Assembly: GCA_022495995.1 (NCBI GenBank)
Contig: JAFEMH010000745.1
Coordinates: 157,001 to 221,000, forward strand
Length of the DNA stretch: 64,000 nt
From: Adenophora triphylla var. japonica
Taxonomy: Eukaryota; Streptophyta; Magnoliopsida; Asterales; Campanulaceae
Reading direction: 5' to 3'
Shown here: piece after piece, positions 1-64,000 of the stretch
Numbering within the stretch: position 1 is the stretch's first letter
How the letters are laid out: each line of letters begins with the position of its first letter
Program-made: the position numbers and the translations under genes
Notes under the pieces: generated by a model
The model's database searches: none
Told to the model about the DNA's origin: nothing
Seen by the model: only the letters and a program-made list of their open reading frames with translations

Positions 1-48
1 TTGCTCGATTTATCATTTTGACAAGCATTTTTCTTCCTTCTTGCATAG

Positions 49-1067
49 TTGCATCGTTGGAGGAGTTATTCCCACCGACTGAAGAAACTGCTGCCAATGT
101 CGACCTGATCTTGAATGTGTCCCCTGAGTCCCTCCGAAAGTATAAGCCTACTCCTGTTGAATTTGTTAGGGAAGACTATAGAGAAGAAGAGAGAGTTTCT
201 GTCAGTGTTAGTCCAGTCAAGATGTCGTCTGGTAAGGTCTTTCTTTATAAATTCTTGATCTTGATATCCATGTGACTCTTCTCATTTCCATGATGCAGTG
301 ACCCGTTCGAAGGCAAGCTTTAATGTGAATGACATCATGTCCAGTTTGAGAGCTAAAGTTGGTGTGAAGCTGGAGGGAGGTAAACCCCATCTCCCGAAGG
401 GAGATAGCTTAGCCAAGGGAGGAAAGAAAAAGAAGGTAGATAACTTGGTGATTACGGTGGAGGAGGAATTGAAGATGGAGAGTTTGAAGACCAACATGGA
501 GAGATCTTGGGAGAAGGTAAAAAAAAACCCTTTTTTTCCTGCATAGAATCTTCTAGGTGTTTATTTGATGAACATGTTTTATAGGTGACGAATTTCATGG
601 GATCTTTGGTAAACGAGGTAGAAGTGAAGGAGGATCAAATCAGGATCTTAACCCAAAAGGTGAAGATGGAAGGTGAGAGAGCTGTTCAGGAAAATGCAAG
701 AGATGAACAGGCGGAGAAGGATTTAATGAGTCTTACTACAAGGATATTGAAGGTGGAGGAAGAGCACATAAAGGAACTGGAAGAGGCAAAGGAAAAATTC
801 AGGGCTGACGCCACCAAGGCGGTGATGGAGAGTAGAATTAATATGATCAAAGAATTTGAGGATGGAAAACACAGCGCCTGGAAGATAGAAGATGAAGTAG
901 CCATGTTGGATGCATTCTTGTGTGAAGAGGTAGACGTTGGTGAAGTGAATTCAAATGATGTCAAGGTGCCGGGACAAGGAGAAGCAGGAAAGGAAGAAGA
1001 GAAGGATGAAGCTGAAACATCTGCCAAGGAGGATGATGGTAAGGAAGTTAGTGTACCTGCTGCATAA
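49..1067 (+). pseudogene. C-terminal part of Tat antisense ORF (coiled coil)
   Basis: Three exons can be read by consensus splice sites and by comparison with the copies at 2310-3512 and 6305-8090: about 49-231, 299-515 and 585-1067. The last exon encodes a charged Glu/Lys-rich protein with heptad-like spacing, probably a coiled coil, and ends in an acidic tail before TAA. The N-terminal PF04195-like domain seen in the sister copies would lie left of the window. The visible exons stay open, so this copy may have decayed less than the others, but its gene is incomplete here. The function of such ORFs is unknown. Confidence 0.55.
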
Positions 1068-1376
1068 AAACAATTTAATTTTTACGTTTTAAAACAATTT
1101 TTTATGTTTTATTTGGTCATGCCTCTGTTGGCATGTTAACTTGGGTTTTAGAATAGGGGGGTTGACCCCTAAAACAACTTTACATTTGTGGTTTTTGTAA
1201 GTGGCTCATAAGAGTCCAGACATTTTAGCTTTTGATTGTGTTGGGTTGGTCCAACACCTTAGTTTTTTGGTTAACTTTAGCCATAATGATGCCTTGGATC
1301 GATGTTTTATACCTTTGAATATTTTTCTGTTTAGGTACGAAAGACAACACGTACAAGTGTTGTAACCAATAAGTAT

Positions 1377-1480
1377 AGATAACATGCGACGATATTATAA
1401 CCAAGTTGTAAAGATAACATGCAACGATGTTATAACCAAGTTGTAAAGATAACATGCAACGATGTTATAACCAAGTTGTA
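1377..1480. repeat. 35-bp tandem repeat, three copies
   Basis: Three copies of a 35-bp unit containing 'aacatgcaacgatgtt' and 'ataaccaagttgta' lie downstream of the antisense ORF. Each unit has a short inverted pair (AACATnn/nnATGTT). A related 'aacatg...catgtt' arrangement follows the antisense ORF of the element at 5348-14960, so the repeat belongs to the Tat family's region between ORF and pol. Confidence 0.8.
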
Positions 1481-1979
1481 GGTGACATGTAGAAATGTCA
1501 CTTTTCGGAGTCCTTAGGTAACATGTTAATGTTACAATCCTTAGTTCACATCTTGAATTTTAAAATAGCAGATGCAATTCCCCTGACAAGGTGAATTGTA
1601 TTTGCTTCTTTAAATCAAGTGTGAAAGACGTGCGCCCAGGTAGTTATAATCATGGTTTCACAAGTACATTTTAAAGATACTTTGAAGTATGGGGAGATCG
1701 TGTACCTTATACTATCAAGAGACTTTTGTCCTTTCAAGGAGCTTGCCAAGCGACTTTCTAAAGCTGTTTATCCAATGTTCAGGAGCGTCCATCTTGCATC
1801 ACAAGAATATGTTAGGATTGGGTGTTAGCTTAGCTAACACCCCTCCGATGCTTAAGTCAGTAGAGATTTTGATTAAATAAAAGGAGTAATAAATAGAAAG
1901 GAAATAGAAATTAAATTTAAAAAGAGGTTCGTACCTTGGCGTAAAAATTGTAAAAGAATTTTAACTTACACGTAATATT

Positions 1980-2225
1980 GCTCTAGGCGTAGCTCATGAT
2001 AATGTATTGGAGGGTGATGGCTTGCCCCAGTCACATCCAGTCATCTAACAGGTACGGTTCGACAACTTCATTGTCATGGATTTTAAGGCGTATTAGACTT
2101 TCTTCTTCACTAGTCGCGCTCAATGAGTAGAACACGCCTTCATATTTGTTTTGTAGCATTCTTTTGCAGCCTGTTGGTCTCCCTTCACCTTGATGACTCC
2201 CCAAGGCGTTGGCATCTTTACCATA
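1980..2225 (-). pseudogene. Tat pol fragment (protease-proximal)
   Basis: On the minus strand this fragment reads a TPWGV-type peptide followed by 'QQAAKECYKTNMKA', then a stop. It aligns with the minus-strand sequence near 12350-12450 in the large Tat element, between the protease and RT regions. No larger part of pol remains. It directly abuts an intron of the opposite antisense-ORF copy, which places the junction between two elements near 2225. Confidence 0.5.
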
Positions 2226-2309
2226 TCCGTTGACTACATGTTAAATTTATCATGTTAATTATGCATACTAATAACTGAGACTTCTTGAGCAACATATAAA
2301 AATAACTAA

Positions 2310-3512
2310 CCTTCACAATCTCCACATCATCAAGTTTTCTCTTCTTCTCAACACCTGTATTCTTTTCCGCCTCGCTAGTTGAACTCTCCACCTTGGGGAT
2401 AGGAGGCTTTCCACTCTCAATCTTCGCTCCTGTCTTAGCTTTGATCCCTGACATCAAGTCCTTCATATCAAACCCAACTTGGGAACGAGTTACTGCGTGT
2501 TAAAACAACAATTAGTAGATGCTAAATCAAGATGGAGAAATTGAAGAAATAACGACGGGATGAGAGAAGCAAACTCAGCAATTGTGGTTGATATTTGCGA
2601 AGAGACACAGGAAACAAGCAAATGATCCAATCTACGTTTTCAGAGGTCTTCTCCAACGGAAGAAAGAGATCTCCCAACTTGCTGACTGAAAAAATAGATT
2701 ATCAGCATGTCAAGATAATTTTGGGCTAGGTGCAATAGTCTAAATGTAGAACTAAGACAACTACCTTTAGATTTCCAAGTGGTCACTGAGTCTTCTCCAC
2801 CCACCAAGGTACTCTTCTTCACATAGAAAAACTTATGTTTCCAACCCCTATCAGCAGCATCCATCTCCAAAACTAGGGATTCCATACCCGGCTTAATCCT
2901 AAAGTTGTACCTACCATTCCCATGAGACCTAATCTCTGAGGTAAAGGCTAATTCCTCAATACCTACCACTAGGCCCGTCTCGGTAGCAATTCTATCCATG
3001 GTGAGTATTTGCACCAACCAATGGGCATCAATATGTGTAGGCCAACTCTATCGCATTGAAAAAGCAGGTGATTAAAGGTGAGAAGAGGAATTTCAAGCCT
3101 ACAGTAAAGGGATACTCATATAAACCTATCCACTCATCTGAAGCGTGATCAACACTAAAATGCTCAGTGGGAATTAAAAACTCCACACCTTCGGGAAAAG
3201 CTTTGTTTTTTCTTAAAGATTCAACATGGGACGCATTAAAATTATAGCGCTCATCATCATGATCTTTTATGAACCCAAAGCATCTAAAGCCTTCAGGTAA
3301 ATTAGAACCTACGTCTACAGCTTTTTTCTACCTTTAGCGATTACTACGCCTAGAACTGAGGAAGAAATTGAAGAGAAATAAAAGAAGAACTCACCGAAAA
3401 AGTATGAAGACTTAGCGTCGGACTTGAAAAGGTTTGTAAGATTAAACCGGCCAAAAGGATATTTGAGAGAAGTAATGGTAGTTATAGGCCTCTTTTTAAC
3501 CACGTATCTCAA
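2310..3512 (-). pseudogene. Tat antisense ORF, broken PF04195-like protein
   Basis: The minus strand encodes a peptide with the landmarks EYPFTVGLKF, GIEELAFTSEIRS, GRYNFRIK and ADRGWKHKFFYVKKSTLV. These match the plus-strand protein at 6305-6890 almost block for block and resemble the 'putative gypsy type transposon' domain (PF04195). A frameshift with stop codons at about 3015-3040 splits the domain. A downstream exon (about 2490-2310) starts VTRSQVGFDMKDLMSGIKAK and matches the exon at 299-515. The copy is therefore a spliced ORF antisense to its retroelement, now inactive. The domain assignment rests on remembered motif layout, not on a search. Confidence 0.65.
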
Positions 3513-3589
3513 ACGCCCTGCTAACTCCTTAGTAGTGGGTGGCAGTTGGCAAAATATTTAGCTCTCCGTATTTCCTTAAGAGATTCAAA

Positions 3590-3604
3590 TATTTTGGGGG
3601 CAAT
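3590..3604 (+). other. Polypurine tract of Tat element
   Basis: The sequence attttgggggcaat sits directly before the TG that opens the LTR at 3605. The same tract, reverse-complemented, adjoins the LTR at 5943, which supports it as the plus-strand primer site. Confidence 0.75.
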
Positions 3605-4168
3605 TGTCTATGGTAGAAAAATCAAGTCAGCATGTTCAGTGTCATGGTAAAACGTCTTGAGCTTACATGTTGTTATTACGCCTTGAACTAACATCCTACA
3701 ACTGTTTGTTATTTTCAATTTCCTCCTACTTTTCAGGAATGAGTTATGCATAAAAGAAACCTAGTTTACGGTGACTCCACTCGACCACAACATCAAATAA
3801 AGACCCAGTCCAATCCCGTTAACTCCACAACGGTCATGTTCTACAACAAACTCCGAGATTCAAGGATGGATAGACATGCTAGGTTATTTGTAGAACGGGT
3901 AAAAAAGAGAGTTAGGGACATCACTATAAAGAGGAGAACTCTTAGTTACTCTCTTAATACGCCATAGCTCTGTACTCTAATAATCAATACAATCATTTTT
4001 TGGTTGAGGTAGGTTTTTCCTAAAACCTCCCGAGGTTTTATGCCGGAGAACTATTGTTCATGGGCTTTCCTCGTTACATGAACGTGTTCATCTTGATAGG
4101 AAAATTATATTTCATTTGTGCCCAAAGTTCATCAATACAAATTTACTTGTTGAAATTTGTCCAAAACA
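3605..4168 (+). repeat. 3' LTR of Tat element (564 bp)
   Basis: The LTR starts TGTCTATGG and ends TTGTCCAAAACA. It shares with the LTR at 5348-5943 (reverse complement) the stretch 'cctcccgaggttttatgccgg' and the terminal 'cttgttgaaatttg-ccaaaaca'. A TATA-like ctataaaga lies near 3923. It is a diverged relative of the 596-bp LTR, not the same subfamily. Confidence 0.75.
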
Positions 4169-4365
4169 CGTACTATATTCTGCTAACTTTTTCATTTCTA
4201 TTTTACTTTTTATACTAATAAGATTTTTTTTTTCTTAATCCTTATGCAAAGTAAAACTCATAATCATATTATGGGACGGAGGAGAGTATGTTGGATTAGA
4301 TGATTCATAGGTTGGATCAGGTAGGTTAGAAGATAAATAATAAGTTTTTTGTTCTGCCAGACTAG

Positions 4366-4980
4366 ACATGGGCAAACCGGAATTGCAACCAGACCGGAAC
4401 CATAACTGCTTAAATCGGAACAGTGAAAAACAGTAACCATAGGGAATTGAAACCGTGCGGTTCACTGTTCCATCTCGGTTCAAATTTTTAAGAACCGGAG
4501 AACTAGTGGTTCAAACCGGGTTAGTTATCTTAGTTTTTAATTGATACGATTGATTTTTTAAACAAAATATGTTAAATATATTACATTTTGATTCATTTTC
4601 AACCAAAAGCATTAAATTTTTAACAGTTTCTGGGAAAACAGTGACCAAAATGCAGTTCTGGAAAAATAGTGACAAAAATACAATTTCTGGAAACAGTGAC
4701 CAAAATACAATTTTTGGAAAAACAGTGACCAATATACAGTTTCTGAAAAAAATAATGACCAAAATACAGTTTCTGGAAAAAAAAATGACCAAAAACACCA
4801 AAAACAATTTCTTAAAGGAAAAAAAAAAGAGAGGACATTGGATTCGTCCAAACCGGGAATCTGGAACTAAGACTGGAACCGTGGTTTACTATTTCATCTT
4901 GGTTAACGTTACATGGTTTCACAAAATCAAAACTGGCCGTTCGAAATCGAAAATGTAAACTGATTGTCCATTTCAGCCTG
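4366..4980. mobile_element. Decayed hAT-like non-autonomous element (tentative)
   Basis: The stretch opens near TAGACATGGGCAAACCGG and closes near TTGTCCATTTCAG. Both flanks carry scattered aaccgg/ccggtt motifs, as do the two better-defined hAT elements in this window. The ends are only loosely inverted and I found no 8-bp duplication. The centre is a tandem array (4618-4815). Confidence 0.3.
4618..4815. repeat. About 28-31-bp tandem repeat, six to seven copies
   Basis: Degenerate units of the form 'cagtgaccaaaatacaatttctggaaaaa' repeat six to seven times. The period keeps reading frames open on both strands, so the opposed low-complexity ORFs here are products of the repeat and not genes. 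Confidence 0.8.
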
Positions 4981-5347
4981 CCTAATTAATCTGCTGCAAT
5001 TATTATCAACTGCCATGATATCCACATCATTATTAGAATGATGATATAAAATCAATCGCAAAAGTACTCATCCATCAAAGTTTAATCTCGGCTTGCTCAT
5101 CCATCAAAATTTCAATCTCAGCAGAGGTTGTCTTGAAAAATCTCATAACAATTATGGTAATTACTACCGATCCTGGTCCTCAAAGAACTCATGTCAACCC
5201 TATTATATCACTTTCTCATTTTTAATTATATCACTTTCTTCCTCAGCTCATCCATGGAAATTAAAAAGCCAAACCCTAACCAAACCTACTTAAAAATCTT
5301 TCTAAAATCATAGAAAAATCCAATTGGCGATCTGTCAGCTTCCTTGT
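4981..5347. other. Spacer without recognised features
   Basis: AT-rich sequence between the decayed element and the large Tat element. I see no gene, RNA or repeat here. Confidence 0.6.
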
Positions 5348-5943
5348 TGTTTTGGTCAAATTTCAACAAGCGAATTAGATGAGAAGAAAAGTGACTAAAG
5401 TGATATGAATCTAGGTACAATGATTATCAAGTTGAATAGAAATGGACACAAGATGTTTGTTGACTAGGGAAAGCCCTTGAACAACTTGTTCGCCGGCATA
5501 AAACCCCGGGAGGATTTGGCTCCTGCCTTGACCGAAAGTTTACTAGGAATTCTCTTGAGATTACAATGCTAAGAGCGTATGAAAAAGGGAGCTTAAGCTA
5601 GTGAAGAACGTGTGTGTAAATACAGTGTCTCTCTCCCTTTTATACCTCAAAATAAAACTAATTATCAAAGAAGGATTATGCGCCTATAAAATCGGGGAAG
5701 AGGTTGATCAAATAGAGATATATCCGCCATTTATTGTTTGAGGGAGAAGATAAGATCCATTGCTGAAGAAACGTTGTTGACTTAATCTTTGCTTCTTGTG
5801 ACACGTGCCCTATAAAATAGGAAGAACGTTACTGCGTCCCAACCTGCAGAAAGCCAAGTTGTAAATGGAACAACTCAAGTTGTTAGTACCAAGTTGTTAA
5901 GTATAAGTTATAAACATATTGACTGAAAATGTAGGGCCCAACA
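5348..5943 (-). repeat. 3' LTR of the Tat element (596 bp)
   Basis: On the minus strand it starts TGTTGGGCCC and ends GACCAAAACA. It is nearly identical to the solo LTR at 15392-15988 and to the partial LTR at 14639-14960. On the minus strand a TATAAAAG box lies at 5644-5637. Confidence 0.9.
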
Positions 5944-5960
5944 ATTGCCCCCAAACTTTT
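5944..5960 (-). other. Polypurine tract
   Basis: On the minus strand the sequence AAAGTTTGGGGGCAAT immediately precedes the 3' LTR, the expected place for plus-strand priming. Confidence 0.75.
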
Positions 5961-6304
5961 TGAATTTTAAAATGAAGAATAGAAAGAGACAAAAGAATTT
6001 CAAAAAGTTTGCCAAAATAAGAAAGAAAAAAAATGACGGTTTAAAAGGGACGCGATGGGACGGTTTTAAGAAGTTTTCCCGAGGCAAAAAGATTTATTTG
6101 TTTTATAGTCCCAACCACTCTCAACCTCCATAAATACACAGACTCCTGTTCCAACTCTCTTTTTCAAAACGTTACTTTCACAAAGATTTCGAGAAGAGGG
6201 ACCAGAGAAGACGGTTTGGAGAGGAAAAATCAAGTAGAGATTGACGGTGAGTTTCTTGTTTTCTTTTCAATTCCATCTTTGATTTTCTGTTTAAGTTTGA
6301 AAAA

Positions 6305-8090
6305 ATGGGGAAGAGAAAGGCGGTGACTTTAATCGAGAGTGGAGAGGGTTTGCCCGCGGGTTTTCTCACCCAAAACATGTTGAAGAACCCTGAAAAAGAG
6401 AAGTGTAGAATCCCCGCTACTAATTTAGAAATCATCAAGAAGAATCATGCCATGGCATATGAAACTGAGTTTTTTACCCACCTTGACCTAACCCCAGAAT
6501 GTTATTCCCCTGAATGGGTATGTTTCCCCGAATACCCCTTCACTATTGGTTTGAAATTCCCCTTCCCGATCTTAATCACCAAGTTCTTTGCTGCTACCAA
6601 ACTTAACTATGCCCAACTTATGCCCCAAGGTTGGAGAAGTCTACAAACCCTCGTAAGGTTAAATGCAGAAACAGAGTTGGAAATAGGTTTAGAGGAATTC
6701 GCTCTCACAAATGAAATTAGGAGTTTTGGTTTAGGGAGGTATGGCTTTAGGGTTAAAGCTGGTAGGATATCCTTTCTAAATGACAATATTGATACCGCCG
6801 ATAGAGGGTGGAAGAACAAATTCTTTTTTGCCAAGAAGAGCACCCTGGTGAAGGATGAGGGTGCCAACTTCAAATGGAGGTCCCAAGGTAGTATAGGCAA
6901 ATTTTCTAATTCTAATAATTCTCCCTAATAACTCATGTAACTAATTCTCCAATTTTCTCTTTGGCTTAGTTGCGAAATTGGATGTGCTCTTTCCTTTTAA
7001 GGACAACACGGAGGAGAATGTGAGCAAGATTTATGATTTGGACCTGTTAGTGAGAACTTTTAAGGTACTACCAGTTCAATTTGTTGCGTATCAAGACGAG
7101 GAAGTTGGTCCCGAAGAAGCCCAAGAAACAAATCTTGAAGAAACTTTATCCGAGCCCATCCAAATGTCTACAAAGTTAATTAAATACCTGAAATCTTTGC
7201 CTATCTCCAACTTGTTCTAATTCCTTTGTTTCGTTCTAACTTTTCAACCTTTTTGCAGCCACCTTCTCTAAGGACACCGTTAGTGCTGCTGGCCTACTTG
7301 CCGCGGCTAGAGCAAAGAGTTTAGCAAGGCAAGATAGTAAACCCCCACCCCAAATGTCTCGTTGTGGCTAGCTCCGATATGATTGCATCCAAGAAGAAGG
7401 GGGATGCGAAGAAGAGAAAGCTAGTGGATGCCGAAACCACGTATACAAGTGGTGACATGGATATGGGAAAGTTAGGAGAAAAGTTCAGAGCCGTTGTTGA
7501 GAAGGTAAAGATGAAGGGACCTTTGAGTTTTTTCAAGGAGTTTGATAGAATATTAATGCTTCCTTTTATGCAGGAAATTATGATCCCTATTGTGGCCCAC
7601 ATTGATGCATTGAAGATCAAGGCGGCTAGGCTCACCATGAGGTTGCATCGAAGAAGGAGGCCACAAAAAGTGCCAAGGAAGTGGAGAAGTGGAAGAAGGA
7701 AGCAAACAAGCACGCCGTGAAATGGAAGGTTTGAGGAAGGATTTTGAACGCTTAGAAAAAGAAGTGGAAGCCATCGTGGCCGAGAACAAGGCTCACATGA
7801 AAGAACTTGCGGCCGCGGAGGGAAACTTTAAATTTCATGCCACCAAGACTTTGTTAGAGGCTCGAATTCGGATGATTGAAGAATATAAAAATGGGCAAGC
7901 CATAACTTGGAACCCTGGAGGACGAGAGAAAAGTTTTGGGGGACCATATTGGGGAGCCACGGATGCGTAAGAAGTGAACTCCGCGGCCTTGGAAGCCCTA
8001 GTTGATGATGCCAACAAGGATCTCGAACACCATTATGGTTACACCCAACGACCAAGGGGAAAACACAACACCGGCGGCAAGAGCCACTAA
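6305..8090 (+). pseudogene. Antisense ORF of Tat element, PF04195-like plus coiled coil
   Basis: Exon 1 starts at ATG 6305 and runs to about 6890, encoding about 195 residues. The landmarks SPEWVCFPEYPFTIGLKFPF, QLMPQGWRSL and TADRGWKNKFFFAKKSTL match the 'putative gypsy type transposon' domain (PF04195) layout. Splice sites give a second exon from about 6970 to 7172, a third from about 7259 to 7507, and a fourth region from about 7575 with Lys/Glu-rich coiled-coil sequence. Frameshifts near 7367 and 7725 and an in-frame TAA at 7968 break it; the frame then runs on to TAA at 8090. The ORF is opposite to gag-pol and inside the element, between integrase and the 3' LTR. Two further copies here (49-1067, 2310-3512) keep that placement, so it is a fixed part of the family. 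Its role is unknown. Confidence 0.75.
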
Positions 8091-8588
8091 GTTTAAAAAC
8101 ATTTTAAAGTTTTTGGGTATTTTTGGATGAAAAACAATTTTTGCTTTATTTGTGTACCTCTATTGGTACAACAAATGGGGGGAGTGTCCCCAAAAACAAG
8201 GTTTTTTAGTTTGTAATGGCTCATAAGAGCCGAGACAATTTATTTGGGGGTACTAGGTTGGTCTAGTACTCCAAGCTTTTTAGGTTTTTAGGGACTTGTT
8301 GGCTTATCCAACTTGTCCTTTAGTTTGCAAAAAATCTTTTGGGAAACACTTAATGGTTTTTTAGCAAAGTATCTTCTGTCTCTGAGCGACGCTTGTTTGT
8401 TCTTTAGATAACATGTAAATGTTAAAAACCGTAGGTAACATGAAAATGTTACAACCAATAGTTCACAACTTGAAGAAGTGTGAAAACGTGCGCCCAGGCG
8501 AAGGTGTCGAAACCTTAATTCGTAAGAAAAGAGGAATATATTTTAACCATAAGTACCTTTGATCAGAGGTAATTCGTTTGAAGAGATA

Positions 8589-8875
8589 GAACAAGTATCA
8601 GCCGTCCTGGCGTGTCAACAAGTTCTATCCCTCTCCAGCTAGAATTCCAACATGTATCAGCCGTACTGGCGTGTCAACATGTTGAAATTTTCTTCCTCAG
8701 GTTCAAACATGTATCGCCCGTGCGCGTGTCAACATGCTTGACCTTTGTCCTCCTCGTGCTCAAACATGTATCGCCCGTACCGGCGTGTCAACATGTTTGT
8801 CCTGTTCTCAGCTTAGGTCTCAACAAGTATCGCCCGCATCTGCGTGTCAACATGTTGAGCCTACTCCGTTTGCTC
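8589..8875. repeat. Five tandem 57-60-bp units with internal inverted repeat
   Basis: Five units start near 8589, 8648, 8705, 8762 and 8820. Each has an about 35-bp core of the form aacatgtatcgcccg-n-ggcgtgtcaacatgtt whose ends are inverted (AACATG/CATGTT), joined by a variable spacer. The array lies between the antisense ORF and integrase. The open frame across 8612-8977 is a product of the array. Confidence 0.85.
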
Positions 8876-9067
8876 AAGTTGCACCTCGCAAAACAAATTC
8901 ATGTTAGGTTGGGCGTTAGCATAGCTAACGCCCTCCGACGCTCAAGTCGCAATGTTTTAATAAGAGTAAAAAATTGAAATGCGTAATTGAACTCGACATA
9001 AATTTAAACCGTACTGTGGAGTCTAGTTATAAATAACTAGACTTACATGAAATAAAGTTTCAAGTGG

Positions 9068-10310
9068 ATAGCGTTCCAACTTCTAGGATTCTGTCTCCAC
9101 TGGGGTTGACAACCGCATGCACCTTTGCCGGCCTTCGGCATCGATGAGATATGGGCCTTCCCACTTGGGAGCCACCTTACCTCGCATTCAATTCTCTTGT
9201 ATTTTGAAATACTTTCCTTAAAACTAAATCACCAACCCGGAACCTTCTAACTCGACATTCTTGTTGTAAGACCTAGCAATTCGGCCGATAAGCCGCCATC
9301 CTTATCTTGGCTAAATCCCCGATCTCATCAATTGTATCTAAATCTTGAGTTAGCAAGAGGTTATTTTCATCTTGAGTTAATAAGCCATACCTTGTCGTTG
9401 GGACCGTCGCTTCAACTGGAATTACAGCCTTTCACTCCGTATACTAAAGAATAGGGAGTTCTACCTCGTGGCTCCTTTAGAAGTAGTTCTATCTCGCCCA
9501 TAGCACAAGTGGTAATTCTTCAACCCACTTTCCCTTCTTTTGATCTAGACGCTTTTTCAAGTTGTTGATGATCAACTTGTTGCTTGACTCACCGGCCATT
9601 GGCTTGAGGGTGGACAGTGTCGACATGACTAACTTGATGCCCCAATGAGTACAAAAGTCCCTGGTCTTCTTACTTATGAACCGTGACCCGTTGTCACATA
9701 CAATCTCCGATGGTACACCAAACCTCGCTAATGATATTTTTCTTTAAAAATGAAATTACCTCTTTATCTCTTACTTGTACATAAGCTTCGCCTCGATCCA
9801 TTTCGAGAAATAATCGGTTAGAGCCAACATGAACACTTTGCCTCCGGAGCTTTAGGCAACTTGCCTACAATATCCATGCCCCACCGCATGAAAGGCCAAG
9901 ATGAGACTATAGGATGTAGAGGCTCGGCAGTTGATGCAAGATGTTCGTGTCTTTGGCGGGCATCACACTTTGTACGTAGCTCATGGCATCTCGACGCATG
10001 GTTGGCCAATAGTATCCCGTCTTGAGGGCCTTGGATGCTAATGCCTTTCCTCCAGAATGGTTCCCACATATTCCTTCATGGATTTCTTTAAGCACCACTT
10101 CAACTTGATCATTATCGACACATCTCAAGTAGTGTCCTGCAAAAGACTTCTTAAACAGCACATTATCTATCAAAACGAAAGTCGAAGTACGAATCTTAAA
10201 AGATCTAACATTCTTAACATCAGGTGGAATAGTTCCAAGTTGAAGAAACTCAATTACAGTTGGGTCCAAGAAGGTTTAGCATCCGGTGCCCCAAGAGGTG
10301 GCGTAACCAC
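9068..10310 (-). pseudogene. Tat integrase (broken)
   Basis: From about 10270 leftwards, the minus strand shows the zinc-binding integrase N-terminus (HEGICGNHSGGKALASKAL, GYYWPTMRRDA, then a damaged CxxC). This is followed by the core opening WPFMRWGMDIVGKLPKAPE. Further left, fragments in shifted frames match the rest of the core (VPSEIVCDN-, HPQANGQ- and KGKWVEELP-like stretches) and a C-terminal GDLVL/WEGPY-like region. Frameshifts at about 9915 and 9830 and several later ones make it inactive. It follows the second RNase H, as expected for Tat elements. Confidence 0.75.
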
Positions 10311-10329
10311 TTGAATTTCCTCAACTTGG

Positions 10330-10791
10330 TCTATTGAGGTACTTAACATAAATAATTGGTATACTAGAATGCAACATTGATTTGCAAGTTGAACCCAAGT
10401 TAGCCAAGGCGTCTGCTTCTGTGTTCTCTTCTCTAGGGACCTGTTCCAAAGAGAATGATAGAAATTTCGAAGCTAAAGCCTTAACATGTTGGAGGTACAG
10501 AGTCATCTTGGAATGTTTCGCCATATAACTGCCATTAAAGTGGTTAGCTAGCAATTGAGAGTCAACAAATACATTTAAATGTGTAATATTCAGATTCAAA
10601 GTTGTAGTTAAACCCATGATTAGGGCTTCATACTCAGCTTCATTATTTGTTGCACTGAATTCACAAGATACGGCTTGAGGTATGATATCAGCTTGAGGGG
10701 ATTTTAGGACTATTCCCAAGCCAATCCCTTTGGAATTTGAGGCTCCATCTCGTAAACAATGTCCAAAATCGAGGAATAGTTTTACCTTCAA
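10330..10791 (-). pseudogene. Second RNase H domain (archaeal-like type, Tat marker)
   Basis: The minus strand encodes DGASNSKGIGLGIVLKSP, then SATNNEAEYEALIMGL, then FVDSQLLANHFNGSYMAK and finally EQVPREENTEADALANL. These are the four conserved blocks of the extra RNase H of Tat-clade Ty3-gypsy elements, with catalytic D (DGASN), E (NEAEYEAL), D (VDSQL) and D (EADALA) all visible. The domain itself is open over about 150 residues, although the polyprotein around it is broken. It lies between RT-RNase H and integrase. Confidence 0.85.
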
Positions 10792-10984
10792 GTTGTTGCA
10801 CTTCCAGCTCTACCTCAGCTGCAAACTTGGATCGAAGTCAGCTACGAAATCGGCTAGGGCCTGCGATTTGATGGTGGTTCTCGGCTCGTATGAAATGTCA
10901 TACGTGCTCAACTTGACCGACCACTTGGCCAACTCCGCCCGACAACTGCTGGGGTTCTCAACACATTTCTCATAGGATAATTAG

Positions 10985-12294
10985 TTCTAACGGTTATGGA
11001 ATGTGTTTCAAAATAATGACGTAATTTGGTAGCAAAGCAGTAGTTAAGGCTAATATTAATTTTTCAAGATGAGAGTACCTTGTTTCAAAGATCTAATAAA
11101 GACTTACTTACATAGTAAACAGGATGTTGTTCACCTTGGATTTCCTTCACCAATACCGCACTAACAGCATTTTCGTATACAACTAAATATAAATAAAGAT
11201 GCTCACCATGTTCGGGTTTGGCGAGTAGGGGTGACGTCATCAAGTATTCTTTAAGTTGTTTGAAGGCCGCTTCATGTTGGTCAGTCCATTGAAAAAGTTT
11301 GTTTTTTCTTAATACTTCGTAGAATAACCTGCACTTATCAGACGATTTGGATATAAATCTATTCAAAGTTGCTACTCTACCTGTTAACCTTTGTACGTCC
11401 TTGATGTTCTTAGGGGATTCCAAGTTGAGAATGGCTTTGATTTGTTCGGGACTTGCTTCGATTCCCCTCTTGGTCACCATATATCCCAAGAATTTACTCG
11501 CTCTAACACCGAAGTTGCACTTCGCCGGGTTGAGCTTCATGTTGAAGGCTTTCAAGATGTTGAATGCCTCAGCAAGGTGCTCCACATGATCCTCAATGTG
11601 CTTGGATTTGACCACCATATCGTCTATGTAGACCTCCATCGTCTTGCCAAGTTGGTCTTTGAACATTTTGTTCACTAACCTTTGATAGGTTGCCCTGCAT
11701 TTTTAAGACTAAATGGCATAGAAATATAACAATATATACCTTCTGGAGTCATGAATGCTGTATCTTCTTGGTCTGAAGGCTCCATTTGAATTTGTTGATA
11801 CCCGGAAGATGCATCCATGAATGTCAAGATGTCGTGGCCGGCTGTCTCATCAACTAGAGAATCAATATGAGGGAGAGGGAATGGATCCTTCGGACAGGCC
11901 TTGTTCAAGTCGGTGAAGTCCACGCATACTCGCCACTTGCCATTCTTCTTCTCCACCACTACAACGTTAGCCAACCACCTTGGGTGCTGAACTTCTCGAT
12001 CATCTTGGACTTGAAGCCTCTCGACTTCATCCTTTATGATGCGGTTCCGCCTCCCGGGCAAACTTCCTTCTTTTGACGGACGGGACGGATGGTCGGATCG
12101 ATGTTCAACTTGTGAGTAATAATATCCTTGCTTATCCCTGTCATGTCCTCATGTTTCCAAGCGAAACAAAGATTTCCGCTTTTCGGGAACTCGATCAATT
12201 CCTCTTCGATTTCGGACGGTAGGTCTATCCCAACTTGCACTTGGGCCTCGTGGATTTGATGCATCAACGGGAACGCTTTTGTATCGTGCTCCAC
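10985..12294 (-). pseudogene. Tat reverse transcriptase and first RNase H
   Basis: In minus-strand order: a linker (about 12294-12060), then WLANVVVVEKKNGKWRVCVD, FTDLNKACPKDPFPLP, then motif A-like LTFMDASSGYQQIQM and MPFSLKNAG with a frameshift near 11680. The catalytic YIDDMVVKS follows at about 11630, then thumb and connection sequence (SKFLGYMVTKRGIEASPEQI) and RNase H (FQWTDQHEAAFKQLKEYL, then PVYYVSKSLLDL). After about 11085 the RNase H continues in broken frames. The catalytic YIDD is intact, but frameshifts near 12060 and 11680 separate the parts. Confidence 0.8.
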
Positions 12295-12960
12295 CGCTTC
12301 AAGAATGTCCCTGGGCCTTTTTCTTTAATTGCTATGCTTGCCGAAGGGTCGAGCTTGCTTTCATGTTGATCTTGTAGCAGTCTTTAGAGACTTGCTGGCT
12401 TCCATTCAACTTGGCAACACCCCAAGGTGTTGGAAACTTGACTCATTGATGGTAAGTCGATGGCACGGCCTTCACGTTGTGGATCCAAGGTCTTCCCAAT
12501 ATAACATTGTACGAGGAAGAGCACTCAATCACACAAAACCTCTCCATGGAATTCATACCCTCCGGGGTAGATGGGCAACTTGATCTCTCCGATTGTTTGC
12601 TTCACCTCACCACTGAACCCTACCGGTACGGATGAATTCTTCACTACTTCGGACGTAGAGGATGCCCATATCTTCAAGAGCATGAGTGAAGATGATGTTG
12701 ACCGAACTGCCACCATCGATCGAATCCGCTTGACCACACAATTAGCAATCGCACCGAACAACTAGACCATCATGATGAGGGTCCAACGTGTTGTCCTTAT
12801 CTTCATCTTCAAAGGAAATAACATGACCATCTCGTGAAGTCACGACGCCTTGAAGGTAATTCGATTGATCTTCCTTAGAGCTTTTGGCATGACGCTTGGC
12901 GGCGAGTAAGTTGTGCCGCAAATATGAGACCCACCTGAGATAACATTCACTACCTTGGTG
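12295..12960 (-). pseudogene. Tat aspartic protease region (broken)
   Basis: The minus strand contains ANCVVKRIR and then, after a small deletion, sequence that restores to a GGSSVN-type protease active-site surround, followed by [19 protein letters not shown]. This is the usual retropepsin layout of Tat elements. Frameshifts near 12715 and 12845 disrupt it. The left part (12350-12450) matches the fragment at 1980-2225. Confidence 0.6.
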
Positions 12961-14596
12961 GTGGAGGGTGCAACTTTCTCGGGTCTAGGCGCTCCCCTGA
13001 ATCGGGTTCTTTGGATTCACTCCGACCCTCTTCTTGCCCAACAAATCCTTGAGAAGACCCTTGGACAATAAATGAGCAATCTCCTTCCTCAAGGCGAAAG
13101 CAGTTCTCGGTGGTGTGCCCAAAATCTTCATGAAATGCGCACCACTTGGACTTGTCCTTCCAAGTTGTTGATCGGTCATTCTTCTTGGGCCATCTTGCTT
13201 TATCTCCAAGATTTCCCATGGCGCACAAGATTCTGCAATGTCCACTTGAGAAAAACAATATTCAAATTTGTGGATAATCATTATCATCACCTTCCCCGAT
13301 CATCATCTACAACATGAATTCTAGAGGGTTCGGTTTTAACGGGGGTTTGCCTGTTGGACTTATAGTGATGGGAATCCGGTCGTGCGTCGGAAAGGCTCAA
13401 ATAGAGGAGTAGGAGTCCTCCCAGTTGACTTCCCCATTGCTAAGCTATCTTCCTCCAATCTGATGTAAGGCAAGGCCCTGGTCCTGATTTCTTCAAGTTG
13501 TTTCGCAGGGGTCATCACCAACTCGTTGTAAAACAATGAGCTCTTCTTCAAGCCTATACGGAATTCCTCCGTAGCGGTGGACACATCTAAGTTGGGTATA
13601 GTCAAGCCTCCTTGTTGAACTGTGCAAATACTCTTTAAGATTTTCGTTAGGTTTGTTGTACAATTCTATAAAGATCACTAGTCAACTTGTCAAATGCCCT
13701 GTTGCATGAAAACTGATTAATGAACATATTGACAAGTTGAGCATAAGATGAAATAGAGTTTAAAGGAAGCCCTATTAGCCATTTTAAGGTTTGGTCACGA
13801 CAAAGTAGAGCCAAAGCCCCTGCAAAAACATGCTTCTTTAAACATAGGAGGGATACTTATGATATCCATTGATTCCACGATACGACAACACATGCTCTTT
13901 GGATCGGTACTCCCATCATACTTCTTCATATGAGGGATCGAGAATTTCTTCGGGATCTCCACACCGGCTATTCTTTGGCACAAAACGAGACTCATTGTAG
14001 CAAGTTGGAGAGACTTGGTGATACGGCAAGTTGACTCCAGGCACGCTTCGTAACAACTCCTTAATGGTTTGCATTTCCTTAACAAGTTGGTTCTCTGCGA
14101 AAAGAGGAGCATTATTAACTTGAGGTGCGAAAGTATCGAAAGTGTTAAAGAAACTTCCCGTTTGCCCCATTGAGGGTGTAGCATAAGTGTAGCAAGATGA
14201 TAGCGCAGGTTGGCTAGCTGGAAGGCCGAATCTTGGTTGCTCGATTGGAATGGATGTCACAATCGTTTTCTCCGCTGGCAAGGTGTTGGACATAGGGATA
14301 TCTCCGACATGGCTCGGTCCTGTACCTGCACCAAACAAAGATCTAGGAAGTAAAGGTGAAAACGGAGTGGATACTCGAGTCTCAGCTTGCTTCCCTTTAC
14401 GCAGACTATCAATGGCATTGAATATCATGGTATTCGTGTGCTCCTGAGCATCCAACCGATCGCCTACTTTCTTCAACATGTCCGCCATGTTGGACATTAT
14501 CTCCAAATTGACAGCTTCTGCACTTGGAGGAGGGTTGCCTTGGGCATTGGAAACAGGAAACGGCCGACTCTGACTGCTGGATGAGGGATTAACCAT
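12960..14596 (-). pseudogene. Tat gag (broken)
   Basis: Gag probably starts at the minus-strand ATG at about 14596 (MVNPSSSSQS). It continues through IPKKFSIPHMKKYDGSTDP (about 13950) and ends in a zinc-finger-like WCAFHEDFGHTTENCFRLEE (about 13150-13090), which is typical of Tat gag. Frameshifts occur near 13920, 13800, 13680 and 13300. The upstream in-frame ATG at 14650 overlaps the primer-binding site and is unlikely to be used. Confidence 0.7.
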
Positions 14597-14617
14597 TTCT
14601 ACGCAAATAATCAAAGT

Positions 14618-14635
14618 TTCCCACGGACGGCGCCA
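14618..14635 (-). other. Primer-binding site of Tat element
   Basis: Three bases inside the 5' LTR the minus strand reads TGGCGCCGTCCGTGGGAA. The TGGCGCC start is a common plant gypsy primer-binding motif. I did not assign a tRNA. Confidence 0.7.
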
Positions 14636-14638
14636 AAT

Positions 14639-14960
14639 TGTTTTGGTCAAATTTCAACAAGCGAATTAGATGAGAAGAAAAGTGACTAAAGTGATATGAA
14701 TCTAGGTACAATGATTATCAAGTTGAATAGAAATGGACACAAGACGTTTGTTGACTAGGGAAAGCCCTTGAACAACTTGTTCGCCGGCATAAAACCCCGG
14801 GAGGATTTGGCTCCTGCCTTGACCGAAAGTTTACTAGGAATTCTCTTGAGATTACAATGCTAAGAGCGTATGAAAAAGGGAGCTTAAGCTAGTGAAGAAC
14901 GTGTGTGCGAATACAGTGTATCTCTCCCTTTTATACCTCAAAATAAAACTAATTAACAAA
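14639..14960 (-). repeat. Truncated 5' LTR of the Tat element
   Basis: It matches the first 322 bp (plus-strand view) of the solo LTR at 15392-15988 and then stops. The missing part is the U3 end, so this copy lacks its transcription start region. Confidence 0.85.
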
Positions 14961-14982
14961 GGGAGCTTAAGCTAGTGAAGAA
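14961..14982. other. 22-bp filler DNA at deletion junction
   Basis: The sequence gggagcttaagctagtgaag+aa repeats bases 14878-14899 of the adjacent LTR and joins the truncated LTR to the middle of an array-unit gene. This is the signature of a repair junction with a locally copied insert. Confidence 0.7.
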
Positions 14983-16090
14983 AGTTTCCTACGCTTTGTT
15001 TCTTCCAGAGCAGCAACCCACTTGCCTACATTTTAATTAAATCGTTTAAAACAACCTTTTATTGATTCAATATTTCTTGGGTTGAGCTCGTCTGGATTTT
15101 CTGCTCGAGTTTCGTGATACTATTTGTGCACACGTGATCTCATCGCCACCTTTTTTTGGTTTTTTCCGCATACGCTATCTTCGCTAACAAAGATATAAGC
15201 TGACATAAGAGCTACATCTTCTTTCACAGACCAACTTACATTCTTTGCTCCTTTTGGATTTTGGTTTAGCTGTTGAACATTCCCAAACAAATTGCGAGAG
15301 ACATTTTCTTTGGTGGGAAGTTCTTCAGAGGTAGGATTTTGAGTGAGGTTTGGAGAAAATTGAGAACTTTGATAATATTGAGAATTTTGTTTGTTTTGGT
15401 CAAATTTCAACAAGCGACTTAGATGAGAAGAAAAGTGACTAAAGTGATATGAATCTAGGTACAATGATTATCAAGTTGAATAGAAATGGACACAAGACCT
15501 TTGTTGACTAGGGAAAGCCCTTGAACAACTTGTTCGCCGGCATAAAACCCCGGGAGGATTTGGCTCCTGCCTTGACCGAAAGTTTACTATGAATTCTCTT
15601 GAGATTACAATGCTAAGAGCGTATGAAAAAGGGAGCTTAAGCTAGTGAAGAACGTGTGTGCGAATACAGTGTATCTCTCCCTTTTATACCTCAAAATAAA
15701 ACTAATTAACAAAGAAGGATTATGCGCCTAAAAAATCGGGGAAGAGGTTGATCACATAGAGATATATTCGCCATTTATTGTTTGAGGGAGAAGATAAGAT
15801 CCGTTGCTGAAGAAACGTTGTTGACTTAATCTTTGCTTCTTGTGACACGTGCCCTATAAAATAGGAAGAGCGTTATTGCGTCCCAACCTGCAGAAAGCCA
15901 AGTTGTAAATGGAACAACTCAAGTTGTTAGTACCAAGTTGTTAAGTATAAGTTGCAAACATATTGACTGAAAAATGTAGGGCCCAACATTGTTCACCTTC
16001 TGAGTTTGGAAAATTTTGTGTGTGGAAGTAAGATCCAAAGTTTGAAAAATTTTCGGAACCCTGATAATAGTTGGGGTGATTTGGATCCAT
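14983..16090 (-). pseudogene. Myb/NAM-associated PIF ORF1-like gene, truncated copy
   Basis: The minus-strand start MDPNHPNYYQGS at 16090 is followed by a Pro/Asn-rich N-terminus, then a Myb/trihelix-like segment (WSVKEDVALMSAYIFVSEDS). A 597-bp solo LTR interrupts it at 15392-15988, and the C-terminal half is lost at 14983. At the codon where the other four copies have TGA, this one reads AGA (KVAMRSRVHK). It therefore preserves the ancestral sense codon. Confidence 0.7.
15392..15988 (-). repeat. Solo LTR of the Tat family, TSD TTGTT
   Basis: This complete 597-bp LTR (TGTTTTGG...CCCAACA in plus view) is flanked by TTGTT at 15387-15391 and 15989-15993. Removing the LTR and one TSD restores the 'gagaattttgttcacc' seen in the sister array units at about 18100 and 21010. 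It is the product of LTR-LTR recombination after insertion in the unit's gene. Confidence 0.95.
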
Positions 16091-16789
16091 CACTTAAAAT
16101 GAAGAAATAGAAGTGAGATAGTGAATATGTAGAGAAAAAGAGAGTTGTAGGTTGTTTGTAAAAATATATCAATATTAGGCTCTATTTATAGATAAAAAAT
16201 TTTATGAATTTTGATATTTTTTTATTTTATATAATTATATAAAATATACTAGTTTTAAATATATATTTATATAAATACATGTCACCCAATCATTGGGTGA
16301 CATGTGTACAAATTTTGGTGACCCAACTTGCGGTTGGCTGTCCGCCCAGGTTGAAGAATTTTCATGACTTTTTTTTTATGAAATTGCTTTGTCCTATTCT
16401 ACGACCCCAAAAGGAAAGTCACTAATGGCTCTAGTCTTACTTCCGGCGACCGTCCACCTCCTCAACTCCGGCGACCCTTTCCCTGCCTCTTCGGTCAACC
16501 CACTCCTCTTCGTGTTTGCAGAAAATAAAACTAAAATCTAACTTCAAATTTTCAAAATAGTACTTCAGATCTCATTTTGACATAAACCCCCACTACCTAA
16601 GTATGAAAAATCGTCACTCAAAATCAAGATTTTGAAAAAAAGAATGAAGTAGGTTGGAGATTTGGATAAAAAGTTAGAAGTGGAGATGAGATTTAGGGAT
16701 GATGTTATGAAGGAGATTCAGAGAGGGAGTGGGGGAGGAGAGTTTGGAGAAGAAGAAGACGAAGTGGCAGAACAAAGTGGAGAAGAAAA

Positions 16790-16955
16790 GAATCCAATGC
16801 ATGTGATGTTTTTATGTTTGCATGTGTGTGTGCAGTGTTTGCAGAGAGAAACACAATGACATGTGATAGAAAGAATCCAATGCATGTGATGTTTTTATGT
16901 TTGCATGTGTGTGTGCAGTGTTTGCGGAGAGAAAGACAATGACATGTGATTGAGA
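16790..16955. repeat. 83-bp tandem duplication inside array units
   Basis: Two adjacent copies begin 'gaatccaatgcatgtgatgt' and include atgtttgcatgtgtgtgtgcag. The same duplication recurs near 19710 and 23160. It is part of the array unit. Confidence 0.75.
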
Positions 16956-17145
16956 TCATTACGGATCCAATGTTTGAAAATGATAATAGTTGCATGTGAT
17001 ATTTTCAATAAATGAATAGTATTTGCAGAGAGAAGGACAATGACATAAACATCTCACGACTACATTAATTTTATTTGAGGAAAACACATCTCACATCACA
17101 CATAATTTAAGTTTGCCTAAACACAATGGCAATTTAAACATTAAT

Positions 17146-18204
17146 TCAAGTTTGCCCAAACACAAGGACAATTAGTCGGCGTTTCATTTCTTCGTCTTCT
17201 GGAGATAGATTATCTTTCGCCAATAATGTGTTCAACATTCTTTTTTCCATCTTCAAGGAATTCATTTGTAGGTTTTGGCGCTCCAATTCGAGTTTCTCAG
17301 CAATTAATAAATATTCATTGGATTTGGTGAGTCTCAATGCACGAAGTTCTGCAGCCACTTCAGATTCAGATTGTGTTGCCTTACCTTTTGCTTTCTTTTT
17401 TGACTTATCTCTACCAGTTGGATGAGAAATAGTCGAACCTTCAGCAGTTGGAGTTTCTTGATCATCGTTCACATAATCTTCAGAAGTCCTTGATCTTTTC
17501 GTGCTGCCACCACTTTCTTGATCATCGTTCACATCATCTTCAAGATGAGACCGTCTTGCATCATGATGAGACGTTACAGCCCACCTTGGATGTTTACTCA
17601 TAACATCGTTGTAAACAATCAAGTCTTGAAATTTTCCGCCACCCGCTTCATAAATTGTATGAGCTTCCATTTCAACATCTTTCTGGCTCATTCCACTTCT
17701 TTTCCTACGATTTGCTTCTTCCAGAGCAGCAACCCACTTGCCAACATTTTCATTAAGTCGTTCAAAATGACCTTTTATTGATTCGATATTTCTTGGGTTG
17801 AGCTCGTCTGGATTTTCTGCTTGAGTTTCGTGATACAATTTGTGCACACGTGATCACATCGCAACCTTTTTTTGGTTTTTTCCGCATACACTATCTTCGC
17901 TAACAAAGATATAAGCTTACATAAGAGCTACATCTTCTTTCACAGACCAACTTACATTCTTTGCTCCTTTCTGATTTTGGTTTCGGTGTTGAACATTCCC
18001 AAACAAATTGCGATAGACATTTTCTCTGGTGGGAAGTTCTTCAGTGGTAGGATTTTGAGTGAGGTTTGGAGAAAAATGAGAACTTTGATAATATTGAGAA
18101 TTTTGTTCACCTTCTGAGTTTGGAAAATTTTGTGTGTGGAAGTAAGATCCAAAGTTTGGAAAATTTTCGGAACCCTGATAATAGTTGGGGTGATTTGGAT
18201 CCAT
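17146..18204 (-). pseudogene. Myb/NAM-associated PIF ORF1-like gene, copy 1
   Basis: The protein starts at 18204 (MDPNHPNYYQGS). It has a Gln/Asn/Pro-rich N-terminus, a Myb/trihelix-like domain (WSVKEDVALM, GKNQKKVAM), then HKLYHETQ, RLNENVGKW and SGMSQKDVEMEAHTIYEAGGGKF. The tail has a basic nuclear-localisation-like stretch (DKSKKKAKGKA) and a helical C-terminus. The layout fits the NAM-associated C-terminal family (PF14303), often carried as ORF1 by PIF/Harbinger elements, where it cooperates with the transposase. An in-frame TGA after KVAM (about 17855) splits it. Database names such as 'glutathione S-transferase T3-like' for this family are misleading. Confidence 0.75.
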
Positions 18205-18413
18205 CACATAAAATGAAGAAATAGAAGTAGATAGAGAATATGTAGAGAAAAAGAGAGTTGTAGGTTGTTTGTAAAAATATATCAATATTAGGCTCTATTT
18301 ATAGATAAAAAAAATTATGAATTTTGATATATTTTTTATTTTATTATTTTATATAATTATATAAAATATACTAGTTTTAAATATATATTTATATAAATAC
18401 ATGTCACCCAATC

Positions 18414-18972
18414 TAGGGGTGTTCACGGTCCGGGTTGGTCCGATTTTTGTCAAAATTTTAGAAAACCAGGACCGGACCAAATACTTCGGTTCTGTAAAAA
18501 TTTAGGACCAGGACCAGACCATTACATTATAGGACCGATCCCATCGGTCCGGTTCCAATGGTCCGGTTCCGGTCCGGTTCCACCGGTTCTATAAATTACA
18601 ATATAATATAATTTTTTACAATAACAAAATCTACAAGCAAGCATACATATAGCTTAAGCATTCGACTATAAAGACTCGAACGAAAGTATATATTCATATA
18701 TATGTATGTATATACACACACACATCAGTCGCTTGAGCAGTAGAATTTGCACCTTTGAACACCAATGCCGTGTTTTCTTTCAATTAATTTGATCGTACGG
18801 TTCAGCAAATAGCTCTTCCCTTAGCTGTAAAATCAGAGGAGTGATCTGACCAACAAATCTTTTGCCATATAGATACGACATTGTCATATACACCATACGA
18901 CAGTAATATGGGTAATGTGTATTGCCATATTGCCGTATTTATTGGGGTAAATGCCTAAAAGGTAAATAAAAG

Positions 18973-19015
<43 letters not shown>

Positions 19016-19207
19016 GGTCCGGTCCGGTTTCGGTTTCGGTCCAGGACCGCGTATATTTTTTTCAAAATCAGGACCGGACCAAATAATCGGTTCCATAAAA
19101 ATTTGGAACCAGGACCGGACCAATACTATTTTTTCGGTCCGGTTTTTACTGGTCCAGTCCGGTTCTACTGGTCCGGTCCGGTTCTTCGGATTTTTTGTAC
19201 AGCCCTA
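18414..19207. mobile_element. hAT-like MITE with 8-bp TSD ACCCAATC
   Basis: This 794-bp element begins TAGGGGTGT and ends ACAGCCCTA (inverted TAGGGCTGT). It is flanked by acccaatc at 18406-18413 and 19208-19215, an exact 8-bp duplication. It interrupts the array's near-palindrome. Both subterminal regions are packed with GGTCCGGT/ACCGGACC repeats in several orientations, as expected for hAT transposase-binding repeats. A (TA)n tract lies at about 18975-19013. It has no coding capacity. Confidence 0.95.
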
Positions 19208-20066
19208 ACCCAATCATTGGATGACATGTGTACAAATTTTGGTGACCCAACTTGCGATTGGCTGTCGCCCAGGTTGAAGAATTTCCATGACATTTTTTTT
19301 GTATGAAATTGCTTTGTCCTATTTTACCCCCCAAAAGGAAAGTCATTGATGGCTCTAGTCTTACTTCCGACGACCGTCCACTTCCTCAACTCCGGCGACC
19401 CTTTCCCTACCCCTTCGATCAACCCACTCCTCTTCGTGTTTGCAGATAATAAAACTCAAATCCAACTTCAAAAATTTAAAATAGAACTTCAGATCTTATT
19501 TCATATAAACCCCCACTACCAAAGTATGAAAAATCATCACTCAAAATCAAGATTTTGGAAAAAAATGAAGTAGGTTGGAGATTTGGATAAAAAGTCAGAA
19601 GTGGCGATGAGATTTAGGGATGATGTTATGAAGGAGATTCAGAGAGGGAGCGGGGGAGGAGAGTTTGGAGAAGAAGAAGACGAAGTTGCAGAACAATGTG
19701 GAGAAGAAAAGGATCCAATGCATGTGATGTTTTTATGTTTGCATGAGTGTGTGCAGTGATTGCAGAGAGAAACACAATGACAAGTGATAGAAAGAATCCA
19801 ATGCATGTGATGTTTTTATGTTTGCATGTGTGTGTGCAGTGTTTGCAGAGAGAAAGACAATGACATGTGATTGAGATCATTACGGATCCAATGTTTGAAA
19901 ATGATAATAGTTGAATGTGATATTTTCAATAAATGAATAGTATTTGCAGAGAGAAGGACAACGACATAAACATCTCACGACTACATTGATTTTATTTGAG
20001 GAAAACACATCTCACATCACAAATAATTTAAGTTTGCCTAAACACAATGGCAATTTAAACATTAAT

Positions 20067-21113
20067 TCATGTTTGCCCGAACACAAGGACAATTAGTCGG
20101 CGTTTCATTTCTTCGCCTTCTGGAGATAGATTATCTTTCCCCAATAATGTGTTCAATATTCTTTTTTCCATCTTCAAGGAATTCATTTGTAGCTTTTGGC
20201 AATCCAATTCGAGTTTCTCAGCAATTAATGAATATTCATTGGATTTGGTGAGTCTCAATGCACGAAGTTCTGCAGCCACTTCAGATTCAGATTGTGTTGC
20301 CTTACCTTTTGCTTTCTTTTTTGACTTATCTCTACCAGTTGGACGAGAAATAGTCGAACCTTCAGCAGTTGGAGTTTCTTGATCATCGTTCACATCATCT
20401 TCAGAAGTCCTTGATCTTTTCGTGCTGCCACCACTTTCTTGATCATCGTTCACATCATCTTCAAGACGAGACCGTCTTGCATCATGATGAGACGTTACAG
20501 CCCCTTTGGATGCTTACTCATAACATCATTGTAAATTATCAAGTCTTGAAATTTTCCGCCACCCGCTTCATAAATTGTATGAGCTTCCATTTCAACATCT
20601 TTCTGGCTCATTCCACTTCTTTTCTTACGATTTGCTTCTTCCAGAGCAGCAACCCACTTGCCTACATTTTCATTAAGTCGTTTAAAATGACCTTTTATTG
20701 ATTCGGTATTTCTTGGGTTGAGCTCGTCTGGATTTTTTGCTTGAGTTTCGTGATACAATTTGTGCACTCGTGATCACATCGCAACCTTTTTTTGGTTTTT
20801 TCCGCATACACTATCTTCGCTAACAAAGATATAAGCTTACATAAGAGCTACATCTTCTTTCACAGACCAACTTACATTCTTTGCTCCTTTATGATTTTGG
20901 TTTGGGTGTTGAACATTCCCAAACAAATTGCGAGAGACATTTTCTCTGGTGGGAAGTTCTTCAGAGGTAGAATTTTGAGTGAGGTTTGGAGAAAATTGAT
21001 AATATTGAGAATTTTGTTCACCTTTTGAGTTTGGAATTTTGTGTGTGGAAGTAAGATCCAAAATTTGGAAAATTTTCGGAACCCTGATAATAGTTGGGGT
21101 AATTTGGATCCAT
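20067..21113 (-). pseudogene. Myb/NAM-associated PIF ORF1-like gene, copy 2
   Basis: Same layout as copy 1, starting at 21113. It carries the shared TGA after KVAM (about 20775) and an extra frameshift at about 20500 (SKHPKG in place of SKHPRW). The N-terminus is also shortened by small deletions. Confidence 0.75.
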
Positions 21114-21911
21114 CACTTAAAATGAAGAAATAGAAGTGAGATAGAGAATATGTAGAGAAAAAGAGAGTTGTAGGTTGTTTATAAAAATATATCAATAGTA
21201 GGCTCTATTTATAGATAAAAAAAATTATGAATTTTGATATATATTTTATTTTATTATTTTATATAATTATATAAAATATACTAGTTTTAAATATATATTT
21301 ATATAAATACATGTCACCCATTCATTGGGTGACATGTGTACAAATTTTGGTGACCCAACTTGCGATTGGCTGCCGCCCAAGTTGAAGAATTTCCATGACT
21401 TTTTTTTATATGAAATTGCTTTGTCCTATTTTACGACCCCAAAAGGAAAGTCATTGATGGATCTAGTCTTACTTCCGACGACTGTCCACTTCCTCAACTC
21501 CGGCGACCCTTTCCCTACCCCTTCGATCAACCCACTCCTCTTGTGTTTACAGATAATAAAACTCAAATCCAACTTCAAATTTTTAAAATAGAACTTCAGA
21601 TCTTATTTCATATAAACCCCCACTACCTAAGTATGAAAAATCGTCACTCAAAATCAAGATTTTGGAAAAAAATGAAGTAGGTTGGAGATTTGGATAAAAA
21701 GTCAGAAGTGGCGATGAGATTTAGGGCTGATGTTATGAAGGAGATTCACAGAGGGAGTGGGGGAGGAGTGTTTGGAGAAGAAGAAGACGAAGTTGCAGAA
21801 CAATGTGGAGAAGAAAATAATCCAATGCATGTGATGTTTTTATGTTTGCATGTGTGTGTGCAGTGTTTGCAGAGAGAAACACAATGACAAGTGATAGAAA
21901 GAATCCAATGC

Positions 21912-22458
21912 ATGAGCTTCCATTTCAACATCTTTCTGGCTCATTCCACTTCTTCCTCCTGTGATTTGCTTCTTCCGGAGCAGCAACCCACTTGCCTACA
22001 TTTTCATTAAGTCTTTTAAAAAGACCTTTTATTGATTCGATATTTCTTGGGTTGAGCTCGTCTGGATTTTCTGCTTGAGTTTCGTGATACAATTTGTGCA
22101 CACGTGATCACATCGCAACCTTTTTTTGGTTTTTTCTGCATACACTATCTTCGCTAACAAAGATATAAGCTGACATAAGAGCTACATCTTCTTTCACAGA
22201 CCAACTTACATTCTTTGCTCCTTTCTGATTTTGGTTTGGGTGTTGAACATTCTCAAACAAATTGCGAGAGACATTTTCTCTGGTGGGAAGTTCTTCAGAG
22301 GTAGGATTTTGAGTGAGGTTTGGAGAAAATTTATAACTTTGATAATATTGAGAATTTTGTTCACCTTCTGCGTTTGGAAAATTTTGTGTGTGAAAATAAG
22401 ATCCAAAGTTTGGAAAATTTTCGAAACCCTGATAATAGTTGGGGTGATTTGGATCCAT
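21912..22458 (-). pseudogene. Myb/NAM-associated PIF ORF1-like gene, copy 3 (C-terminus deleted)
   Basis: It starts at 22458, has the shared TGA after KVAM, and runs only to DVEMEAH. It then joins the downstream flank at about 21915. The junction 'tgcatg/agcttcc' shares ATG with the intact copies' 'tgtatgagcttcc', so an internal deletion of roughly 0.9 kb by microhomology is likely. Confidence 0.75.
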
Positions 22459-23388
22459 CACTTAAAATGAAGAAATAGAAGTGAGATAGAGAATATGTAG
22501 AGAAAAAGAGAGTTGTAGGTTGTTTGTAAAAATATATCAATATTGAGCTCTATTTATAGATAAAAAAATTAAGAATTTTGATATATTTTTTATTTTATTA
22601 TTTTAAATAATTATATAAAATATACTAGTTTTAAATATATATTTATTTAAATACATGTCACCCAATCATTGGGTGACATAAGTCCAAATTTTGGTGACCC
22701 AACTTGCGGTTGGTTGGCTGCCCAGGTTGAAGAATTTCCATGACTTTTTTTTTATGAAATTGCTTTGTCCTATTCTACGACCCCAAAAGGAAAGTCACTA
22801 ATGGCTCTAGTCTTACTTCCGGCGACCGTCCACCTCCTCAACTCCGGCGACCCTTTCCCTACCCCTCCTGTCAACCCACTCCTCTTCGTGTTAGTAGAAA
22901 ATAAAACTCAAATCCAACTTCAAATTTGCAAAATAGAACTTCAGTTCTCATTTCACATAAACCCCCACTACCTAATTATGAAAAATCGTTACTCAAAATC
23001 AAGATTTTGGGAAAAAAAAATGAAGTAGGTTGGAGATTTGGATAAAAAGTCATAAGTGCAAATGAGATTTAGGGATGATGTTATGAAGGAGATTCAGAGC
23101 GGGAGTGGGGGAGGAGAGTTTGGAGAAGAAGAAGACAAAGTCGCAGAACAATGTGGAGAAGAAAAGAATCCAATGCATGTGATGTTTTTATGTTTGCATG
23201 TGTGTGTGCAGTGTTTGTAGAGAGAAACACAATGACCTGTGATAGAAAGAATCCAATGCATGTGATGTTTTTATGTTTGCATGTGTGTGTGCAGTGTTTG
23301 CAGAGAGAAAGACAATGACATGTGATTGAGATCATTACGGATCCAATGATTGAAAATGATAATAGTTGCATGTGATATTTTCAATAAA

Positions 23389-24283
23389 TTCATACTTATA
23401 GTATATGAAAGTAGGCGAAAACGCCTAGGGTTGTGACACTTCTCATTGCTTTGGGTTTCTCCGGACTCTCAGGCCTCCACGTCAGCTAGATTTTGAAGAG
23501 GTCATGACCTTTGTGATCCTGGTAACCAGTTGTAAGAAATAGGTCATTAGTTAGGTTATATGAATAGATAAAGGTTATATATCAGTGTAATAAAGTAGAG
23601 ATATAAGGATTAATATACTTGGATTCAATATTAGATGAATGTATATTTGACAACTATAAATGTGCAAAATAAATTATGTATATACATTATCCCTTAGACT
23701 TACTAAAGTTACGTAACCGTTAGTAATAAGTGCATTGTACATATTGATCTAATAATTATAGGTACCTTACATATTTACCATTAGAACATAAACAGTATGG
23801 TGATTATATATACTATAATCCACTTTAAAGAAAAGAACTCACTGAGACAAAATAGGTCTTTAAACTAGAGAAGTACAATAAGTAAACATACCTGGTATAG
23901 GCTGGTCATTAAATAGGAGAACCTGAATTGTAGCAGAAACTGAAGAATCAACTTCTGAACAGGCACAACTGCAGGTCTTCTCAACTGAACCAAACTCTTA
24001 ATGATCCATTTCCTTAAATACTCATGCAATAGATAGTTATCAAATGTACAGTGTCAAACACACACCTGCAAAGACTAACACAACTCATGTATTGCTTCAA
24101 TGCTCCCTGGGAACAATTGGTGTCTGTAAATTTCCTTTCAAGAATAGAAATGTCACATTTACATCACAATACTCTTAAGCATTCATGCAGATAAACATAT
24201 TGTAAATATATAATTATTTGTTTCTGACAGAAAGTGAAAACTTACAAATTCATTCTTTTCTCATGCAGCCATAACATCTTCAG
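23389..24283. other. Helitron 5' non-coding region
   Basis: About 900 bp between the 5' terminus and the first RPA-like exon. A small hairpin (ggcg-aaaa-cgcc) lies at about 23413. I see no other feature. Confidence 0.6.
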
Positions 24284-25945
24284 ATGGCTCCACAAATTGT
24301 CCTCATTCGGCAGCTATAAAAAGGTCGTTGTGAAAAGAGATGTCTTATACGTGTATCTCGCATATGGAAGTCCTATAATACGAAGAAGTTTCATGAATTG
24401 ATCAGTATGGATGTGCTAGCTATTGATGAATAGGTAAATATTAAAATTACAATTTATGTTTTTTTTTAAACTGAATGAGCAAGAAATACCCAGTAATAAA
24501 TCTCATTCTAATTGTCATTTTGTTCTCTTACAGGCTGAGCCTATTCATTGTTGCATCAGAAGTAAATTTGTGCCTGATTTTGAAGGCTTATTTAAAGAAG
24601 GATCGTGCTACACTGTTAAGAATTTTACAGTAGAGTACAGTAAACCAGCTTTTCTCATAGTACAACGTGACCTCTGTATTTTGTTTGATGCCTCCACTGT
24701 TGTTGAGGAGATTGTTATGGGTCTTCCTAAGATTCCTAGACATAGTTTTAACGTAATACCGTATGAAAGGCTTTTTGAATCAAGTGATGACAAGAAGAAT
24801 CTATGTGGTAAGTATTTATTGAATGTTGTTCTTTAATCTTTCTTTTTGCTTGAATAACTTTGAAATGTATAATTAACATTATTCTGCATAGATGTCATTG
24901 GATACGTACTTGGTGTGTCGGATATTAGTCATCGCATGAGCAACTTTCAACAGGTTTCTATGCAATATATTGATATTCAAGACTCAAGGTTTGTATTGAT
25001 ACATATTAATTTGCATTTGATTTGACTTTAATTCTAATTTACTAAATCATAGTAAATCTGCAGTGAGAATAAATTGAGAATTACTCTTTGGGGAGATGAG
25101 ATTATTGAAAAGGCTAAGAATGTTGGTAAAAGCATGCAACGTGTGTGGATTATATCCTCAGTTATTGCAAAGGCTGAGTCTAACGGTATGTACACCTAAC
25201 AATTAACTAATGTAACTTTGATTTTCGTAAATTCATCAACAGTAATATAATTCTATATTCTGAAATGTATTTGCTCAGGTAATCTAAGCGTGTTTTCAAG
25301 CAGTGCAACAACCTTTTACAACGACAATGAAATATATGAGATTGATGAATTTATAAAAATGTACGTAATTAAACAATTTGGCCATTCTTAATAGCCCTTT
25401 TTCCCATAAATCACTTTCTACACTTACTCCCTCTAACTGATATAGGCTTGGAACAACTGAAGTTGGTGATGAAATAGGAAACATACCTATGTACCCTACT
25501 TTTATTGCAAAGGAAGAATATGACAAAAACAAAATGCCTATCAGGGATGTGAATGAGCTTCTTTTGCAGTGTGAGAAGATGGGAGGAATTGCTCTAAATA
25601 CAAACAACACTTTATATTTATGTTCACTGCAGTACCTACACACGATTCTGAGTGCGTGAATAATTTATTTTTCTGCAATCCGTTATATGTTTATGCCAGT
25701 GTGTCAACCATTGAAGAAACAAATGGTTGGAAGTACAACTCCTGCACAAGTGTAATTTGTAAGAAAAAAGTTCTACCTAAGGATGGCAAGTTATTATGTA
25801 ATAGATGTAACAAGTATGAAATGTATCCAGTTATAAGGTATTATCCGAATTATTTACATTCATATAATTCCATTATTTCTTGGTTCACGTTATCAGTGTT
25901 TAATTAATTTTTTTTTAATCTTAAGGTATCGGGTGGAGGCGGAAT

Positions 25946-26918
25946 TGTTGGAAAAATGGTGTATTTTGAAGAAAATTAATGGATTAATTTCTAAAGGGTA
26001 ATTTTGTCAAATTACTTAAGTGGTTTAGTGTGTTTGTGAAATAAAATATTTATTTGTCTAAAATGGTTTTTGGATGAAGTAAATATAAATGCTCAAAGGA
26101 TTTGGCCCACTTATTGCTAATAAATTTTGATTTTGTAAATCAAAATTGGTTTTGGATTTTACTGAGGTGCTCGGCCGAGCAGAGTGTTAACTCGGCCGAG
26201 CATAGCATGGCAGTAAGTCCAAAGTTTCTGGAAAGCCATGCTCGGTCGAGGCATATGCTTTGCTCGGCCGAGCAGATCTGGGCAAAGCCTTGCTCGGTCG
26301 AGCAAGGTACATGACTCGGCCGAGCAGGTCCTGGACAGACATTTAATAGCCAAGTATTAAATGTGAAAAACTGAAACGGGAATCATTATGGCTAAGATTT
26401 TCGAGTTAATGGTTGTTTAATTTCGTAATAATTTTGTTTATTACATAATTAACTACTAAATTTCAGTTTTAATCCTTGGTTTTGAATTTGTTTAAATTGT
26501 TGTTTGTCAACAACAATTGATACACTTGGAAAACTTTTGGTAAACACTTTGAGTGAAAAACCTCTGCAGAAACTATCTCTTTCTCCTGCAATCCTCCTCC
26601 ATTCTCTTTGGTTGCATCTTGTCAATCATCATTTGGCCTCTTAGTTTGCATTATAGAAGAAGAGGTGATATTGTTCAAGCATAGTTCAGCTCGCCGGGAA
26701 CTTTAGGTGCAAAGTGCCCCCGGTCCGCACGTTCTATCCTGGGAGACAAGCGATCCAAGCAAACTCAAGCACACTCGGTGAGGGATCGAATATGTCTTAA
26801 GGAGACAGTGGTTTCATTGGGCTCGTGCAGAAATTTCAACAACTTCTCCTTCTGTATTTTCAGTTTTTGTTAATTATATTGTATTTATAATTTCTATAAT
26901 TGTAACACCCTTGTAACA
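25946..26918 (+). repeat. 5' LTR of copia element (973 bp)
   Basis: It pairs with the LTR at 31562-32535. Its U3 holds six CTCGGCCGAG-type palindromes (26170-26324). It ends ...cccttgtaaca. Confidence 0.9.
26170..26324. repeat. CTCGGCCGAG palindrome cluster in copia 5' LTR
   Basis: Four exact copies (26170, 26191, 26263, 26315) and two with one T substitution (26241, 26293), mostly inside the wider form TGCTCGGCCGAGCA. They sit 225-380 bp into the LTR, in U3. Confidence 0.9.
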
Positions 26919-26998
26919 ATCTTAAGACATACTCCTAATCGAGGGAGTCGAACAGATTTTTAAAAACAGAAAATACTAACTAAGTTGTTGTGTTTCAG

Positions 26999-29900
26999 AT
27001 GGCGACTAACAACAATAACGTGGAGACCCAAATTGGATCCCAAATTAGACCTCAAACTAATCCCCAAACTGGAAACGGAAGTGGCTCGACTATTGTTACA
27101 AATGCTCCTACAATCCATATCCCGACACCCCATGCAGAAAAACTCGAGAAGTTTGTTGGCCACGACTTTAAGCGTTGGCAACAAAAGATGCTTTTCTACC
27201 TCACTACCTTGCACTTGGCAAAATATCTGAAAGAGGATATGCTAAAGGTGAGTGAAGGAAAAACCGATGTTACAACCTTGGCTGCGGTTGAAACATGGAA
27301 ACATGGGGAATACTTGTGCAGAAACTATATCCTCAATTCGCTTTCAGATTCTCTTTACAATGTGTTCAATGAAAAGAAATCTGCAAAGGAATTGTGGGGG
27401 TCGTTGGACCACAAATATAAGATTGAGGATGCGGGAACAAAGAATTTCATTATTGCCCGTTTCCTTGATTTTAAGATGGTGGACAGCAAAAGTGTGAAAT
27501 CTCAAGTTGATGAGTTTCAAACTATTTTGCACGAGATTCATGCCGAGGGTATGATCATAAGTGAAAGCTTCCAAGTGGCTGCAATCATTGAAAAATTGCC
27601 TCCATATTTGAATGATTTCAAGAACTACCTTAAGCATAAGCGAAAGGAAATGGATGTGAAAGGAATAATCCTTCGGTTGAGTATTGAAGAGAACAATAGA
27701 GTCGCTGAAAACAAGTTTGTTTCTAGTGTGGCTAAGGCCAATGTGGTGGAGCATGGTCAAAGCTCAAAAGGCAAAAGAGTTGGGAAGGGAAAAGGGAAGG
27801 TTGTGACAACTTCCAAGCATTCCCACTTGGGACCAAAAGGTGGTGTTTCCAAGAAGAAGTTCTTAGGAACTTGTTATAATTGTGGCGGTGAAGGTCACAA
27901 GGCTCATGCTTGCAAGTTGCCAAAGAAGGCTCGTGAGGCAAACATGGTGGAAGGCATTGCTAGAGACGTGTCCGAGATACACCTCGCAGCTGTGATTTCC
28001 GAGGTGAATTTGGTGGGATCAAACCCAAATCAATGGTGGATTGACACCGGTGCTACTAGACATGTGTGCTCCAATAGAGACATGTTTAGTACTTTTGTTG
28101 CTAAGGAAGGCGAGAAGCTATTCATGGGGAATTCAGCCACCTCCGAGATCAAAGGAGAAGGAAAAGTGGTTTTGAAGATGACATCCGGGAAGGAGTTGAC
28201 TCTCAACAACGTGCTTTATGTGCCCGATATCCGGAAGAACTTGGTGTCCGGATCGCTTTTGATAAAGCATGGATTTTGTATTATGTTTGAGTCAAATGTA
28301 GTCACTTTGTCTAAGAGTGGAATGTTTGTGGGTAAAGGCTATGTCAATGATGGACTATTTAAGTTAAGTGTAATGGTTGTTAAATCTAAAGCTAATGATA
28401 TGAATATCTCTTCCGGTTACTTGCTTGAGTCATCTAATTTGTGGCATGGTAGACTTGGTCATGTTAATTTTGATTCTATACGTCGTTTGACAAAAGCAAA
28501 TTCTATTCCAAAGTTTAAAGTTGATTGTAAACAAAAATGTGAAATTTGTGTAGAAGCAAAATTAACAAGAAAGTCATTCCCTTCGGTTGAAATACATAGT
28601 GAACCACTTGAATTGGTTCACACGGACTTATGTGACTTTAAATCAACACAATCACGGGGCGGCAATAAGTACTTCATGACTTTTGCAGATGATGGCACAA
28701 AGTATTGCTATGTGTATCTTCTAAAAAGTAAAGATGAAGCTATAGAGAAGTTTACTCTATATAAAAATGAAGTTGAGAATCAATTAAATCGGAAAATTAA
28801 GGTGCTAAAAAGTGATAAAGGAGGTGAATATGAATCTCCATTTGAAGCAATTTGTGATCAAAGTGGAATTAAACATATAACCTCGGCACCTTATACACCC
28901 CAACAAAACGATGTTGCCGAAAGGAAAAATCGGACATTGAAAGAAATGATGAATGCCATGTTATTGAGTTTGGGATTATCGGATAACATGTGGGGGGAAG
29001 CCGTGTTGTCAGCTAACTACGTGTTAAACAAAATACCCCGAAAGAAACAAGACAAAACTCCTTATGAACTATGGCATGGAAAAATGCCAAGTTATAAACA
29101 CTTGAGAGTGTGGGGGTGTCTTGCAAAGGTAGCCATACCTCCTCCTAAAAAGGTGAAAATTGGACCTAAAACTGTTGATTGCATATTTATTGGATATGCA
29201 CATAACAGTAGTGCTTATAGATTTCTTGTGTATGAGTCAAAAATTGATGCTATACACAAAAATACTATAATGGAATCTGTGAACGTATCTTTCTTTGAGA
29301 ATATATTCCCGTGTAAGTCAAGAAATGAGGCAAGCTCATTGACTAGGGTTATAGATTCAATAGAAGAAGAACACGTTCAAGATAAAAGTGAAGAAGAAGA
29401 GGTAGAACCTCGACGGAGCAAAAGAGATAGGATTGAAAAATCCTTTGGTCCGGACTTTCTAACCTATATGGTAGAAAGCGAACCACAAAGTTACAAAGAA
29501 GCTGTTAGCTCTTCGGAAGGACCTTTGTGGAAGGAAGCAATTAAATGTGAAATTGATTCCATTTTGCAAAATCACACATGGGAACTAGTGGACCTTCCTC
29601 CGGGAAGTAAACCACTAGGATATAGGTGGATTTTCAAAAGGAAAATGAAGGCGGACAGAACAATTGATAAGTACAAGGCCCGACTTGTAATTAAAGGTTA
29701 CAGACAAAAAGAAGGCCTAGACTATTTTGACACATATTCTTCCGTCACGAGAATAACGTCAATAAGAGTTGTACTTGCAATTGCCGCATTGAGAAATCTT
29801 GAAATACATCAAATGAATGTAAAAACAGCCTTTCTAAATGGAGATTTAGAAGAGGAAATATACATGGAACAACCCGAGGGGTTTGTTGCGCGTGGACAAG

Positions 29901-31048
29901 AAAAGAAGGTGTGCAAATTATTAAAGTCATTATATGGCTTAAAACAAGCACCAAAACAATGGCATCAGAAATTTGATAATGCTATGATGCAAAGTGGATT
30001 TAAAATAAATGAGTGTGACAAATGTGTCTATACTAAAACCACGGAAAATGGCTATGTCATTTTGTGTCTTTATGTAGACGACATACTTATCATAGGGAGT
30101 TGTGATAAGATGATCAAATCCACGAAAGACGTGTTAAATTCGAAGTATGACATGAAAGATATGGGAATTGCGGACGTAATCCTTGGAGTTAAAATTTCTA
30201 GAATATCCAACGGACGTGTGTTAAGTCAATCTCATTATGTGGATAAAATTCTTGAGAAATTTAGCAAGGATGACAATGGAATGGCGAGTACTCCAATTGA
30301 CCCAAATCTTCATCTCTTAAAGAATAGAGATGAACCGGTGTCTCAATTAGAGTATTCGAGAATCATCGAAAGTCTAATGTACTTGATGAGTTGTACTAGG
30401 CCGGATATTGCTTATACCGTTAGCAAGTTAAGTCGGTATACAAGTAATCCTGGAACAAATCATTGGAAGGGTATAGTAAGAGTACTAAGGTACTTAAGAT
30501 GTACTCGTGATTTTGGATTACATTACACTAGACATCCAGCTGTGATAGAAGGATATAGTGATGCTAATTGGATATCGGATATCAAAGACTCAAGGTCTAC
30601 AAGTGGATATTTATTCACATTAGCAAAAGTGCCTATATCATGGTAATCTTCTAAGCAAACTGTTATAGCCAGATCAACCATGGAATCTGAGTTTATAGCA
30701 CTAGATAAATGTGGTGAAGAAGCCGAATGGCTACGCCAATATCTAGAAGATATTCCAAGATGGGAAAAGCCCGTGCCCGCAATTAGTATACATTGCGATA
30801 GCTAATCTGCGATTGGAAGGGCACAAAGTCATATGTATAATGGTAAGTCTAGACATATACGTCGAAGACATAATACCATTAAACAACTACTTGCAACTGG
30901 CACCATATCTATTGACTATGTAAGGTCAAAAGATAATTTGGCGGATCCGCTAACCAAAGGGTTAAGTAAAGAGATAGTTGCAAGGTTGACATTGGGAATG
31001 GGATTAAAGCCTCTTGAGAAGTTAAACACAGCAGAAAACCCAACCTAG
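26999..31048 (+). pseudogene. Ty1-copia gag-pol polyprotein (inactive)
   Basis: It starts at ATG 26999 (MATNNNNVET), with an open frame of about 1215 codons. Domains in order: UBN2-type gag (about 30-250), CCHC knuckle (CYNCGGEGHKAHAC), protease (WWIDTGATRHVC), pre-integrase (LWHGRLGHVNF), integrase (HTDLCDF, LKSDKGGEYES, SAPYTPQQNDVAERKN), RT (RWIFKRKMKADRTIDKYKAR, LYVDDILII) and RNase H. Several defects are visible. RT motif A reads HQMNVKTAFLNG, where the family has catalytic Asp (MDVKTAFL). TAA interrupts at 30644 (ISW-stop-SSKQTVIARS) and again at about 30803 (HCDS-stop-SAIG), both in the RNase H. The rest stays in frame to TAG at 31048. Confidence 0.92.
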
Positions 31049-31561
31049 CTGACTGGAGATCCCAAGATCTAGGTTCAAAGGGACAACCTAACTATTAAAA
31101 GACTTGTAGCGTCACTGTGGGGGTCAACCCTATATTCATTCCTTAAAGTGACATCCCGAGATGAATGAGGTTAAGCATATGGCTTTTAATGATTCTTATG
31201 TGAAGTAAAATGGGTTACTTAAAAGAATCACCTATGTGAGAAAGAAGTAGAGGCCGCTTCGAGGAGAATTGTGTGAGGCTCAATTCTTAGACCTTCTCAC
31301 GTAACTGTGCATTGTGATCCAGGGCCATGAATGGACACAGCTATGAGAGTTGAATTGTGTTAGGGAGATACCTGTGTAAAGTATATGATCGGCTACACAA
31401 AAAGCTAGCAGTTCAAGGACATCGCGTCTACTGATTAACGAGTAGAGTAAATATGCTTTTACAAGGGAAGGTTCAAAGGGCAAACCCCTACCTATCTTAT
31501 GCAGGTTTTTGACTGCCGGACTTTATCACCTATCCTCATAAATTTCCTTCATGTGGGGAAT

Positions 31562-32535
31562 TGTTGGAAAAATAGTGTGTTTTGAAGGAAATTAATAGAT
31601 TAATTTCTAAAGGGTAATTTTGTCAAATTACTTAAGTGGTTTAGTGTGTTTGTGAAATAAAATATTTATTTGTCTAAAATGGTTTTTGGATGAAGTAAAT
31701 ATAAATGCTCAAAGGATTTGGCCCACTTATTGCTAATAAATTTTGATTTTGTAAATCAAAATTGGTTTTGGATTTTACTGAGGTACTCGGCCGAGCAGAG
31801 TTTTAACTCGGCCGAGCATAGCATGGCAGTAAGTCCAAAGTTTCTGGAAATCCATGCTCGGTCGAGGCATATGCTTTGCTCGGCCGAGCAGATCTGGGCA
31901 AAGAGTTGCTCGGCCGAGCAAGGTACATGACTCGGCCGAGCAGGTCCTGGGCAGACATTTAACAGCCAAGTATTAAATGTGAAAAAATGAAACGGAAATC
32001 ATTATTGCTAAGATTTTTGAGTTAATGGTTGTTTAATTTCGTAATAATTTTGTTTATTACATAATTAACTACTAAATTTCAGTTTTAATCCTTGGTTTTG
32101 AATTTGTTTAAATTGTTGTTTGTCAACAACAATTGATACACTTGGAAAACTTTTGGCAAACCCTTCGAGTGAAAAACCTCTGCAGAAACTATCTCTTTCT
32201 CCTGCAATCTTCCTCCATTCTCTTTGGTTGCATCTTGTCAATCATCATTTGGCCTCTTAGTTTGCATTATAGAAGAAGAGGTGATATTGTTCAAGCATAG
32301 TTATTTCACGTAGGGAACTTTAGGTGCAAAGTGTCCCCGGTCCGCACGTTCTATCCTGGGAGACAAGCGATCCAAGCAAACTCAAGCACACTCGGTGAGG
32401 GATCGAATATGTCTTAAGGAGACAGTGGTTTCATTGGGCTCATGCAGAAATTTCAACAACTTCTCCTTCTGTATTTTCAGTTTTTGTTAATTATATTGTA
32501 TTTATAATTTATGTAATTGTAACACCCTTGTAAAA
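31562..32535 (+). repeat. 3' LTR of copia element (974 bp)
   Basis: It is nearly identical to the 5' LTR with scattered substitutions, so the insertion is neither brand new nor ancient. Confidence 0.9.
31786..31940. repeat. CTCGGCCGAG palindrome cluster in copia 3' LTR
   Basis: Five exact copies (31786, 31807, 31879, 31909, 31931) and one variant (31857). Position 31909 is exact here but CTCGGTCGAG in the 5' LTR. Confidence 0.9.
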
Positions 32536-33349
32536 AGAATTACGTGATGAGACTGACTCCTTGAAATGTGTTATGTTTGATAATAGCATTGAGAAGCTAA
32601 TAAACATAAAGGCCGTGGATTTGGCACAGATAGTAGATGAGGTTACCCTGAATAATTTTCAACATAATCTATGTTTGAATTGTGTTTTTATTCTATAAAA
32701 CTAATTTCTTAATAAATCTAAATGTAGGAAGGGTATGCAGAACCATTGCCTAGACAGCTGCGTAAAATACTTGGTAAATGTAATGTATTCCAGCTTGAGT
32801 TTAATGAGCGCAGCAGAGGCACCAACTATGAGAGTTTCACAGTGAAAAGAGTTTTGTTTGAAAGTGATATCCGTGCTCCAAACGCTGATGAGGTAATACT
32901 AGGTTGCTTCGCAAGGAAATTTTGCTCTTAGTATGTTATAAAATATAATGAATATATTAAAATCATTCTTATTTTTTGATTTCAGGAATGTAATATTGTT
33001 ACTCAACCCAATACAGTTGACATTTCTGTTAAAACACCATCTGTTGCTGAGAAAAGGAATAATCTGAAGATAAGGTCCGCTTTTCTAATTGAAATTTAAT
33101 TACTGAATTCATTTTCTGGAAAAAGAATGTTCTGAAAATAAAATTTACTTTTCTAATTGAAATGTAACAGCTGCATGTTTTTTTAGAAAAAAATATAACT
33201 CTTTCTCTTCTTATATATATTCTGATTCGTTTCATTACAACTTTAGTGAGAACACCTCTGGGCGAGTTGCAGACACGCATGAAGCGGAGAATGTCAAAGG
33301 AAAAGAAGTATCTCTAGCCAAGAAAGCAAGGAGAGGACTAGGGCTTTAA

Positions 33350-34228
33350 AGTTTAAATATTCGAGACTTCTTTTAAATATTTTCCTCTAAATTGTCATGT
33401 AATGAAGCCGTATTTTGGCTAAGAATGTTTGAATGGTTTAGGTTAAGTTGTGAACGGATATAATGGTTTAATGCTCTTTTGTTAATTAGTTTTTGCAAAA
33501 ACGTTTCTTGCTAAAGTTCCCTGTAATGAATCCATGTTTTGTCTTAGATTATTTATAATTTTCTTTAAGTATTTCATGGACAAAGTTATTTTTTTCTATG
33601 TTGACAAGTAGCTTAATGTTATATGAATGGACTTTTAAAATGTGTTTGATTATTTGAGGGAAAAAGAAAAAGGACATTCCCTGTACTACTGACTGTTTTA
33701 AGGGTAGAAAAATACAAATTGGCCGTTAACATTTACTCGAGATTTTTCTGTGTTGAATATTTTTTTCTTAAAAGTATTTATTGAGCTGTGGAAGACGATG
33801 GGAAGTGTATAATAAGAGAGAGAAAAACTGTGTGCTTAACTAATTTCAAGGGACTTCTCGATCGAATTCTCCTTTTCAATTGTACAATAAGGAAAATGAG
33901 CCAGATGAAATTGGCTCATAGATTTGGGATTTAAAAAATACCAAAGGTTAAGATAGAAAATTTTTGCAGGAAAATGTTCTAAGATGAAAAACTTGAGTAT
34001 GAGCAAGATCTTATGCATTCAGAAGATGAAGTGAAACCCTTTTGCATTCAGAATTATTATTTAATTCATGTGATGGTTAAGTTCACAATGCCTTTTTGTA
34101 TATACACTGACTTTTTTAATTTTATATATGCATGTATCTCAAAGCAATTGAGTTTATGAATTTAAAATTACATTTCAATTAGGAGGTGGATACTCTTTTC
34201 TGTTTCATCTTCAGCAGAACCAACTCAA
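33350..34228. other. Helitron spacer between RPA-like and Rep genes
   Basis: AT-rich, with no gene or repeat that I can support. It should hold the RPA terminator and any promoter of the Rep gene. Confidence 0.5.
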
Positions 34229-37200
34229 AGTATGACAAGGAAGAGACTTTGCGAAGAAATTGTTGGGAACTCTATTGAACCAGGTGATTCGATTTAATAT
34301 AGGAAGAAGAACACGTGAACAAATCTTGCAAATTTAAACTAATATGGTTTTGTTAATGATATTTTTCGTTTATTGTTGTAGGTACAATTCCTAAAGAAAA
34401 GGCAAGAGAAAATCGTGCATGCAGAAAGGCAGAGATTATCATGAAGAAAAATAAGCAAATATCTCTAAATCATGGACCATAAATTCATCTTTTGGGTAAT
34501 AGAAGAATTAGATTATTTTACTTACATAATTAGTAAATTTTATTCAGTTTATTCCGTTGCCTCCCCTGTTGCTCTTCAAACTTCAGTCTTTGTTGCTGTC
34601 TGAAATAGAGAGAAGATTTTTTTTATTGTTCTAGGTATAATTTCTAAAGAAAAGGCAAGAGAAAATCATGCACACAGAAATGCAGAGATTATCAATTAAA
34701 ATTATTACTATAATCTTATAGCTGAAATGAAAAAACTCTATGCAAAACAAAGAAGAAATGAGAGGAAGAACACAAGGGCAATTGAGCGACAAGCTGACAA
34801 CCGTCTTATAGCTAACCCTGATAAAGTTTTGCATGGTAATGCGACACCTAGAGTGCCTGCTGGAGGTAAATAGCTACGCTATGATTTAATTTGATCAGAA
34901 AGGATTTATTATACATGTCCTTATGTCCTAATATATTTTCTCTCCAGATAAACATTCAGTAGAAGTTTCTTACTATGGACTGCCTAATTTACTTGCAAAT
35001 ATTGCCATGCTATTTTTTTGGGGTCGTGAACGTGTGAAAAAGAATTTGAGGAAAACATATCCAATATATAGTTTATGTTGCAGAAATGGTAAAATTGAGC
35101 TTCCTCCTCGGCGTGAACCACCTGAGCCATTACGATCATTATTGTATGGAAATTTGGGACCAGTCTCAAGCAAATTTGCAGATAATATCCGAGCATATAA
35201 CTCCATGTTCGCGATGACATCCATGGGTGCTAAATTTGACACTTCATTAAACAACAATGGTTTTGTTTATGTTTATAAGATAAGCGATCAAAATTATCAT
35301 CAGATAGGATCTATGTTGCCCCTAGAAGGTAAATCACCAAGTTTTCTTCAGCTATATGTTTATGATACAGAGAATGAAATACAGAACCGAGTGAATGCTG
35401 TGAATCGTAGAGAGTGTAATGAGGAGATGTCTCCTGAAGTTATTCATCAATTAATTGAGATGTTGAATACTCACAATGAATTAGTTAGAGCTTTCAGAAC
35501 AGCGAGAGATTTATATAGAGAAGAAAATGCAAGGAATTTCAGCATAAAATGGGTCAAGAGAAGAGCAAATAAACAGCGACAATATTCAGCCCCAATTGCG
35601 TCTGAAATATCCATGTTAATAGTCGGGGATATGGCAACCACGGATAGAGAAAGAGACCTAATTGTTCAAAGTGCAGATGGTGTTTTGAGAAGAATTAGTG
35701 ATCTTCATCCGCTATTCATGGCATTGCAATATCCCATTCTCTTTTCGTATGGCGAAGATGGCTTCCATTTAGAAATTCCTTACATTCGGAATAATGGTCA
35801 GTGAAAGACTAAGCGGAAAAATGTAACGGCAAGAGAGTACTATGCCTATGTATTGCAGCAGAGGAATAATCAGGGCCAAGAAAGACTTCGATTTTTTGAG
35901 AAATAACCGGGGCAATTTGCGAACAGAACTATACAAAAATGTATATGATGCAGTGCAAAAAGGAGATTCAGACTCAAAGAATGTTGGAATGCGAACTATT
36001 TTGCCTGCTTCATTTACGGGAAGTCCTTGGTATATGGTACAAAATTATCAGGATGCGATGTCAATATGTCGGATTTATGGCAATCCAGATTATTTCATCA
36101 CATTCACGGCAAATCCAAATTGGAAACAGATAACAGATCACTTAGGTCAATGTGGTGGTCAAAAAGCTAAAAACAGGCCAGACATAGAATCCAGTGTGTT
36201 CAAGTTAAAATTGGAAGAAATGATTCATGATATTGTCAATAATGAAATATTTGGCAAAGTAGAAGCAGGTATAAGACTCTTTATTTTTAATATATATGAA
36301 TTTACAAAGTAATGATTGCTAGTTAATTTTGAAATGTTTTATGTGAACAGTGTTATACACAATTGAATTTCAAAAGCGAGGATTGCCACATGCACACATC
36401 ATTTTTTGGGCGAATAACGCAGCCAAGTTAACCACACCAGAGCTACTAGATGCAATGATTTCAGCTGAAATACCTGATCCTTTGACAAATCCAGTAGGTT
36501 ATGACGCAGTTACTCAGTTCATGATGCATGGCCCATATGGAAGCGCAAATCCAAATTCACCCTGCATGATTGATGGTTAGTCATTTTTTTAAAAGAAAAC
36601 GCCATATTATATATTTAAATAACTTAAATTTCAATTTAATTATTTAAATGTTTCAGGAGTTTGTTCTAAGATATTTCCAAAGGCATTTCAGAACCAGACA
36701 TTGCTTGATGAGAATGGCTACTCAGTTTATAGGAGAAGGGATACAAATGTTACAGTTGACAAAAATGGTATAACGCTTGACAATAGGTATGTTGCTGCCT
36801 ATAATAGATACTTATTGGTGAAATACCAAATCCATATAAATGGTGAAGCATGCAATAAGTCAAAGGCGACCAAGTATCTTTTCAAATATATCATCAAAAG
36901 TCCCGATAGGAGCACAATTGTTATTTCAAGCTCATATGATTTCGAAGGTGCAACTTCATCCACAAATTCAGATGGAAATGACGAAATCAAGACCTTTCTT
37001 GACTGTCGGTATATTTCAGCATGTGAAGCTATATGGAGAATATACGAGTTTCCTATCCATTATAGGAAACTGGCAGTTGAAAGATTATGTTATCATTTGG
37101 AAAATGAGCAGATGCTAATTTTCAATGATGATGACCCCCTGCCTAGAATTATTAACACAGAAAAAGCAAGGAAAACAATGTTTACAGAATGAATGGAAAT

Positions 37201-37810
37201 GAATAAAGTTGATCCAAGGGCAAAGTTTTTAACATACGCTGAGTTTACGACAAGATACGTATGGAAAAAGGGGACTTTAATGTGGAAAGGAGAGAGTCTG
37301 AAAAGACTATAGGCCGTCTAACATATGCACACCCAAGTTCAGGTGAAAGGTACTATTTGAGATTGCTTTTAAATATTGTTAAAGGGTGTGAAAATTATGA
37401 AGACATTAGAACAGTGGAAGGTGTAGTTCACCCAACCATAAAATGGCATGTTATGCACGTGGACTTTTGGAAGATGATGGGGAATGGCATGAAGCCATTG
37501 ATGAGGCTAATCATTGGGCCAGTGCTTCACAACTTAGGGATTTATTCATGACAATTATACTCTTCTGTGATGTATCAGATGCATGGCATTTTTGGGAATG
37601 TATTTGGCACAAAATCGGTGACGATATTTTGCGAATAAGGAGAAAGATATTAAGGCTGCCTACTTTAGTGTTAAACGAGGATGAATTAAAAAACGTGACC
37701 CTTGCAGAGTTGCAAAAAGTGTTGTTGAAAAATGGAAGATCTCTGGAAGACATACAGGGCATGCCTTTGCCAGATAAAAGGTTATTAGATCAGCTGAAGA
37801 ACATGCTCAT
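34229..37810 (+). pseudogene. Helitron Rep (HUH/Y2) gene, helicase missing
   Basis: A first exon (MTRKRLCEEIVGNSIEP, 34229-34283) and small Lys/Arg-rich exons lead to the Helitron_like_N domain from about 34949. Its landmarks are YYGLPNLL, RNGKIELPPRREPPEPL, ADNIRAYNSMFAMTSMGAKFD, YVYDTENEIQNRVNAV and LHPLFMALQYPILFSYGEDG. Next come SFTGSPWYMVQNYQDAM and the HUH motif QKRGLPHAHIIFWA (36370-36410), with the catalytic histidines intact. The two-tyrosine motif KYLFKYIIKSPDRS is at about 36880. Breaks are TGA at 35802, a deletion/frameshift near 35880, TGA at 37190 and a frameshift near 37440. The gene stops at LKNMLI where the hAT element begins. The Pif1-type helicase that should follow is nowhere in the window. 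Confidence 0.85.
34380..34694 (+). repeat. Duplicated small exon in Helitron Rep leader
   Basis: An about 62-bp piece reading IPKEKARENRACRKAEII at 34380-34442 recurs at 34634-34694 (ISKEKARENHAHRNAEII), each preceded by an intron-like 'tgtag' or 'ttctag'. The second copy leads into MKKLYAKQRRNERKNTRAIE. An old local exon duplication is the simplest reading. Confidence 0.6.
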
Positions 37811-37983
37811 TAGACGTGGCCGGTTGAAGAAACTGCCGGTTAGCCGGTTAAAAACCGGCGGTTGAAAACCTCCAAATCCCCAACCGGAACCGAACCGCCT
37901 AACCGGCTAAACCAGTTACGGTTTAGGCGGTTTACGGTTTTAACGGTTATCTGGTTAACCTCCGGTTTGACGGTTTGGATCTG

Positions 37984-38144
37984 CTCGGCCGAGTCCTTGG
38001 TGTTGCTCGGCCGAGCAACCCTTTTAGGGTTTAGGGTTTGAGGGTTGCTCGGCCGAGTCTTTGGTGTTGCTCGGCCGAGCAACCCTTTTAGGGTTTAGGG
38101 GTTGAGGGTTGCTCGGCCGAGTCATATAGTAGTGCTCGGCCGAG
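37984..38144. repeat. CTCGGCCGAG palindromes in hAT left subterminal region
   Basis: Six exact copies (37984, 38006, 38048, 38070, 38112, 38135), paired inside an about 64-bp tandem unit, lie 170-330 bp from the left terminus. Confidence 0.9.
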
Positions 38145-38749
38145 CATATCATTTTCCAGTTAATTTTTTAACAGTTTTCGTTAACTTTGTATGTAGTATA
38201 TTAATTTTATTTTATTTTCAATTTTTTTTTAGATAGATAAGACTATTTTGAACTTAAGTTTACTACATACATTTTTTGCAAAAAGGTTTATAAAAAAAGT
38301 TATGAATTTTTTAAGAAATAAAAGTTAACGGTTTTTTGAAAAAAAGTTAACTTTTAATTTTTTTCAATTTTTTTTTGGATAAATAAGACTATTTTAGACT
38401 TAAGTTTACTACATACATTTTTTGAAAAAAGGTTTATAAAAAAAGTTATGAATTTTGAAAGAAAGAAAACTTAACTTTTTTTAAAAGAAACGAAAGTATA
38501 TAAAAGATAAAAGGGACGGTACCCTTAAATTTTATTAATCAAAATAAAATTACAAAGAGGGGGCGACCAACCTTACCCTTTTATAAATAAGGGGGGACAT
38601 TTAGGAGCCTTTACCTCAACCTAACTATTACAATTAATTAAAAATAAACCTAATCTAAAGTCTAAACTAATCTAATTAAAATAAAAATTAATCTAAAACA
38701 TCATTCATTCATCACTACTTTCTGTGGAGTCCTCGACATCGTATTGATA

Positions 38750-40913
38750 TCATGGATCCAATAGATCCTCATCATAAGGCATGTCTTGTTGCCTTTTTTC
38801 CGCTCTAACCCAATCGCCAAGTAAAAGTTGATGTTCCAAGTTTTCACTTGTTAGTTGAGAACGTCTTTCATCCAAAACATTTCCACCAACGCTAAATGCC
38901 GATTCAACCGCCACCGTTGAAGCGGGAGAGGCTAATACTTCTTTAGCAACTATGGAAAGTATAGGATAAATGTCTTTCCTTCTTGACCACCATTGTAAAA
39001 CATCAAATTCATTTGAATTTGGATCTTGATTTAATTCAAAGTTTGTAGTGAAATACGTTTCTAACTCCACGGGAAGGTTTGATGATGATGAAGATGAACC
39101 TCGAGAAGGATCATATTTTTTACTATACAAATTTGCAAAAAAACTATATGGATCCCCACTAGTAAAACTTGGTTGAGAAGTAGAGGAATCATCTTCATGT
39201 TGTTGGCTTTGAGAAGTGTTTCCATATAAGGCATTATACTCATTAAAAATGTTAATCAAATAATTTTTTGTGTCATTAACAATAATTGACGGAAGTTCAT
39301 AACTACCGTCACCATCGGGATATAATTTCATATAATAATAAGTTATAATGGACTCTAAATCATTTAATTTAACTCGGGGATCTAATAACTTTGCAACCAA
39401 GAAAAGAGACGGAATAGTGTCAAAATATTTAAGCCACTTTTGTCTCATGTTAAAAATGCATTGGTTTAAAATAGGGCATTCTTTTAAATTGTCAAAAATA
39501 GTAACAATTGCAATACAATGCTCTAGCACCAAAACAGAAGTTGGATAATAAACTCCCGAAAAAGCCAAAGTAGCAGTATTAAAAATCTTTAACAATTCAC
39601 ATAAATTAATGCATGCATTCCAATGATGAGTAAATAGAGGTTCATGATAGCCAATTGACATAAAAAATTGCGTTAGGAGATCTTTATAAGCAAAACCATC
39701 GCTTAACATTTTATAGGTGAAATTCCACCTAGTTGGAACATCGTAAGTAAAATATTTGTCCGGCACACTTTTACTTCTTAAAAACCTTATCCATTTTTTT
39801 GTATTAGAATTTTTTTTTGAAATAAATTGAAGAGCTCGTCTAATTGGCTTAACATGAGTTTCTAATGCATCTAAACCATCTCTAACACATAAATTAATTA
39901 TATAACATAAACATCTAATATGAAAAACTTACCCCCAAGTGAGGGTTGACAAACGATAATTAAATCGGGCAAACTAGCCGTATTAGCACTTGCGTTGTCA
40001 AATGAAATAGTAAATATTTTATTTAAAATACCATATTCAAGAAAAATCTCAAGCAATTTTGCACAAATATTTTCCGCGGAATGCGGTGGCTCAAAATCTT
40101 TGTAAGCAATTAATCTTTTTTGGATTTTCCATGAATTATCTATCCAATGGCAAGTAACGCCCAAATAAGTATTTCTTTGCCAATGATCACTCCAACTATC
40201 AGCACAAATTGAAACTTTATTTTCTAATTTTGATAAAACACCAATTATATCTTTTTTATATTTTTCAACCACTCTAGTAATATCACGTACGAGATTCGTA
40301 CGTGGTACTCTCGTGGCGGCGGGGTTCAAAGAAAGGCGAGCAAAATTTTCATAAAAATCACAATCCGCAAAATTAAAAGGAAGGCCTTTAACGCAAATAA
40401 ATTTGGCTAGTTCATCCCTATAAACCCACTTGTCAAATTTAAAAAGGACGAAATAAGGGGAAGACGAACCTTGTGCACCCGAACCCGAACTACGTTGTTG
40501 AAATTGTAATTGAGTTTGCGAAACGGAAATGCCAAGTTTGTCGGGATGTTTTGCCGCCAAATGCCCGTTGAGCGTCCCATGTCCTCCGCCTCTTTTGAAT
40601 GCGTAAGTCATATTACAATAGTTGCAACATGCTCGAAAATTATAATCATCCTCGGCAGTAATTTTTCTTTTGGTGAAATGGATGGCGAAGGTATCGAATT
40701 GCGACTCTCTTTCTCTAGGGGGTTGTCGTTGTCCCCGACCCCGATCACCTCCCCTAGCTCGGTTGCCCCTACCACTCCTAGCATTACCACTTTCAATTTC
40801 AACTTGTTCTTCTTCCTCATTTTGTTGAATATTTGGATTTTGATGATCAAAATCATCGTTGGGGGAGGAAGAACCAACAACGGGCTTGCCTAAATTGCTT
40901 CTTCTTTGATTTC
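38750..40913 (-). pseudogene. hAT transposase
   Basis: The minus strand reads, in order: an acidic and Gly/Arg-rich N-terminus; a BED zinc finger (ACCNYCNMTYAFKRG with HLAAKH); the central RNase H-like region (SICADSWSDHWQRNTYLGVTCHW, IFTISFDNASANTASL); YFTYDVPTRWNFTYKML; and the C-terminal dimerisation domain. That last part includes LQWWSRRKDIYPILSIVAKEVLASPASTVAVESAFSVGG, split here at natural motif breaks. One frameshift near 39930, in a run of C, interrupts FFHIRC. The N-terminal start codon is uncertain, as the ATG at 40920 is in another frame. The rest is open, so decay is recent. Confidence 0.88.
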
Positions 40914-41259
40914 AGCCATTTGTGTAAGATAAAATGAAGTTTGGAAACAAAACAGAGCTTAAAAATGGATGAAAATGGAGAAAAGCACTAATTTCGTTAG
41001 AAAACTAACTGAAAATGGGAATATATTTAACTGAAAATTGGATGAGGGTGAGAGAATATCTGAATATTTGAGAGTAGAAGAGAAAGAGTAGAGAGAAATA
41101 ATGTGGAAATAAAATGGAAGGAGGAAGGTGATATTTATAGTTAGTAAATTAGGCAAAAAAATTTTTTTTTTTAATTTTTGACTGCCCAAGTTAAAGTTCT
41201 ATTGAACATAACGGCTAGTTTTTGAAAAAGTAGCCGTTGGAATGAGTTCTGGCGTTATA

Positions 41260-41362
41260 CTCGGCCGAGCAACTCATATGACTCGGCCGAGCATGACCGT
41301 TATTGGAAATTAACACACTGGAAGGTTATGCTGGGCCGAGCAACTCATATGACTCGGCCGAG
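41260..41362. repeat. CTCGGCCGAG palindromes in hAT right subterminal region
   Basis: Three exact copies (41260, 41282, 41353) and one variant (about 41333, GGGCCGAG) lie 190-290 bp from the right terminus. This mirrors the left side. Confidence 0.9.
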
Positions 41363-41651
41363 CAAGTCAAAAACCGGCGGTTAACCGGCGGTTGACCGGT
41401 TTTTCAAAATTTCAAACCTTAACCGAACCGGCCAATTACCGGTTTCGGTTAGCCGGTTCTGGTTAACCGCCTTTGACCGGTTTGACCCGGTTTTGATCGA
41501 TTTTCAACCTCCTGGTTGACCGGTTCGGTTTATAAAATGGACACGTCTACTCCAACCTTCAGAAACAAAAATAAAATCACCACATCCATTCCTTCCAAAC
41601 ACTGAAACCTTTGACAAAAAAAAACAGAATCAACATCGTACCCGCCAACAT

Positions 41652-42305
41652 CTAAAAACCATTGGAATAACCATTAGACAGATTGTAAATTGGAATGACC
41701 GGTTCTGCATCCACTATAGGCTCTCCATCCACCACAGTATTCACAACCACCACTGGTTCTGCGACCACCTGATTGACTTCTACAAAACTAACAGCCCGAT
41801 CATTCATTCCATTCACTGAAACTATGTCACTCTTGAAGAAAAAGTATAAAATCATCTCATTGACCCCTCCCCTTAATTGCATCATGCGAAATTCATCATA
41901 ATAACCCAGCAAATCAAAAATACTAGATCTTGCAAACCCCACACTCAGTATGGTAACATCAGGACGCAAAAATTGGACGTAAGTATTGAACATCATAGTC
42001 ATGTCTTCATCACTTACAAATTCATTAGCTAGGAACATGAAAGATAATGACCCATTTCCACCTTCAACATCAAGAGGTTGATTAGGAAAATTATCAGGCA
42101 CATAAAAAATCTCCAATCGCTCAAACATCTGATTAGGGGATCTACGCAAAACAAACCTAACTTCATCAGACCTCCTAACCACTACCACATACTTAGCAAC
42201 CTCTCTATAAATGTCAGGAGTGCGAAAGATAATAGTATTTCTACTTAAAAGATGAATCTATGGATTAATATCTAGATTCATTTGAGGAGCAGGAACAAAG
42301 GCCAT
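41652..42305 (-). pseudogene. Unrecognised protein inside the Helitron
   Basis: From the minus-strand ATG at 42305 the frame reads MAFVPAPQMNLDINP, a TAG, then IHLLSRNTIIFRTPDIYREV. It stays open for about 200 more codons to TAG at 41652. The protein looks natural rather than repeat-born: mixed composition, hydrophobic blocks (ILSVGFARSSIFDLLG, MILYFFF) and an acidic Val-rich tail. I do not recognise a family. It lies between the hAT element and the Helitron 3' end, opposite to the Helitron genes. It could be a captured host fragment, or part of a rearrangement that removed the helicase. Confidence 0.45.
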
Positions 42306-43020
42306 TTGCGAAAATGGAAGCTTGAAAAGAGTTATTTTTTTCCTTCAAGAACCGGAATAAAAACATACTACTTATAATGCCTGAAAAGAGGAGAAATTAA
42401 TTCATATATCAACCCAAAAGACACCATTTCTTCAATAGACATGACTGTTAACTGACAATTTTAAACCTCTCCATATTCTATAATTAACATACAGATAAAC
42501 CTATTTCTAAACTACAACCTGGGTCATCAAATCAAATCACGGTTATAATAAAAATTTCTATACAATGAATAACATAATGGGAAGGCAGTAATGATACATG
42601 TTCAATTCCATCAGATGTTCTTGAATTGCCGTAATCTGCAGACAAATTAAATACCTATTTCAGATTTATAGTCCGCAACATAAAAAAAAATTTACTACTA
42701 ACCTCCATATGTGATCGATTAAGAATCCCCATAATTACAATGTGAAGAGAAATTAATTCAAAGCAATTAAAACTGTCAATGTAGAGGTGAGGTTTAGGCG
42801 GCAATTTCGACGTCAACTGAGTGGACAATATCAAGCAACTCATCGCTTGCAAAGGCAACACCTAACAATCAATTTATTTTCAATTAACCCCCATATAATT
42901 TACCAACAATTCAAAATATCCCTGCTTCAAATATAAATAAAAATATGGTATCTAACTTTGTACAAATGAGAAAAGAACCCATTTCTAAATATATTTTACA
43001 TAATAGTCACCGGAAACATA
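42306..43020. other. Helitron 3' non-coding region
   Basis: AT-rich sequence between the unknown minus-strand ORF and the terminal hairpin. No gene is seen. Confidence 0.55.
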
Positions 43021-43023
43021 TTC

Positions 43024-43051
43024 CCCGTGCGAAGCACGGGCTTAAACCTAG
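43024..43051 (+). other. Helitron 3' terminal hairpin and CTAG end
   Basis: A 7-bp perfect stem (cccgtgc/gcacggg) with loop GAA is followed by cttaaacctag. This is the rolling-circle termination signal. Confidence 0.95.
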
Positions 43052-44936
43052 TGAATAGTATTTGCAGAGAGAATGACAATGACATAAACATCTCACGACT
43101 ACATTAATTTTATTTTGAGGAAAACACATCTCAAATCACACATAATTTAAGTTTACCTAAACACAATGGCAATTTAAACATTAATTCAAGTTTGCCCAAA
43201 CACAAGGACAATTAGTCGGCGTTTCATTTCTTCGTCTTCTGGAGATAGATTATCTTTCACCGATAATGTGTTCAACATTATTTTTTCCATCTTCAAGGAA
43301 TTCATTTGTAGCTTTTGGCGCTCCAATTCGAGTTTCTCAGCAATTAATGAATATTCATTGGATTTGGTGAGTCTCAATGCACGAAGTTCTGCAGCCACTT
43401 CAGATTCATATTCAGATTGTGTTGCCTTACCTTTTGTTATCTTTTTTGACTTATCTCTACCAGTTGGACGAGAAATAGTCGAACCTTCAGCAGTTGGAGT
43501 TTCTTGATCATCGTTCACATCATATTCAAAAGTCCTTGATCTTTTCGTGCTGCCACCACTTTCTTGATCATCGTTTACATCATCTTCAAGACGAGACCGT
43601 CTTGCATCATGATGAGAAGTTACAACCCACCTTGGATGCTTACTCATAACAACATTGTAAACAATCAAGTCTTGAAATTTTCCGCCACCCGCTTCATAAA
43701 TTGTATGAGCTTCCATTTCAACATCTTTCTGGCTCATTCCACTTCTTTTCCTACGATTTGCTTCTTCCAGAGCAGCAACCCACTTGCCTACATTTTCATT
43801 AAGTCGTTTAAAACGACCTTTTATTGATTCGATATTTCTTGGGTTGAGCTCGTCTGGATTTTCTGCTTGAATTTCGTGATACAATTTGTGCACACGTGAT
43901 CACATCGCAACCTTTTTTTGGTTTTTTCCGCATACACTATCTTCGCTAACAAAGATATAAGCTGACATAAGAGCTACATCTTCTTTCACAGACCAACTTA
44001 CATTCTTTGCTCCTTTCTGATTTTGGTTTGGGTGTTGAACATTCCCAAACAAATTGCGAGAGACATTTTTTCTAGTGGGAAGTTCTTCAGAGGTAGGATT
44101 TTGAGTGAGGTTTGGAGAAAATTGAGAATTTTTTTCACCTTCTGAGTTTGGAAAATTTTGCGTGTGGAAGTAAGATCCAAAGTTTGGAAAATTTTCGGAA
44201 CCCTGATAATAGTTGGGGTGATTTGGATCCATCACTTAAAATGAAGAAATAGAAGTGAGATAGAGAATATGTAGAAAAAAAGAGAGTTGTAGGTTGTTTG
44301 TAAAAATATATCAATATTAGGCTCTATTTATAGATAAAAAAAATATGAATTTTGATATATTTTTTATTTTATTATTTTATATAATTATATAAAATATACT
44401 AGTTTTAAATATATATTTATATAAATACATGTCACCCAATCATTGGGTGACATGTGTATAAATTTTGGTGACCCAACTTGCGGTTGGCTGGCCGCCCAGG
44501 TTGAAGAATTTCCATGATTTTTTTTTTATGAAATTGCTTTGTCCTATTCTACGACCCCAAAAGGAAAGTCACCGATGGCTCTAGTCTTACTTCCGGCGAC
44601 CGTCCACCTCCTCAACTCCGGCGACCCTTTCCCTACCCCTCCGATCAACCCACTCCTCTTCGTGTTTGCAGAAAATAAAACTCAAATCCAACTTCAAATT
44701 TGTAAAATAGAACTTCAGATCTCTTTTCACATAAACCCCCACTACCTAAGTATGAAAAATCGTCACTCAAATCAAGATTTTGGAAAAAAATATGAAGTAG
44801 GTTGGAGATTTGGATAAAAAGTCAAAAGTTGAAATGAGATTTAGGGATGATGTTATGAAGGAGATTCAGAGAGGGAGTGGGAGAGGAGAGTTTGGAGAAG
44901 AAAAAGACGAAGTGGCAGAGCAATGTGGAGAAGAAA
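43052..44936 (-). repeat. Tandem array of PIF/Harbinger ORF1-type units, right part
   Basis: Continuation of the array unit split by the Helitron, up to its Harbinger-like right end at 44586. A truncated further unit (44587-44936) then stops inside the plus-strand 'gaggagattcagagaggg' region. Confidence 0.75.
43186..44232 (-). pseudogene. Myb/NAM-associated PIF ORF1-like gene, copy 4
   Basis: It starts at 44232 and ends ...VLVFGQT at 43186. Same domains as copy 1 and the same TGA after KVAM (about 43895). A 6-bp in-frame insertion (ESE to EYESE) near 43410 and a shortened Ser/Gln region near 44130 are private to this copy. Confidence 0.75.
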
Positions 44937-45929
44937 AGAGGAGCTTTTGGAAAGGAGATGAGAAACAGATCTTGAAAAGCATGAAGTGAGGAAGAGAGGA
45001 ATTGGGGCTGCTTTATTGTTGCCCTAGCATTTAGGTTAGGTGTTTATACTTTGGATGGCTGGTTAACTAATAAAAAGTTCAAGGGCCTTCTATAAGAATA
45101 AGTTGTATAAGCATACGAGTCAGCCCGGATCAAAGGCAAAACCCAAACCCACTTGGGTCATTTAAATTGTTTATCAAACCCGGATCAAAGGCAAAACCCA
45201 TACCCTCTAGGGTCATTTAAATTGTTTATCAAACCCGTTTTTCGGGTCAGATCACCCCCTGGGTTCGAATCGGGCTCAAACAAATTGTCATCCCTGCTAC
45301 TGCTGAGGGGATAGGTTCATAGGAATAGGATATGTGTAAGTATATAAATGTAGAGAGAGAAATGAGGATCATTAAAAAGGAAAGTCTAGAGAGAGAGAGA
45401 GAGGGTGAGATTTGATATTTGATGAGAAGGTGCTTGAAGAAAAATCAGGAGATATATAGAGAGAGAATGATACAGTTGTTGGTAGTAGCTTATTTTTAGG
45501 CATGGACTTGTGGTGATGAATTGTTTTTTTTTTTTTTGGACTACTACTACTACCGCAATGGAGTTATACATAATTACATATGTAATTAGTGGTGACCTTT
45601 TTTCTCTTTTTCTCTCTATAGTTTATCCACTTAGTACCCCCATCATCGCAAAATAATATTCCCTTTAAACTAAAGTTATTTTGTGATGTGTTTACTTTTT
45701 TAAGAAAGTAAATATTACACTGTCAACTTTAATAATAAAGAGTACACATTTTTATCATAAAGATAATGTGAAAAGCTCAATTGTTTTGTGTATAAATGTA
45801 TAATTGAGATATTCTTAGTTGTTGAATAATACAATGTGAAAAACTGAAAAGTTATCACCTATTCACTAACAATTAAGAAGTTCTCATATGTTGGTTGTCA
45901 GAGTTAACTTGACTTACTGAGAAGTTATT
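44937..45929. other. Intergenic spacer with one 55-bp duplication
   Basis: No gene is seen. 'cccggatcaaaggcaaaaccca' recurs at about 45125 and 45180 as a 55-bp tandem duplication. A GA-rich stretch lies at about 45385-45470. Confidence 0.6.
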
Positions 45930-46275
45930 TTTCAGTTGTTTGGTCACCGGAGTCGGTGGTCGAAGGAGTTGATCGTGTTCTTAGTATTTTAGTTGACACT
46001 GAGAACTTACTGATAAGTTAAGTTTCAATTTGTTTGCTCGCCGGATTTGATCGTGTTTTTAGTAGTTTAGTTGACAACTGAGAACTTACTGATAAGTTAA
46101 GTTCTCAATTGTTTGGCTGCCGGAGTTGATCTTGTTTTTAGTAGTTTAGTTGAATTGAGAACTTACTGATACGTTAAGTTCTCAATTATTTGATCGCCGG
46201 AGTTGATCGTGTTTTTAGTAGTTTAGTTGACAACTGAGAACTTACTGATAAGTTAAAGTTAAGTTCTCAGTTGTC
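45930..46275. repeat. About 80-bp tandem repeat, four copies
   Basis: Four degenerate units of the form 'tgtttggtcgccggagttgatcgtg...ttagttgacaactgagaacttactgataagttaag' follow each other, with inverted parts (aactgagaactta/taagttctcagtt). Confidence 0.8.
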
Positions 46276-46490
46276 TGGTTGGTAGAGTAAAAACAAAAAG
46301 GTCGCCGAAGTTGGTGATTACCAGAGTTGTTGATCGAAAAAGATGGGGAGGGGTGACCCAACTAATGTGATGGTGTTTGCATAGAAAGTAAAGTGATAAA
46401 AATGGTGGACTTAGTTAAATGATGGGAGGATGGACTTAGTAAAATGAGAATCATTAAGCTATGCACTATATGTTTCGATAAAATATTTAT

Positions 46491-48353
46491 GGGCAAATGA
46501 CAATTTAGGGCCTGAAGTATAGGGGGTAGTGTCGGTTAGGGGCCCCATATCTAATTTTCGTCAAATTAGGGCTCAATATCTAAACTTTTCGTCAATTAAG
46601 GGCTTTTTGACTGATTTTGTTAGAAAAGTCAGTTAAGTGACGGATTTTGGACTAAATTGAAAAGCAAATTAGTTATTAAGGGATGAAATGTAAATTTTTA
46701 AAAATTGATGACCGTTACAAAATATTTTTTTAAAAATAATATTTCTTGAAAATATATATATTTCGAAAAGCTGTAATTTTTTTATTAAAATATGTTAAAA
46801 TAAATGTTATAAATATAAAAAAATTGTATTTTTAAAGAAAATAGTATTTTATTTTAAAAAATTAATTAATTTTTAACGCAAATCTTGTAAAATAAATATA
46901 AATATAAAAAAATATTATATTTTTAAAGCAAAATAGTATTTTTTTTTTTTAAAAAAATTAATTAATTTTTAACGTAAATCTTGAAAAAAAAACAAAAAAC
47001 TGAGAAAAACAAAAACAGCAACACCATTTCATCTTCTTCAAAGCATATCCTCTGTTTCAGCAGCCCCGTCACCGCCCCCTCCCCCAACCCTGCCTCACCT
47101 CTGCCCTCCCTCAGCCCAACCCTACCACACCACACCGCCAACCTCTCCCCCAAATTCATGATGTTGAAGTCGAACCCAAAATTTGAAACTTTCAATTTCA
47201 TAAATTTTTGTAACCCAAAGTTTTCATCCGAAAATGGAACCCCAAATTTGAAACTTTCAATTCAAAATTTTAGATCTGATTTGGGTCCATCATTTGAAGC
47301 TCAGTATATTAAGATTTTGAGAAGGATAGCAAGGCATGCATTGTTGATTTTAGATCTGGATTGAGTGATTTCAGATCTGGATTGTGTGATTTTAATTTCC
47401 ATAAGCATTGTTTGTTGTTGGGTTAAATTGAGACGAAATTTTATTGTTTTTTGGTGTCTGTTATACTTTTCTTGTTTGAGATTTCCTGAAAATATGGGTT
47501 TTGAATGGGTGGTGCTTGGTGGTTGTGGAGGACTGATGGCGGTGGTTATGGTAGTAGGTGGTGGACTGCTGGGCGGTGATGGTTAAGGAGATGAATGTGC
47601 GGGTGTATAACATTAGTGAAGGGTAATAGAGTTATTTCAATTAATAGATTTTTTTTGAAAATTATATTGCGGGGGTATTAAGTAAATGTGCGGGGTTGAA
47701 TAACAATTCTCTATTAAATATTATCTTTAGAAAAAAAAAGAATAATAGTTATTTTTTTCAATATTTTTAAAAAAATACAACTTTGTTTTTATTTTTTTAT
47801 GTTAAATATAAAAAAAATGTAAATAATTAATATTTATAGAAAAATATTTATTTAAATATAATAAAAAATAAAATACATTAATTTTTTTTTAAAAAAAATA
47901 CTTTTTTGCTTTAAAAATACATTTTTTATATTTATATTTATTTTACAAGATTTACGTTAAAAATTAATTAATTTTTTTTTTAAAATAAAATGCTATTTTC
48001 TTTAAAATACAATTTTTTTTATATTTATAACATTTATTTTAACATATTTTAAAAATTATAAAAAAAATTACAGCTTTTCGAAATATATATATTTTCAAAA
48101 AAATATTATTTTTAAAAAAATATTTTGTAACGGTAATCAATTTTTAAAAATTTACATTTCAGTCCTTAATAACTAATTTGCTTTTCAATTTAGTCCAAAA
48201 TTCGTCACTTAACTGACTTTTCTAACAAAATTCGTCAAAAAACCCTTAATTGACGAAAAGTTTAGATATTGAGCCCTAATTTGACGAAAATTAGATATGG
48301 GGCCCCTAACCGACACTACCCCTATACTTCAGGCCCTAAATTGTCATTTGTCC
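46491..48353. mobile_element. Mutator-like element with about 480-bp TIRs, 9-bp TSD
   Basis: The left end GGGCAAATGACAATTTAGGG and right end CCCTAAATTGTCATTTGTCC are inverted. The pairing continues for about 475-480 bp on each side (to about 46970, and back to about 47878). Flanks aatatttat (46482-46490) and aatattttt (48354-48362) match at 8 of 9 positions. Long TIRs with a 9-bp duplication indicate a non-autonomous MULE. No transposase is present. Confidence 0.88.
46985..47870 (+). other. Unique interior of the Mutator-like element
   Basis: The interior is far more GC-rich at its left (proline/serine-rich frame at 46981-47364) than the AT-rich TIRs, and has two near-repeats of 'aaatttgaaactttcaatt'. 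A composition step like this would fit a captured host gene end (Pack-MULE), but I recognise no parent gene. Confidence 0.35.
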
Positions 48354-48599
48354 AATATTTTTTGTGAGGGAGGTAAAATTGATAAGTTTGAGGGATTATA
48401 TGATAAATGCCAAAATAAAAATAAAAAGAGTTGGTCTTATAAAAAACTAGTTTTTTCTTAAGATAAGGAAAAACGTGTTTTCCAAAGCGCTGTTCAAAAT
48501 AAACGGTGGCAATTTTGTAATTACTGGCAACCATGTTCAAAATAAACGGTGACATTTTTGTAATTACTCGCAACATGATAAATGCCAGTATTACAAATG

Positions 48600-49082
48600 A
48601 CCAGTGATTTCATACTGGCATTTTATAAACATGAAACTGGCACTTTTTACACGGACACTTTTATATACATGAACTGACACTCTTCACACTGGCATTCAAA
48701 AATACATAGACTGGCATTTGAAAACACATTTACCGGCACTCAAAATGCATATACGGCACTCAAAAACACTGATAATTATTTTTGCTGATATTCAAAAAAA
48801 CATGAACTGGCATTCAAAAAAATATGGACTGGCATTCAAAATTACAAGAACTGGCATTCAAAAATACATTGACACTCAGTTACACACTTACTGGCACTCT
48901 ATTATACACTAACGGACACTCAATTATACACCAACGGGCACTTGATTATACACTAACGGACACTTGATTATACACTAACGGGCCCTCAATTATACACCAA
49001 CGGGCACTTGATTATACACTAACGGGCACTCTATTATACACTAACGGGCACTTGATTAATCACCAACTGGCACTTGATTAAT
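48600..49082. repeat. Minisatellite, about 22-bp units
   Basis: About 20 degenerate units. The right half is regular ('acactaacgggcacttgattat'); the left half has the related 'aactggcattcaaaaatacatg'. The GGCACT/GGCATT core recurs every 20-24 bp. Confidence 0.85.
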
Positions 49083-49384
49083 CGTTTGTGGCCGACCCAA
49101 TAAACATCTGGAGGATTTCAATTACTATCTCCAACAACAGTAGTTGGACCTTAAGGCTTTGCTTCGAGATCAAATTGAATATTATGGTGGGGATGAACGA
49201 GTAAACAACTGGAGGATTTCAATTACTATCCCCACTTCCCAAGGCATATTTATTGGGATAGTAATCAAGAAAAAACACTGGCAAGCGATGAATGAGCACT
49301 TCCTCAAATTATCATCTCCATTAATGGTATAGCTTTTGCCATCAGTATCAAATTACTATCTCTAACAACAGTAGTTGGACCTTA
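49083..49384. other. Locally duplicated flank with Harbinger empty site
   Basis: 'ggaggatttcaattactatc' occurs at about 49110 and 49212, and 'agttggacctta' at 49143 and about 49373. The first copy, followed by 'aggctttgcttcgag', is the unoccupied version of the site used by the MITE at 49385. Confidence 0.7.
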
Positions 49385-49761
49385 GACCATCCCCATCAGT
49401 GACCCTGATCCAACCCAACCTCAAATAAAATATTAATTTCTCTCATCCAACCCAACCCAACCCAACCTTATATAATTTATACTCCCATCAGTGACCTCGA
49501 CCCAACCTTTTAAAAATAAAATTAATATATAAAATATATTAATTTTAAAAATATATTTATATAAATACAAAATCAAAATAATTAGATCAAAAAAAAAAAA
49601 AAAAAAAAAAAGAAATTGCACAACCGGGGTCAACCGACGGTTGGCTGATTGCCCGGAGTCACCAAATTTCGTGACTTTCCTTTGCTTTTCCATTTTTTTT
49701 TTTCATTTCTTGTTTGTCCTATGTGATGACCCTCAAGTGAGGGTCACCATAGTGGCTGGTC
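49385..49761. mobile_element. PIF/Harbinger MITE, TSD TTA
   Basis: It begins GACCATCCCC and ends GTGGCTGGTC, flanked by TTA at 49382-49384 and 49762-49764. Its inner right part ('cggttggctgattgcccgg...gtcacc') and an AT-rich segment match the 5' region of the array units at 16200-16436. It is therefore a deletion derivative of that family. Confidence 0.85.
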
Positions 49762-49921
49762 TTAGGGCTTCGCTTCGAGCATGAACCAAATGGAGGATTT
49801 CAATTAGGGTGATTTGTGGGTCTTGCAGGAAGTTGGGAAGTGGGGATATGATGGTGGGGATGAACGAATTTGGGGATGAACGGGAGTTGGGCGCCGCGAG
49901 CGAGGCGGAAGAGTCGACGTG

Positions 49922-50180
49922 TTCTAAAAACACGTTTTTTGTTAAGCTTAAAAAAAACAGAAAATTTTGGGGGAAACTAGTTTCCCCCAAGTATTATAAA
50001 AAGTCTTGTTTTTAACTTAAAAAAATCGATACATGAATTTTAAACCAAAGTAACCCGGCTTTTTGAACCGATCATTTAACCGGTTTTTAAAATAAAACAG
50101 GACTTTTTATAATATTTGGGAGAAACTAGTTTCTCCCAAAACCAACTCTAAAAAAAAACGCGTTTTTTATAAGTTTTTGG
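49922..50180. repeat. Foldback element with two nested palindromes
   Basis: A perfect 24-bp palindrome (TTGGGGGAAAC/TAGTTTCCCCCAA at 49967-49990, written as two halves) and a sister at 50116-50139 (TTGGGAGAAACTAGTTTCTC, then CCAA) bracket a core. The core ends (agtattataaaaagtcttgtt and aacaggactttttataatatt) are also inverted. The unit can fold on itself at two levels. Confidence 0.75.
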
Positions 50181-50337
50181 CAATTAAAAATTAATAAATC
50201 TGGTGATTCCAAATTCACATTGCACTTTCCCTCGTTTACATTTCCCGCCCTAATTTCCTCCCAATTGTATTTCAAACTCCACTCACAAACGTAGATGCAA
50301 GGAATCAATCAATCGACGAGAGAGAGAAACACAGAGG
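50181..50337 (+). promoter_or_regulatory. Original TRAIP promoter/5' leader
   Basis: About 150 bp of unique sequence ends in a GA-rich leader ('cgacgagagagagaaacacagagg') that resumes as 'tgggaggagagagaaagg' after the copia insertion. I see no clear TATA box; the transcription start is not determined. Confidence 0.4.
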
Positions 50338-50851
50338 TGTTGGGATGTGGAGTCAAAACCATGGATAAAGGAATTTGAACCGCAGTCGGAGGAGTTGGTG
50401 AGATCAAGGAGGATTCTTCTGCAGCAGATTTGTTTCCTATTTTGATTAGATCTCCTCTTGCATTGGTGATTCCTTTTGGTAGTAATATTTGGAAGGACTT
50501 GTGAAGAAAGAAGATTACTTTCTTGAGTAGGAATCCTTTTATTACTAGGATTTGATTTATTGTTCCCTATAAATACATGTGATAGCCTAGAGACAAATTG
50601 TAACATCTGAAAATATTAGAGAGAATATTTTGGCTTGGTAGCGCCCCCGGACGTAGTTGTTGTTGCAACGAACCGGGTTAACAATTCTTGTGTGTTCCTT
50701 TGTGTGTGATTTACTTTTCGTGTGTGTTGCATCTTATTTATTCATTCTCAAGGCTTGATCCGTTATTCCGCTGCGCAAGAACGTGATTTTCACAACAACT
50801 GGTATCAGAGCTCTTGGTTTTGTCGAATCATTGCTTGGGGTGTCTTTTGCT

Positions 50852-52002
50852 ATGGATTTCTTGGGAGCTTTGGAGGATGGGAATAAGGTGGTGTTGATCG
50901 AAAAGTTTGATGGGACGGATTTCAATTTTTGGAAGACACAGATCGAGGATGTTTTGTGGAACAAGGATTTGTATCTACCATTAAAAGAAAAGCCGGCGGA
51001 CATAGAGGAAGCAAAATTCGAAATCTTGGATCGGAAGGCGTTAGGGCTTGTTAGGCAAACGTTGACCAAGGATGTCGCGAAGAATGTTTTGGAGGCGAAG
51101 ACTACCATGGAGATGTTGCAGATGTTGGCGAGCATGTACGAGGCACCATCGGCGGCGAACAAGGCTCATCGATGAGGAAGGCTGAACATACGGATGGTGG
51201 AGGGCATGTCGGCAACAAAGCATATAAGTGAATTCAAATCTACTGCGACCCAACTGTCTTCCGTGGCTGTTACTCTTGATGATGAGGTACTAGCATTGAT
51301 TTTACTTTCTTCTTTGCCGGAAAGTTGGGATACGACTGCGATAGCAGTTAACGTTTCAACAGGAAAAGTGAAGTTGAAGTTTGCGGATGTCGTTGATGTG
51401 ATTCTTGGCGAAGAAATTCGTAGGAAGAGCAAGGGTGGGACATCGGGGCTAGCACTAAATGTCGGTGAAAAGAGTAAGGGTGGCAAGAAGGTGATTACTT
51501 GCTACGATTGTGGGGAGAAGGGCACTTTAGGAGAAGTTGTCCGAAGCGGTCGAGCGGGCGAAGGAATTGAATGTTGCAGAGGAGTTAGCGGATGTATTAA
51601 TCTTGGGTGGGAGCTTGATTCAACCGATTCGTGGGTTTTGGATTCGGGCTCGACGTTTCATTCATGCACTAGTGCGAAAGAATGGAGCGTATGTTCCGGT
51701 GATTTTGGGGTTGTTCGCTTGGGAAACGATTATCCTGTCAAGGTCATTGGAAAGGGGTTGTTCGGGTCAAAGTAACGGATGGGACTGTTTTACGGCTACG
51801 TGATGTGCGACATATTCCTGATTTGAAGAGAAACTTGATTTCCATAAGGCAACTTGATAAGGAGGGTTGTGTGGTGACCTTCGGTTGTGGGACATGGAAG
51901 GTAAACCGCGGAGCTAGCTTGGTGGCTCGTGGCGGCGTGGAAAATATGTTGTATACCACATGCAACATGAGTCGTTGGGGAAACGAAGGCGCATCCCAAT
52001 GA
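50852..52002 (+). pseudogene. Copia gag plus protease remnant
   Basis: From ATG 50852: MDFLGALEDGNKVVLIEKFD, then FNFWKTQIEDVL, a UBN2-type gag. TGA at 51173 interrupts in frame, then ISEFKSTATQLSSV and LPESWDTTAIAV continue. The knuckle starts CYDCGEKG but the His-Cys half is deleted. A protease-type WVLDSGSTFHSC follows, then (other frame, about 51767-52002) VRHIPDLKRNLISIRQLDKEG. The sequence stops before the pre-integrase domain. 52003-52424 has no recognisable coding. Confidence 0.8.
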
Positions 52003-52424
52003 TGAATGGTGGTGGCCGAGATCGCCGTAGTGGGAGAAATTTCACTAAACGGTATGTTGGTAGAAAATTGGGTGATGAAGTCGGCGACGGAGCCAATTTG
52101 GTCAACATGGGAGCGGGATCTAGAACGGTGATGCGATGGGTTGCAAAGAACACACAAAGGTTCCAAGCTTGTGATTGTGTGGGGCACGTGGATTCGCGCC
52201 TGTTCGGGATCGATAGTTAGCAAGCAAGTGAGCGGGGATGTGCGGGGAGGATCATTCGGAATGAAGACTCGGAGCATGGTAGAACCAACGGTTATGTTGA
52301 AGCGTAGCTCGGCTTGACTCACTTGGATAACTAGACAAAGAGGTCGGGCGCTACCAACGCAATAGTGGCCATGAAATTTGTTTCAAGAGAGGTATCATGG
52401 ATGGTTTGTCTCCGGGTGGGAGAT

Positions 52425-52877
52425 TGTTGGGATGTGGAGTGGCAAAAACCATGGATAAAGGAATTTGAACCGCAATCGGAGGAGTTGGTGAGATCAAGGA
52501 GGATTCTTCTGCACAGATTTGTTTCCTATTTTGATTAGATCTCCTCTTGCATTGGTGATTCCTTTTGGTAGTAATATTTGGAAGGACTTGTGAAGAAAGA
52601 AGATTACTTTCTTGAGTAGGAATCCTTTTATTACTAGGATTTGATTTATTGTTCCCTATAAATACATGTGATAGCCTAGAGACAAATTGTAACATCTGAA
52701 AATATTAGAGAGAATATTTTGGGCTTGTAGCGCCCGGACGTAGTTGTTGTTGCAACGAACCGGGTTAACAATTCTTGTGTGTTCCTTTGTGTGTGATTTA
52801 CTTTTCGTGTGTGTTGCATCTTATTATTCCTCCTAGCTCGGTCCGTTTTCCGCTGCGTGGGCGTGATTTTCACAACA
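52425..52877 (+). promoter_or_regulatory. 3' LTR 45 bp upstream of the TRAIP start codon
   Basis: A TATAAATA box (52657-52664) in good context lies about 260 bp upstream of the TRAIP ATG. The LTR could supply the gene's promoter in this haplotype. This is inference from position and orientation only. Confidence 0.5.
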
Positions 52878-52922
52878 AGAGGTGGGAGGAGAGAGAAAGG
52901 TCAGCCGTTGATAATAGAGAAT

Positions 52923-55900
52923 ATGCCCGGCGGCGATGCATTCACGAAGACAATTTGTTCAATCTGTTACGAAGATCTCAAACCAATCGTCGAGGACCTT
53001 CAATCCATCTCCATTTGTGGCCATGTCTTCCACGAGCTCTGGTAAACCCTAGAAACTCAAATTTATAAAAGCATTGCAGTGTTTGTTTGCAAAATCACAC
53101 TACCTCTCAGACTAAAATAGCTTGAATTTCACCTTTTGAAGCAAATTCAATCATTTTTTCGAATTAATATAGGCCATTCGTCAATTAATTATTGAATGAA
53201 ATTTTAGGGATTTTAAACTACATGAGAAGTACTATGGTAAGAGACCAAGATTTACACGTTTATAAAATAGTTTATTTGAGTCATTTGACTTAGCCAAAAT
53301 GAGACTATTTGTTTGGATGGAGGAGTATTCCGCTTGGTAAAATGTAAGTATGGAGTATTTGCTATCGGTTTCGACTGCAGAGCTCCAACAGGAATACATG
53401 ATATGGTGGTCAATGAATACTAGGACCTACTTGGAGTGCGTTTCTTTTTCCTGATAAGTTCATCACTAGTTAATGCGTCTTTGGAGTTACTTCAGATGGT
53501 TATATTTGCTGGTTTCTATTTTGTACGGCTCCTTTTGTTAAAGAAACTTAGTCCACTTTCTATTGAAAGTCAACCCGTTACAACATCAAATCAAGATTCA
53601 ATACTCTCCGGTCCCCAATAAAAGAGACTCACTTACCATTTTTTGTCCATCCCATGAAATTTATGTTTCTAAAAGATGGAATAATTTTACTCCAATTTCC
53701 AAAAGGTACAATCAAATAAACACTACATCCTCGAAAAGTGTCATTGTACAATGCGGCTCATTTATTTGAATGGAGGGAGTATACAGTTATTTTGCCTTAG
53801 GCAGTATAGTTTCAAACATCAAAAGATTATCTTTTAGTTACCATTTTCTTGTTTTTGGGATTGAACTGATATTATACCAGTCTGCATGTAGCTTTTCTTC
53901 TGCACATGTATATTTGTTTGATACTCTCCTGATGGTTATAAATGTGATTCATAGTATTCAACAATGGTTTGAGTACTGCACAAATGGCAAGAAGAAAAAT
54001 TGTCCAGTATGCAAGCAGACCTGTTCGGAGTCGAATGTGAGTCGGCTTTATTTCCAGTCAGTTGGCGATCCAAATAATCCAAGCCTTTCCCAGAAATCAA
54101 ACATTCGTGAAGAAGACCCAGAAGAATTGCGTATAGAGGTCAAGAGGCTGGAGGGGAAGGTTTTAGGACTTACTTCAACGTTGGAGCGTCAACAGAAAGA
54201 TCTCAAAGACATGAATGAGGAGGTTATTTTATTTCATATTTTCAACTTTTTATCTTGTCATGTGTGATTGATTGCAATATAATGACTAGAGAAGTGCTGA
54301 TGTAAATGCTTGAAATGTCGTATAGTGCCAATAGTTGATGGTCATATTATACTAAAATGTTAAAAGATAGTGCATTTGGATGCTAATAGAAGATAGAAAG
54401 CTGTACATATCACCACCATTTTCCTGAATGGTACATACATCCATACCAGTAACTAACTAGTTAGTGCAGTGTGTTCCTTGCATGTGGTCCAATCCTTAAC
54501 TGCGTCGGCTGTTGTGATGTCGTTAGCTTTTCACAATCATGTCAACATGGCTGCTTTGTAGGTATTCGTTGAGAGTAGTTGTCATAACAATCCTCTCAAT
54601 AAAATTTCAAGTCTCAACATGTGTATTCATCAAACAATTGTATAATGGATATGTTAGAATATGAAAGAACTTTGTAAGCAATATTTATAAAAAGACTTTC
54701 AAGTTGGCATCCTAAGGTTAAGAGAGGACTCTGTAAGCGGAAGAAAAGAAGTTTTATCGATTGCGTGTCACTTCCATTAACTGGGCCTGCTAGTTGTTTG
54801 CTGTCTATTTCTTTCTTTTGTCTTTTTTCATTCTTCTTCCTACTCGTCCTTTTCTTTTAGTTTTGGCCCGGGGAAGTTTATGGGTAGCACATATTCTCTT
54901 TAACAAGGTAGGGAAATGACAAAACAAATATTTTTCATCATATGCAAAAGAATAATCTAGGAAACATCTATTGCACTAACTGTGTTTTATATTAAAGTGA
55001 AGAGAGGAATTATGTTGGTATCTATGTCGCGCATGCCACAATCAGGATAAATTTTCGTCCTTTTCGTTTTCCCCTTAGCTTTATGATTACAAGGAGCAGC
55101 TGAAGAAAGAAGCATCACTGAAGACTGATGCTTTAAAACAGATTGGAACCGTCAAACAGTTGCTTCATTTGAAGTCTCAGGTAGTTAACATGCTAATTAA
55201 TGTATGCCTATTCTGCAGGCACATGTCCCGACAAAGCTCTTTTCATGTAACTTGGTGTAAGGGTATAAACCTTTTTGTTCATTCATGTCTCAGGAACTTG
55301 ATAAGTCCACATTGGAGTCCATGAGGCTGCAAGAGAGGAGCATGGCTTTAGCCAAGGAACTTGCAGCACTCAAGTTGTAAGTTAAGCTATATGGAAGAAA
55401 TATGAAAGATTAATTTCTCCAGTTATTCCTTTAATAGCAATTGCTCAGGTTATTGTGTGGTTTTATGTAGGGTGTCTGATGTGAACTTGGAGGAAGATGA
55501 TGTCTTGAAACTCGCTTCTTTAGGTGCTGAGGGAAACACCAAAGGGACGATAGATGTTTTGAGGAAGTCACTAGTCATTCGTAACAAGTAAGATTTGAAC
55601 TTTATGCTGTTTTCTTATAATTATGCTTCTTTGCAATCCATTTTTTTTAATCAGAAGTCCAAATAGTTAGATCACGCTAATACCTTGATTTATGCATGGG
55701 CTGCACATAAGGTTGCTACGCGACTAGCATGCCTAATCACACCATCATGCACGCAGAGCAAATGATAGTAGGCTAAGCCAACCTTAAAATAGGGTTAGCT
55801 CTGCATAACCTGAATCATATGGTGTGGGCTATGAGGTCCATCATTTACTCCCTCCGTCCCGGAAAGTTCGTCCTACTTTGACTTTCATGGTCAACTCAAA

Positions 55901-58900
55901 CGAACTTTGACCATAATTTATGAAAACTTAATTATCCCTTTGCGATTCTAAAAATTGTTATTGATTCACCATTAGGATTACTAACAATCATAATTTTTAG
56001 AATTGCATAAGAATAATTAAGTTTTCATAAAATTATGGTCAAAGTTTGATTGAGTTGACCATGAAAGTTAAAGCGGGATGAACTTTCCGGGACGGAGGGA
56101 GTATGTGCTATGATAGATTCATGACTGGTCATCCATGTCATGTAATAATATGTTGCGTTTGGAATGTTGCCCTTCCCAGCAATCCAAATACAAGGACCTT
56201 GCAGGCTGTGATTTAAGTCTTTTGAATGCTTTGGTTTGAGGCAAGCTGCAGAGATCCATTACTAAGCATGGTTCTAAACTTGTAGAAAAACTAATTTAAC
56301 TTATAAAAAAGATGTTGAGTCTAGACATTCATTCTTTCAATATCAGGCATCAACTTCTTATGATAGGAAGTGGGAACATCTCTATTCAAATTTTGGAAAA
56401 GAAAGTTTTTCGTTGAAGTTGAATCTTAATAATCAACTTCTCTTCATATTGCTACAAGGTTGTAGCCTGGTGGTAGGCACTCCTCACTTGAGACCAAAGG
56501 TCTCGAGTTCGAGTCATCAATGGGGGGAATATGGGAACATATGTTGATCCTCTTAAAATTAGGGAAAAAAAAAAAAAGAGTGCAGATTCTTGTGAAACTC
56601 TTCCCTTTCGTAACATCTGGAGACCTAGATTACCTGGTGTATTTCTCTTTTGGTCATCTCTTCTAAATTTTAAAGTAACACGGCATAACAAGACAACCCT
56701 GAATACCTGGCATTGCAGTGTTTTTGACTCATTTTCGAAAAGTATTTTCCAAAATGTGAGTAAAAAAAGTATTGCCCTAAATAACCAAATTTGTAAAAAA
56801 ACGCAGTTAGCAACCGCGTTTTTAAGGCTTCCTCAACTTAAAATGCAGTTGTCAACCTCGTTACTTAAAAAACACGCAGTTGTCAACCCCATTACTTAAA
56901 AAAAAATGCAGTTGGCAACTGCGTTTTTTTTAGGTAATTTAGAAATCGCGGTTGCCAAATGCGTTTCTTCCAAGCTTGGTTATTTTGGGCAATACTTTTT
57001 AAAGTAATGACATTTTGGAAAAACTTTCAAAGAAGTGTTATTTTGGTTTTGCTGGGCCTCATGTATGTTCTTTTGCCACTGGAAAATGGAGAGGCTGTTT
57101 TTGTTGATCAAATAGTGAGCTCCATGTCGTGACAACACATCCTCACTTGCCCTATCAGAACCTAGGTATAAGAAAGAAAATAAAAATAGTGACTTTACTA
57201 AATTTGATGGGCCAAAACCTCATGTAAGAACAGTATTTCTGGGCACGAATTTTGATGAGTTTTTAATATCACGCTACTCCATAGAATGCCGTGCCATTAT
57301 AGTAATACAAGAGCAGGTTTATGCATGAAGCGTTTAGTATTGAATATCGGTATATGATGTATACACAGCGGAATAATTTAAAGAGACTCGCTTAACGAAT
57401 CTCTAATGAGACTTTCAAGGGAAATCTCAAAACCTATAACAACTCACCACCCTTGGAATCCACCAAAAGGATATGGAATTGGAAGTAATGTTCGCCACTA
57501 ATCGGAATCCACCGAATAGATAAGAACCATTAAAAAAACACAACCCAAAGTTAAACTTTAACTTAGATTAATAACCGAAAAGGGACAGTAATTGCAAAGC
57601 AATAATTTGATTATATTAAACTTGATCTATCTTTACAATAAACGGATTGAAGTATTTATAAACCTATAAATGTTTGAAGAGACACAAATATGAATCAGCA
57701 CCAATAAACAACAGACATGACTTTTACAAACAAACACCAGTTCACGAACAGACACCAGCGCCGCCTTCGGGAACCTCGGTCGAGGCACTGAGCCGCCGGC
57801 CGAGCAACCGCTCCCTTGCCAGGCACTTTCTGCCTCGCCCGAGCAAAGCCATTTTGAAAACCCAAGTTTACGCCTTTGTTCCCCTCGGCAGAGCGCGAAC
57901 CTGCTCGGCCGAGCACCCTTGCTTCAGGCTTGTGTGGCTTTGTAACACCCAAATCGTTATGAGCCATGCCATCTTGATCCCCAAGTCGTTCAGCCGCAAC
58001 ACGATCTACATCATGCGCCCCCTCTTGAAAAGGATTCGTCCCCGAATCCATGTTATCATAAAGAAGTCTATCTGGGTAGAAAATAACCAGAAACAATCGC
58101 TCATAGAACAAAAGGATCATCACCAAGTAACCCATTGCGATGAGTATCAAAAGATGCCGCTTGTCGGCATGTCCCAATAATCCACAATCCTTCCTTGTGA
58201 TTTGGATTGACAAAATAAAACTGCCGTAAATTAGAACCCCAAAGTGCATGTATGTGATTAAGGATTGCCTTTCGATTCAAATATTTCAAGGGCTCGTGAT
58301 CCGGATGGAGGACGAACTCACGAACCATAAAAACCGTAGTATCACTATCAATGACCTTCCCTTTAGTTTGAAAGATGTGGGGATGTTTCGGATCGTCATC
58401 TTCACAAGGGGTTGTCAACAAAAGTCGTCGTACCACAAGAGACTCATGGTCATTTTGCACGTCCATCTCCGCATTAAGATTTATCACATGGTCTTCATCA
58501 TCTACTTCGTCATTTCGGTCTACCATGTTGACTCCTCGTCTCATAGGGCATTGACTAGCCATGTGCCCCTGTTGTAAATACCTAAAACACTTATCACTAA
58601 AAGTTTTAGCGTAAGGGTTCTGATTTTGATTAGTCGTGTTGGTGTTACGTCTAACCGGGCGATTCTGAACATCAGTGTGGGCCGCCTGCTGCCCTTCATT
58701 TTGACATGTTTCCACAACCTGTGCATTCTCCGAACCCGTCACCGTACTAGACTCAGTTTCTGGATTCTTAGAACTCGAAGAAGGTGTTGTAGAAAAATTC
58801 CTGTATGACTGTTGCCTCTCGACCTTCTTGGCACGAGTAATAACTTCACTCACAGATCGGCTAGCAAATAATTCCACCTGAGTCTTAATGCCGACTCTTA

Positions 58901-61900
58901 GACCACTAATGAATCTTGCAACTTCTTGCGATTCTGATTCATCCAAATCTGCCCGTGCTGATTGGGCATAAAAATCGTGGGCATAATCTTCAACCGAACG
59001 AGCGCCCTGTTTTAGGTCCAAAAAGGCCTGATATGTCACTTGTTCATAATCATCCGACAAAAAGTGAGATTGTAATTCCCTCTTCATCCTAGCTCAAGAA
59101 CGAATAGGTGCTTTATTTTTACGATGTCGCTTCTTACATAATTGTTCCCACCATGCCGATGCTCCGTCACGTAGTTTATATGCTACGTAAGGCACCTTTC
59201 TATCATCTTCAACCTGCATCAAGTCGAAGAATTTCTCAACCTCTGCAAACCAATCCACGAACTCATTCATCTTCAAATTTCCAGAAAAAGATGGAATATC
59301 CGCCCTAATTTTAGGACGTTGATCGTACCGAGGTGCTTCTATGTTCTCTTCTTCTTCTTGATCAGAATCTTCTTCAGCAACCGGTCCATCATGGTGGACA
59401 TTATTTCCTCGACGATTTGCCCGATTCTGTGGGTTGACGTCCACCTACTCGCATCTGAACTAATGCTGCAAGCAGTTCTGCATGTTGACGATCGCTACGT
59501 TCTCTGGCCGCTTGTTCTTGCTGTGCCATACGTTCTAGAATAGCTGCGATGTCACCGTTGTTTCCTCCATTGTTTGCCATCTTCTCGTCGGAGAACCCCA
59601 AAGATTGTCCGATTTCTGATACCAAATGATGTATACGCAGCGGAATAATTTAAAGAGACTCGCTTAACGAATCTCTAATGAGACTTTCAAGGGAAATCTC
59701 AAAACCTATAACAACTCACCACCCTTGGAATCCACCAAAAGGATATGAAATTGGAAGTAATGTTCGCCACTAATCGGAATCCACCGAATAGATAAGAACC
59801 ATTAAAAAGTCACAACCCAAAGTTAAACTTTAACTTAGATTAATAACCGAAAAGGGACAGTAATTGCAAAGCAATAATTTGATTATATTAAACTTGATCT
59901 ATCTTTACAATAAACGGATTGAAGTATTTATAAACCTATAAATGTTTGAAGAGACACAAATATGAATCAGCACCAATAAACAACAGACATGACTTTTACA
60001 AACAAACACCAGTTCACGAACAGACACCAGCACCCTTCAGGAACCCCTCGGCCGAGGCACTGAGCCAGCTCGGCCGAGCAACTGCTTCCCTTGCCCGAGC
60101 ACTTTCCTGCCTCGCCCGAGCAAAGCCATTTTGAAAACCCAAGTTTCTGCCTTTGTTCCCCTCGGCCGAGGCACCGAACCTGCTCGACCGAGCACTCTTG
60201 CTTCAGGCTTGTGTGGCTTTGTAACACCCGAATCGTTATGAGCCATGCCATCTTGATCCCCAAGTCGTTCAGCCGCAACACGATCTACATCAGTATACTA
60301 TTGTGACACCTTGATAGAGGTATTTCAAGTTTGGCTCGGAATTCCACCAAGTAGTGCTGGTGGCGCTAAAGCTATTCAAATAATTTGCTCAAATAGTAAC
60401 TTGGTCCACATTATCACTAACAAAAAGGTTAAGGAAGAATAATATGTGATAGAATACTTGTTTATGTTAGCTTAAAGTGCGGCTACTGTAATCAAAACAA
60501 GTTATGGCTTTTTGTTGAATCTCAATTTGAATGGAATTGTTGCCCTGCTGTTAGTTATTTCCTCTTTGTAGGGATGCTGGTGTTTCGGCTCTATGATATC
60601 TTTTAACTATATGGAAGTGTATCTGCTCACTTCTGCAAATTTTCTTTATTATCCTTGTAATTGTTATGTGTATATGTTTTTCTTTCTACAGGAGTTACAA
60701 AGAATTGATTTCAAAGTGCAGTACTCTAGGAAGAGGAGAGGCACGTTCTCTTCATAAACTTGAAAAGGCCAATGAAAAGATAGTAAAGCTGAAGGTAAGT
60801 TCTTGAACAGTCTTACGAGTTACTCCCTCCGTCCCGAAATGAATGTCTAAAAAATATTCAAATTTGCCACAATGCCAGGCAAGGATCCAGGAGTTGGAGA
60901 CAGCTATGGAGATGGAGGAAAATGAAGTTTTGAGAGCCTTAACAAGCAATAAAACTACTTCTACACTGAACAAACTGAAGGTTCTGGGATCTGATTCAAA
61001 GGTTTCAGCTCTCAACAAGTGTTCTATGGAAGATAAATTGAGGGAATCTTCTGTATTAAAGGAAGCCTTAGATGAAGCAGGAAGCACTCCTGACATGTTT
61101 TGCTCCAGGAAAACTAAAAGGTTAAAACACTCCAATGATGTCAGCACCAATAATAATGGCGATTATGACCAGAGCATACGACCCTATATTTCAATTGATG
61201 AGGAGATATCCGAGGCTTCTAAATTGCCAGACTTTTCTCGTTTTGATTCAATACCTCGAGCCATTGCAGATGCAGCTACCAAAGGTTGCTATTTTTCGAG
61301 ACCAGAAGAAGAGTCTCAGCGAAAAAATGTAGCCCAGCAGCATGAGTCAAGTAAAATCGATGGCGTTTTAGGTTCAAGGAATGCTTATAAGGGCCAGGCA
61401 CTTACTAGTTCAGAAGAGGATGTGACGGTAATTGAAAAGAGTAAACAAGATCGGCCCTTGCTTAACATCACTAAAGAAAATTCACCTGTCATTCCAATTC
61501 TTCGAGAAGGTATGCTTTCTCGTTTGCAATTTGTACGGGAATTTATGTGTTATTAGAAGATTCTTTTCTTCCCTTACCCCAAAAAAGTTATACCTAGTGT
61601 TGGACTCTCTAAATTACTACTCCCTCCGTCCCCATAAAGATAGTCCCACTTTTTTAGGAATTGATTTGATTAAATTTTGACTAGAGTTTTTATTCAAATG
61701 AAAGTCTAAAAAATGTTATTAGTAGTACTTATAATGGTGACCAATAACAAATATTAGAATTTCATTAGGATAATTAGCCGTTCCTACATCTTCACTTAAA
61801 GTTCAATCAAATGATCCTCTTAAAAGTGGGACTATATAAGGAACGGAGGGAATTTGATTATATAAATTGCATTTTATCACCTGACTAAGAAAAATGCGTG

Positions 61901-62153
61901 TTACCATTGTCATATGTTATGTTACTTATCTTTACACTACACCTGAAAAATACCAGGAGAAAGCTGTTTTTCCGGTGGGTTGCTAGGTCCTGATGGAACT
62001 AAATGGCACTTGGGGAAGTGGTGCAAGCGGAGCCATGGTAAAGGATTGACAACACAAGGATCAAGTGCAACAACTGGTGATTTGATTGCTGTTGGAGCTG
62101 ACGGTAGAGGGGGTACAATAAAAGTTCTCAAATCTCTTAATCAGTCATCAATG
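52923..62153 (+). CDS. TRAIP-like RING E3 ubiquitin ligase (3' end outside window)
   Basis: Eight exons by GT-AG sites with continuous frame: 52923-53041, 53955-54222, 55079-55180, 55294-55376, 55471-55587, 60692-60794, 60879-61509 and 61957-62153. The N-terminal RING starts CSICYEDL (residues about 12-19), continues CGHVFHELCIQQW across intron 1 and ends CPVCKQTC. A long coiled coil follows (ELRIEVKRLEGKVLGLTSTLERQQ through ELAALKL), then a polar linker and a conserved end block, GPDGTKWHLGKWCKR and IAVGADGRGGTIKVLKS. RING plus coiled coil plus this tail fits plant homologues of TRAIP, a nuclear ubiquitin ligase acting in replication stress. A final exon, where family members carry a PCNA-binding motif, is not in the window. 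Intron 5 is swollen to 5.1 kb by TEs, yet no exon is broken. Confidence 0.85.
53604..53779. mobile_element. Stowaway-like MITE in TRAIP intron 1
   Basis: It begins CTCTCCGGTCCCC and ends GAATGGAGGGAG, with TA on both sides (53602-53603, 53780-53781). The TIRs are degenerate. Confidence 0.65.
54223..55078 (+). other. TRAIP intron 2
   Basis: An 856-bp intron bounded by GT and AG (ttccccttag). I see no repeat or gene inside. Confidence 0.6.
55848..56101. mobile_element. Stowaway-type MITE, TSD TA, in TRAIP intron 5
   Basis: A 254-bp element beginning CTCCCTCCGTCCCGGAAAGT and ending ACTTTCCGGGACGGAGGGAG. Inverted pairing runs along most of its length (foldback), and TA lies at both edges. Confidence 0.9.
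56459..56577 (+). mobile_element. tRNA-derived SINE in TRAIP intron 5
   Basis: A box A-like TAGCCTGGTGG and a box B-like GAGTTCGAGTC lie about 35 bp apart. They are followed by an unrelated body and an A-rich tail (gggaaaaaaaaaaaaaga). This is a Pol III promoter layout without a tRNA fold. I found no clear target duplication. Confidence 0.65.
56712..57056. mobile_element. Foldback MITE in TRAIP intron 5
   Basis: The left (about 56720-56790: 'ttccaaaatgtgag...aagtattgccctaaataacca') and right (about 56976-57050) arms are inverted over about 75 bp. The centre repeats a 'gcagttg-caac-gcgtt' theme four to five times in alternating orientation, so it folds extensively. There is no coding capacity, and the superfamily is unassigned. 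Confidence 0.7.
57771..57913. repeat. CTCGGCCGAG palindromes in gypsy 3' LTR
   Basis: One exact copy (57904) and several decayed forms (ctcggtcgag, ccggccgagc, ctcgcccgag). The other LTR keeps three exact copies. Confidence 0.8.
58101..59580 (-). pseudogene. Gypsy gag fused by deletion to RNase H tail
   Basis: It starts at 59580 (MANNGGNNGDIAAILERMAQ). A frameshift near 59440 precedes gag core sequence (IPSFSGNLKMNEFVDWFAEVE, split by motif) and a TGA near 59094. MKRELQSHFLSDDYEQ and then KCFRYLQQGHMASQCPMRRG follow. The knuckle's second Cys is Tyr. After VVRRLLLTTP and DSDTTVF the frame jumps to REFVLHPDHEPLKYLNRK, the RNase H region that normally lies far downstream. The frame across this joint is open to 58101, so one deletion removed protease to RT. 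Confidence 0.8.
60047..60190. repeat. CTCGGCCGAG palindromes in gypsy 5' LTR
   Basis: Three exact copies (60047, 60069, 60161) and variants (ctcgcccgag, ctcgaccgag). On the element's strand they are about 120-245 bp into the LTR, in U3. Confidence 0.88.
60298..60691 (+). other. Remainder of TRAIP intron 5
   Basis: Unique AT-rich intron sequence up to the acceptor ttctttctacag. Nothing further is recognised. Confidence 0.6.
61620..61851. mobile_element. Stowaway-like MITE in TRAIP intron 7
   Basis: It begins CTCCCTCCGTCCCC after TA and ends GGAACGGAGGGA. The inner arms (agtcccact/agtgggact) are also inverted. Confidence 0.8.
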
Positions 62154-62287
62154 GTGGGTCTTCATTTATATTTCAACAGTACATGCAAAATATTTATATG
62201 TTCTCCAAACTACCTTTGTTGTACCTGAAAACTTCCTCGACATTTAAAATGTCTTTGAGCAAGTTATTTAGTAAGAACATTTTCATA

Positions 62288-62530
62288 CTACCTCTGTCCC
62301 GGGAAGATAGTCCCACCTTTATAATTGTCTCTTTTAATGAACTTTGAGCAATCAATTTTGGTTAATTTAATTATTCTAATGAAAATCTAAAACTTGTTAT
62401 TGAACCATTATATATACGATCAATAACAATTTTTAGATTGTCGGTAATTACGTAAACCTAAATTATTGCTCAAAGTTACATTCAAATTGACAATAAAAAA
62501 GTGGGACTACGTTTTTGAGACGGAGGAAGA
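62288..62530. mobile_element. Stowaway-like MITE downstream of TRAIP exon 8
   Basis: The ends are CTACCTCTGTCCC and GAGACGGAGGAAG, with inner arms gatagtcccacc/gtgggactacg. It is more diverged than the copy at 55848. Confidence 0.7.
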
Positions 62531-62561
62531 ATTATTTTCCATACAAACCCTGATGCTTAAT

Positions 62562-62582
62562 ACTCCCTCCGTCCCACGTTAT
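62562..62582. mobile_element. MITE end cut by LTR insertion
   Basis: TACTCCCTCCGTCCCACGTT is a Stowaway terminus whose remainder is replaced at once by the LTR starting at 62583. The partner end lies beyond the window. Confidence 0.55.
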
Positions 62583-64000
62583 TGTGAACTGAACAGTATA
62601 AACCGAGATACGAATATGGGTTTGCTCAAGCTGGGCCTAATTAAATTGGGCCATGAATATTATCTAAATAATCAAGTATCAGGGCCGAGTAAGGTCTTCC
62701 TTATATGACGAGGAACGTTTATCTCAGCTTTATGTCAACATGTTTGGGCCGTTATGCAGCGAGAGACGAGGAAACTAAAGTTCTTACCTCGGCATTTCAC
62801 CACCATGACGAGGAAACAAAATCATTTACCTCGGCATATCTCCGTACCGGCCAATCTCCAAATGACGAGGAAGCAGAATCATTTACCTCGGTCTATTTGT
62901 TAAGGCCGAGGTAAAACATTTGTGTTCCTCGGCGTTCCGGTTAGCAGAACATACAATCCTTATACAACAAGGATTACACATTCATGATTCAATCCAGATT
63001 GTAATCAACTACACCAATCCAAGTCAAACAATGACTCCTTAACAGATGTAATTCTCTTAGGATTACATCTTATCTCTTTACAAGTTTATTTCAACATGGA
63101 TTCTATCAATCCATCCTTATAAATACAAGCCCCATGGCTCATTATTAGGTACGTCACTTTTTACATTGGGAAAACTCTGTCCATTTGTTTTCTCATATAC
63201 AAACCGTGAACTTACTCTCTCACGCCGAGGGCCTTTAGCGGATCCGCCCGCTTAGTTTACGTGTTTTCTCTTATTTTCGGACCTTGCAATCACCGGAGCA
63301 ATCATCGCTTGGATTTGGGGAACATTTTGACGATTTTGGCATCATCAATTGGTTCCATTCTTAGGAAATCGATTCAAACACCCTTTGTTTGTCTCTGAAA
63401 ACGCTCGCTAAAAGCCAATTTTCTTGCCGGAATTTTTCTTTCTGTGAACGGAATTTTTGGATCATTGAGACTCTGTTCTTGAAGGCTGCCGAATTTGCAA
63501 ACCTCAACCGGATTTTGCCCAGATTCCGTTTGGAGGCCTTTTAGCGTGAAGTTTCGAGATTGGCTTGAATCATACGTGTTAAAAAAAAAAAAAAATCACA
63601 ATTAGTTATTTGTTTGTGGTCAAAATTTGCCCTAATTTTGGCCATAAATTTGGTTCTATTGAAATTGTGTTTTTGGAAAATTTACACTCGTAATTTCTTT
63701 GTTGGCTTACAATGGACGGACGGTTTACAAGTGTTACGGTGAGACCCAACCCAGTGAATGGGGCGAACACAGGAGGCGAGGCTGCTCCTCCTCCTCTTCT
63801 ACCTCGGCCAGATGCCCCTCCTCCCCTCTCCACGACCCTTCGTTCCAAGGGTCGGGTGAATGCTTAGGAGAAGGCGGCGAGCTTCCTCGTCCCACTCGTG
63901 CTCGTGGAAAGCAAGTGGGAAGGAAGAAAACAAAGAATGCCGACGCCGGCCTGGAGGAAGTCAACCCGTTGATCGACGCTCTTTGTTGCATAAGCAAATG
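62583..64000 (+). mobile_element. 5' end of an LTR retrotransposon in a TRAIP intron
   Basis: An LTR of about 765 bp (TGTGAACTG to GGCATCATCA, 62583-63347) has TATAAATA at about 63118. It is followed by 'attggttccattcttagg', in the position of a primer-binding site, a leader, and a short gag-like ORF. The LTR contains three near-tandem units with 'gacgaggaa...tttacctcgg'. The 3' LTR is outside the window, so the ends and superfamily (probably Ty3-gypsy) are provisional. Confidence 0.65.
63712..63867 (+). pseudogene. Short gag N-terminus-like ORF
   Basis: ATG at 63712 opens MDGRFTSVTVRPNPVNGANT, then a Pro-rich stretch and SKGRVNA before TAG at 63867. The position, about 365 bp after the LTR, suits the start of gag, but there is no diagnostic domain before the stop. 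The sequence continues GC-rich to the window's end in another frame. Confidence 0.35.

Follow-up and report, generated by a model that had tools for sequence, protein, structure and literature searches.

The 64-kb stretch of DNA analysed here (the window) contained a copia element (copia1), a hAT element and a gypsy element, with the following features.

25946-26919, + strand: copia 5' LTR (3' limit approximate)
26170-26200, + strand: palindrome pair 1 of the copia 5' LTR, spacing 21
26241-26272, + strand: pair 2 of the copia 5' LTR, CTCGGTCGAG and CTCGGCCGAG, spacing 22
26293-26324, + strand: pair 3 of the copia 5' LTR, CTCGGTCGAG and CTCGGCCGAG, spacing 22
26990-30646, + strand: copia gag-pol open reading frame
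31562-32533, + strand: copia 3' LTR (3' limit approximate), with pairs at 31786-31816, 31857-31888 and 31909-31940
37811-41549, - strand: hAT element with terminal TAGACGTG; transposase on the - strand
37984-38144, no strand: hAT left subterminal array, three pairs with spacings of 22, 22 and 23
38750-39766, - strand: hAT transposase open reading frame, with Dimer_Tnp_hAT (hAT dimerisation domain) and a hAT-like RNase-H
41134-41139, - strand: TATAAA of the hAT element; in the sense of the transposase it lies 121 bp downstream of the right array
41260-41362, no strand: right-hand subterminal array of the hAT element, on the upstream side of the transposase; it has two 22-bp pairs that are 49 bp apart and have CTGGA between them
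57355-58013, - strand: left gypsy LTR; its array, at 57775-57913, is decayed and holds one exact site
59627-60292, - strand: gypsy LTR, right copy, which is the 5' LTR of this - strand element
59927-59932, - strand: TATAAA of the gypsy element; in the sense of the element it lies 115 bp downstream of the array
60047-60192, no strand: gypsy array, three pairs

The domains RVT_2, gag and rve were found in the copia element and a Retrotrans_gag domain in the gypsy element, which had a 5-bp target duplication, GTATA. The hAT element had the ends TAGACGTG...CACGTCTA; an 8-bp duplication, ATTTTAAG, was present around copy L020, and no matching target duplication was found at the ends of the window copy. 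Named matches of the transposase came mostly from Lamiales (Dorcoceras, Perilla, Orobanche and Salvia; 36-47% identity), with further ones in Xanthoceras and Bidens; the best match had 73% identity.

A sequence-only reading of the window had counted about 22 exact copies of the palindrome CTCGGCCGAG, all of them inside TEs. This count was reproduced: 22 exact matches were found, four and five in the two copia LTRs, nine in the hAT element (six and three) and one and three in the gypsy LTRs, and none lay outside these elements or in 100 dinucleotide shuffles. The claim that most copies extend to the 14-mer TGCTCGGCCGAGCA was true of only 8 of the 22; with up to three mismatches, this 14-mer was found at 27 places in the window against 0.53 expected. 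The gypsy array consisted of the pairs 60047/60069 (spacing 22), 60090/60111 (spacing 21, both sites degenerate, with 2 and 1 mismatches) and 60161/60183 (spacing 22, the second site with 1 mismatch).

Abundance, pairing and variation of the palindrome

In the 2.48-Gb genome, CTCGGCCGAGNA had 23,746 forward and 23,916 reverse matches, whereas the reversed pattern had 660 and 648. The palindrome was therefore about 36-fold commoner genome-wide than this control, which is also a palindrome of identical composition; a single palindrome may count on both strands. Of 14 clusters sampled from two other contigs, 13 were arrays in other TE copies and one (L015) was a lone 10-mer, which does not agree with recombination limited to the window locus. 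Six other 10-kb stretches (L023-L028, 60 kb, too small for a density estimate) contained no exact site and 1 one-mismatch site.

The arrays collected held 3 to 8 sites each. Ten families in the sample carried arrays, nine of LTR elements and one of hAT; the counts are not independent, given the kinship of the families inside copia and inside gypsy and the mutations common to different copies. The "three superfamilies" of the sequence-only reading thus proved an understatement, since the sample included five copia families, Athila, another gypsy group and hAT; the sharing across superfamilies was real and, by the counts, genome-wide. The pairing, the second dyad, the downstream TATA box and the Sirevirus precedent described below were not part of that reading. 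The family copia2 (L009) was assigned by a gag match under the Pfam cut-off, together with a zinc knuckle and the similarity of its DNA to the copia element of the window. The family gypsy3 (L031) was without a coding domain in its stretch and was filed as gypsy only on LTR likeness (35-39 bp, 87-89%); its orientation and that of copia5 (L029) were taken from likeness to the window elements.

Exact palindromes formed 12,073 pairs within 10-40 bp genome-wide, and the control formed 1. Among the 50 distinct exact pairs listed, 45 were spaced at 22 bp, 4 at 21 and 1 at 40. The 6-bp core gave 42,244 pairs against 2,633 for the control, and 50 of the 61 core pairs listed were at 21-23 bp. The palindromes were therefore paired at a distance of two helical turns. 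A second dyad, CACGGCCGTG, in which both half-sites are altered symmetrically, formed 5,165 pairs (control, 0) and obeyed the same pair grammar as CTCGGCCGAG, with 49 of the 50 pairs listed at 21-23 bp and one at 24. No pairs of CCCGGCCGGG were found genome-wide. Both results favour the view that the site is read as a dyad. Relatives with the other dyad were found in two lineages (copia L009 versus L034 and Athila L017 versus L033).

Variation of the sites was counted in favour of the same reading. Of 60 one-mismatch sites in the arrays, 30 had the change at one of the two central bases and 16 at one of the four CpG bases (transitions in 10 cases), although CpG bases are expected to be the most mutable. 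Helical phasing between successive pairs was not established: the 32 adjacent gaps collected gave R = 0.70 (0 of 5,000 uniform draws), and the 50 distances listed genome-wide gave a weak R = 0.26 at 10.5 bp.

TATA placement and the four-site module

A TATA box was found 63-136 bp downstream (sense) of the array in 8 of 10 families, with one array picked per family and one of the families being hAT, which has no LTR; at random places, TATAWA at 60-140 bp occurred in 9.8%. In the list of 19 arrays, which leaves out the hAT left arrays, a TATAWA within this downstream range was seen for 11 on the sense side and for 1 on the antisense side; the range was fixed after the distances had been seen. 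The other 8 arrays had no TATAWA in the sense range, and copia1 and copia4 had none within 300 bp on the sense side. It had been suggested that the motif sits where regulatory proteins act, and this was true of many arrays. The TATA box below the hAT right array is likely the transposase promoter. The hAT left array lay at the far end of the transposase gene, where a promoter role was not evident.

A four-site module was found in copia, Athila, another gypsy group and hAT. Its inter-pair spacers had CTG at an identical column in 9 of 10 cases (0 of 10,000 base shuffles), and by lineage in 4 of 4 (copia3, Athila, gypsy2 and hAT; 1 of 10,000 shuffles). When gypsy1 was substituted for gypsy2, the best common 3-mer dropped to 3 of 4 lineages (326 of 10,000). 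In the copia 5' LTR of the window, TTCTGGA started 15 bp ahead of pair 2.

Possible functions of the arrays

Judged from the sequence, it is probable (about 0.6) that these are promoter-upstream binding arrays for a dimeric, probably host, DNA-binding protein. Each 10-bp palindrome (C-W-C-G-N-N-C-G-W-G), most often flanked on one side by CA, would be read by a protein dimer, and two dimers would lie adjacent, perhaps cooperatively, on one helix face two turns (21-23 bp) apart. The usual unit would be two pairs about 49-50 bp apart with the CTG(GA) word in between. Most likely the protein would be host-encoded, and related genes may account for two specificities, one for CTCGG and one for CACGG half-sites. 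Several superfamilies of TEs would have retained the site or converged on it because binding aids transcription or keeps the promoter accessible, an effect whose sign we infer. A common host factor had been among the explanations offered by the sequence-only reading; of this, a DNA-binding factor is the best fit, while the protein itself and its host origin are what we infer.

Very different TE families carry the same arrays, paired two turns apart and often just ahead of a promoter, and this points to a single DNA-binding system by which all of them are driven or marked. A bolder version, which we hold to be doubtful, is that a genome-wide trans-acting system, perhaps a family of activator or anti-silencing proteins in which two DNA specificities (CTCGG/CACGG) coexist, is exploited by unrelated TE superfamilies via one conserved cis-code, lineages switching most of an array between the specificities. 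If the promoter code is truly common to copia, gypsy and hAT, one factor could control the activity of unrelated TEs, their silencing or activation could be coupled, and tens of thousands of paired binding sites would be spread genome-wide. With pairing held strictly at 22 bp and half-sites that change symmetrically, the binding hypothesis is open to direct test.

The main rival to protein binding is that the arrays fold into long RNA or single-strand hairpins in read-through or 3'-LTR transcripts, from which the host makes small RNAs or whose fold the element uses. All seven 110-nt stretches of the window folded better than shuffles (z from -3.05 to -10.26; 0 of 200 shuffles matched in six stretches and 1 of 200 in one), six of them below -45 kcal/mol, and the available part of PMC10760457 describes a small-RNA excess at maize Sirevirus palindrome clusters. 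However, such folding is not independent evidence because any repeated palindrome folds in this way. Hairpins need neither palindromic units, nor a 21-23 bp spacing, nor a site upstream of TATA, and the hAT right array, being upstream of its TATA box, would lie outside the normal transcript. By eye, the spacers had no regular complementarity across families, although the copia1 fold does run through them. This explanation is considered unlikely.

Recruitment of host silencing (RdDM) to the arrays, comparable to the REM-GDE1-CLSY motifs of Arabidopsis, is also unlikely. According to the accessible text of PMC12270911, host REM proteins read repeated DNA words and recruit Pol IV complexes, and the REM/GDE1 CLSY3-CLSY4 motif TTTTGCTTATNTTTTGCTTAT is a fixed-spacing repeated word read by host factors at siRNA loci; unlike the present palindrome, it is a non-palindromic direct repeat every 11 bp at far fewer loci. 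The arrays do contain CpG. However, they are kept in rather recent insertions (LTR identity of 96.7% in the window copia, 95.8% in the window gypsy and 97.8% in copia L034), and their CpG positions are less variable than the centre; both would be odd if the array were a liability to the element, though neither point is decisive.

It is very improbable that one regulatory module was exchanged between TEs by recombination or template switching, so that the sharing reflects descent and not repeated selection. The common four-site layout with CTG(GA) in the same register would agree with exchange, as would two spacer comparisons. The 11-mer CCAAGTTTCTG was common to one copia and one gypsy copy at the same place in the 39-bp spacer, with 16 of 39 positions identical (reached by 479 of 20,000 shuffles), and the hAT and Athila spacers were identical at 20 of 39 (90 of 20,000). 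The remaining cross-superfamily comparisons were weak (copia and hAT, 14 of 39, 7,548 of 20,000 shuffles; gypsy and Athila, 8 of 39, 13,045 of 20,000), and BLAST between superfamilies with the palindromes masked gave no similarity. The earlier statement that the elements share no other sequence therefore stands for BLAST similarity but not for the spacing and the short spacer words. Exchange of a module had also been proposed earlier; for a long module it is unsupported, because the superfamilies have nothing in common outside the palindromes and these short words, and exchange alone leaves retention unexplained.

An origin of the arrays as transposase-binding subterminal repeats of hAT, later copied into LTR elements, is scarcely credible: arrays were present at both ends of the window hAT, as expected of putative transposase-binding sites, and were retained in a 600-bp derivative, L012, but the carriers were nine LTR families against one hAT family, the CTCGG/CACGG difference occurs in LTR lineages, and a cut-and-paste transposase gives an LTR element no evident gain.

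Comparison with known systems

A literature search for the exact word CTCGGCCGAG gave no TE paper, as judged by titles and abstract starts, and the available portions of PMC3601003 and PMC5311732 held nothing on shared palindromes. The VANC21 target YAGTATTAY is, according to the part of PMC5735166 at hand, dense in non-coding VANDAL21 DNA and thought to co-evolve with its binding protein, VANC targets differing among related TEs. It resembles the present motif in being short and dense in non-coding TE DNA; unlike it, the VANC21 motif reaches high density in one TE family only, is bound by that family's own protein and forms same-orientation tandem repeats without a dyad. In maize, the Copia palindrome CACCGGACNNNGTCCGGTG is also the commonest motif in structured Helitron regions (PMC10760457, in part), so that, as here, a group of LTR elements and a group of DNA transposons have one palindrome in common. 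Its sequence differs from CTCGGCCGAG, and a pair grammar is not described in that part of the source. Helitrons capturing Sirevirus pieces could explain the sharing in maize.

The closest known system was the CGG-CCG RM boxes of Sireviruses (Bousios et al. 2010, PMC2829016, available sections). These are short CGG-CCG palindromes repeated many times within the LTR, in its first half and ahead of a TATA box, CpG-bearing and proposed to be regulatory, with at least eight copies per element as the criterion; the window copia had six sites per LTR and 12 per element, one-mismatch copies included. Similarly, CTCGGCCGAG and CACGGCCGTG are palindromes with a CGG-CCG core, clustered shortly upstream of TATA in 8 of 10 families, though not in copia1 and copia4. 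In contrast, the palindromes of the 13 Sirevirus elements are mostly particular to each element, and the boxes were published as Sirevirus-specific, whereas here one 10-mer with one variant was common to copia, Athila, another gypsy group and hAT. The fixed 21-23 bp pairing is absent from those sections. The strict pairing and the symmetric half-site change bear on the 2010 question of whether such palindromes are peculiar to Sireviruses or are used by TEs in general.

Sireviruses are also recognised by a polypurine tract, AGGGGGAG, which lies 10 bp ahead of the 3' LTR and usually occurs in several copies. Among seven copies from four copia families (1, 2, 3 and 5), none had it near the 3' LTR, and these carriers fail the tract test. 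One copia copy had AGGGGGAG once, 5.3 kb from the end.

Sites in the window and carriers elsewhere in the genome

The palindrome CTCGGCCGAG (dyad 1, with CTCGG half-sites) was found in 22 exact copies in the window (G000:C745:157001-221000), and all 22 were located within the copia, hAT and gypsy elements listed here, in agreement with the sequence-only reading, which had claimed about 22 exact copies, all inside TEs. It had also claimed that most sites extend to a 14-bp form; this did not hold, since the exact 14-bp form was present at 8 of the 22. Nine near-copies had one mismatch and eight had two; several of the two-mismatch places, lying outside TEs, were probably due to chance.

Copia element (copia1), with an open gag-pol frame
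37811..41549, minus strand: hAT element with TAGACGTG ends; without the 8-bp duplication shown by the hAT copy L020
57355-60292, minus strand: short gypsy element with GTATA duplications

The assembly searched was 2.48 Gb in size. The first 100 motif places listed formed 14 clusters on two contigs, of which 13 were arrays inside TE copies and one was a lone site. Carriers were classified by Pfam matches, LTR pairs and similarity to the window elements. Pfam matches were obtained for two copia (L010, L016) and two Athila (L033, L017) loci and for a gypsy integrase (L021), and four further loci, chosen from the pair listing, contributed copia5 and gypsy3. The LTR pairs of nine elements were 92-98% identical; therefore, most insertions were fairly recent. 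Each of the Athila-type copies L017, L018 and L033 carried two separate arrays inside direct-order repeats, separated by approximately 1.8 kb in the first two copies and by 3.4-3.9 kb in the third. At L012 (4674-5276), a 600-bp non-autonomous hAT derivative retained palindromes at both ends.

Pairing, the four-site unit and the TATA box

The palindromes were paired at a spacing of 21-23 bp. When sites with up to two mismatches to either dyad were accepted in 19 arrays of ten families, 60 of 92 adjacent distances were 20-23 bp (exactly 22 bp in 48), and the remaining 32 were 30-31, 40-42, 49-53, 71-75 or 94 bp. Genome-wide, exact CTCGGCCGAG pairs numbered 12,073 at 10-40 bp and 8,699 at 41-70 bp, versus one in each range for the reversed control, a palindrome of the same base composition. 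With CGGCCG alone as the anchor, 42,244 pairs were found versus 2,633. Among the pairs listed, which were a sample from the first contigs in which same-family copies recur, 45 of 50 CTCGGCCGAG pairs were at 22 bp and four at 21 bp, and 50 of 61 CGGCCG-anchored pairs were at 21-23 bp.

The commonest unit comprised four palindromes separated by 22, 49/50 and 21/22 bp. It was present, with some sites degenerate, in copia families 1-5, Athila, gypsy families 1-3 and the right end of hAT. In the inter-pair gap, CTG occupied a constant position relative to the third palindrome, ahead of it, in 9/10 families, as did CTGGA in 6/10 (0/10,000 base shuffles for each). When each lineage was represented by a single family (copia3, Athila, gypsy2 and hAT), CTG was found in 4/4 (1/10,000 shuffles); when gypsy1 was substituted for gypsy2, the best 3-mer was shared by 3/4 lineages (326/10,000) and CTGGA by 3/4 (1/10,000). 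BLAST with the palindromes masked revealed no similarity between superfamilies. Exchange of a module between TEs as the sole explanation, which would account for the shared unit, was considered very improbable, as was the proposal that the palindromes are hAT transposase binding sites.

A TATAWA box was located 63-136 bp from the array on the sense side in 8/10 families, versus 9.8% of random places. By array, it was found in that range on the sense side in 11/19 and on the antisense side in 1/19; this list excludes the left hAT array, which sits at the far end of the transposase gene from the right one. The hAT box is likely the transposase promoter. Copia1 and copia4 lacked a sense-side TATAWA within 300 bp.

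The second dyad and constraint on the sites

CACGGCCGTG (dyad 2, with CACGG half-sites) differs from CTCGGCCGAG by a symmetric change at positions 2 and 9. Its pairs numbered 5,165 in the genome versus 0 for the control, and most of those listed shared a spacer of the form CA...GA or its reverse complement; the genome pair search returned no CCCGGCCGGG pairs. Copia L034, 86.6% identical to L009 (copia2) over 2.4 kb, had mostly the CACGG form where L009 had mostly CTCGG. The same difference distinguished Athila L033 from L017-L019, to which it was 73-82% similar in most aligned pieces. The switch was incomplete: CTCGACCGTG was retained in L034, some CACGG sites occurred in L009, AGCGGCCGTG sites occurred in L033, and both dyads were mixed in L010 and L030. 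A third, asymmetric form, AGCGGCCGTG, was repeatedly paired with CACGGCCGTG at a spacing of 22-23 bp in copies of Athila type, both in L033 and among the CGGCCG-anchored pairs listed.

In array context, CTCGGCCGAG had 122 exact and 60 one-mismatch copies. Half of the latter (30/60) differed at the two central bases and 16/60 at the four CpG bases, ten of these 16 being transitions. Because the mismatches were concentrated at the centre, the fixed part was CTCG..CGAG; since related copies share mutations, this pattern is a tendency and not a rate.

Interpretation and neighbouring features

Because the halves change together, the two-turn spacing is fixed, the centre is degenerate and TATA lies downstream, a putative dimeric DNA-binding protein acting in pairs is suggested. 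Such a protein would read each symmetric palindrome, and two dimers would act as a pair, two helical turns apart; its binding may activate the TEs, shield them from silencing or silence them. We assign a probability of about 0.6 to the arrays being binding arrays for a host factor. The array stretches gave strong predicted folds, as RNA hairpins would require, but a strong fold is expected of any palindrome array, and this explanation is unlikely. Recruitment of RdDM by the arrays appears slightly less likely still.

The arrays fit in kind the RM boxes of Sireviruses. These are palindromes placed upstream of TATA within the LTR, 12/13 of them having a CGG-CCG core, and are reported to be specific to Sireviruses (PMC2829016). 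By contrast, the present carriers were Athila, gypsy, hAT and copia families that did not pass the Sirevirus tract test. The carriers, the use of one common word, the strictness of the pairing and a second dyad that is also paired appear to be new. No report of TE superfamilies sharing one palindrome was found in the literature searched, most subscription papers being outside its reach; a partial precedent is a maize Copia palindrome also present in Helitrons (PMC10760457).

Immediately left of hAT, ORFs at 35007-37192 resembled parts of a Helitron helicase by appearance; a Pfam scan of one of them gave no matches. ORFs at 53770-54267 and 60843-61556 resembled, by eye, exons from a host gene of the RING type (TRAIP/NOPO-like), and therefore the gypsy element may sit in an intron of that gene; a protein search with the 60843-61556 ORF gave no matches. 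TTTAGGG-like, telomere-type repeats at 38016-38111 occurred in the gaps between the left hAT pairs, and we take them to resemble plant telo-box promoter elements. A tandem repeat unrelated to the arrays (48831-49102; nine register copies, 22-bp period) had a 230-nt pair of inverted repeats (46523-46752/48093-48322) close by.
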